DNA from: Christiangramia sp.
Lineage (GTDB): Bacteria; Bacteroidota; Bacteroidia; Flavobacteriales; Flavobacteriaceae
Assembly: GCF_029937855.1 (NCBI RefSeq)
Contig: NZ_JAPYPC010000037.1
Span: 1-33,301 of the forward strand
DNA: 33,301 nt
Reading direction: 5' to 3'
Part shown: positions 1-33,301 of the stretch, one piece after another
How the letters are laid out: each line of letters starts with the position of its first letter
Numbering within the stretch: position 1 is the stretch's first letter
Notes under the pieces: model-generated
Databases searched by the model: none
Seen by the model: only the letters and a program-made list of their open reading frames with translations
What the model was told of the DNA's origin: nothing
Program-made: the position numbers and the translations under genes

Positions 1-617
1 ATCACATTTTCAATAGCCGGTTTTGTGGCTATTATTATATTCTCTGTGTGTTTTCTGGCTTCTGAAGCGGTTGTTTCCCCAATACAAAAAGCCGTGGTCT
101 TTAACTGATTCTGGGCTGTATAACTTTGAACTCCGCTGGGACTGAAAAACATAATCCCATCAAATTGAGATTCAAATTTTTTAGGATTCAGCAGTGTTTC
201 GTAAACTTCTATTTCAGTAAATTTAATACAGTTTTTTTTAAGTAAACCGGGTAATTCCTCCCGACGTTTATTTCCACTGAAAAAATGAAACCTTTCTTTT
301 ACGTGTCCACTAATTATTTTTTCGGCTAAGGCTTTAGCGTTATTTCCTTTTTCTTCAACAGAATATCCTTTTTTCGAAGCGAAGGCAGCAGTTTTATCTC
401 CCACACAAAAGCACTTTTCAATACTAATATCTTTTCCTTCAATAGCTTTCATTGCATTTTTACTGGTAAAAATCGCATTTTTTATACATTGAGACTTTAA
501 AGCAAAATCAATGAACTTAATAGAAATTGCGTTGAATTCCACAAAACTAATTCCGCTATTGAGCAACAACTCTTTTTGATTAACAGCCAGCTTTTTTGTG
601 GAAAGAACCGTGGCCAT
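1..617 (-). CDS. hemD: uroporphyrinogen-III synthase, partial (C-terminus off window)
   Basis: Open frame on the minus strand from ATG at 617 to the left edge, about 205 residues without a stop. It starts MATVLSTKKLAVNQKELL and contains AIFTSKNAMKAIE and a later FFSPSGVQSY segment followed by CIGETTASEA, the loop patterns I associate with HemD proteins. HemD closes and rearranges the linear tetrapyrrole hydroxymethylbilane to uroporphyrinogen III. HemD proteins are weakly conserved, but this position, three bases after the hemC stop, is the classic hemC-hemD order and makes the call firm. Usual length is about 220-250 residues, so only a short C-terminal piece is missing. It is presumably co-transcribed with hemA and hemC. 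Confidence 0.9.
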   Translation of the reverse strand, partial: MATVLSTKKLAVNQKELLLNSGISFVEFNAISIKFIDFALKSQCIKNAIFTSKNAMKAIEGKDISIEKCFCVGDKTAAFASKKGYSVEEKGNNAKALAEKIISGHVKERFHFFSGNKRREELPGLLKKNCIKFTEIEVYETLLNPKKFESQFDGIMFFSPSGVQSYTAQNQLKTTAFCIGETTASEARKHTENIIIATKPAIENV

Positions 618-620
618 AGA

Positions 621-1538
621 TCAATTGTTTAGAAAAGATTTAATCTGGGCCATAAGCTCCTTACCACCATTTTCTAAAACTTCCAGCGCACATTCTCTGC
701 CCATATTCTGAACTTGATTTATAGGAAGCGCTCTTTCTACTTCAATCTTTTGTTTTCCATCCAGGCTGAATAAAGCTCCGTGAAAATGGATATGATCATT
801 CACTCTTTTGGCCAAAGCTCCTATCGGTGCGGTACAACCACCTTCCAGGACTTTTAGAAACTCTCTTTCAATATGTACGCAAAGCTTAGAATCCTCATGA
901 TTTAAAATCGCTAAGGCTTCCCGGCAGTAGTTATCTTTTTCCATAGCAACCACCAGCATTGCGCCCTGTGCAGGAGCGGGGATCATCCAGTTGAGGTCTA
1001 TAAAATTTTCAGGTTTTATTTCGATGCGTTCCAGGCCGGCGGCAGCGAAAATTGCTCCGTCCCAGTTATTATCATTCAGCTTCTGCATGCGGGTGTTCAC
1101 ATTTCCACGAAGATCAACTACTTTATGTTTGGGGTATTTATGAAGCCACTGTGATTTTCTACGTAAACTACCTGTGGCAATAGTACCTTCTTGCGATTCC
1201 AGAAACTCAACTCCTTTATGGATAAGAATATCCTTGCTGCTAGCCCTTTTCATAACGGCGCCTTCCACGATTCCTTTGGGAAGAGCGGTGGGAACATCTT
1301 TCATAGAGTGAACGGCGATGTCTATTTCTCCCTTTATCATAGCAACGTCCAGGGTCTTCGTGAAAATTCCGGTGATGCCCATTTCGTACAATGGTTGATC
1401 CAGGTTGAGATCTCCGGTAGATTTTACAGGAACCAATTCAGTTTTATGACCTGTTTTTTCAAGAGCATTTTGAACTGTTTTGGCTTGCCATAGTGCTAAC
1501 TCACTATCTCGCGTCCCAATTTTTATTACTTTGCTCAT
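621..1538 (-). CDS. hemC: porphobilinogen deaminase (hydroxymethylbilane synthase)
   Basis: 305 residues, full length for the family. It polymerises four porphobilinogens into hydroxymethylbilane in the cytoplasm. The N-terminus (KIGTRDSELALWQAKTV) is the family's typical start. HSMKDVPT and RRKSQWLHKYP lie in the substrate-binding domains. Cys235 in LEGGCTAPIGA is the expected attachment residue for the dipyrromethane cofactor. Its ATG overlaps the hemA stop by four bases (ATGA), which implies translational coupling, and hemD follows three bases after its stop. No internal promoter is evident, so expression should follow the hemA promoter. Confidence 0.97.
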   Translation of the reverse strand: MSKVIKIGTRDSELALWQAKTVQNALEKTGHKTELVPVKSTGDLNLDQPLYEMGITGIFTKTLDVAMIKGEIDIAVHSMKDVPTALPKGIVEGAVMKRASSKDILIHKGVEFLESQEGTIATGSLRRKSQWLHKYPKHKVVDLRGNVNTRMQKLNDNNWDGAIFAAAGLERIEIKPENFIDLNWMIPAPAQGAMLVVAMEKDNYCREALAILNHEDSKLCVHIEREFLKVLEGGCTAPIGALAKRVNDHIHFHGALFSLDGKQKIEVERALPINQVQNMGRECALEVLENGGKELMAQIKSFLNN

Positions 1539-2791
1539 TTGGTAACTTCTTCAAGCTGAAAGACTTTTTGGATAAGTTCCAGGCTCTCATCGGTAGTTTC
1601 TGTATCTCCTTTTAGATGATTGGCAAAGTGTTTCATGATCTTTTGAATGATCCTGTTACTTACAATTTCAGCCTGTTCATCGTTAAAATCGGTTATTTTT
1701 TTTCGTTGAAAATCCAATTCAGCGTCTTTCATCATTCTCAGCTTTTTCTTTAAGGCTTTGATGGTTGGCGCGAATTTTCGGGTTTCCAGCCACTGGTTAA
1801 AATCTTCTTCCACTTCAGCGATGATTTCTTTTGCCTGCGGAATAAATTGCTTTCTTTTTTCCAAAGTTTCGTCGGTCATCTGAGAAAGATGATCTAAATG
1901 GATCAATTTTACATTTTCAAGTTCACGAACATCATCTGAAACATTTTTCGGAATGGAAAGATCCAACACCAGCAATTCTTTTTTAGGATAGATAAGTTCT
2001 TTAGAAATCGTAGGATTTTGAGCACCTGTGGCGACAATTAAAATGTCGCTGTTCCTTATTTCTGCCTGCAAGTCGGCATAATCCTTAACGATCAGGTTGA
2101 ATTTCCCGGCGATCTTTTCAGCCTTATCTTTCGTACGATTTATTAAGGTAATATGATTATTTCGGGTATGTTTCACCAGGTTTTCACAGGTATTCCTCCC
2201 AATCTTACCGGTTCCAAAAAGTAAAATATTCTTTTCTGAAACATTTTCTATGTGCTTAAGTATATATTGAACCGAAGCGAATGAAACAGAAGTCGCTCCG
2301 CTGGAGATTTCCGTTTCGTTCTTGATACGCTTGCTTGCCTGAATTACTGCATTTACCAGTCGCTCTAAAAACGCATTGACCAACCCCAGTTTTTTAGATC
2401 TCACAAAAGCAACTTTCAACTGACTAATTATTTCAAAATCTCCCAGTATTTGGCTATCCAAACCAGTCCCTACGTTAAAAATGTGAGAGATCGCCTGCTT
2501 GTTTTTATACACATAAGCGACTTTCTCGAACTCCTCAACCGTGCCGTGAGTATGTTCGCAGAGTAATTTTATAAGCTGAAAAGGATGTTGCGCGAAACCG
2601 TAAATTTCAGTCCGGTTACAGGTAGAAGTTACTAATATAGCATCAATTCCTTCAGCTTTGGCCTGTTCAAGAAGCCTTTGCTTAGATGATTCGTCCAGGC
2701 TAAAATGGCCTCTTATTTCGGCATCGGCTTTTTTGTAACTTAAACCAATCGTATAAAAGTGCTTTCCTCTAGAAATATGATAATCCTCCAT
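1535..2791 (-). CDS. hemA: glutamyl-tRNA reductase
   Basis: First committed enzyme of the C5 heme pathway: it reduces glutamyl-tRNA(Glu) to glutamate-1-semialdehyde with NADPH. With the start chosen here the protein has 418 residues. The catalytic Cys58 lies in VTSTCNRTEIYGF, and a dinucleotide-binding loop (LLFGTGKIGR) follows near residue 195. The C-terminal helical dimerisation part is present. The frame stays open upstream to a TTG at 2818, but I prefer the ATG at 2791 (MEDYHISRGK): it is the first ATG, it matches how relatives begin, and the TTG lies inside a candidate -7 box (2816-2823). First gene of hemA-hemC-hemD and divergent from the AraC gene. Confidence 0.95.
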   Translation of the reverse strand: MEDYHISRGKHFYTIGLSYKKADAEIRGHFSLDESSKQRLLEQAKAEGIDAILVTSTCNRTEIYGFAQHPFQLIKLLCEHTHGTVEEFEKVAYVYKNKQAISHIFNVGTGLDSQILGDFEIISQLKVAFVRSKKLGLVNAFLERLVNAVIQASKRIKNETEISSGATSVSFASVQYILKHIENVSEKNILLFGTGKIGRNTCENLVKHTRNNHITLINRTKDKAEKIAGKFNLIVKDYADLQAEIRNSDILIVATGAQNPTISKELIYPKKELLVLDLSIPKNVSDDVRELENVKLIHLDHLSQMTDETLEKRKQFIPQAKEIIAEVEEDFNQWLETRKFAPTIKALKKKLRMMKDAELDFQRKKITDFNDEQAEIVSNRIIQKIMKHFANHLKGDTETTDESLELIQKVFQLEEVTK

Positions 2792-2815
2792 GTATCTGTT
2801 TAGGGAATACGGATG

Positions 2816-2823
2816 CAAAAATA
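2816..2823 (-). promoter_or_regulatory. candidate -7 box for hemACD
   Basis: The minus strand reads TATTTTTG, matching the Bacteroidota -7 consensus TAnnTTTG, 24 bases before the hemA ATG at 2791. I see no clear TTG at the expected -33 distance, so this is a moderate candidate. Confidence 0.4.
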
Positions 2824-2874
2824 GGATATGCCTAAACTAAAAAATAACGCTGGAAGCACTAAATGTATCGATAG

Positions 2875-2888
2875 ATGATAATTATCAT
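2875..2888. promoter_or_regulatory. 14-bp perfect palindrome, possible operator between hemA and AraC gene
   Basis: ATGATAATTATCAT is its own reverse complement. It lies in the 201-base divergent region between hemA and the AraC gene. GATAAT/ATTATC half-sites resemble those of Fur boxes, but here they overlap in a shorter arrangement than the 19-bp E. coli box. It may be an operator for hemA or the AraC gene; in AT-rich DNA chance cannot be excluded. Confidence 0.4.
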
Positions 2889-2918
2889 TAAAATAAGCAG
2901 GGAAATTCCAAAATCCCG

Positions 2919-2926
2919 TACTTTTG
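2919..2926 (+). promoter_or_regulatory. candidate -7 box for the AraC-ThuA unit
   Basis: TACTTTTG matches the Bacteroidota -7 consensus TAnnTTTG. It lies 66 bases before the AraC ATG, and the candidate iron box at 2957-2973 sits downstream in the predicted leader. No convincing -33 TTG is visible. Confidence 0.4.
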
Positions 2927-2956
2927 TAGTAATAATAGCTTATACAAGGCTTTTAG

Positions 2957-2973
2957 TTTAGATTGATTCTAAA
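2957..2973. promoter_or_regulatory. inverted-repeat operator candidate (iron/DtxR-type box), copy 1
   Basis: TTTAGATTGATTCTAAA: perfect 6-bp arms TTTAGA/TCTAAA around a 5-base centre, 19 bases before the AraC ATG. It differs at a single base from the copy before feoA (26494-26510) and shares its arms with the copy between the TonB receptor and DtxR genes (21885-21900). TTTAG...CTAAA arms resemble known DtxR/MntR boxes. Its place downstream of the -7 box suits repression. Confidence 0.6.
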
Positions 2974-2992
2974 TAATTAAAAATCTGGTTTC

Positions 2993-3883
2993 ATGGAAGA
3001 TCGATTAAAAAATATCGCTGTAAGTATCTCTGAAGAGATAAAAATCGAGGATGGATTTTATATACTAAAGTTTCAAAACGATACTTCTAACGTTAAAATT
3101 ATGTCCCGGGATATAGATAATAGCTTTATCCAGTTTCATTTTAATGTGAAGGGAAACAGTAAATTTTTGTTCAACAATGGTAATTACGAATTGCCGCTCC
3201 TGGAAGAAAACTCCTTATTGCTTTATAATCCTCAGCGGGACCTGCCATTGAATGTTTCTTTAGAATCTGAGTCCTGGCTTGTTTCACTGGTAATTTCGAT
3301 CAAAAAATTTCATGCCTTGTTTTCTCAGGAAGCAGATTATATCACCTTTTTAAGTTCAGATAATAAGGATAAGAAATATTATAAGGATGCACCGGTTTCT
3401 CCGTCTATGGCCGTAGTGCTGAACCAGCTAATGAACTTTAATTTAACGCCAAGCATTAAAAACCTCTATTTTAAGGCGAAAGCGTTTGAATTATTAAGTC
3501 TGTATTTTAATAAGGCTGAAAATCCAGATCTGGAACAATGTCCTTTTTTAAGTGATGAAGAGAATATTAAAAAAATAAGAAAAGCAAAGGATATCGTTAT
3601 TTCCCGAATGGCTGAACCGCCTTCTCTTCAGGAACTTTCAGATGAAATAGGTCTAAGCCTTAAAAAGCTGAAAGAAGGTTTTAAACAGATTTATGGAGAT
3701 TCTGTGTATAGTTTTCTGTTTGATTATAAAATGGAATATGCGCGAAAATTGCTGGAAACCGGAGAATATAATGTGAATGAAGTCGGCCTGAAGGTAGGTT
3801 ATAGCACTGCCAGTCATTTTATAGCCGGCTTTAAAAAGAAATTTGGAACCACTCCAAAAAAATATACACTCTCAGTAAATTGA
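2993..3883 (+). CDS. AraC-family transcriptional regulator of the heme cluster
   Basis: 296 residues. The C-terminal part, about 195-296, is an AraC-type double helix-turn-helix: ASHFIAGFKKKFGTTPKKY is the typical end of the second HTH, and PSLQELSDEIGLSLKKLKEGF forms the first. The N-terminal 190 residues are a sensor or dimerisation region without a motif I can name. The gene is divergent from hemA and seven bases ahead of the ThuA-like gene, so the two are likely co-transcribed. From memory, AraC regulators often sit beside hemA in flavobacteria. Control of heme synthesis is inferred from position. An iron-box-like inverted repeat lies directly upstream. Confidence 0.9.
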   Translation: MEDRLKNIAVSISEEIKIEDGFYILKFQNDTSNVKIMSRDIDNSFIQFHFNVKGNSKFLFNNGNYELPLLEENSLLLYNPQRDLPLNVSLESESWLVSLVISIKKFHALFSQEADYITFLSSDNKDKKYYKDAPVSPSMAVVLNQLMNFNLTPSIKNLYFKAKAFELLSLYFNKAENPDLEQCPFLSDEENIKKIRKAKDIVISRMAEPPSLQELSDEIGLSLKKLKEGFKQIYGDSVYSFLFDYKMEYARKLLETGEYNVNEVGLKVGYSTASHFIAGFKKKFGTTPKKYTLSVN

Positions 3884-3890
3884 TCTAATT

Positions 3891-4604
3891 ATGCGGTACT
3901 TAATTGTTGTTTTTGTTCTTCTCTTTGGGGTGAAACTACAGTCTCAGGATAAACAGGTATTAATTTTTTCCAAAACCGAGGGCTTCAGGCATAATTCCAT
4001 TGAAACCGGTATTCAGGCAATACAGGAAATAGGCGACGCGCTCAATTTTAAAAGTATCACCAGCCAGGATAGCAGGTTTTTTACTGAAAATGATATGAGC
4101 AAGATAAACCTCGTGATATTCTTAAATACCACCGGCGATATTTTGAATATGGAAGAACAGACAGCATTTCAGAATTATATGGATAATGGTGGAAATTTCT
4201 TCGGAATACATGCCGCAGCAGATACAGAATTTAACTGGAACTGGTATGGGGATTTGGTGGGCGCTTATTTCAAAGGTCATCCAGAAATACAGGAAGCGGT
4301 CATCAATGTGAAAATGCCACAGCATCCTACAGTTGAACATTTAAGGGATAATACCTGGAAAAGAACCGATGAATGGTATAATTATAAGGATATTGCAAAC
4401 GGGCTTAATGTTCTTTTAAGCCTGGATGATACTTCTTATTCAGGAGGTGAAAACGGAGATTTTCATCCTATTGCCTGGTATCAGAATTATCGCGGTGGTG
4501 GAGTTTCAATTTATACCGGGGGAGGTCATACGATAGAATCTTATTCTGAACCGAATTTTCGGGAACATTTGCGCAAATGTATTGAATTTGCTTTGGGCAA
4601 CTAA
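3891..4604 (+). CDS. secreted ThuA-like domain protein
   Basis: 237 residues. The N-terminus (MRYLIVVFVLLFGVKLQSQ) is a signal peptide, so the product acts in the periplasm or outside. The rest matches the ThuA / trehalose-utilisation-like family, with a class I glutamine-amidotransferase-like fold: VLIFSKTEGFRHNSIETGI at the start, then GGNFFGIHAAADTEFNW and GGGVSIYTGGGHT. Family members occur in carbohydrate-related loci and their reaction is not established, so I give no substrate. It lies seven bases after the AraC regulator inside the heme cluster, an odd setting for a supposed sugar protein. Length is typical for a single-domain member. Confidence 0.85.
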   Translation: MRYLIVVFVLLFGVKLQSQDKQVLIFSKTEGFRHNSIETGIQAIQEIGDALNFKSITSQDSRFFTENDMSKINLVIFLNTTGDILNMEEQTAFQNYMDNGGNFFGIHAAADTEFNWNWYGDLVGAYFKGHPEIQEAVINVKMPQHPTVEHLRDNTWKRTDEWYNYKDIANGLNVLLSLDDTSYSGGENGDFHPIAWYQNYRGGGVSIYTGGGHTIESYSEPNFREHLRKCIEFALGN

Positions 4605-4690
4605 GCCTTATCAAATCATAGAAAACTCCAATTGAAAAGTGAAGAGTAGAAGTAGAGAGAATATTATTTTTGAGCTGAAAAAGAAAAATT

Positions 4691-5725
4691 ATGAGTAAAG
4701 GTGTACTGCTCGTCAACCTTGGGTCTCCAGATAGTACCGACCCAAAAGATGTAAAAAGATATCTTGGTGAATTTTTAATGGATGAACGGGTGATAGACGT
4801 ACCGCTCTGGGCCCGGACACTTTTGGTAAAAGGAATCGTCTTAAATACCCGACCAAAAAAATCGGCTGAAGCTTATCAAAAAATATGGTGGGAAGAAGGC
4901 TCTCCATTAATCGTACTTTCAGAAAGATTACAGGCGAAAATAGACGATCAAACCTCGGTTCCAATTTCGCTGGCAATGCGTTATGGAAAACCTGGTATTA
5001 AACAGGGAATGCAGGAATTGCACGATCAGGGAATAGATGAGGTATTGCTCTTTCCATTATACCCGCAATTTGCCATGGCAACTACAGAAACCATACTGGT
5101 GTTGGCCGAGGAACTTAGAAAGGAACATTTTCCCAATATGAGCTTTACTACCGTTCCACCTTTTTATAATCATTCAGATTATATAAGAACTCTGGCAAAT
5201 AGTATTTCAGAATCCTTACAGGATAAGGAATATGAGCATATTCTTTTTTCTTATCACGGGGTGCCTGAACGGCATATTAGAAAAAGTGACATCACCAACT
5301 CACATTGTAAAATTGACGGCTCCTGTTGCCAGACTGCCTCTACAGCACATCAATTTTGTTATCGTCACCAATGTTATGAAACCACCAGGTTGGTTGCTGA
5401 ATATCTGGAATTAAAACCGAATACCTACAGCGTTTCCTTTCAATCCCGACTTGGTTTCGACCCATGGTTAAAGCCTTATACAGACCGTACGATAGAAAGG
5501 TTTGGAAAACAGGGAATGAAGAAGCTCGCAGTGGTAACTCCGGCTTTTGTATCTGACTGCCTGGAGACACTGGAGGAAATAGCAATGGAAGGAGAAGAGA
5601 TCTTTCATGAAGTGGGAGGTGAGAAATTTACCGTAGTTCCCTGTTTAAATGACAGGGAGGAATGGGTAAAAGTCCTTTCCCGATGGATTGACGAATGGGC
5701 ACATCAAAAGTCTGTTGAAGCTTAA
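4691..5725 (+). CDS. hemH: ferrochelatase
   Basis: 344 residues, full length. It inserts ferrous iron into protoporphyrin (or coproporphyrin) as a late heme step. Catalytic His189 lies in LFSYHGVPERH, and Glu292 in CLETLEEI corresponds to the conserved active-site glutamate. The N-terminus (GVLLVNLGSPDS) is typical. Residues 206-228 hold five cysteines (206, 212, 213, 223, 228), a possible iron-sulfur or metal site; [2Fe-2S] clusters are known in some bacterial ferrochelatases. The stop overlaps the MATE gene start by one base, so the two are coupled. A weak -7-like TATTTTTG occurs at 4665-4672 without a -33 element. Confidence 0.96.
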   Translation: MSKGVLLVNLGSPDSTDPKDVKRYLGEFLMDERVIDVPLWARTLLVKGIVLNTRPKKSAEAYQKIWWEEGSPLIVLSERLQAKIDDQTSVPISLAMRYGKPGIKQGMQELHDQGIDEVLLFPLYPQFAMATTETILVLAEELRKEHFPNMSFTTVPPFYNHSDYIRTLANSISESLQDKEYEHILFSYHGVPERHIRKSDITNSHCKIDGSCCQTASTAHQFCYRHQCYETTRLVAEYLELKPNTYSVSFQSRLGFDPWLKPYTDRTIERFGKQGMKKLAVVTPAFVSDCLETLEEIAMEGEEIFHEVGGEKFTVVPCLNDREEWVKVLSRWIDEWAHQKSVEA

Positions 5726-7065
5726 TGGCTCGTAAGAATTCAAGAGAACTGGGAGAAAAACCCATTGGTAAACTTTTGATACAACAAGCGCTTCCAGCTT
5801 CGGTAGGAATTCTTGTAATGTCGCTGAATGTTCTGGTAGATACTATTTTCGTTGGGAATTGGATTGGACCCATTGCGATTGCGGCGATTAATGTGGTACT
5901 TCCGGTTTCATTCTTCATTGCAGCGCTTGGAATGGCCATAGGTATTGGTGGGTCATCTATAATTTCCAGGGCTTTAGGTGCTGAAGATCAGCCAAAAGCT
6001 TTAAAAACTTTTGGAAACCAGATAACTCTCACAATTTTACTGGCCATAGCGCTGGTAGTGCCAGGGCTTATTTTTGTGGACGATCTAATTCCTGCTTTTG
6101 GGGGCAAAGGGGAAATTTTTGATCCTGCCAAGATCTATTATATCATTGTTTTATGTGGAGTACCTTTTCTGGCTTTGGCCATGATGGGTAATAATGTGAT
6201 TCGGGCTGAAGGGAAACCACGTTTCGCGATGACAGCCATGATCATCCCTTCCGTTGTAAACCTAATTCTTGATTATATTCTTATCAACCAACTGAATATG
6301 GGCATGGAAGGTGCAGCTTTGGCTACCACTGCATCTTACTTATGCTGCCTTGGGTATATTATCTGGTTCTTTCTTTCTAAAAATTCAGAACTGAAGATTA
6401 GCGCAGCCCATTTTCGACTGGATTTTCCAATCTTAAAGGAAATTTCTTCTCTCGGAGTGGTTACTCTGGCACGGCAGGCGGTGGTAAGTGTCACTTATCT
6501 TTTAATGAACAATATCCTTTTTGATTTGGGCGGAGCAGAATTAGTGACCGTATATGCAATTATTGCCCGTATGCTTATGTTCGCTCTGTTTCCGGTATTA
6601 GGAGTGACCCAGGGTTTTCTGCCAATTGCCGGGTTTAATTATGGCGCGGGTAAATATCCCCGGGTTAGAAAAAGCATCAATACCGCTATTTTATATTCCT
6701 GTATTATGGGTTTAATGATCTTCCTTGGGATCATGTTTTTTGCACCGGGTATCGTCAGAATTTTTACTTCTGAAGCTTCAATAATAGAACAAACACCCTC
6801 AGCAATGCGCTGGGTATTTGCTGCGATTCCCATTGTGGCAGTTCAGCTTATTGGTGCAGCATATTTTCAGGCTATAGGAAAAGCGGTTCCCGCATTCCTG
6901 CTTACATTATCCAGGCAGGGTTTTATTTTTATTCCGTTGATTTTAATTTTACCCATTTACTATGGGGAAATTGGGGTATGGATTTCTTTTCCAATAGCCG
7001 ATGTTCTTAGTACTATAGTGACGGCCTTTTTTTTGAATAGGGAGATAGTAAAAACTCTTAAATAA
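5725..7065 (+). CDS. MATE-family multidrug/metabolite efflux transporter
   Basis: 446 residues, very hydrophobic, with about twelve membrane segments arranged as two similar halves. The early stretch IGKLLIQQALPASVGILVMSLNVLVDTIFVGNW and the following GGSSIISRALGAEDQPKA are typical of the MATE family, which exports cationic compounds using a sodium or proton gradient. The start codon shares one base with the hemH stop (TAATG), so translation is probably coupled. A link to porphyrin handling is suggested only by this position; the substrate cannot be read from the sequence. Confidence 0.93.
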   Translation: MARKNSRELGEKPIGKLLIQQALPASVGILVMSLNVLVDTIFVGNWIGPIAIAAINVVLPVSFFIAALGMAIGIGGSSIISRALGAEDQPKALKTFGNQITLTILLAIALVVPGLIFVDDLIPAFGGKGEIFDPAKIYYIIVLCGVPFLALAMMGNNVIRAEGKPRFAMTAMIIPSVVNLILDYILINQLNMGMEGAALATTASYLCCLGYIIWFFLSKNSELKISAAHFRLDFPILKEISSLGVVTLARQAVVSVTYLLMNNILFDLGGAELVTVYAIIARMLMFALFPVLGVTQGFLPIAGFNYGAGKYPRVRKSINTAILYSCIMGLMIFLGIMFFAPGIVRIFTSEASIIEQTPSAMRWVFAAIPIVAVQLIGAAYFQAIGKAVPAFLLTLSRQGFIFIPLILILPIYYGEIGVWISFPIADVLSTIVTAFFLNREIVKTLK

Positions 7066-7125
7066 GCCGGTATTTTAAAATTCACTTAAATCCTTATCTT
7101 TAAAGCCAATCAAACCTGAATTTCT

Positions 7126-10100
7126 ATGAATAAAATTGTACTTCAGATAAGCATTTTTATATGCTTTTTACTTAGCGGAATTTTTACCGAACATGCTTTT
7201 GCTCAGAACTATGATGAGAAATTATATGATGCCCTGGAATATCGATTGATAGGTCCGTTTCGTGGTGGAAGAAGTGCTGCAGTAACTGGTGTTCCCGGGG
7301 AGCCAAATCTTTATTATTTTGGAGCTGCCGGTGGAGGTGTATGGAAAACTGAAAATGGCGGAAGAAGCTGGGAAAATATTTCTGATGGATTTTTTGGTGG
7401 TTCCATAGGTGCGATTGAAGTAGCCAAAGATGATCCCAATGTGATCTATGTAGGCGGTGGAGAAAAGACGGTTAGAGGGAATGTTTCTTCTGGCTACGGA
7501 ATCTGGAAAACGGAAGATGCCGGAAAGACATGGCAAAAAGCGGGATTAGAAAAAAGTCGGCACGTATCAAGGATAGCTACACATCCTAAAGATTATAATA
7601 CAGCTTATGCAGCGGTGCTTGGTAATATTTATAAACCTACGGAAGAACGTGGGGTTTACAAAACGACCGATGGTGGAAAGAACTGGGAAAAAGTGCTTTT
7701 TTCGAATGATCAGTCAGGGGCAGTAGATCTAATCATGGATCCTAATAATCCAAGGATTTTATATGCGTCTACCTGGAATGTTCAAAGAACTCCCTATAGC
7801 TTAAGCAGTGGAGGAGAGGGTTCAGCCCTTTGGAAAAGTACCGATAGCGGAGAAACGTGGAATGAAATTTCTAAAAATAAAGGTTTTCCTCAGGATACTT
7901 TAGGAATTATTGGGGTTACAGTTTCACCGGCAAACAGCGAACGGGTGTGGGCTATTGTTGAAAATAAGGAAAATGGAGGTGTATATAGAAGTGATGATGG
8001 AGGGGAAACCTGGGATCATATAAACGATGACCGAAGCCTGAGACAACGTGCATGGTACTATACCAGAATATATGCCGATTCCAGGGATGAAGATGTAGTG
8101 TATGTATTAAATGTGAGCTATCATAAAAGTACCGATGGAGGTAGAACTTTTGAATCTGATAGGGCGCCACATGGAGACCATCATGACCTCTGGATTGCGC
8201 CGGAAGATCCGCAGCGGATGATCATGGGAGACGATGGTGGAGCCCAGGTAACTTATGATGCAGGGGAAACCTGGAGTACTTATCACAACCAGCCAACGGC
8301 CCAGTTTTATAGAGTGACTACAGATAATGCATTTCCGTATCGTATTTATGCGGCACAGCAGGACAACTCTACGGTTCGAATTCCTCACAGAACTGAAGGC
8401 GGTAATATTGATGAAAATGACTGGGAATCAACCGCAGGAGGTGAAAGTGCCCATATAGCAGTAGATCCTGAAAATAGTGATATCGTTTACGGAGGTAGTT
8501 ATGATGGGTTCTTAACCCGCTATAATCACGAAACAGGAACGGTGCGAAGTGTAAGCGTATGGCCAGATAATCCCATGGGCCATGGAGCAGAAGACCTGAA
8601 ATACAGGTTCCAATGGAATTTCCCTATATTTTTCTCTCCTCATAACCCGGATAAATTGTACACGGCTTCCAATCATCTTCATGTAACTACTAATGAAGGA
8701 GAGAGCTGGAAAGAAATAAGTCCTGATCTTACCCGTAACGATAAATCCAAACAGAAATCTTCGGGTGGTCCTATCACCCAGGATAATACATCTGTAGAAT
8801 ATTATAGTACGATCTTCGCTGCTGCCGAATCTCCCGGGACTCCGGGCTTATTATGGACGGGTAGTGATGACGGCCTGATCCATGTATCAAAAGATGCTGG
8901 TGAAACCTGGCATGATGTAACTCCCAAGGGAATGCCGGAGTGGATGATGATCAACAGCGTGGAACCCTCTTCATTTGATCCCGGAACTGCCTATGTAGCA
9001 GGAACACGATATAAGTTAGGAGATTTTACTCCATATCTTTATAAAACAACCAATTATGGTGAAACCTGGAAAAAAATAACCAATGGAATCCCGGAGGAGC
9101 ATTTTACCCGGGTGTTAAGGGAAGACCCAAAACAACAAGGCTTATTATATGCAGGAACAGAAACTGGAATGTATATTTCTTTTGATGATGGTGCAAACTG
9201 GAAACCTTTTCAGTTGAATCTGCCGATAGTTCCCATTACAGATCTCGCTATTAAAGATAATAACCTAATCGTAGCGACTCAGGGAAGAAGCCTGTGGATC
9301 CTTGATGATTTGTCCTTAATACATCAGTTATCTGAAGTTGAAAAAAAGGAAAACATACTTTTTAAGCCGAAAGACAGCTACAGGATGGGTGGTAGTTCCT
9401 CTAAATCACAAACAGCCGGCACCAATCATCCTTCCGGTGTCGTTACTTATTTTTATCTGAAGGATCCTGAAGAGAAGAAAGTTAAAATAAGTTATCTGGA
9501 TGCCTCCAATGATACTATTCAAAGTTTTAGTACCGATGCTGAAAAGAATAAGCTGGAAGTAAGCGAGGGTGCAAATATGCATACCTGGAATATGCGTGGA
9601 GAAGGAGCTGAAAAACTTGATGGAATGATCCTGTGGTGGGCAAGTACCGATGCGCCACAAGCCGTTCCGGGAGATTACAAAGTAGTTTTGGAAATTGGCA
9701 ATGAAGTTTTAGCAGAGGAATTCAAAATTTTACCTGATGAAAATGCAGAAGCTGATATTACCGGAATGCAGCAACAATATGATTTCATTAGCAGTGTGAA
9801 TAAAACGGTGGATAAAGCACATAAATCCATCAGTAAAATGAGAAAAGTAGATGCACAACTAAAGGATTTTCAGAAGCAATATAAAGGAAATGAAAAAGTG
9901 GAACCGCTACTCGAAAAAGCAAAGAAACTCAGCGAGCAGCTTTCTGAAATTGAAAATGAATTATATCAGACTAAAAATAGAAGTAACCAGGATCCTTTGA
10001 ATTTTCCGATAAAACTTACGAATAAACTGGCACATTTAAACAGCCTGGTAGGAATGGACGATTTTCCACCTACCACACAGGATATTCAGGTAAAAAATGA

Positions 10101-10227
10101 ACTTACTGTAAAAGTCAATGCTCAACTGGATAGTTTTAATAATTTGCTTGAAAACGAAGTGAGGGAATTCAATGAACAATTTAACAAGTTGGACCTGAAT
10201 TACCTATTTGTTGAAGCTGAAGATTAA
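7126..10227 (+). CDS. secreted sortilin/VPS10-like BNR-repeat protein
   Basis: 1033 residues with a signal peptide (MNKIVLQISIFICFLLSG, cleavage probably after HAFA). From about residue 71 to 690 there are roughly eleven Asp-box motifs of the form S/T-x-D-x-G-x-x-W, for example TENGGRSWENI, TEDAGKTWQKA, STDSGETWNEI, SDDGGETWDHI and SKDAGETWHDV. These mark beta-propeller blades as in sortilin/VPS10 and BNR proteins. A beta-rich part follows, then a charged coiled-coil segment from about 910 to the end. Such proteins are often labelled glycosyl hydrolase, but I see no catalytic evidence. Likely periplasmic or surface-bound. The stop overlaps the HemJ start by one base. Confidence 0.9.
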   Translation: MNKIVLQISIFICFLLSGIFTEHAFAQNYDEKLYDALEYRLIGPFRGGRSAAVTGVPGEPNLYYFGAAGGGVWKTENGGRSWENISDGFFGGSIGAIEVAKDDPNVIYVGGGEKTVRGNVSSGYGIWKTEDAGKTWQKAGLEKSRHVSRIATHPKDYNTAYAAVLGNIYKPTEERGVYKTTDGGKNWEKVLFSNDQSGAVDLIMDPNNPRILYASTWNVQRTPYSLSSGGEGSALWKSTDSGETWNEISKNKGFPQDTLGIIGVTVSPANSERVWAIVENKENGGVYRSDDGGETWDHINDDRSLRQRAWYYTRIYADSRDEDVVYVLNVSYHKSTDGGRTFESDRAPHGDHHDLWIAPEDPQRMIMGDDGGAQVTYDAGETWSTYHNQPTAQFYRVTTDNAFPYRIYAAQQDNSTVRIPHRTEGGNIDENDWESTAGGESAHIAVDPENSDIVYGGSYDGFLTRYNHETGTVRSVSVWPDNPMGHGAEDLKYRFQWNFPIFFSPHNPDKLYTASNHLHVTTNEGESWKEISPDLTRNDKSKQKSSGGPITQDNTSVEYYSTIFAAAESPGTPGLLWTGSDDGLIHVSKDAGETWHDVTPKGMPEWMMINSVEPSSFDPGTAYVAGTRYKLGDFTPYLYKTTNYGETWKKITNGIPEEHFTRVLREDPKQQGLLYAGTETGMYISFDDGANWKPFQLNLPIVPITDLAIKDNNLIVATQGRSLWILDDLSLIHQLSEVEKKENILFKPKDSYRMGGSSSKSQTAGTNHPSGVVTYFYLKDPEEKKVKISYLDASNDTIQSFSTDAEKNKLEVSEGANMHTWNMRGEGAEKLDGMILWWASTDAPQAVPGDYKVVLEIGNEVLAEEFKILPDENAEADITGMQQQYDFISSVNKTVDKAHKSISKMRKVDAQLKDFQKQYKGNEKVEPLLEKAKKLSEQLSEIENELYQTKNRSNQDPLNFPIKLTNKLAHLNSLVGMDDFPPTTQDIQVKNELTVKVNAQLDSFNNLLENEVREFNEQFNKLDLNYLFVEAED

Positions 10228-10775
10228 TGGAATACTATAATTATATAAAAGCACTGCATTTGATCTTTGTGATCACCTGGTTTGCAGGTTTATTCTATAT
10301 TCCACGCCTCTTTATATATCATATTGAAGCAAATAATAAAGGGGAGCCGGAAAGGTCTATTTTGTTAAAGCAATTAAAACTGATGGCAAAACGGCTTTGG
10401 TTTATCATCACCTGGCCTTCAGCGGTACTGGCAAGTTTTTTTGCTTTTCTTCTGCTATTTTTGATTCCGGAATGGCTTCAGCAGCCATGGATGCACGTAA
10501 AACTCGGTTTTGTGGTATTGCTGTTTGCCTACCACATCAAATGTCATTTCATTTTTAAGCAGCTTCAGAAGGATGTCGTGAAATGGACCTCAAACCAAAT
10601 GAGGATCTGGAATGAAGGCTCTACCTTAATTCTTTTTTCAGTAATATTTCTGGTGATCGTGAGGGATGCGCTCAACTGGATATATGGTGTGCTTGGAATT
10701 TTCTTGCTGGGCATCATGCTTATGTTGGGAATTAAACTCTACAAAAGAATACGCGCTAAAAATCCAGATGCCTGA
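10227..10775 (+). CDS. hemJ: HemJ-type protoporphyrinogen IX oxidase
   Basis: 182 residues with four to five membrane segments. The start YYNYIKALHLIFVITWFAGL and then FYIPRLFIYHIEA match the HemJ (UPF0093) family, including the early conserved His11 and the arginine in PRLF. NEGSTLILFSVIFLVIVRD in the C-terminal part also fits. HemJ oxidises protoporphyrinogen IX to protoporphyrin IX in the membrane, the step feeding ferrochelatase. Its ATG overlaps the stop of the large BNR protein by one base, and the histidine kinase follows after 41 bases. The gene belongs to the same pathway as hemH and hemACD nearby, although a MATE gene and a large secreted-protein gene intervene. Confidence 0.9.
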   Translation: MEYYNYIKALHLIFVITWFAGLFYIPRLFIYHIEANNKGEPERSILLKQLKLMAKRLWFIITWPSAVLASFFAFLLLFLIPEWLQQPWMHVKLGFVVLLFAYHIKCHFIFKQLQKDVVKWTSNQMRIWNEGSTLILFSVIFLVIVRDALNWIYGVLGIFLLGIMLMLGIKLYKRIRAKNPDA

Positions 10776-10816
10776 AATGGTGCGATAATTGTAAACAATG
10801 TGGCAAGCTAGCGCAT

Positions 10817-12271
10817 ATGAGACTGCTTAAGTTATCCTTACGAACCCGAATTTTTATCTCCATGATTTTATTGGTGCTGGGCGCCTCTATTTTGATATTT
10901 GGGGTAACTGTATATCAATACAAACAGGAAGCTGAAAATTACCATAAAGAGCGTTTGGAGAGAAAGCAGAAGGCAATTCTTGAAAATATCAAATTTGTAC
11001 TGGCCAGTACCACTTATGTGATAGATACTGAAAATCTTGAACCAATTTTCAATGAACGTCATAAAATTGACGAGATGGCTGAGGTTCATGAAATGCAGAT
11101 TCATATTTATGATCTCGAGGGACATCTCATTATTAAATCTGACGAATCCTTTTTTAAGGATACTACGGAAGTAAAAATCCCTAAAGAAACTCTGGATAAG
11201 CTGGATGCAACTTCAGATAAGAGATATTTAAAAAAGACCGAGATAAATGGTCAGAAATACCAATCTTCCTACAGTTATATAACCGATCATAGATTTAAAC
11301 CCCTGGCAATTCTTTATTTGCCATATCTCCAGGATGATAGTTTGCTTAATCGCGACCTCAATAATTTCCTGGTAAGAATGGCTGAGGTTTATCTGTTTAT
11401 GTTGTTAATTGCCATTATTCTTTCATTCTTCCTTTCGAAATATATCACGAAATCCCTGAAGATAATTTCTGAAAAGATCAATCAAACCAGGCTTGATAAA
11501 CGGAATCAGAAAATTGAACTTTCCAATGCTACCGAAGAAATTTATGCACTGGTGTCGGCTTATAACAGTATGATAGATGAACTTGAAGAAAGTGCAGTAA
11601 AACTTGCTACAAGCGAACGCGAACAGGCCTGGAGGGAAATGGCAAAACAGGTGGCGCACGAGATTAAGAACCCGTTAACGCCTATGAGGTTGAGCGTGCA
11701 GAGTTTTCAGCGGAATTTTGATAAAGATGATCCTGAGATTCAACAGAAAGTTGATGAATACAGCAATACGCTAATCAACCAGATAGATACCATGAGTTCT
11801 ATCGCTTCGGCTTTTTCAAATTTTGCGAAGATGCCCGCACAGCAAAATGAAACTCTTAATGTACCGAAAATAGTAAAACTGGCACTGGATATCTTTAACG
11901 AAAGGTATATTGAATTTAAATCTGAAAAAGAGGAGATCCTGGCTAAATTTGACAGGACTCAGTTGATTAGAGTAGTTACCAATTTAGTGAAGAATGCCAC
12001 CCAGGCACTAAAAGATGTGGAAGATCCACATATATTGGTCATGGTGGAAGAGGAAGAAGATATGGTTTGCGTCTCGGTTTCAGATAACGGATCTGGAATT
12101 TCAGAAGAGAATAAAGACAAGGTTTTCGAGCCAAAGTTTACTACTAAGTCAAGCGGAATGGGCCTTGGTTTGGCTATGGTAAAAAATATTGTAGAAACCT
12201 ATAATGGAACAATTAGCTTTGTCTCTAAACAAAATAAAGGAACTATATTTAACGTAAGATTTCCAAAATAA
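10817..12271 (+). CDS. membrane sensor histidine kinase, NtrY-like, orphan
   Basis: 484 residues. Membrane helix 1 at about 12-31, a periplasmic sensor of about 155 residues, helix 2 at about 190-207, then a HAMP-like linker. The H-box MAKQVAHEIKNPLTPMRLSV carries phospho-acceptor His281, as in NtrY-type kinases. The ATPase domain has the N-box NLVKNATQAL (Asn389, Asn393), G1 DNGSGI and G2 GMGLGLAMVKNIVE near 447-460. All catalytic motifs are intact. No response regulator gene is in the window, so the partner is encoded elsewhere. It follows hemJ by 41 bases and precedes an enoyl-CoA hydratase by five. Confidence 0.93.
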   Translation: MRLLKLSLRTRIFISMILLVLGASILIFGVTVYQYKQEAENYHKERLERKQKAILENIKFVLASTTYVIDTENLEPIFNERHKIDEMAEVHEMQIHIYDLEGHLIIKSDESFFKDTTEVKIPKETLDKLDATSDKRYLKKTEINGQKYQSSYSYITDHRFKPLAILYLPYLQDDSLLNRDLNNFLVRMAEVYLFMLLIAIILSFFLSKYITKSLKIISEKINQTRLDKRNQKIELSNATEEIYALVSAYNSMIDELEESAVKLATSEREQAWREMAKQVAHEIKNPLTPMRLSVQSFQRNFDKDDPEIQQKVDEYSNTLINQIDTMSSIASAFSNFAKMPAQQNETLNVPKIVKLALDIFNERYIEFKSEKEEILAKFDRTQLIRVVTNLVKNATQALKDVEDPHILVMVEEEEDMVCVSVSDNGSGISEENKDKVFEPKFTTKSSGMGLGLAMVKNIVETYNGTISFVSKQNKGTIFNVRFPK

Positions 12272-12276
12272 AATTT

Positions 12277-13059
12277 ATGAGCTATCAGAATATTTTAGAG
12301 AATATTGAGGATAATATTCTTACAATTACAATCAACCGACCAAAAAAATTAAATGCGCTTAACCGCGAGACCATTCAGGAGCTGCACAATGCTTTTAAAT
12401 CTGCCAAAACCAATGAGGAGGTAAAAGTAGTTATTATTACCGGAAGCGGTGAAAAAGCTTTTGTAGCTGGCGCAGATATAAGTGAGTTTGCCGATTATTC
12501 ACCAAAAGAAGGCAAGAGACTGGCCGCAGATGGTCAGGAAAAGTTATTCAATTATGTGGCGAATTTTCCAAAACCGGTAATCGCCGCTGTGAATGGCTTT
12601 GCACTGGGCGGCGGACTCGAATTGGCTATGGCTGCACATTTTAGAATTGCCAGTGAAAATGCGAAAATGGGATTGCCAGAGGTTTCTCTGGGACTCATTC
12701 CGGGATATGGAGGTACCCAACGTTTACCTCAATTAGTCGGAAAAGGCCGTGCTATGGAAATGATCATGACTGCAGGAATGATAGATGCAAGCCAGGCTCT
12801 ACAATATAATCTGGTAAATCATGTAACGGAAGTGGATGAATTAATAGAGTTTACTGAAAATATGGCCGGGAAGATTATGAAAAATTCTACTGTTGCAGTT
12901 TCTGCAGCCATCAAGGCGGTGAACGCAAATTATGAAGATGGAGTGAATGGTTTTGAAACCGAAATCAATGAATTTGGACGCTCCTTTGGAACAGATGATT
13001 TTAAAGAAGGGACTTCAGCATTCCTGGGTAAGCGAAAAGCTGATTTTCCTGGTAAATAG
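12277..13059 (+). CDS. enoyl-CoA hydratase/isomerase (crotonase family)
   Basis: 260 residues, the usual crotonase length. It carries the oxyanion-hole segment AFVAGADISEF and the block ALGGGLELAMAAHFRIA, then MGLPEVSLGLIPGYGGTQRL. Glu115 and Glu135 correspond to the two catalytic glutamates of rat mitochondrial enoyl-CoA hydratase, so a hydratase role in fatty-acid or butanoyl-CoA-type metabolism is likely. The chain length of its substrate cannot be told. The gene begins five bases after the histidine kinase stop, so both are co-transcribed even though no functional link is obvious. Confidence 0.93.
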   Translation: MSYQNILENIEDNILTITINRPKKLNALNRETIQELHNAFKSAKTNEEVKVVIITGSGEKAFVAGADISEFADYSPKEGKRLAADGQEKLFNYVANFPKPVIAAVNGFALGGGLELAMAAHFRIASENAKMGLPEVSLGLIPGYGGTQRLPQLVGKGRAMEMIMTAGMIDASQALQYNLVNHVTEVDELIEFTENMAGKIMKNSTVAVSAAIKAVNANYEDGVNGFETEINEFGRSFGTDDFKEGTSAFLGKRKADFPGK

Positions 13060-13090
13060 GAAATTTAAAAGAGGTAATTTTTTAGGTTTT

Positions 13091-13110
13091 CGTCAAGCTG
13101 AATTTGTTTA
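13091..13110 (+). repeat. intergenic repeat fragment related to 16656-16800
   Basis: CGTCAAGCTGAATTTGTTTA lies in the 146-base gap after the enoyl-CoA hydratase. Its first ten bases are identical to the reverse complement of 16764-16773 in the palindromic repeat, and CTGAATTTGTTT resembles the CTGAATTTATTT at 16686-16697. It appears to be a decayed copy of a dispersed non-coding repeat. Confidence 0.5.
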
Positions 13111-13205
13111 ACATGACTTGGAGAAAATTTTCAGTTGCCTCCTTTTTTATGTTATTTATATTGGAAATAATCCTATAAAAAGGAAAAATTCCATATTTTT
13201 GCTTT

Positions 13206-14279
13206 ATGTCTTCGCAAGAATTTATAAAAGGGAGAGGAGCACAGGTAAATGTTTCCAATCGGTTTCATGAGCATAGTCATGAAATGCGGGATGATTTTCT
13301 TAATTTTTGTGCTGCGGAAGGAGAAGAATCCAGGGAATCTAAAACTACGATCATTGAAACCTTCCCAAAAACCATTATCAATAAGGTGACAAGTCCAGAT
13401 GTGGGAATGGAATATTCTCTGAATCCATACCAGGGTTGTGAACATGGTTGTATTTATTGTTATGCTCGAAATTCCCATGAATATTGGGGTTATAGTGCCG
13501 GGCTGGATTTTGAACAAAAAATCCTGGTAAAAAGGAATGCAATTGAACTTTTAGAAAAAAAGCTGAGCAGTAAAAAATGGAAAGCCAAACCCATCGTACT
13601 TTCTGGAAATACCGACTGTTACCAGCCTGTTGAAAAGAAATTAAAGATCACCCGCAGTTTATTGCAAACTTTTTTGAAATACCGGCATCCTGTAGGGATG
13701 ATCACCAAAAATGCGCTTATCCAGAGAGATATTGATATCCTAAAAGAATTGGCGCATGACAATTTGATTCACGTAAGTATCTCCATTACCTCTCTTAGAG
13801 AAGAAACCCGCAGAATTTTAGAACCGCGAACGGCTTCCATAAAAAAGAGACTGGAAACTGTAGAAAAACTTTCCGCAGCAAATATTCCGGTAAGCGTAAT
13901 GATGGCACCCATTATTCCTTCAATTAATAATCATGAGATTTTACCTCTGGTGAAAGAAGTTGCCGAAAGGGGCGCTTTAGGAGTGGGATATACTATTGTT
14001 AGACTGAATGGTGCAATTGGGCAGATATTTTCAGACTGGATAAGAAAAGCATTACCAGACAGGGCCGAAAAAGTATTGCATCAAATTGAAAATATTCACG
14101 GTGGAAGCCTAAATGATAGTCGGTTTGGAACACGGATGAAGGGAGAAGGCGAATTTGCAGATCAGGTAAAACAGCAATTTAAAATCGCTAAAAAATTATA
14201 TTTAAAAGACAGGGAAAGACCTCAACTCAACTGTAAACTTCATGAAGAATTTAAAGATGGCCAGATGAAGCTTTTTTGA
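13206..14279 (+). CDS. radical SAM protein, PA0069/SplB-related family
   Basis: 357 residues. The cluster motif is C-x3-C-x2-C (Cys78, Cys82, Cys85) in NPYQGCEHGCIYCYARNSHE, where a [4Fe-4S] cluster binding S-adenosylmethionine is expected. The following ILVKRNAIELLEKKL and PIVLSGNTDCYQPVEKK fit the PA0069-type family, distantly related to spore photoproduct lyase. Its substrate is unknown; the similarity and the DNA glycosylase gene 145 bases downstream invite, but do not prove, a DNA-related role. A -7-like TATTTTTG at 13194-13201 ends four bases before the ATG, so the message might be leaderless, but I see no -33 element. Confidence 0.9.
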   Translation: MSSQEFIKGRGAQVNVSNRFHEHSHEMRDDFLNFCAAEGEESRESKTTIIETFPKTIINKVTSPDVGMEYSLNPYQGCEHGCIYCYARNSHEYWGYSAGLDFEQKILVKRNAIELLEKKLSSKKWKAKPIVLSGNTDCYQPVEKKLKITRSLLQTFLKYRHPVGMITKNALIQRDIDILKELAHDNLIHVSISITSLREETRRILEPRTASIKKRLETVEKLSAANIPVSVMMAPIIPSINNHEILPLVKEVAERGALGVGYTIVRLNGAIGQIFSDWIRKALPDRAEKVLHQIENIHGGSLNDSRFGTRMKGEGEFADQVKQQFKIAKKLYLKDRERPQLNCKLHEEFKDGQMKLF

Positions 14280-14313
14280 TGCTTTATTCAAATTTTAGTT
14301 GGGTTTACTGCTT

Positions 14314-14331
14314 ATGCTGAACTTGTTTTAG
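14314..14331 (+). repeat. short intergenic repeat fragment
   Basis: ATGCTGAACTTGTTTTAG in the 145-base gap between the radical SAM gene and the glycosylase shares the CTGAA-TT-TTT core with 13091-13110 and 16684-16702. A degenerate copy of the same repeat family is likely but not certain. Nothing else is evident in this gap. Confidence 0.35.
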
Positions 14332-14424
14332 AAAGTTAGTTTGTAATTCTGTGAATGGACCTTTGAACCTTTTCAGACTGATATTAAATTTGATAACTTA
14401 ACAACATAAACTAAACATAGTGAA

Positions 14425-15207
14425 ATGCCTGAATTACCAGAAGTCGCTTACCAGAAGATATACGTTGATTCTACCAGTTTGCACCAAAAAATAGTGAAAG
14501 TTGACCTTGGTGCAGAAAAGATCTTTCAATCACCTAAGAAAGATTTTAAAGAAGTTTTGATGAATAATGAATTTGTTTCTACTTCGCAGATTGGGAAATA
14601 CCTGTTACTGGAAATGAAGGAACATGGTTTTCTGGTGATCCATTTTGGAATGACAGGAAAAATGGATTATTTCCAGCATGACGAGATCCATAAACATGCG
14701 CAGTTAACACTTAATTTCGAAAATGGTGGTAAACTATCTTTTATCTGTCCAAGGAAATTCGGTAAACTATTCTTAACAGATAGTATTGAAGATTTCAGAA
14801 AGGAAAAGAACCTGGGGCCTCATGCTTCTGACCTTAATAAAGTGGAATTTCTGGAATTATTCAAAAGGAAAAAAGGAAGTATAAAAACTGCTCTAATGGA
14901 TCAGTCATTTATCGCCGGACTGGGAAATTTATATGTAGATGAAGTGCTCTATCATAGCGGTATTCATCCTAAATCCAAAGCTGAAAAGCTTAGCGAAGAT
15001 GAGCTGGAGAAAATGTATAAAAATATGGTGAATGTTCTGGAAACGGTTACCAAAAGTAAGACCGAAGGTACTTCTTTACCTGAGACCTTTCTGCGTCCTC
15101 ACAGAACCGAAGGCGATGATTGTCCAAAATGCAGCGGTAAGATCAAAATGATCAAGATAGGAGGAAGAAGCACTTATTTTTGCCCTGCATGTCAGGAAGA
15201 GAAATAG
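14425..15207 (+). CDS. Fpg/Nei-family DNA glycosylase/AP lyase
   Basis: 260 residues. The start MPELPEVAYQK gives the catalytic Pro2 (after Met removal) and Glu3. The helix-two-turn-helix segment includes MDQSFIAGLGNLYVDEVLYHSGIHP, and a C-terminal zinc finger uses Cys233, Cys236, Cys253 and Cys256. These enzymes excise oxidised bases and cut the strand by beta/delta elimination. PELPEVAYQK rather than PELPEVET, and differences elsewhere, leave open whether it is MutM (8-oxoG) or Nei-like (pyrimidines). It converges on the HD-domain gene, with three bases between stops. Confidence 0.93.
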   Translation: MPELPEVAYQKIYVDSTSLHQKIVKVDLGAEKIFQSPKKDFKEVLMNNEFVSTSQIGKYLLLEMKEHGFLVIHFGMTGKMDYFQHDEIHKHAQLTLNFENGGKLSFICPRKFGKLFLTDSIEDFRKEKNLGPHASDLNKVEFLELFKRKKGSIKTALMDQSFIAGLGNLYVDEVLYHSGIHPKSKAEKLSEDELEKMYKNMVNVLETVTKSKTEGTSLPETFLRPHRTEGDDCPKCSGKIKMIKIGGRSTYFCPACQEEK

Positions 15208-15210
15208 CAG

Positions 15211-15864
15211 TTATTTCTCCCCATTCCACTCAGCATAGAATTGTTCAAGATAACCTTCCATAAATCGATGACGTGCTTCAGCAATTTTTTTTCCGGTGGC
15301 AGTATTCATCCGGTTCTTTAGAAGCAGTAATTTTTCATAAAAATGATTGATGGTGGGAGCATTCGAAGCTTTATATTCTTCTTTGGTCATATCTAGATTT
15401 GGCTTGATCGCTGGATCATAAAGTGCTCTTCCTTTAAATCCGCCGTAATTGAAAGTACGGGCAATACCAATGGCTCCAATCGCATCCAACCTATCGGCAT
15501 CCTGAACGATATCAAGCTCTACGGAAGTAAATTTCTGTTCTATATTTCCTCCTTTAAAGGAAATATTATTAATGATATTGATCACGTGATCTATCACTTC
15601 CTCGGAAGCTTCCTGGGATTTTAAAAAATCTGAAGCTATTCTTGGGCCTATAGCTTCATCTCCGCCGTGAAATTTTGAATCGGCGATATCGTGTAGCAGC
15701 GCCCCTAATTCCACTATTTCTAGATTTGCTTTTTCACCTTTAGCAATAAGACGGGAATTATTAAGAACTCTTTCAATGTGAAACCAGTCGTGACCGCCTT
15801 CAGCCCCTTGAAGGGTTTCTTGAACAAATTTGATCGTATTATCGATCAATATATTTTCAGACAT
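15211..15864 (-). CDS. HD-domain metal-dependent phosphohydrolase
   Basis: 217 residues. The HD signature is present: GGHDWFHIERV (His25, Asp26, His29), then ALLHDIAD with His58 and Asp59, and a later VQDADRLDAIGAIG with the final metal-binding aspartate. The pattern fits the stand-alone YedJ-like HD group. Members hydrolyse phosphate esters or nucleotides, and the substrate cannot be told. Probably cytoplasmic, since I see no signal peptide. It lies ten bases downstream of the plsC-like gene on the same strand, so they form an operon, and it converges on the Fpg/Nei gene. Confidence 0.9.
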   Translation of the reverse strand: MSENILIDNTIKFVQETLQGAEGGHDWFHIERVLNNSRLIAKGEKANLEIVELGALLHDIADSKFHGGDEAIGPRIASDFLKSQEASEEVIDHVINIINNISFKGGNIEQKFTSVELDIVQDADRLDAIGAIGIARTFNYGGFKGRALYDPAIKPNLDMTKEEYKASNAPTINHFYEKLLLLKNRMNTATGKKIAEARHRFMEGYLEQFYAEWNGEK

Positions 15865-15874
15865 AAATTTTTGA

Positions 15875-16606
15875 TTATCTAATATCAGCGGTGATTGTCC
15901 TTTCTACCAAAGCGGCCAGAGCTTCAGGATCCTGATTCCCAATTTCTATAGGTTCATGGGTTTTCAATTGAACATTTACTCCAAGATCGATGGGGAAATT
16001 ACCATGCTTAAAAAGCTTCCAGGAATTATTAATGGTAATGGGAACTATTACGGCTTCAGGTAGCTTTTTAAATAGCATCATCATTCCATTTTTTCTAAAC
16101 TCTTTGGGTGCGCCGGTTCTACTGCGGGTTCCTTCAGGAAATATAACGGCAGACCTTTTGGTTTCCTTCAGGTAATCTCCAAATTTGCTCATTTTGATAA
16201 GGGATTCTCGTCGGTTCTTTCGGTCTATTAAAACGGAGCCACCGTGCCTAAGGTTGAAGGAAATACTGGGAATTCCTCTTCCCAGTTCCTTTTTACTAAC
16301 AAATTTAGGATGATGTTTTCTGAAATACCAGATAATTGGAGGGATATCATACATTCCCTGGTGATTTGCCACAAAGATGCAGGTCCTGTTTACCGGAATA
16401 TTATATTCATTTTCAACAGAGAAGCCAGTGCCGAGTATGTTAAGGCAACGAAGTAGGCAAAAATTGAAAATATCCACGCTCTTTTTATGCGCCTGGTAAC
16501 CACTTAAATTCAGGCATAACCATTGTATAGGGTGGAAAATGAGCATGCTAAGAAAAAAGAAAATATAGAAAATAACCGATAAGGGATAGGAAAAAAATCT
16601 TTTCAT
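15875..16606 (-). CDS. plsC: 1-acyl-sn-glycerol-3-phosphate acyltransferase (PlsC family)
   Basis: 243 residues with an N-terminal hydrophobic segment (about 8-30) for membrane attachment. The catalytic HX4D motif is NHQGMYD (His82, Asp87), and the glycerophosphate-binding FPEGTRS lies at 156-162. The gene product transfers an acyl group to lysophosphatidic acid to make phosphatidic acid at the inner membrane. Bacteroidota have several PlsC paralogues, including ones for ornithine or glycine lipids, so the exact acceptor is uncertain. A candidate -7 box (TATTTTTG on the minus strand, 16622-16629) lies 15 bases upstream. First gene of a pair with the HD protein. Confidence 0.9.
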   Translation of the reverse strand: MKRFFSYPLSVIFYIFFFLSMLIFHPIQWLCLNLSGYQAHKKSVDIFNFCLLRCLNILGTGFSVENEYNIPVNRTCIFVANHQGMYDIPPIIWYFRKHHPKFVSKKELGRGIPSISFNLRHGGSVLIDRKNRRESLIKMSKFGDYLKETKRSAVIFPEGTRSRTGAPKEFRKNGMMMLFKKLPEAVIVPITINNSWKLFKHGNFPIDLGVNVQLKTHEPIEIGNQDPEALAALVERTITADIR

Positions 16607-16655
16607 CTTAAATTAAAAGTACAAAAATAAGTTTTTTGAGATATGCGCATAAAAA

Positions 16656-16800
16656 AAGCTGTCTATTAAGTCGAAGAACGTCATCCTGAATTTATTTCAG
16701 GACCTTACCTAATTGAAAATCAAGATCAATTAGAAGCTGAAACAATCCCGAAAGCTTTCGGGACAGCTTGACGAAATAAGGACATTACAGACAGCCTTTA
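16656..16800. repeat. palindromic intergenic repeat (REP/MITE-like)
   Basis: Between plsC and the bacilliredoxin gene lies a 145-base stretch with nested inverted repeats: imperfect ends AAAGCTGTCT (from 16657) and AGACAGCCTTT (16789-16799); a hairpin TCCTGAA/TTCAGGA (16684-16690, 16696-16702); and a perfect 18-bp palindrome TCCCGAAAGCTTTCGGGA (16746-16763) flanked by AAGCTG and CAGCTT. No coding frame fits. Sequences like TCATCCTGAAnTTnTTTCAGGA recur between genes in many flavobacterial genomes, to my recollection. It may also act as a terminator for the bacilliredoxin gene. Confidence 0.65.
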
Positions 16801-16819
16801 TTTTACTAAGTACTGAAAA

Positions 16820-17230
16820 TTAGCAAAATTCGTTATAAGCACCAATAAGGTTTTCTGCGATCATATCTGCAGGGCGGCCTTCAATATGGTGACGCTCTAG
16901 CATATGAACCAATTCACCATCTTTAAACAATGCCATAGACGGGGAAGAAGGAGGGAAAGGCACCATTAGGTCTCTGGCTTTCTCCGTCGCTTCTTTATCT
17001 ACTCCTGCAAAAACGGTTACCAGGTTGTCTGGCTTTTTCGCATTCTGCAAAGACATTCTTGCTCCCGGACGTGCGTTGGCTGCAGCACAACCACAAACTG
17101 AATTCACCACAACCAGGGTAGTTCCCTTAAGTTCCATTGCCTTTTCAACATCTTCTACGGTGTGTAATTCCTGAAAACCAATACTCGTAAGATCTTCTCT
17201 CATTGGTTTTACTAAATCTGCTGGATACAT
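16820..17230 (-). CDS. bacilliredoxin (BrxA/BrxB, YphP/YqiW family)
   Basis: 136 residues from ATG at 17230 (MYPADLVKPMREDL). The redox motif is C-x-C: Cys46 and Cys48 in NSVCGCAAANARPGARM, exactly the family signature. Bacilliredoxins remove bacillithiol (or a similar thiol) from mixed disulfides on proteins and have a thioredoxin-like fold in the cytoplasm. The frame is open back to 17329, but relatives begin at MYPADL, and a -7-like box (17268-17275) sits inside the extension, so the short start is better. A single-gene unit; the thiol used here is unknown. Confidence 0.93.
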   Translation of the reverse strand: MYPADLVKPMREDLTSIGFQELHTVEDVEKAMELKGTTLVVVNSVCGCAAANARPGARMSLQNAKKPDNLVTVFAGVDKEATEKARDLMVPFPPSSPSMALFKDGELVHMLERHHIEGRPADMIAENLIGAYNEFC

Positions 17231-17267
17231 ATATATTCTATTTTTTATATTAAACTTTAGTGAGATA

Positions 17268-17275
17268 CAAAGATA
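17268..17275 (-). promoter_or_regulatory. candidate -7 box for the bacilliredoxin gene
   Basis: The minus strand reads TATCTTTG (TAnnTTTG), 37 bases before the ATG at 17230. A TTTG at 17303-17306 is farther upstream than usual (27-base spacer), so only the -7 part is convincing. Confidence 0.4.
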
Positions 17276-17413
17276 CCAAATTAAGTTCAGCTGGGCATAT
17301 CTCAAATTACTATGTACGAATAGGTTCAATTTATAAGTCTGTCACAAATTATAGCTGAAAATATTAAGAATTATCAGGTGCTTCACCGTAGAAACGAAGC
17401 ATTTCAAATAAAT

Positions 17414-17442
17414 GTCATAGAAATGGCGTAATATAGTCATAG
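17414..17442 (+). promoter_or_regulatory. paired GTCATAG direct repeats upstream of XRE gene
   Basis: GTCATAG occurs at 17414-17420 and 17436-17442, 22 bases apart start to start, about two helical turns. The second copy lies where the -33 element of the promoter with -7 box 17463-17470 would be. This layout suits an operator, possibly for autoregulation by the XRE protein, but that is inference. Confidence 0.35.
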
Positions 17443-17462
17443 CTCAGAAAGCAGGAATACTT

Positions 17463-17470
17463 TACTTTTG
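17463..17470 (+). promoter_or_regulatory. candidate -7 box for the XRE regulator gene
   Basis: TACTTTTG matches TAnnTTTG and lies 19 bases before the ATG at 17490. There is no clear -33 TTG; a GTCATAG repeat occupies that position, which would fit a regulated promoter. Confidence 0.45.
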
Positions 17471-17489
17471 AGCACAATATAAATCAGTA

Positions 17490-18080
17490 ATGATCTTATC
17501 ACAAAAAATTAAAGACTTTAGGATTAAATCAGGGATGTCCCAGGAAGCTTTGGCGGCGAAATCAGGAGTAAGTTTGAGAACTATTCAAAGGATCGAGAAT
17601 AACGAGACCTCTCCCAGAGGCGACACCTTGAAAAGGATCTCCAGCGCCTTAGGAATTTCCACTGAAGATTTTATTAATGTTGATAAGAAGAAAGATAAAA
17701 ATTACCTCGTTCTGCTGGGGTTATCGCCTCTTTCCTTTCTGGTCTTTCCGTTATTCGGTATTATAGCTCCCTTACTAATGTGGCTTTTTAAGAGAAACGA
17801 TCTAAGAAACGTAAATAAAATTGGAAAAATAGTAATGGACTTTCAAATTTCTTTGATTATTTTGATTCTTGTCATCTATGCGTTGATAATTGTATTCCTC
17901 ATTTTAGGTGTTTCATTTAACCTGTTAAGTACAAATACAACACTTTTCACCTGGCAGAGTTTTTATTTAATTGCGATTCTTTTCTACGTTTATAATACAA
18001 TAAGCATTTTATTCAATTCGCTACGAATTAAAAAAGGAAGTTCGCTGATCTATTTTCCATCTTTTAAAATCCTAACCTAA
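17490..18080 (+). CDS. XRE-type HTH regulator fused to a membrane domain
   Basis: 196 residues. Residues 1-62 form a Cro/C1-type helix-turn-helix (LSQKIKDFRIKSGMSQEALAAKSGVSLRTIQRIENNETSPRGDTL). The remaining 130 residues hold three to four membrane segments (about 66-92, 112-137, 148-175) in a DUF4870-like arrangement. The protein is thus a membrane-tethered DNA-binding protein, a design seen in several Bacteroidota proteins with unknown signals. Monocistronic: 118 bases separate it from the next gene. Direct repeats overlap its promoter. Confidence 0.85.
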   Translation: MILSQKIKDFRIKSGMSQEALAAKSGVSLRTIQRIENNETSPRGDTLKRISSALGISTEDFINVDKKKDKNYLVLLGLSPLSFLVFPLFGIIAPLLMWLFKRNDLRNVNKIGKIVMDFQISLIILILVIYALIIVFLILGVSFNLLSTNTTLFTWQSFYLIAILFYVYNTISILFNSLRIKKGSSLIYFPSFKILT

Positions 18081-18145
18081 AATTCTAAGATTAAATTATA
18101 ACCTGCCGGAATCATTTAAGCAAAGTATGAAGCTGTAATACATAG

Positions 18146-18178
18146 TTTGCCAATTAAATATTGAAAATACTATCTTAG
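18146..18178 (+). promoter_or_regulatory. possible promoter of the TerB-DnaJ gene
   Basis: TTTG at 18146-18149, a 21-base spacer and TATCTTAG at 18171-18178 approximate the Bacteroidota promoter (TAnnTTTG with one mismatch), 20 bases before the ATG at 18199. Confidence 0.35.
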
Positions 18179-18198
18179 CGGCAAAAGAAAATTGCCCA

Positions 18199-18933
18199 AT
18201 GATCAAATGGCTTGCCGCAGTGCTGGGATATATGTACTTCAGGTTTCCTGGCGCTATTTTAGGTTTTATTATAGGTTCCCTTTTGGATAACTATATCCGG
18301 TCTTCTGGAGGTATTTTTAACTCGATGACGGGGGAGAAAAAGCAGCGAGTTTCCCCAGGTGATTTTGAACTGAACCTATTATCCCTTAGTTCCATTGTTA
18401 TTAAGGCAGACGGAAATGTTTCGCAACAGGAACTGGATTATGTTAGGTCTTATTTTATTCAGGCTTATGGGAAGGAACGTGCCAATGCTACCTTTAAGAC
18501 CTTTAACGAAGTTGTTAAAAACAGGCAGGTTTCGGCTTCGAATATTTCCAGATATCTCGCCGCCAGGACCAAATATCCTACCAGACTTCAAATTATACAT
18601 TTCCTTTTTGGGATTGCACAGGCAGATGGCCGCGTAAGTGAAGCTGAAGCTAAGGTAATAAACGATATTGCGGGTTATCTCCAAATTGGCAGAAGGGATT
18701 TTGAAAGTATCAAGGCGATGTTCTTTAAAAATACAGATTCTGCCTATACCATTCTTGAAATCGATAAATCTGCCAGTGATGCTGAAGTAAAAAAAGCATA
18801 TCGAAAAATGGCTAAAAAATACCATCCCGATAAACTGGGCCATATGGACGAGGCTTACCGTAAAGGAGCTCAGGAGAAATTTACGAAGGTTCAGGAAGCT
18901 TACGAGCAGATACAAAAAGAAAGAGGTATATAA
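18199..18933 (+). CDS. TerB–DnaJ domain co-chaperone (DjlA-like)
   Basis: 244 residues. An N-terminal glycine-rich hydrophobic segment (about 3-30) probably anchors it in the inner membrane. A TerB-like helical domain follows (about 55-180; [24 protein letters not shown] and [19 protein letters not shown] are two similar calcium-loop-like repeats). The C-terminal J domain begins near 188 with [22 protein letters not shown] and includes the HPD tripeptide at 209-211, required to stimulate DnaK. The order membrane-TerB-J is that of DjlA. Client and purpose are unknown. A hairpin terminator follows immediately. Confidence 0.9.
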
Positions 18934-18966
18934 AAAAGCCTCCCGATGTATCACCGAAAGGCTTTT
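18934..18966 (+). terminator. terminator after TerB-DnaJ gene, possibly bidirectional
   Basis: AAAAGCCT (18934-18941) pairs with AGGCTTTT (18959-18966) across a 17-base loop. It starts right after the stop codon at 18933 and lies between convergent genes, so its A and T flanks could serve both strands. Confidence 0.6.
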
Positions 18967-19015
18967 ACCCAGATTTAATTATGAAAAACCCCTTTGTCAA
19001 TAGATTAATCTGGAT

Positions 19016-19483
19016 TTAAATTTTGATCAAAATTTTTAATTTCTCTGACGTGAGATACTCATAACTTTTTCTACGAACTTTAAACTCTTCATCAAGTACC
19101 AGGATCACGGGAAATGAAATTGGTTTCTCCTTGCGGTTTGCCAGCAGTAACGGGATTTGATGTATTCCGTTTCTCATCGTTTTAGCCTGTTCATTGGTGA
19201 AGGTCTGTCCATCAAATTCAATATCTTCAGTACTTTCAGCATTCATTTTAACCGCATAGTAATCATTATTTAAGGCGGAAACGATCTCTGAATCTTTAAA
19301 AGCGTGCTTTTCCATCTTTTTGCAATACACACACCAATCGGTATAGAAATATATCACTACAGGTTTTACCTCTTCTTTCAGTGACTCTTCCAGTTTTTCA
19401 AAACCTATCCAGTTGACCCCCCCCTCCTGGGCCTGAATTTTCGTGAATCCGATTAAAAAAAGAAAGACTATTAAATGTTTCAT
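19016..19483 (-). CDS. periplasmic thioredoxin-like protein paired with TonB receptor
   Basis: 155 residues. Signal peptide MKHLIVFLFLIGFTKIQAQ; the mature part has a thioredoxin fold with the redox motif W-C-V-Y-C (Cys51, Cys54) in YFYTDWCVYCKKMEKHAF and a cis-proline segment near SFPVILVLDEEF. It belongs with the thioredoxin-7/DUF255-like group found in the periplasm. It starts ten bases after the TonB receptor stop and is clearly co-transcribed with it. The receptor plug carries a Cys-x-x-Cys pair that this protein might keep reduced or oxidised; that partner relation is inference. Confidence 0.88.
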   Translation of the reverse strand: MKHLIVFLFLIGFTKIQAQEGGVNWIGFEKLEESLKEEVKPVVIYFYTDWCVYCKKMEKHAFKDSEIVSALNNDYYAVKMNAESTEDIEFDGQTFTNEQAKTMRNGIHQIPLLLANRKEKPISFPVILVLDEEFKVRRKSYEYLTSEKLKILIKI

Positions 19484-19493
19484 TGCTTAAGGT

Positions 19494-21851
19494 TTAATTG
19501 TGAAGATTTCCAAATTTAATTCCGAAGAAAAAAGTACGGGGCCTTGAAGGTCCATAGATGTAATCTGAATCTCGTGTAGGGCCCGAGTCAAAATCATCCT
19601 GATAAGCGTTGAACACATTCTGGACACCCGTACTTAGGTTGATGTGGAAATTCTCAGTAATATCTAAATGCTGAGTCAGTTTTAAGTTCATGTCCCAAAA
19701 AGTAGGAGATTCGCGCAGGTCTAAAAACCCATTAGGATTTATCACCCTTGGGATGGTCATTTTTCCAGTATAAGTTCCCGTAAGATCCAGGGTAAATCCT
19801 TCGAATGGTGCTGTATTAACATTTAAATACCCATAAAAATCTGGATTTCTTACAAATTCGCTAATCCTAATATCTTCTTCGGTGGTCGATGCGGGATCGG
19901 CTTCAAATAAAATTTGATCTTCCTTATATATTGATTGCTGATAGGTTCCTCCCAGTTGAAAGGTTAAGTCTGAAGAAGGGGAAACTCCAATTTCAAAATT
20001 TGTACCTGTTACATAAGCACCACTTCCGTTTCTAACTTCTTTCAGAATAGAGCCATTGGGAAGACTTGCACCGGTACTCACGGTGGTAAAGGGATTTTTT
20101 AATTCGGTATAAAAACCTTCCAGAAGAAAATCAGTTTGAAGTTTATTGATGCTCTTTGAATAATTGAAAGATGCGGTATAAGCATTAGAAAATTCTGTCT
20201 CAAGATCTTCGGAAAGAATCACGAATTGAGGTTCTCCACCAACAGATGATATATGCAGATCTTCATTAAATGCTTGTGGCGCTCTAAAACCACGGGCATA
20301 GCCTCCGCGAAACTGTAATTCCTCAGTAATATCATACAATAAAGTTATTCGCGGACTTAATACGGTTTCATCAATTTGCGATTCCCGTTGTATATCTTCC
20401 ACAGCATAATTTCCAGAAACATTGATGTGATCAAGCCTTGCGCCTATAAGCGCTGTAAACTTCTCCACAGGCTTCCATTCATATTGGGCAAAAGCAGCAT
20501 AAGAATTCACTGCTTGATCTATAAATCGTTGGTAACCTGAAATGTCATCTTCGGTATTGCTGTGATTATATTCTATTCCGGTAGTTAACACGTCCTCATT
20601 TTTAAAATTTCTGGTGAATTGAAAACCTCCTAATAGCGCCAAATCCTTAGTATTTCCGTAAGCGTTTGATGCTGAAGTACTATCCTGGGAAGTTCTGCCA
20701 CCACCAAGGCCTCCGTAATAACTTTTTCTGTCTGTATGTTGTCCTGAAACATATACAGAGTAATTATTGGTCATTTCGGTATTTGAGAAATCATAAGTGA
20801 GTCCGCCAATAAAAGTGTTATGGTCTAATTCTTCGGTAATATCGGTTAAATGCGGAGCCAGTTCCAGGCGATCGCCACCTCTTCTATATTCCTTGAGCGC
20901 TGTAAGGTCCAGTGTAATTTTACTTAATTCGTTAGGTTTTAGAAAGGCTTTAGCGCCCAGGGTATTATTGGTAAGTTCAGTTATTTCCGTAAATCCGTCT
21001 CCGTTAGCATCAAATGCAGAACGTTCGCGATTCATCCCGTAGATAGTAACCCCGCTATTTAGATCTTCAGTAACCACCGAACCTGCGAAATTCAGAGTGC
21101 GATCTGGAATTTCACCATTTATAAGAGAAAGATTACTGGCAATATTCCAGGTATTCAATACCGGCTCTTTAGTGATAATATTTACGGTCCCTGCAATAGC
21201 ATTAGACCCAAATAGGGCTGATCCACCACTACGAACAACCTCTACTCTATCCAGAATAGAAGTAGGAATTTGTTCTAACCCATAAACGCTATTCAAAGCA
21301 CTAAAGACAGACCGGCTATTAATCAAGACCTGAGTGTAACTTCCGTCAAGTCCGTTTAACCTCACCTGGGTAAATCCACAATTCTGGCAATTGGTTTCCA
21401 CCCGCACCCCAGGCTGAAAATTCAAAGTCTCAGCTACTGAAACTGATTGAGTGGCATTAAAAAGTTTGGAATTAAGAACATTTACGATAACAGGGGCGTC
21501 TTTCAAATTTATTCTGTTTCTAGTGGCACTAATCACCACCTGATCCAGCCCCAAAGCATCTTCCTGCAATTCGATAATAAGTTTTTTATTCTCGTAATCA
21601 ACCGGGTTAATGGAAAGCTGTCGTGTTTTAAAACCTATCGCCTGGATATTAAGGTTCACTTTTTCTGCTTCTAACTGAATGGAAAATTCCCCCTGAAGAT
21701 TGGCACTTGTCCCCTGATTGGTACCTGAAACCGAAATATTCGCAAAAGGAACCGGTTTTTGTTCGTGCATCACCACGCCTTTTAAAGGTCCATTTTGAGC
21801 CCCAAGAGCTGTAATAAACAACATTAAACTTATCCTCAATAAATTCTTCAT
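19494..21851 (-). CDS. TonB-dependent outer-membrane receptor, probably for iron or heme
   Basis: 785 residues. Signal peptide at 1-19; a carboxypeptidase-regulatory-like beta-sandwich at about 21-98 (LKGVVMHEQKPVPFANISV); plug at about 110-235 with RVEVVRSGGSALFGSNAIAGTVNII; then a barrel ending in aromatic FFFGIKFGN. The plug contains NCQNCGFTQVRLNGLDG, with Cys155 and Cys158. It imports a TonB-energised ligand; the neighbouring DtxR regulator, the ZIP transporter and an iron-box-like operator argue for iron, manganese or heme. No SusD partner is present, so glycans are unlikely. Followed by a thioredoxin-like gene; the -7 box TACCTTTG is at 21868-21875. Confidence 0.92.
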   Translation of the reverse strand: MKNLLRISLMLFITALGAQNGPLKGVVMHEQKPVPFANISVSGTNQGTSANLQGEFSIQLEAEKVNLNIQAIGFKTRQLSINPVDYENKKLIIELQEDALGLDQVVISATRNRINLKDAPVIVNVLNSKLFNATQSVSVAETLNFQPGVRVETNCQNCGFTQVRLNGLDGSYTQVLINSRSVFSALNSVYGLEQIPTSILDRVEVVRSGGSALFGSNAIAGTVNIITKEPVLNTWNIASNLSLINGEIPDRTLNFAGSVVTEDLNSGVTIYGMNRERSAFDANGDGFTEITELTNNTLGAKAFLKPNELSKITLDLTALKEYRRGGDRLELAPHLTDITEELDHNTFIGGLTYDFSNTEMTNNYSVYVSGQHTDRKSYYGGLGGGRTSQDSTSASNAYGNTKDLALLGGFQFTRNFKNEDVLTTGIEYNHSNTEDDISGYQRFIDQAVNSYAAFAQYEWKPVEKFTALIGARLDHINVSGNYAVEDIQRESQIDETVLSPRITLLYDITEELQFRGGYARGFRAPQAFNEDLHISSVGGEPQFVILSEDLETEFSNAYTASFNYSKSINKLQTDFLLEGFYTELKNPFTTVSTGASLPNGSILKEVRNGSGAYVTGTNFEIGVSPSSDLTFQLGGTYQQSIYKEDQILFEADPASTTEEDIRISEFVRNPDFYGYLNVNTAPFEGFTLDLTGTYTGKMTIPRVINPNGFLDLRESPTFWDMNLKLTQHLDITENFHINLSTGVQNVFNAYQDDFDSGPTRDSDYIYGPSRPRTFFFGIKFGNLHN

Positions 21852-21867
21852 TCAAATTAATTTTAAG

Positions 21868-21875
21868 CAAAGGTA
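21868..21875 (-). promoter_or_regulatory. -7 box of the TonB receptor promoter
   Basis: The minus strand reads TACCTTTG (TAnnTTTG), 16 bases before the receptor ATG at 21851. The inverted repeat at 21885-21900 covers the stretch just upstream of this box, where a bound repressor would block RNA polymerase. A TTG at 21901-21903 is spaced slightly wide (25 bases). Confidence 0.55.
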
Positions 21876-21884
21876 TAAAAATAA

Positions 21885-21900
21885 TTTAGACTCATCTAAA
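21885..21900. promoter_or_regulatory. inverted-repeat operator candidate (iron/DtxR-type box), copy 2
   Basis: TTTAGACTCATCTAAA has perfect 6-bp arms around a 4-base centre, in the 103-base region between the divergent TonB receptor and DtxR genes. It lies between the receptor's -7 box and the DtxR -33 element, so one bound dimer could control both. The arms equal those of 2957-2973, whose centre is one base longer. Confidence 0.65.
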
Positions 21901-21903
21901 CAA

Positions 21904-21934
21904 TTGATTAATTGAATTAAAAAATGTATTTTTG
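21904..21934 (+). promoter_or_regulatory. promoter of the DtxR-ZIP operon
   Basis: TTG at 21904-21906, a 20-base spacer and TATTTTTG at 21927-21934 match the Bacteroidota promoter pattern well. The ATG at 21955 follows after 20 bases, giving a very short leader. The inverted repeat at 21885-21900 abuts the -33 element. Confidence 0.6.
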
Positions 21935-21954
21935 ACCTAATTAAAATTAATTTC

Positions 21955-22611
21955 ATGTTTAGCTTATCTGAAGAAAACTACTTAAAGGCCATTTTTCATT
22001 TACAATCAGCCTACAAAAGTGGAGTAAGTACGAACGCGCTTGCAGAGGAAATGCAAACCAAGGCATCTTCGGTAACAGATATGGTGAAGAGGCTTTCAGA
22101 CAAAGACCTGGTGAACTATAAAAAGTACCAGGGGGTTAAATTAAGTGAAGCCGGAAAAAACGCAGCCATTGAGGTGATTAGAAAACACCGACTTTGGGAA
22201 GTTTTTCTGGTAGATAAGCTTGGTTTTAACTGGGATGAAGTTCATGAAGTAGCAGAACAACTGGAACATATAAAATCTGAAAAACTTACCAATCAGCTGG
22301 ATAAGTTCCTGGAATATCCTAAAAGGGATCCTCATGGGGATCCTATCCCAGATTCTCAGGGCAATTTTAGTGTTGCAAACCGTGTCCTCTTATCAGAACT
22401 TAAAAAAGGGGAAACCGGTATTTGTGTTGGGGTGAAAGATTCTTCTGCAGAATTTCTCCAATATCTAGATAAAAACAAAATTTCCCTGGGCAAGGAAATA
22501 TATATTCTGGAAAAGGAAGATTTTGACCAGTCTATGCTTATAAAAATGGATGGAAATGAACTAAGGATCTCCAACCAAATATCAACTAACCTATTTATTA
22601 AAACAATTTAA
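21955..22611 (+). CDS. DtxR/MntR-family metal-dependent regulator
   Basis: 218 residues. Residues 1-65 form the winged helix (MFSLSEENYLKAIFHLQSA, then SVTDMVKRLSDKDLVNYKKYQGVKL). The metal-binding and dimerisation domain follows (about 70-140: RKHRLWEVFLVDKLGFNWDEVHEVAEQLEHI). From about 140 to the end is a FeoA/SH3-like domain, so this is the three-domain IdeR/DtxR architecture. These proteins repress metal uptake when loaded with Fe(II) or Mn(II); which metal acts here cannot be told. It is divergent from the TonB receptor and one base ahead of the ZIP gene, and is probably autoregulated through the 21885-21900 repeat. Confidence 0.94.
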   Translation: MFSLSEENYLKAIFHLQSAYKSGVSTNALAEEMQTKASSVTDMVKRLSDKDLVNYKKYQGVKLSEAGKNAAIEVIRKHRLWEVFLVDKLGFNWDEVHEVAEQLEHIKSEKLTNQLDKFLEYPKRDPHGDPIPDSQGNFSVANRVLLSELKKGETGICVGVKDSSAEFLQYLDKNKISLGKEIYILEKEDFDQSMLIKMDGNELRISNQISTNLFIKTI

Positions 22612-22612
22612 A

Positions 22613-23434
22613 ATGAACAATATTATAGACTTTTTTGAGTCATTGGATCCCGTTTATGCAGCTTTTCTTGCTACTTTGTTTACCTGGGGACTTACCGCTT
22701 TGGGAGCTTCACTGGTATTTCTTTTTAAAGGAATGAACCGGGCATTTTTTGATGGAATGTTAGGTTTTACCGGGGGTGTAATGGTGGCAGCCAGTTTCTG
22801 GAGCCTGCTCGCTCCGGGGATTGAAATGAGTCCCGGGGAAGGTTTTGAAAAAGTAGTGCCCGCTTTGGTGGGATTTGGGTTAGGTGCTTTTTTTATATTC
22901 GGTCTTGATAAAATTCTTCCGCATTTACACGTGAATTTTAAAATGAGCGAATCTGAAGGGATCAAAACACCCTGGCATAAATCAGTTTTATTGACCTTGG
23001 CCATTACCCTTCACAATATTCCTGAAGGGCTTGCCGTAGGAGTGCTGTTTGGAGGTGTTGCTGCCGGTTTTGAAGGAGCCAGTATTGGTGGTGCCGTGGC
23101 GCTTGCCCTTGGAATTGGATTACAGAACTTTCCAGAAGGATTTGCAGTTGCCATGCCGCTACGAAGACAGGGCCTTAGCCGATGGAAAAGTTTTAATTAC
23201 GGTCAAATGTCGGCAATCGTAGAACCTATTGCTGCAGTATTGGGGGCATGGGCAGTATTGACCTTTGAACCTATTTTACCTTACGCATTATGTTTTGCAG
23301 CAGGAGCTATGATCTTTGTGGTGGTAGAAGAAGTAGTGCCGGAAGCCCAGCAGGGAAATTTCACCGATATTTCCACGATGGGATTCATCGGAGGATTTAT
23401 GATTATGATGACCTTAGACGTTGGCCTGTCCTAG
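22613..23434 (+). CDS. ZIP-family divalent metal transporter
   Basis: 273 residues with about eight membrane segments. Two ZIP signature helices are clear: LAITLHNIPEGLAVGVLFGG and LGIGLQNFPEGFAVAMPLRR, with the HN-PE and QN-PE residues that line the transport site. ZIP proteins bring zinc, iron or manganese into the cytoplasm. It starts one base after the DtxR stop, a tight regulator-transporter pair, so its expression should be metal-controlled. The final substrate is open; iron or manganese is favoured by the context. Confidence 0.93.
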   Translation: MNNIIDFFESLDPVYAAFLATLFTWGLTALGASLVFLFKGMNRAFFDGMLGFTGGVMVAASFWSLLAPGIEMSPGEGFEKVVPALVGFGLGAFFIFGLDKILPHLHVNFKMSESEGIKTPWHKSVLLTLAITLHNIPEGLAVGVLFGGVAAGFEGASIGGAVALALGIGLQNFPEGFAVAMPLRRQGLSRWKSFNYGQMSAIVEPIAAVLGAWAVLTFEPILPYALCFAAGAMIFVVVEEVVPEAQQGNFTDISTMGFIGGFMIMMTLDVGLS

Positions 23435-23464
23435 AACCTTTTGCAACGTATGGATTTTTAATTC

Positions 23465-23481
23465 GTCTTTATTATAAAGAC
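23465..23481. promoter_or_regulatory. 17-bp inverted repeat before the small secreted protein gene
   Basis: GTCTTTATTATAAAGAC has perfect 8-bp arms around a single T, four bases before the ATG at 23486. It is followed by CTTTTATG. It could be an operator, a weak AT-rich terminator/attenuator for the DtxR-ZIP transcript, or an RNA hairpin near the start codon. Confidence 0.4.
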
Positions 23482-23485
23482 TTTT

Positions 23486-23974
23486 ATGAAAATAAACTTG
23501 CTTTTTCTAGCTCTGTTTCTCGCAGTTTTGATGCGGGGTCAGGAATCTGAAACTACAGAAAATAATACCTGGAATGTTCAGTTTTGTATAGGAGACAGCC
23601 TGCGGTTAGGTGAAAAATCAATTAAATTCAAGAAATTAATTTCAGATTCCAGATGTCCAAAAGGAGATGCCATAACCTGTATTTGGGCCGGTGAGGTTAT
23701 AGTACTGATGGAGTTCTACCAAAATGGAAAATTACAGGGTGCAAAGCAAATTACTGGTTCCAATATTTTGCTGGAAGATATTTATATAGATGGAAAAATA
23801 GTTGAAAAGAAAATACCTCTCAAATCTAACATTTCAATATCAGAATTTTTTGATGAAGAAAATCTGGCGATCAAAGCTTTGGTTGTATCACCATATCCCA
23901 CGGCAGGTAGAAAGATATCTTCAGAAGAATATAGACTTGATTTAATTATTTCAGAAAAAGTAAAAACAGATTAA
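23486..23974 (+). CDS. small secreted protein of unknown function
   Basis: 162 residues. The first 19 (MKINLLFLALFLAVLMRGQ) look like a signal peptide, so it is exported. Three cysteines lie early in the mature part: Cys34, and Cys57 and Cys65 in DSRCPKGDAITCIWAGEV. I have seen the DSRCP...CxWAG pattern in other small secreted proteins of unknown role; it probably forms a disulfide loop in a beta-rich domain. No catalytic motif is seen. It is 51 bases after the ZIP gene and may share its transcript. Its stop overlaps the stop of the convergent Cys-rich Feo gene by sharing TTAA at 23971-23974. Confidence 0.75.
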   Translation: MKINLLFLALFLAVLMRGQESETTENNTWNVQFCIGDSLRLGEKSIKFKKLISDSRCPKGDAITCIWAGEVIVLMEFYQNGKLQGAKQITGSNILLEDIYIDGKIVEKKIPLKSNISISEFFDEENLAIKALVVSPYPTAGRKISSEEYRLDLIISEKVKTD

Positions 23975-24120
23975 TCGCCACAACCGCAGTCTGAAACCCC
24001 GCAAGAGCCAGATTTCTTTTTGCCTCCTAAAAATGCCGGCTTCCAGACGAATTTGGTAATAATATAGCCTACAGCGATTAGAAAAGTTATAAAGACCAAT
24101 ATTTCCTGTAAAAGTTCCAT
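23971..24120 (-). CDS. FeoB-associated Cys-rich membrane miniprotein
   Basis: 49 residues from ATG at 24120 (MELLQEILVFITFLIAVGYIITKFVWKP). One membrane helix at about 6-24 is followed by a basic stretch and a cysteine tail, SCGVSDCGCGD (Cys40, Cys45, Cys47). This is the form of the small FeoB-associated Cys-rich proteins that follow feoB in Bacteroidota; they may bind iron or redox-tune FeoB, but this is not established. The frame is open upstream into feoB, but that longer start would overlap feoB and has no support. It starts 32 bases after the feoB stop. Confidence 0.88.
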   Translation of the reverse strand: MELLQEILVFITFLIAVGYIITKFVWKPAFLGGKKKSGSCGVSDCGCGD

Positions 24121-24152
24121 ATAATCTACGTCGTTTTTAATTCTATTCCTTA

Positions 24153-26255
24153 CTATTTTAAAAGTTGAAATGCTATAAGTGCAACTACATAAGCAAAGCC
24201 ACTCATTATAATTAATTGCAATAATGGCCATTTCCAGGTGTTGGTTTCCCGTTTAACGATAGCAAGCGTACTCATACATTGCAGGGCAAATGCATAGAAT
24301 AATAATAGACTTACCCCGCTGGCAAAAGTAAACAGGGGACCCCCCAATACCGGGTTCGTTTCCGCAGCCATTCTATTTTTTATCGTTTCTTCTTCGTCAC
24401 TTCCAACGCTGTATATCGTTGCCAGCGTACCTACAAATACTTCCCTCGCAGCAAATGAACTAATAATGGCAATTCCTATTTTCCAGTCATAGCCTAATGG
24501 AGCAACTGCCGGCTCAATTCCTCTTCCCATAATCCCGATATAGGAATTTTTTAATTTAAAAGAAGCGATCTCCTCGTCTAATTCGCTTTGGGTTATAGAA
24601 CTTTCAGAATCATATTTAGAAGTAACGATTTCTTCAGCATTCTCAAAATTATCTCCTGGGCCATAACTCGCCAGAACCCATAAGATCACAGAAATTGCCA
24701 GGATTATTTTACCGGCTCCAAAAACAAAGGATTTTGTTTTTTCAACTACATTGATCAGTACGTTTTTGATCATGGGTAGTTTGTAATTGGGCATTTCAAT
24801 TACAAAATAGCTCTTCGCCTGTGTTTTCATGATCTTGTTAAGGATCCATGCTGAAAAAATAGCCATTCCAAAACCTAATAGATACAGGATCATAAGAGTA
24901 ATCCCCTGTAGATTCAGGCCTAAATAGGTTTCATCTGGGATTACCAGAGCAATAATGATGAGATATACCGGTAATCTTGCTGAACAGGTAGTAAAAGGAA
25001 CTACCAGAATGGTGATTAAACGCTCTTTCCAATGTTCAATATTTCTAGTGGCCATAACTGCCGGAATCGCACAGGCTGTACCGGAAACCAGCGGAACTAC
25101 ACTTTTCCCGCTTAAGCCAAAACGGCGCATGATCCTGTCCATTAAAAAAACCACCCTACTCATATATCCGGATTCTTCCAGAATAGAGATGAAGAGAAAG
25201 AGAAAGGCAATTTGTGGAATAAAGATCACGATCCCGCCCAGGCCAGGAACAATTCCCTCGGCTATCAAACTGGTAAAGGCTCCATTAGGAAAGGTGTTTT
25301 TCGTCCATTCGCTTAGCGCGGCAAAAGCCGTATCGATCATATCCATTGGATAGCTGGACCAGCTATAGATTGCCTGGAAGATCAATAATAAGATTCCGAA
25401 GAAAATAACATAGCCCCAAACTTTGTGCGTTAAAGTCCTGTCTAATCTTGATCTAAGGTCGGTAGCGGCATTTTTATCAACCACCATGGTTTCACGTAAA
25501 ACCCCATTGATAAACTGGTAACGTAAAATCGTTTCCTTTTGCTGAAGTCTTTTAAGGTCACTGACCGATTTTGTATTAAAATCTGAGTTATTCTTTAATT
25601 CACCGCGATTAATATTCCCAAAGTTGACATCCTGAGTGATAACCAGCCATAATTTGTATAAAGACTGATTTGGGAATGCTTTTCTCAGATTTCCAAAATA
25701 CTCTGGATCTATGATGGAGGCATTTACGCAAGGATCTACCGGAAGATGGCGATAGTTTAAAATAAGTTCTTTTAGGTGATCAATCCCCATGCGTTTACGG
25801 GCGCTAACCAGGGCGATTTTTGTTTTAAGCCGTTCCTCCAGCAGTTCTGTATCAAGGCTAATTCCCTTTCTATCCATCCTGTCGGCCATATTTATTGCCA
25901 AGATAGTTGGAATACCAAGATCTTTAATCTGGGTAAATAATAGTAGGTTTCTTTTAAGATTTTCCACATCGCTTACTACCACAGCAACATCAGGGAAATC
26001 TTTGTCATTTTTATTCAGGAGTAGTTCAATTACTACATTCTCGTCAACAGAAGAAGCATTCAGGCTATAAGTTCCGGGAAGGTCTAGGATATGCGCTTTT
26101 AAGCCCCGGGGAAGCTTACAAATTCCTTCTTTTTTTTCAACGGTAATCCCAGGATAGTTACCAACCTTTTGGTTAAGGCCTGTTAATTGATTAAATACAG
26201 AAGTCTTACCGGTATTGGGGTTTCCAATTAAAGCAACATTAATTTGCTTACCCAT
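24153..26255 (-). CDS. feoB: ferrous iron transport GTPase
   Basis: 700 residues, full length. The N-terminal GTPase has the P-loop GNPNTGKTS (11-19), YPGITVEKKEG as switch I, DLPGTYSL as G3 and NMAD as G4. A helical GDI domain follows, then two Gate-type membrane units (VPGLGGIVIFIPQIAFLFLFISILEESGYMSRV, and GTACAIPAVMATR) to the C-terminus. It takes up Fe(II) across the inner membrane. It starts one base after the feoA stop, and the Cys-rich partner follows. Transcription should depend on the feoA promoter, which carries an iron-box-like repeat. Confidence 0.97.
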   Translation of the reverse strand: MGKQINVALIGNPNTGKTSVFNQLTGLNQKVGNYPGITVEKKEGICKLPRGLKAHILDLPGTYSLNASSVDENVVIELLLNKNDKDFPDVAVVVSDVENLKRNLLLFTQIKDLGIPTILAINMADRMDRKGISLDTELLEERLKTKIALVSARKRMGIDHLKELILNYRHLPVDPCVNASIIDPEYFGNLRKAFPNQSLYKLWLVITQDVNFGNINRGELKNNSDFNTKSVSDLKRLQQKETILRYQFINGVLRETMVVDKNAATDLRSRLDRTLTHKVWGYVIFFGILLLIFQAIYSWSSYPMDMIDTAFAALSEWTKNTFPNGAFTSLIAEGIVPGLGGIVIFIPQIAFLFLFISILEESGYMSRVVFLMDRIMRRFGLSGKSVVPLVSGTACAIPAVMATRNIEHWKERLITILVVPFTTCSARLPVYLIIIALVIPDETYLGLNLQGITLMILYLLGFGMAIFSAWILNKIMKTQAKSYFVIEMPNYKLPMIKNVLINVVEKTKSFVFGAGKIILAISVILWVLASYGPGDNFENAEEIVTSKYDSESSITQSELDEEIASFKLKNSYIGIMGRGIEPAVAPLGYDWKIGIAIISSFAAREVFVGTLATIYSVGSDEEETIKNRMAAETNPVLGGPLFTFASGVSLLLFYAFALQCMSTLAIVKRETNTWKWPLLQLIIMSGFAYVVALIAFQLLK

Positions 26256-26256
26256 A

Positions 26257-26487
26257 TTAGCCTATTAATTCAATTTCTATTAGCAGTGCTGTTTCCTTCC
26301 TTATTGCCAGATGACTCCCATTTATATTAAGGTACATAGGATCATGGAATGGGGCGGTTTGAACGAGCTCTACTTCGTTTCCGGGAAGGCAACCCATTTC
26401 AAGAAGCTTTAGAGGTACCATATCTGCAGAGAATTCCTTGATAATTCCACGCTGACCTCTTTTTAAATTAGCTACCGTTACCTTCAC
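26257..26487 (-). CDS. feoA: ferrous iron transport protein A
   Basis: 76 residues, an SH3-like FeoA domain (VANLKRGQRGIIKEF, then KLLEMGCLPGNEVELVQTAPFHDPMYLNINGSHLAIRKETA). It starts with GTG at 26487; I see no ATG nearby that keeps the conserved start. FeoA assists FeoB in Fe(II) uptake. The spacing to feoB is one base, so they are translationally coupled. The promoter directly upstream has a strong -33/-7 pair with an operator-like inverted repeat between the -7 box and the start codon. Confidence 0.94.
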   Translation of the reverse strand: MKVTVANLKRGQRGIIKEFSADMVPLKLLEMGCLPGNEVELVQTAPFHDPMYLNINGSHLAIRKETALLIEIELIG

Positions 26488-26493
26488 TTTTTA

Positions 26494-26510
26494 TTTAGAT
26501 TGATTTTAAA
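26494..26510. promoter_or_regulatory. inverted-repeat operator candidate (iron/DtxR-type box), copy 3
   Basis: TTTAGATTGATTTTAAA is identical at 16 of 17 positions to the copy before the AraC gene. It lies five bases downstream of the feoA -7 box, so it covers the predicted transcription start. The one change (C to T) breaks perfect symmetry of the right arm. A feoAB operator is the kind of site an iron repressor would use. Confidence 0.65.
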
Positions 26511-26515
26511 CAAGG

Positions 26516-26545
26516 CAAAAGTAAGGGAATTTAGACCAATACAAA
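26516..26545 (-). promoter_or_regulatory. promoter of feoAB
   Basis: On the minus strand TTTG (26542-26545), an 18-base spacer and TACTTTTG (26516-26523) match the Bacteroidota promoter well. The feoA GTG lies 28 bases beyond the -7 box. Confidence 0.65.
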
Positions 26546-26560
26546 AGTTAAAGGGATAAA

Positions 26561-27235
26561 TTATTGGCGATCCTCGGCTTTGAGGATCTTGAGGTCCTGC
26601 ATGAGGCTTTCTATGGCTTCGGGATCGGTTCCGTCATAAAACCCCCGAATTTGCCTGTGTTTATCTACCAGAACGAAATTTTCGGTATGTATCATATCGT
26701 AAGGGCCACCGTCACCGGTAGATTTTGTAGCCAAATAAGACTTTCGGGCCAGGTCATAAATTTCTTTTTTGTCGCCGGTGACAAGATTCCATTTTTCATC
26801 GATCACTCCTTTTTCTTCAGCATATTTTTTTAAAACTGGGACACTGTCTGAAACTGGAAAAACGGTGTGGGAGAGTAAATACACCTCGTCATCATTTTTA
26901 ATTTTCTCCTGAATCTCTACCATATGATCGGTCATGATAGGGCAAATAGTAAGACAGGTAGTAAAAAAGAAATCGGCAATATAGATTTTGTCTTTATAGA
27001 ATTTTTCGGTAATCGTATCGCCGTTCTGATTTACAAGCTTGAAATCGGCTATTTTATGATACTTTCTAATATACTGCATGCTGGAATCTACAAGTTCAGC
27101 ATTTACCATATCTGGCTGATATACGGGCAGACGTTCTTCAGGCTTCAGCAATGTATAGATACAAAAAACGATAATTACCGAAAGAATAAAGAAAACAATG
27201 GCAAAGGTTTTGTAACGTGCAAAAAACTTGAGCAT
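26561..27235 (-). CDS. SCO1/SenC-family copper/redox protein
   Basis: 224 residues with an N-terminal membrane anchor (about 10-30) and a periplasmic thioredoxin-fold domain. The copper-binding set is complete: Cys94 and Cys98 in FTTCLTICPIM and His183 in DMIHTENFVLVD. SCO proteins deliver copper to the CuA site of cytochrome c oxidase or act as thiol reductases. It is divergent from rseP and precedes feoA by 73 bases with a separate promoter in between, so it is probably not part of the feo operon. A -7-like TAACTTTG lies at 27252-27259. Confidence 0.93.
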   Translation of the reverse strand: MLKFFARYKTFAIVFFILSVIIVFCIYTLLKPEERLPVYQPDMVNAELVDSSMQYIRKYHKIADFKLVNQNGDTITEKFYKDKIYIADFFFTTCLTICPIMTDHMVEIQEKIKNDDEVYLLSHTVFPVSDSVPVLKKYAEEKGVIDEKWNLVTGDKKEIYDLARKSYLATKSTGDGGPYDMIHTENFVLVDKHRQIRGFYDGTDPEAIESLMQDLKILKAEDRQ

Positions 27236-27251
27236 GCCTTTAAAATTTTTG

Positions 27252-27259
27252 CAAAGTTA
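27252..27259 (-). promoter_or_regulatory. candidate -7 box for the SCO1 gene
   Basis: The minus strand reads TAACTTTG (TAnnTTTG), 16 bases before the ATG at 27235. No -33 TTG is visible at the usual distance. Confidence 0.4.
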
Positions 27260-27290
27260 TAGCCTGCGCATGAAATAGGCGAATCCTAGT

Positions 27291-27305
27291 GCTGAAATTT
27301 TCAGC
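27291..27305. repeat. 15-bp inverted repeat between SCO1 and rseP
   Basis: GCTGAAATTTTCAGC has perfect 7-bp arms around one base. It lies between two divergent promoters, upstream of the rseP -33 element. It may be an operator; its regulator is unknown. Confidence 0.35.
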
Positions 27306-27332
27306 GGAAAGAAATCACCTGAAACTTAAACT

Positions 27333-27362
27333 TTTGTAGGAGCTTTTAAAAACTTACTTTTG
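27333..27362 (+). promoter_or_regulatory. promoter of rseP
   Basis: TTTG at 27333-27336, an 18-base spacer and TACTTTTG at 27355-27362 give a strong Bacteroidota promoter, 26 bases before the ATG at 27389. Confidence 0.65.
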
Positions 27363-27388
27363 TGCGATTTTAAATTTGAAGTTAGCTG

Positions 27389-28705
27389 ATGGATCCATTT
27401 ATAGTAAAAGCCATACAATTAATATTAAGCCTTTCTTTACTGATCGTTCTTCACGAATTAGGTCATTTTGTTCCGGCAAAACTCTTTAAGACCAGGGTAG
27501 AGAAGTTTTTCCTTTTCTTTGATGTAAAATTCGCCCTTTTTAAGAAAAAAATTGGTGATACCGTTTACGGGATAGGATGGCTACCACTGGGCGGTTATGT
27601 GAAAATATCAGGAATGATAGATGAGAGCATGGACAAGGAGCAGATGGCTGAAGCTCCCAAAGAATGGGAATTTAGAAGTAAGCCGGCATGGCAACGCCTC
27701 ATTATCATGCTGGGGGGAGTTACCGTAAATCTTGTCCTGGGATTCTTAATTTATATGATGATCATGTTCGTTTGGGGTTCTGCTTATGTAGGCCCAGATG
27801 ATATGCCGGAAGGTTTTGCAGTGGTAGATTCTTTTGAAGAATTTGGATTCCAGGACGGGGACAGGATTCTGGAAGTAAACGGAAAGGAATTTGAAAATAG
27901 TCTGAATATCAACAAACATCTTTTTATGAGAGATGTTAACAATATTACCGTGCTACATCAAAATGGTTCGGAAGAAACTATTAGCGTTCCCGAAGAAATT
28001 GGAACCAGGATGTTCGAACAGGGTATTATGCAGCCTTTCGTGCCTATACAGGCGCCTGTACTTGATTCTATTCAAACGGGATTGGCAGCTGAAAAAGCTG
28101 GACTCGAAAAGGGAGATAAAATAATTTCTATCAACCATACAGAAATTGGATACTGGCACGAGATTGCTCCTGTAACCCTGGAAAATAAGAATAAGGAGCT
28201 GGACCTGGTTTTTGAACGAAATGGTGAAATTAAAAGCACCACGATCACTCCGGATGAAGAAGGTAAATTAGGTTTTATTAAAACCTTCAATTTTGATATT
28301 AATAGAAAAAAGTACGGTTTACTCGAAAGCATAAATAAAGGCTTTGACTATGGTTACTGGACTTTGAGGGATTATGTCTATCAGTTTAAATATGTTTTCA
28401 CCAAAAAAGGAGCTTCTCAATTAGGTGGATTTGGCGCCATTGGAGGACTTTTCCCTGATAGCTGGAACTGGTTTGGTTTCTGGAATACTACGGCCTTGCT
28501 TTCAATCATCCTTGCCTTTATGAACATTCTGCCAATCCCAGCCTTGGATGGTGGCCATGTGATGTTCTTATTATATGAAATGGTCACAGGAAGAAAACCG
28601 AACGATAAATTCATGGAAATTGCCCAAATGGTTGGATTCTTTATCCTTATAGCTTTAGTTCTATATGCCAATGGAAATGATATTTATCGCGCTTTGTTCG
28701 ATTAA
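27389..28705 (+). CDS. rseP: RIP metalloprotease RseP (site-2 protease)
   Basis: 438 residues. The zinc-binding HELGH lies at 22-26 within the first membrane helix, and the NILPIPALDGGHV motif near the C-terminus supplies the aspartate ligand. Two PDZ-like modules lie between (about 125-210 and 215-290; GLAAEKAGLEKGDKIISIN is a typical ligand groove). RseP-type proteases cut membrane-embedded substrates such as anti-sigma factors after a first cleavage. It has its own promoter and terminator, a monocistronic unit. Bacteroidota RseP is somewhat shorter than the E. coli protein. Confidence 0.95.
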   Translation: MDPFIVKAIQLILSLSLLIVLHELGHFVPAKLFKTRVEKFFLFFDVKFALFKKKIGDTVYGIGWLPLGGYVKISGMIDESMDKEQMAEAPKEWEFRSKPAWQRLIIMLGGVTVNLVLGFLIYMMIMFVWGSAYVGPDDMPEGFAVVDSFEEFGFQDGDRILEVNGKEFENSLNINKHLFMRDVNNITVLHQNGSEETISVPEEIGTRMFEQGIMQPFVPIQAPVLDSIQTGLAAEKAGLEKGDKIISINHTEIGYWHEIAPVTLENKNKELDLVFERNGEIKSTTITPDEEGKLGFIKTFNFDINRKKYGLLESINKGFDYGYWTLRDYVYQFKYVFTKKGASQLGGFGAIGGLFPDSWNWFGFWNTTALLSIILAFMNILPIPALDGGHVMFLLYEMVTGRKPNDKFMEIAQMVGFFILIALVLYANGNDIYRALFD

Positions 28706-28726
28706 GGCTCGATTAATTATATTTAG

Positions 28727-28752
28727 AAAAGCAGTGCTGTCGCGCTGCTTTT
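28727..28752 (+). terminator. rho-independent terminator of rseP
   Basis: An 11-bp stem, 28727-28737 (AAAAGCAGTGC) with 28742-28752 (GCGCTGCTTTT), closes a 4-base loop, with one T-G wobble. A further run of T follows. It starts 22 bases after the rseP stop, and is the clearest terminator in the window. Confidence 0.85.
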
Positions 28753-28831
28753 TCTTTTTAAGAAAATATTTCAGACCAAAGTCTTTGGCTTGCTTTAAAA
28801 AAGCATCGATATTTAGATCGGGTTCTTAGAC

Positions 28832-30745
28832 ATGAGCATGCAAGAAAAACTATCAGGAAATACCAAAGGGGCATCCTCTGGAAATATTGACAGAAAAAAA
28901 CTGCTGATATTTAAAATCTCAGCAGTAGTCCTGGCATTGTTATTTATTGTGTTACTGGAAGTGATTTTAAGATTCACAAACTATGGATCAGACTTTCCAT
29001 TGTTTGTGGAGGCTGAAAATAAGCCAGGTTATATTTATATGAATCCCAATGTTTCTAATAAATATTTCTTCGGAACCGATAATGCTACCTCCGGTTACCG
29101 GGAGATCTTTAAAGTTCAAAAGGAGGAGGATACAAAACGAATTTTTGTACTTGGTGCATCTACAGGGATAGGGTATCCTTACCTCAAAAACGGTTCATTC
29201 CACCGTTGGCTTCAGTACGCGATGAATGAGAATTTTCCCGAAGAGCATATTGAAATTATCAATTTGTCTTTAACGGCCATTAATTCCTACACGCTTAGGG
29301 ATTTTGCAGAAGAATTACCCAAATATGAGCCAGATGCCGTATTGATCTATGCCGGGCATAATGAATATTACGGAGCCTTAGGTGTTGGAGCGGTGAATTC
29401 TTTGGGAGGCTATCCGTCTGTGGTAAATTTAGCTTTACAAATTAGAGAGTTTCGTCTGGTTCAATTAATTTCAAATGCTATAGGAAAATTTCAGACTTTG
29501 TTTAAAGCGGAAAAACAGCAGGAAGAAACGCTGATGAAAAAAATGGTGGCGGAACAATCTATACCCCTGGATTCTGAAACTTATCAGGATGGAATTCATC
29601 AATTCCAATATAATTTTGAAAGGCTTTTGAAAGATCTTAATGATCAAAACATACCTGTTTTTCTAAGTACCATTGCTAGCAACGAGAAAGACATCAAGCC
29701 TTTTATTAGCGATAGCACTTCTACTAAAAATTCAGCAGAAAATTATTTTCAGCAGGGAAAAATAGCCTATGCGAATACTGAATATGAAAAAGCAAAAGAA
29801 AATTTTATAAAAGCGAAAGAGCTGGATATGTTGCGTTTTAGAGCTCCTTCTAAAATTAACAATATTATAAAGTCTTTTGAAAAATATGAGCATGTCTATT
29901 TGGTGGATACAGAAGCTGCATTCACAAAGCAATCACCGCATTTAAGTATAGGAAATGAATTGCTGGTAGAGCATGTGCATCCAAATTTGCAGGGATATTC
30001 CCTGATCGCTTATAGCTTTTACAAGGCTTTGGAAAGGGATAATGTGTTAGACCTGAATTGGAATAAAACCTGGACATTAAAGGAATTAAGACAGAAAATG
30101 CCAATTACCCAGCTCGATTCACTTCAGGGGGCCTACGAGGTGATGATGCTCAAACAGGGCTGGCCGTATTATGAAAAACCAAATCGCAAGCCTGGAAAGC
30201 TTGGTGTTCCGGAAAAGATCGCCAGAGAACTTGCCTTAAGAAAAATAAGTTGGGAGCAGGCTATGGAGTCATTGTACCGTCATTATTATGAGACAAAAGA
30301 TATGGAATCTGCCTTAAAAATTGCAGAAGCGATAAGCCTGGAATATCCTGAAGAAGCTCAATTTTTTATAAAAGCGGGAGATCTTGCCCTGGAAATGGAG
30401 AAAAGTGAGAAAGCAGTTTCTTTTTATAAAAAAGCTTTTAACCTGGAGAGATCGGTGGGCACAGCCAGAAAAATTGTAGTGAATCTCATTACGAACCAGC
30501 AGTTTAAAGAAGCCATTTCTTATCTGGAATATATTCAGAAAAATGACCCCCGGGACTTTATGAGCAAAAAATTAAAATCTGATCTAACTTTTTTATTAAA
30601 TGATTCAGTTCCTAATAAAGAACTGAAGTTAGCTGAAGTTTATTATCAGGTGGGCCAGAATAAAAAATCCAGAAAACTGCTTGAAGAATTTTTGGAAATC
30701 AATCCCGGGCATATAGAAGCGAAAAATTTGCTTAAAAAATTGTAA
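28832..30745 (+). CDS. membrane-anchored SGNH hydrolase-like protein with TPRs
   Basis: 637 residues. A membrane helix at about 25-47 is followed by an SGNH/GDSL-like domain: block I RIFVLGASTGIG with Ser110, IYAGHNEYYGA with the glycine/asparagine blocks, and VEHVHPNLQGY with the putative catalytic His. A single TPR-like unit (QQGKIAYANTEYEKAKENF) is inserted before the last block, and further TPRs fill about 480-637. Predicted to face the periplasm and remove or transfer acyl groups; the substrate is unknown. It starts the cassette with the DUF5989-like, SxtJ-like and carbamoyltransferase genes, all closely spaced. Confidence 0.88.
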   Translation: MSMQEKLSGNTKGASSGNIDRKKLLIFKISAVVLALLFIVLLEVILRFTNYGSDFPLFVEAENKPGYIYMNPNVSNKYFFGTDNATSGYREIFKVQKEEDTKRIFVLGASTGIGYPYLKNGSFHRWLQYAMNENFPEEHIEIINLSLTAINSYTLRDFAEELPKYEPDAVLIYAGHNEYYGALGVGAVNSLGGYPSVVNLALQIREFRLVQLISNAIGKFQTLFKAEKQQEETLMKKMVAEQSIPLDSETYQDGIHQFQYNFERLLKDLNDQNIPVFLSTIASNEKDIKPFISDSTSTKNSAENYFQQGKIAYANTEYEKAKENFIKAKELDMLRFRAPSKINNIIKSFEKYEHVYLVDTEAAFTKQSPHLSIGNELLVEHVHPNLQGYSLIAYSFYKALERDNVLDLNWNKTWTLKELRQKMPITQLDSLQGAYEVMMLKQGWPYYEKPNRKPGKLGVPEKIARELALRKISWEQAMESLYRHYYETKDMESALKIAEAISLEYPEEAQFFIKAGDLALEMEKSEKAVSFYKKAFNLERSVGTARKIVVNLITNQQFKEAISYLEYIQKNDPRDFMSKKLKSDLTFLLNDSVPNKELKLAEVYYQVGQNKKSRKLLEEFLEINPGHIEAKNLLKKL

Positions 30746-30751
30746 TTTAAG

Positions 30752-30904
30752 ATGATGGAAACTTTAAAGGAGTTTTGGCATTTTTTGAGGACCAGGAAGA
30801 AATATTGGATGATCCCTATCCTTGCAATGCTTTTATTGATAAGTTTTCTAATAGTTCTAACAGCAGGCTCAGCGCTTGCACCCTTTATTTATTCCCTTTT
30901 TTAA
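30752..30904 (+). CDS. DUF5989-like single-helix miniprotein
   Basis: 50 residues: MMETLKEFWHFLRTRKKYWM followed by a membrane helix (about 20-44) and a short tail APFIYSLF. The pattern EFWxFLRxRKKYWxxPI resembles the DUF5989 family, small membrane proteins that I recall next to SxtJ and carbamoyltransferase genes. It starts six bases after the SGNH gene stop, and SxtJ follows six bases after its own stop, so it is surely part of the operon. Either of two consecutive ATGs (30752, 30755) could be used. Function unknown; a scaffold or stabiliser for a membrane complex is one guess. Confidence 0.85.
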   Translation: MMETLKEFWHFLRTRKKYWMIPILAMLLLISFLIVLTAGSALAPFIYSLF

Positions 30905-30910
30905 ATATAT

Positions 30911-31288
30911 ATGCTGCATTTAACCAGACGACAATATATGGAAACCGGTATTTTGCTGGCTTTAGGATTTGTGGTTTTGGGTTGGTATGTTCAGGAATGG
31001 ATGTTTCCATTAATTGGCGCGGGTATTTTATTCATCGGATTGATAATGCCCGTATTATTTAAACCGTTGGCATTTCTATGGTTCGGACTGGCAAAAATTT
31101 TGAGTTTTATAACTTCTTATATTTTACTTGGACTATTATTTTATCTTCTGGTAACCCCGGTGGGCCTATTCAGAAGAGTGCTAGGAAAAGATTCTCTACG
31201 GCTGAAAGATTTTAAGAGGTCTTCCGGTTCGGTAATGCAGGATCGAAAACACACGTTTAGCGCTTCAGACCTAAAAAATCCTTTTTGA
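30911..31288 (+). CDS. SxtJ-like small membrane protein
   Basis: 125 residues with about three membrane segments (about 12-29, 33-53, 57-90) and a polar tail (LKDFKRSSGSV...). RRQYMETGILLALGF near the start and LLFYLLVTPVGLFRRVLGKDSL resemble the SxtJ family, named from the saxitoxin cluster but widespread outside toxin producers, and of unknown role. Here it sits six bases after the DUF5989-like gene and one base before the carbamoyltransferase gene, so a joint function with these proteins at the membrane is plausible. Confidence 0.85.
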   Translation: MLHLTRRQYMETGILLALGFVVLGWYVQEWMFPLIGAGILFIGLIMPVLFKPLAFLWFGLAKILSFITSYILLGLLFYLLVTPVGLFRRVLGKDSLRLKDFKRSSGSVMQDRKHTFSASDLKNPF

Positions 31289-31289
31289 T

Positions 31290-33107
31290 ATGGCTGAAGT
31301 GATCTTGGGTATCTCTGCTTTTTTTCATGATAGCGCTGCGGCACTGGTTATTGACGGAAAAATTATCGCAGCCGCGCAGGAGGAGCGTTTTAGTCGGGTT
31401 AAGAATGATGCTTCATTTCCTTCAAATGCCATAGAATATGTATTACAGGAAGCCAGTATTCATCCCCATGAAGTCACTCATATTACTTTCTACGAAAAGC
31501 CTTTATTGAAATTCGAAAGGCTGCTGGAAACCTATCATGCCTTTGCTCCTTCAGGGTTGAAAAGTTTTTTGAAAGCTATGCCCGTTTGGATGAAAGAAAA
31601 GATATTCTTCAGACGGATGATAAATTCGGAATTAAAAAAGCTTGGCTTTCCCCAATCAAAATTGTTTTTTCCTGAACATCATCTTTCGCATGCCGCAAGT
31701 GCATTTTATCCTTCTCCTTTTCAGGAATCCGCTATTTTAACTATAGATGGAGTAGGGGAATGGGCAAATATGACTATAGGTTATGGTGACGGAAATAAAA
31801 TTTCAATCTTAAAAGAGCAGCATTTCCCACATTCTTTGGGGCTTTTCTACTCTGCTATTACTTATTACCTGGGTTTTAAAGTTAATAGCGGGGAATATAA
31901 AGTGATGGGTTTGGCAGCTTATGGGGACGCTGAAGCCGAACAAACCAAAGATTTTACAACAAAAATTCTGAAAAATATAGTAGATATAAGGGAAGATGGT
32001 TCTTTTCTTTTGAATATGGAATATTTCCGGTTTGCGACACATTTAACCATGACAAATGACGGGAAATGGAAGGAGCTATTTAATTTATCCAGGCGTGAAA
32101 AAGAAGGAGAATTAAAACAGATTCATGCAAATCTGGCGTTTGCAGCACAAAAGGTACTTGAAAAGATTGTATTGAAGCTTTCAAAAACAGCTCTAAAACT
32201 TACGGGTTCCAAAAAGCTTGTTTTAGCAGGCGGTGTTGCGCTGAATGGTGTTGTGAATGGTAAAATTTTGGAATTGGAAGGATTAAATCATATCTGGATT
32301 CAGCCTGCTGCCGGAGATTCTGGTGGAGCCCTTGGAGCTGCTTTGGCAACCTGGCATATCTTATTAGATAAAGGAAGGGAGAAGATCACAGGAGAGGCTA
32401 TGCAGGGATCTTATCTGGGGCCAGGCTACAGTAATGAGCATATTGCATCGATGATTAGCCAATACAGGGAGCTTGATTTTGAATATCTTGAAGAAATTTC
32501 TCTACTTAACGAAACCGCTAATGCAATTGAGAAAGGTTTAATTGTGGGCTGGTTTCAGGGAAGAATGGAATTTGGGCCTCGCGCTTTAGGGAACCGTAGT
32601 ATCCTTGGAGATGCCAGAAATTCTGAAATGCAGCGAAAGATTAATCAAAAGATCAAATTCAGGGAAAGTTTCCGGCCTTTCGCACCAAGTGTTTTGCAGG
32701 AAAATGTATCAGAGTATTTTCATCTTGATACAGCTTCACCCTATATGTTATTGGTAAGAGAAGTGAAAAATATCGATAAAAAGGAAACTTCCATGGGAGC
32801 AAAAAGTTTTATGGAAAGACTGGATGAAATTAGGTCGAATATTCCTGCGGTTACTCATATAGATTACACGGCAAGAATTCAGACGGTTTCCGAAAGATCG
32901 AATTTGCGCTACTGGAAATTATTGCAACAGTTAAAGAAACGAACCGGAGATGGCATTGTAATTAATACAAGTTTTAATGTTAAGGATGAGCCCATAGTTT
33001 GTTCTCCCAGGGATGCCATTGAATGTTTTCTAAAGACAGAAATGGATATGCTGGTGCTGGAAAACTTTATTGCTTATAAGAAAAATCCAAAGCGAAAAAT
33101 TCGCTAA
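31290..33107 (+). CDS. NodU/CmcH-type carbamoyltransferase
   Basis: 605 residues, the family's usual size. The N-terminal Kae1-like half starts ILGISAFFHDSAAALVIDGKI and contains QEERFSRVKND and the substrate-site EHHLSHAASAFYPSPF; KLVLAGGVALNGVVNGKI also belongs to this half. The C-terminal half is the YrdC-like domain (FQGRMEFGPRALGNRSIL, ending in VINTSFNVKDEPIVCSPRDAI). These enzymes make carbamoyl-adenylate from carbamoyl phosphate and ATP and transfer the carbamoyl group to a hydroxyl of an acceptor, as NodU and TobZ do. The acceptor here is unknown. Last gene of the cassette, one base after the SxtJ-like gene. Confidence 0.95.
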   Translation: MAEVILGISAFFHDSAAALVIDGKIIAAAQEERFSRVKNDASFPSNAIEYVLQEASIHPHEVTHITFYEKPLLKFERLLETYHAFAPSGLKSFLKAMPVWMKEKIFFRRMINSELKKLGFPQSKLFFPEHHLSHAASAFYPSPFQESAILTIDGVGEWANMTIGYGDGNKISILKEQHFPHSLGLFYSAITYYLGFKVNSGEYKVMGLAAYGDAEAEQTKDFTTKILKNIVDIREDGSFLLNMEYFRFATHLTMTNDGKWKELFNLSRREKEGELKQIHANLAFAAQKVLEKIVLKLSKTALKLTGSKKLVLAGGVALNGVVNGKILELEGLNHIWIQPAAGDSGGALGAALATWHILLDKGREKITGEAMQGSYLGPGYSNEHIASMISQYRELDFEYLEEISLLNETANAIEKGLIVGWFQGRMEFGPRALGNRSILGDARNSEMQRKINQKIKFRESFRPFAPSVLQENVSEYFHLDTASPYMLLVREVKNIDKKETSMGAKSFMERLDEIRSNIPAVTHIDYTARIQTVSERSNLRYWKLLQQLKKRTGDGIVINTSFNVKDEPIVCSPRDAIECFLKTEMDMLVLENFIAYKKNPKRKIR

Positions 33108-33172
33108 AATATTGACTATTTGGAAGATTGCGGATCATTCAAAAATTCTTAGAAAAAAATCGAAAAAATCTT

Positions 33173-33203
33173 TTGACAGCATTTAAAATTTGATTTATAT
33201 TTG
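33173..33203 (+). promoter_or_regulatory. promoter of tRNA-Asn
   Basis: TTG at 33173-33175 (in TTTTGACA), a 20-base spacer and TATATTTG at 33196-33203 match the Bacteroidota promoter. The tRNA begins 24 bases beyond the -7 box. Confidence 0.6.
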
Positions 33204-33226
33204 CAACCGCTTTCAAAGCAAAACAT

Positions 33227-33300
33227 TCCTCCTTAGCTCAGTTGGTTAGAGCATCTGACTGTTAATCAGAGGGTCCTTGGTTCGAGCCCAAGAGGAGGAG
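33227..33300 (+). tRNA. tRNA-Asn (anticodon GTT)
   Basis: 74 nt without CCA. Acceptor stem TCCTCCT/AGGAGGA (33227-33233, 33293-33299), discriminator G33300, D arm GCTC...GAGC, anticodon stem TCTGA/TCAGA with loop CTGTTAA and anticodon GTT at 33261-33263, and T arm CTTGG/CCAAG with loop TTCGAGC. All stems pair fully. CCA is not fully visible because the window ends one base later. Confidence 0.97.
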
Positions 33301-33301
33301 C

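Follow-up and report, generated by a model that had tools for sequence, protein, structure and literature searches.

Two classes of look-alike palindrome and a candidate manganese receptor in a metal-gene region of a Christiangramia-like flavobacterium

Here we describe three palindromes from a Christiangramia/Gramella-like flavobacterium, in a window of 33,301 nucleotides (the whole stretch of DNA that was analysed), and show by computation that they fall into two motif classes: a 17-bp motif with a central base, before araC (site 1) and feoA (site 3), and a 16-bp motif between a TonB-dependent receptor gene and dtxR (site 2). That these motifs belong to two regulons, whatever the metal, we regard as highly probable. 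The fuller reading, in which an MntR-type Mn(II) repressor acts at site 2 and Fur at sites 1 and 3, we consider likely; it is put forward with caution because it includes manganese, because its rivals carry some weight, because a different Fur box has been proposed for Riemerella (PMC7976709) and because some further dtxR copies lack the box. In the preliminary description of this DNA, all three sites were proposed targets of the DtxR protein, which would repress its own operon, iron import and the heme-cluster regulator; the part concerning site 2, its own gene and the divergent receptor very probably stands, but feoAB and araC fit Fur instead.

On this two-regulon reading, both regulons would meet within one 24-kb stretch. 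The DtxR-family protein encoded at 21955-22611 would be an MntR-type repressor sensing Mn(II), and its metal-bound dimers would sit on the 16-bp operator TTTAGAYNNRTCTAAA at 21885-21900, blocking both the receptor-thioredoxin operon, where the operator lies just upstream of the -7 box, and dtxR-zip, where it lies upstream of the dtxR promoter core. With both operons blocked by the Mn-bound repressor, the receptor and the ZIP importer would be made only at manganese shortage. Fe(II)-Fur, placed on site 3 after the feoA -7 box and on site 1 in the araC leader, would shut both genes at plentiful iron, and its control could extend via AraC to the heme cluster.

The window offers a candidate outer-membrane manganese receptor together with its motif, partner and switch. 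More broadly, the match of recognition helix and operator by clade, with differing paralogs in single genomes, provides a natural data set on how DNA specificity changes in the DtxR family, and the same data bear on how near-identical operators keep two metal regulons apart. It also carries a warning for annotation: gap length should be used to sort TTTAGA palindromes of Flavobacteriaceae before any is assigned to a regulon.

Palindromes in the window and in related genomes

The three palindromes match the preliminary description letter for letter (2957-2973, 21885-21900 and 26494-26510), as does the single-base difference between copies 1 and 3, and their promoter placement was likewise borne out, with site 1 lying 19 bp before araC, site 2 between the divergent receptor and dtxR genes, and site 3 6 bp before feoA. 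The claim that no comparable copy occurs elsewhere in the window had to be given up, as an extra copy with a 6-bp gap lies within an ORF at 29837-29854. Searching both strands of the window for TTTAGATTGATTCTAAA with ≤3 mismatches returned 4 matches against 0.64 expected, a number reached in 0 of 100 shuffles; the looser pattern TTTAGANTNATNTAAA with ≤2 mismatches returned 8 against 5.48 expected and was not above chance. Plain palindrome patterns were not enriched in a scan of the whole genome (10 against 8, 185 against 173 and 151 against 155 in reversed controls), and this kind of counting was dropped as a test because the counts resembled their controls. The weight of the finding comes instead from the conservation of the boxes at fixed places in the feoA, araC and dtxR promoters of relatives, the other check proposed beforehand.

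The gap between the arms is 4 bp in site 2 and 5 bp in sites 1 and 3. When the matrices are built from other genomes only, site 2 reaches 13.0 bits with the DtxR matrix and -0.3 with the Fur matrix, whereas site 1 scores 22.3 bits with the Fur matrix and -1.0 with the DtxR matrix, and site 3 scores 29.4 and 1.6 bits, respectively. The next-best positions in the window reach 2.3 bits (DtxR matrix) and 6.3 bits (Fur matrix, which contains the best windows of two loci, L099 and L101, that have no real box). A single operator model for all three sites, as first envisaged, is at odds with these scores.

The 16-bp site, the DtxR-family repressor and the divergent receptor

Site 2 (21885-21900, no strand assigned) is classed as a DtxR/MntR-type operator by its conservation and its matrix score. 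The adjoining dtxR gene (21955-22611, plus strand) encodes a repressor of 218 aa with a C-terminal FeoA domain (Pfam Fe_dep_repress, Fe_dep_repr_C and FeoA; PF01325, PF02742 and PF04023 above cut-offs), and is directly followed by a gene for a ZIP-family metal importer (22613-23434, plus strand; Pfam Zip, below the NCBIfam ZupT cut-off). Among the best 80 of 509 matches in named loci, a ZIP gene follows dtxR in 38, and in 26 a dtxR -7 box, here TATTTTTG at 21927-21934 on the plus strand, lies 24-26 bp after the palindrome. With ≤2 arm mismatches, the 16-bp box is present in all 51 clade I dtxR promoters, our own included, against 6.0% in shuffles. Of 11 additional clade I dtxR copies, 7 have it as well, two (L288, L289) lack it and two (L282, L283) have a version with 3 mismatches. 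In the named loci it precedes dtxR, mntH or the best receptor match in 79 of the best 80 of 509 matches; every site at a distance of up to 200 bp with no more than 2 mismatches was counted, and the sites before dtxR in L334, L360 and L368 look fortuitous. From these positions we infer that site 2 is very probably the binding site of the DtxR protein, through which it controls both dtxR and the divergent TonB receptor gene. The reading we favour for this protein is an MntR-type repressor acting on dtxR itself, the ZIP transporter gene and the receptor gene.

The nearest solved chains to this protein include 5zr4, ScaR and SloR. It carries Glu at the position of DtxR Cys102, as in MntR, and of the set Asp8, Glu99, Glu102 and His103 it keeps Glu/Glu/His, with Asn at the Asp8/Met10 position; some clade I relatives have Asp at the Asp8 position (six commonest forms compared). 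Its score against the NCBIfam MntR family NF047407 (160.9 bits) is far below the cut-off of 350, so we do not place the protein in that curated family and read it as MntR-like in function only.

Elsewhere in this genome, a 16-bp site was not found upstream of the two NRAMP genes, and the 12 near-matches of the box comprise 8 in ORFs and 4 in intergenic positions (L042, L043, L048 and L050) with no clear manganese gene. Exact 16-bp sites in 29 fetched loci of relatives, sorted by hand, fall in 11 dtxR promoters (in one, L142, a probably false ORF overlaps), 16 ORFs and 2 other intergenic positions. We claim no wider DtxR regulon.

Across DtxR clades the recognition helix covaries with the operator. 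Clade II proteins carry ISNAAATDM in place of TK[AP]SSVTDM, and their dtxR promoters contain exact TTTAAG-N4-CTTAAA in 19 of 19 cases and the 16-bp box in none of the 19; conversely, a clade II-type site (≤2 mismatches) is additionally present in 3 of the 51 clade I promoters. Clade III paralogs have exact GTTAG-N6-CTAAC in 5 of 7 cases, compared with 0 of 51 for clade I and 0 of 19 for clade II. Four genomes (G025, G030, G033 and G077) each encode two paralogs with two different operators. The clade operator was not found for the clade III copies L273 and L276 or for the outlier L280, and in L279 a clade I site with 2 mismatches lies at -27. Few evolutionary switches may underlie these differences between clades. 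Of the 19 clade II genomes, 18 keep the feoA box; the araC box could be assessed in 18 and is kept in 16.

The divergent gene (19494-21851, minus strand; Pfam Plug and barrel) encodes a TonB-dependent receptor of 785 aa, a candidate manganese receptor, whose plug contains the motif CQNC (residues 155-158; codons 21378-21389, minus strand), the only cysteines of the protein. Of 40 plug matches in this genome, 30 were fetched, and apart from this receptor none of them (29) has CXXC in the plug. Directly downstream lies a gene for a thioredoxin-fold protein with CVYC (19016-19483, minus strand; Pfam thioredoxin-like, N-terminus signal-like by eye). The receptor -7 box TACCTTTG (21868-21875, minus strand) is 9 bp from site 2, which places site 2 upstream of the -7 box, in the predicted -33 spacer region. 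By script recount, 21 of the 51 clade I loci have CAAANNTA at a 7-9 bp gap, and 34 of the 51 have a divergent ORF of receptor size. Of the latter, 32, our own included, have CXXC (L012 and L015 do not; hand count), in relatives as CQTC, CNVC, CNIC, CGVC and the like; further box-adjacent receptors lacking CXXC, likewise by hand count, are those of L308, L327 and six Psychroflexus. The box moves with mntH and with the receptor gene: in 39 Flavobacterium loci mntH lies upstream of dtxR and is itself preceded by the 16-bp box, as is mostly also the receptor gene.

Fur-type boxes before araC and feoA

Conservation and the Fur matrix mark sites 1 and 3 as Fur-type boxes. Site 1 (2957-2973; 19-bp form 2956-2974; no strand assigned) precedes the gene for the AraC-family regulator that heads the heme cluster (2993-3883, plus strand; Pfam HTH_18), a regulator present in 114 of 120 genera, our own included. 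Site 3 (26494-26510; 19-bp form 26493-26511; minus strand) precedes feoA (26257-26487, minus strand; Pfam FeoA; GTG start at 26487, end placed by eye) and feoB (24153-26255, minus strand; Pfam FeoB_N/Gate/FeoB_C, TIGR00437). The feoA -7 box TACTTTTG, of TAnnTTTG type (26516-26523, minus strand), lies 5 bp before the 17-bp box, a layout also seen by eye in the feoB loci of relatives.

All 30 feoB loci fetched, our own included (L057 counted by eye), have the feoA box with ≤2 arm mismatches; in further sets the box occurs in 21 of 24 loci and in 28 of 34 named loci. The araC box, counted by hand with ≤1 arm mismatch, occurs in 27 of 30 fetched araC promoters, our own included, and in 11 of 15 of a further set; it is absent from L099, L101, L269 and L270 and weak in L117, L123, L250 and L254. 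Whichever of the two DtxR clades a genome carries, its feoA box has nearly the same asymmetric form, TTTAAAATCAATCTAAATAA. The 18-mer TTTARAATNAATCTAAAT occurs three times in this genome, before feoA, before a DUF4856 protein gene and before another TonB receptor gene, against 0 in the reversed control. A Fur protein is encoded in this genome (contig C34, 40758-41210; FUR, 96.6 bits), and a Fur match was found in 118 of 120 genera, our own included; of the two without one, G083 and G103, the former nevertheless has the feoA-type 18-mer, and its stated genome completeness is 88%. Sites 1 and 3 fit Fur in sequence, position and conservation, and feoAB and araC most likely belong to its regulon.

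The gap between hemA and araC also contains the palindrome TGATAATTATCA (2876-2887, no strand assigned), presumably an FNR/CRP-like or a classical Fur-like site. We first read it as Fur-like; relatives show TGATAAATRTCA, which fits an FNR/CRP-like site. TGATN4RTCA occurs in 20 of 29 araC promoters of relatives. The palindrome is not used here, since the GATAAT-type Fur box in the accessible part of PMC7976709 keeps the Fur reading alive.

Alternative readings and related systems

Chance palindromes in AT-rich intergenic DNA are scarcely credible as an explanation: the plain pattern counts of this genome do resemble their reversed controls, but the promoter positions are conserved across tens of genera, and in 120 genomes exact 16-bp sites number 84 against 17 in reversed controls (sums partly by hand, the 17 among them) and 18-mers 111 against 5 (hand sums). 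Conservation also held in the named loci, for site 2 in 79 of the best 80 of 509 matches and for feoA in part (28 of 34). A single regulon, in which one protein, DtxR, would occupy all three palindromes and repress the heme, receptor and feo genes jointly, would account for the shared TTTAGA arms, for the position of all three sites in metal-gene promoters of one window and for the closeness of feoB to dtxR in many relatives. We consider it very improbable given the gaps of 4 and 5 bp, the failure of either matrix to score the other's sites and a feoA box that stays constant where DtxR and its own operator have changed; moreover, Fur controls feoAB in Riemerella according to the accessible text of PMC10434265, and PgMntR of Porphyromonas gingivalis leaves FB1p, the iron transporter promoter, unbound in that of PMC4805248. 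Partial cross-talk, in which each protein reads both boxes and prefers one according to whether the additional central base pair is present, deserves slightly more attention since the half-sites (TTTAGA) are nearly identical and a single inserted base parts the two classes in Flavobacteriaceae, but it too has little probability, as the three window sites score low under the opposite matrix and the feoA box is nearly fixed whichever the DtxR clade.

The strongest rival, though still an unlikely one, keeps two regulons and makes DtxR an iron or Fe/Mn sensor, the receptor and ZIP importer then forming a second iron system beside a Fur-controlled feoAB. DtxR/IdeR relatives sense iron, Asn replaces the manganese ligand Asp, and a reporter of the CQNC module of Stenotrophomonas maltophilia is active only when manganese and iron are both limited (PMC13217887). 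Also speaking against the manganese reading are the score far below the NCBIfam MntR cut-off, the lack of a 16-bp site upstream of either NRAMP gene of this genome and the fact that a ZIP importer is not manganese-specific. Manganese is nevertheless a more likely metal than iron, because of the Glu/Glu/His ligands, with Glu standing at the Cys102 position of DtxR as it does in MntR, the ScaR and SloR relatives, the box-bearing mntH upstream of dtxR in Flavobacterium and the CQNC-type receptor. Returning to the manganese reading, the receptor encoded at 19494-21851 would carry Mn(II), and we give an even chance to the full proposal: a Flavobacteriaceae outer-membrane manganese receptor with CXXC in its plug and its own thioredoxin partner, under a DtxR-family manganese sensor with an operator code that has diverged into three or more clade-specific forms (TTTAGA..TCTAAA, TTTAAG..CTTAAA and GTTAG..CTAAC), while the Fur box stayed nearly fixed and one central base pair parts the regulons. 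In the open-access literature we found no description of manganese passage across the Bacteroidota outer membrane and none of DtxR/MntR operators in Flavobacteriaceae; PMC9478572, in its accessible part, has no bearing on these sites.

Among the closest known systems is the MntR-controlled module of S. maltophilia, a CQNC-type TonB receptor with the periplasmic thioredoxin-fold protein pTFP (PMC13217887). Common to both are the CQNC plug, the adjacent CXXC thioredoxin-fold protein and the adjoining repressor gene, and the operator between promoter elements resembles the predicted position of site 2; the thioredoxin motif of S. maltophilia, CAPC, recurs in L303 and L304. The S. maltophilia module differs in having an MntH neighbour and a 25-bp box, where we find a ZIP gene after dtxR and a 16-bp box. 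Its report does not mention Bacteroidota, Flavobacter, Gramella or Sphingobacter in the main text, and its synteny figure names other orders, whereas the module described here is from Flavobacteriaceae. Within the Bacteroidota, PgMntR is a DtxR-family manganese regulator like the protein proposed here and binds the promoter of the manganese transporter operon; according to the accessible text, however, it has two FeoA domains and a Cys108 ligand, FB2 is its manganese transporter, and binding was to a 385-bp fragment with no mapped operator (PMC4805248). With MntR/ScaR/SloR and DtxR/IdeR our protein shares the HTH, metal-binding and FeoA domains, and with MntR the Glu, Glu and His ligands; it differs from these families in the Asn at the Asp8/Met10 position, the 16-bp operator and the occurrence of three clades with three operators in one bacterial family. 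For Fur, the comparison is with Riemerella anatipestifer, whose EMSA-supported 19-bp box ATTTAGAATTATTCTAAAT, as given in the accessible part of PMC5609570, agrees with sites 1 and 3 at 16 and 15 of 19 positions (hand count) and is at odds with the putative Riemerella Fur box GATAATGATAATCATTATC of PMC7976709. As in the Riemerella feoAB promoter, which contains a Fur box (PMC10434265, accessible text), Fur would act at feoA here; a difference from Riemerella is that in the boxes before feoA and araC the right half hardly varies (AATCTAAATAA in most) and the start codon is near by, and the araC/heme target, absent from the accessible parts of PMC5609570 and PMC10434265, is proposed here.

Two palindromic motifs in the window

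The preliminary description placed the three palindromes of the window exactly, as a check against the sequence confirmed: site 1 (2957-2973) lies 19 bp upstream of araC, site 2 (21885-21900) is flanked by the genes for the TonB-dependent receptor (minus strand) and DtxR (plus strand), and site 3 (26494-26510, minus strand) lies 6 bp upstream of the feoA GTG start. AraC (HTH_18), the receptor, DtxR with its FeoA domain, ZIP, FeoB and FeoA were all confirmed by Pfam. The proposal that one operator model covers all three sites was not borne out, since length, conservation and weight matrices separate two motifs: sites 1 and 3 are 17-bp palindromes around a central base, and site 2 is 16 bp long. 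Nor is the window free of any comparable copy elsewhere, as a TTTAGA...TCTAAA pair with a 6-bp gap occurs at 29837, within an ORF.

The window is the entire contig C18 of a 3.9-Mb genome, and when this genome was scanned with plain patterns the counts were close to those of reversed controls and thus carry no proof; conservation in orthologous promoters was found. The comparison of these promoters covered 120 genomes in the family, with each genus represented once (G numbers) and the window's own included. The individual loci compared (L numbers) comprise the 30 best matches per search and selected further stretches, a subset of all matches, and for the named loci the best 80 of 509 DtxR matches were kept. 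Matrices were built without the window's own genome, for DtxR from 50 dtxR sites and for Fur from 29 feoA and 29 araC sites. Sites 1 and 3 score 22.3 and 29.4 bits with the Fur matrix and -1.0 and 1.6 bits with the DtxR matrix; site 2 scores -0.3 bits (Fur) and 13.0 bits (DtxR), the latter lower than the DtxR matrix's own building sites (16.8-27.5). The runner-up positions in the window reach 6.3 bits (Fur) and 2.3 bits (DtxR).

The 17-bp box and Fur

Upstream of feoA, TTTAAAATCAATCTAAATAA is nearly invariant, with at most two arm mismatches in 30/30 loci. At further feoA loci, 21 of 24 are within one mismatch of TTTARAATNAATCTAAA, the exceptions being L261 and L262, where the box is more symmetric, and L245, where the best match lies elsewhere; 28 of the 34 named feoA loci have at most two mismatches, and those that fall short are Flavobacterium with TCTTAATTCAATCTAAATAA, plus one TGTTTATTCAATCTAAATAA, with the right half retained. 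In araC promoters a 17-bp site, mostly TTTAGAAYNAATCTAAATAA, occurs at -33 to -36 with at most one arm mismatch in 27 of 30 loci (including L117, which is yet dissimilar to the others); it is weak in L123 and was not found in L099 and L101. Among 15 additional araC promoters the box is present in 11, weak in L250 and L254, and not found in L269 and L270; a sixteenth (L253), cut by a contig end, was left out.

The 17-bp box most likely belongs to Fur. The window's genome encodes a Fur protein (FUR, 96.6 bits) whose closest solved chains are Fur proteins, plus three weaker FUR-family genes, and Fur was detected in 118 of the 120 genera at E<=1e-30, with 72-96% identity in most; G083 and G103 gave no match at this threshold. 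Across the 120 genomes there are 111 exact copies of the 18-mer TTTARAATNAATCTAAAT, compared with 5 in the reversed control (summed by hand); the window's genome has three (control 0), upstream of the genes for FeoA, a DUF4856 protein and another TonB receptor, the last two being candidates for iron uptake. The Riemerella anatipestifer Fur box is given as ATTTAGAATTATTCTAAAT in a study that examined fragments of four promoters by EMSA, and one listed site is ATTTAAAATTATTCTAAAT (PMC5609570); a conflicting, E. coli-like putative box, GATAATGATAATCATTATC, is named for that species in another report (PMC7976709).

Several observations adjoin these promoters. The two non-feoA 18-mers of the window's genome lie at C57:47551 (L094, L048) and C62:88794 (L095, L397), and the DUF4856 promoter also has a one-mismatch 16-bp site 67 bp beyond its 18-mer. 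G083, one of the two genomes with no Fur match, nevertheless keeps a feoA-type 18-mer; an assembly gap or a replacement may account for the missing match there and in G103. Longer feoB frames (735-786 aa) with a match break at about residue 555, resembling a stretch inserted ahead of the C-terminal part, are seen in several genera (e.g. G001, G011, G018, G026). With E<=1e-30 as threshold, AraC (2993-3883) is matched once each in 114 of the 120 genera, making it nearly universal in the family. The hemA-araC gap contains a TGAT-N4-RTCA palindrome (2876-2887), also present in 20 of 29 araC promoters of relatives (L099-L125) and overlapping the -7 box in several; it looks FNR/CRP-like and may alternatively be a classical Fur-like site, and the heme-cluster AraC may have a second input besides Fur.

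The 16-bp box and the DtxR clades

The 16-bp box most likely belongs to DtxR. The family has at least three DtxR clades, and the window's protein (21955-22611), whose nearest named relatives are Christiangramia/Gramella proteins at no more than 94% in a search that may omit its own genome, belongs to the main one, clade I. All 51 clade I dtxR promoters (the 30 top-ranking matches, 20 of the 22 following them, and G014) carry the 16-bp form, vs 6.0% in dinucleotide shuffles, with no arm mismatch in 21, one in 22 and two in 8. Of another 11 clade I copies, most of them second copies or ones of lower rank, 7 have it; it has three mismatches in L282 and L283 and was not found in L288 and L289. Clade II (19 loci, 28-34% identity to the window's DtxR) has the recognition helix consensus ISNAAATDM vs TK[AP]SSVTDM in clade I; its promoters contain exact TTTAAG-N4-CTTAAA in 19/19 and the clade I box in 0/19, and 3 of the 51 clade I promoters contain a site of the clade II type with no more than two mismatches. 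Clade III (L272-L278) has exact GTTAG-N6-CTAAC in 5 of 7 (L272, L274, L275, L277, L278), a sequence found in 0/51 clade I and 0/19 clade II promoters and not found at the clade III copies of G041 and G080.

Paralogs have clade I and clade III operators in G025, G030 and G077 (the G077 clade I site with three mismatches), and clade II and clade III operators in G033, so that the operator tends to track the protein, not the genome. L279 (G096), with a clade I-like helix, has a two-mismatch site at -27; no such site was found in the L280 promoter. Few evolutionary events may underlie the clade contrast. The suggestion that DtxR binds sites 1 and 3 as well is not supported by the 19 clade II genomes, in which DtxR and its operator have changed and the feoA box is retained in 18 (5 + 13/14); the araC box is present in 16 of the 18 that are testable (10/10 + 6/8).

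Site 2 precedes the -7 box of the receptor, TACCTTTG (minus strand), by 9 bp and that of dtxR by 26 bp; at 21 of the 51 clade I loci TACCTTTG lies 7-9 bp from the 16-bp box. An opposite-strand receptor match upstream occurs at 34/51 clade I and 0/19 clade II loci. Among the best 80 of 509 matches, 43 have the box before dtxR, 3 of them probably fortuitously; the remainder are mostly Flavobacterium, 39 loci having a co-oriented NRAMP gene (mntH) no more than 900 bp upstream of dtxR, and the box precedes this gene in 39/39. In this same best 80 of 509, at least one of dtxR, mntH and the best receptor hit is preceded by the box in 79 (exception L314), as are 69 of the 71 receptor hits. At L342 (Nramp, 453 bits) one ORF separates the NRAMP gene from dtxR. 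Exact 16-bp sites are commoner than in the reversed control (84 vs 17 in 120 genomes), but of 29 fetched, 11 are dtxR promoters and 16 lie within ORFs, which suggests a small, local DtxR regulon.

One Flavobacterium has a FUR-family gene (28.7 bits, L369:4563-4949) immediately upstream of its mntH and dtxR. Short imperfect repeats (GCTAAG/TCTGAG or CAAAGGT kind) fill the DNA upstream of dtxR in many Flavobacterium loci (~6900-7000 in L326, L334, L347, L363, L369 and others), and a DtxR-like frame of ~340-350 aa directly adjoins dtxR in several genomes (e.g. G014:C1:1044519, G119:C49:6468).

Metal identity and the CQNC receptor

The metal ligands of the window's DtxR are Asn (MntR Asp8/DtxR Met10), Glu (MntR Glu99/DtxR Cys102), Glu and His; its closest solved relatives are 5zr4 (a metal-dependent regulator), ScaR and SloR, and it falls far under the NCBIfam MntR cut-off. 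As a matter of gene neighbourhood, the mntH link points to manganese; no box was found upstream of the two NRAMP genes of the window's genome. The receptor (19494-21851) has only two cysteines, both in its CQNC. CXXC occurs at residues 152-173 in 32 of 34 divergent receptor-size ORFs of clade I loci, the window's included, and was not found in L012 and L015. Of the 71 receptor hits among the best 80 of 509 matches, 60 have CXXC, 8 do not (L308, L327 and six Psychroflexus) and three could not be read to the end (L300, L309, L367). Among 30 fetched of 40 plug matches in its genome, the window receptor alone has CXXC, or any plug cysteine, and alone has the exact 16-bp box; L394 and L395 have one-mismatch sites farther upstream. 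Cys155, Cys158 and His533 are invariant in 21 aligned receptors, hand-picked with CXXC-bearing ones favoured, which in part explains the invariance of the cysteines.

In the most probable mode of action, with sufficient Mn(II) a DtxR dimer on site 2 would silence the receptor-thioredoxin and dtxR-zip operons, and both would presumably be on when Mn is low. The receptor would then pass Mn, free or chelated, across the outer membrane using TonB energy, its CXXC kept reduced by the thioredoxin neighbour, and ZIP (22613-23434) would admit the metal to the cytoplasm. Separately, Fe(II)-Fur on sites 1 and 3 would silence feoAB and the heme-adjacent AraC regulator. The two boxes have nearly identical arms, and the extra central base pair would act as the discriminator.

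Fur boxes and MntR operators are already known kinds; in the open-access literature we found no description of the 16-bp operator, of its switching from clade to clade, or of the CQNC module in Flavobacteriaceae. By analogy, the strongest pointer to the metal is a module of Stenotrophomonas maltophilia: there, MntR controls a CQNC-plug TonB receptor and a periplasmic thioredoxin-fold protein, reporter activity appears only with Mn and Fe both short, and CQNC-type receptors are sparsely distributed over diverse bacterial taxa (PMC13217887), which might include Bacteroidota. Like that module, the window pairs a CQNC receptor (residues 155-158) with a thioredoxin-fold neighbour, here with CVYC, and a candidate manganese receptor of Bacteroidota becomes testable.
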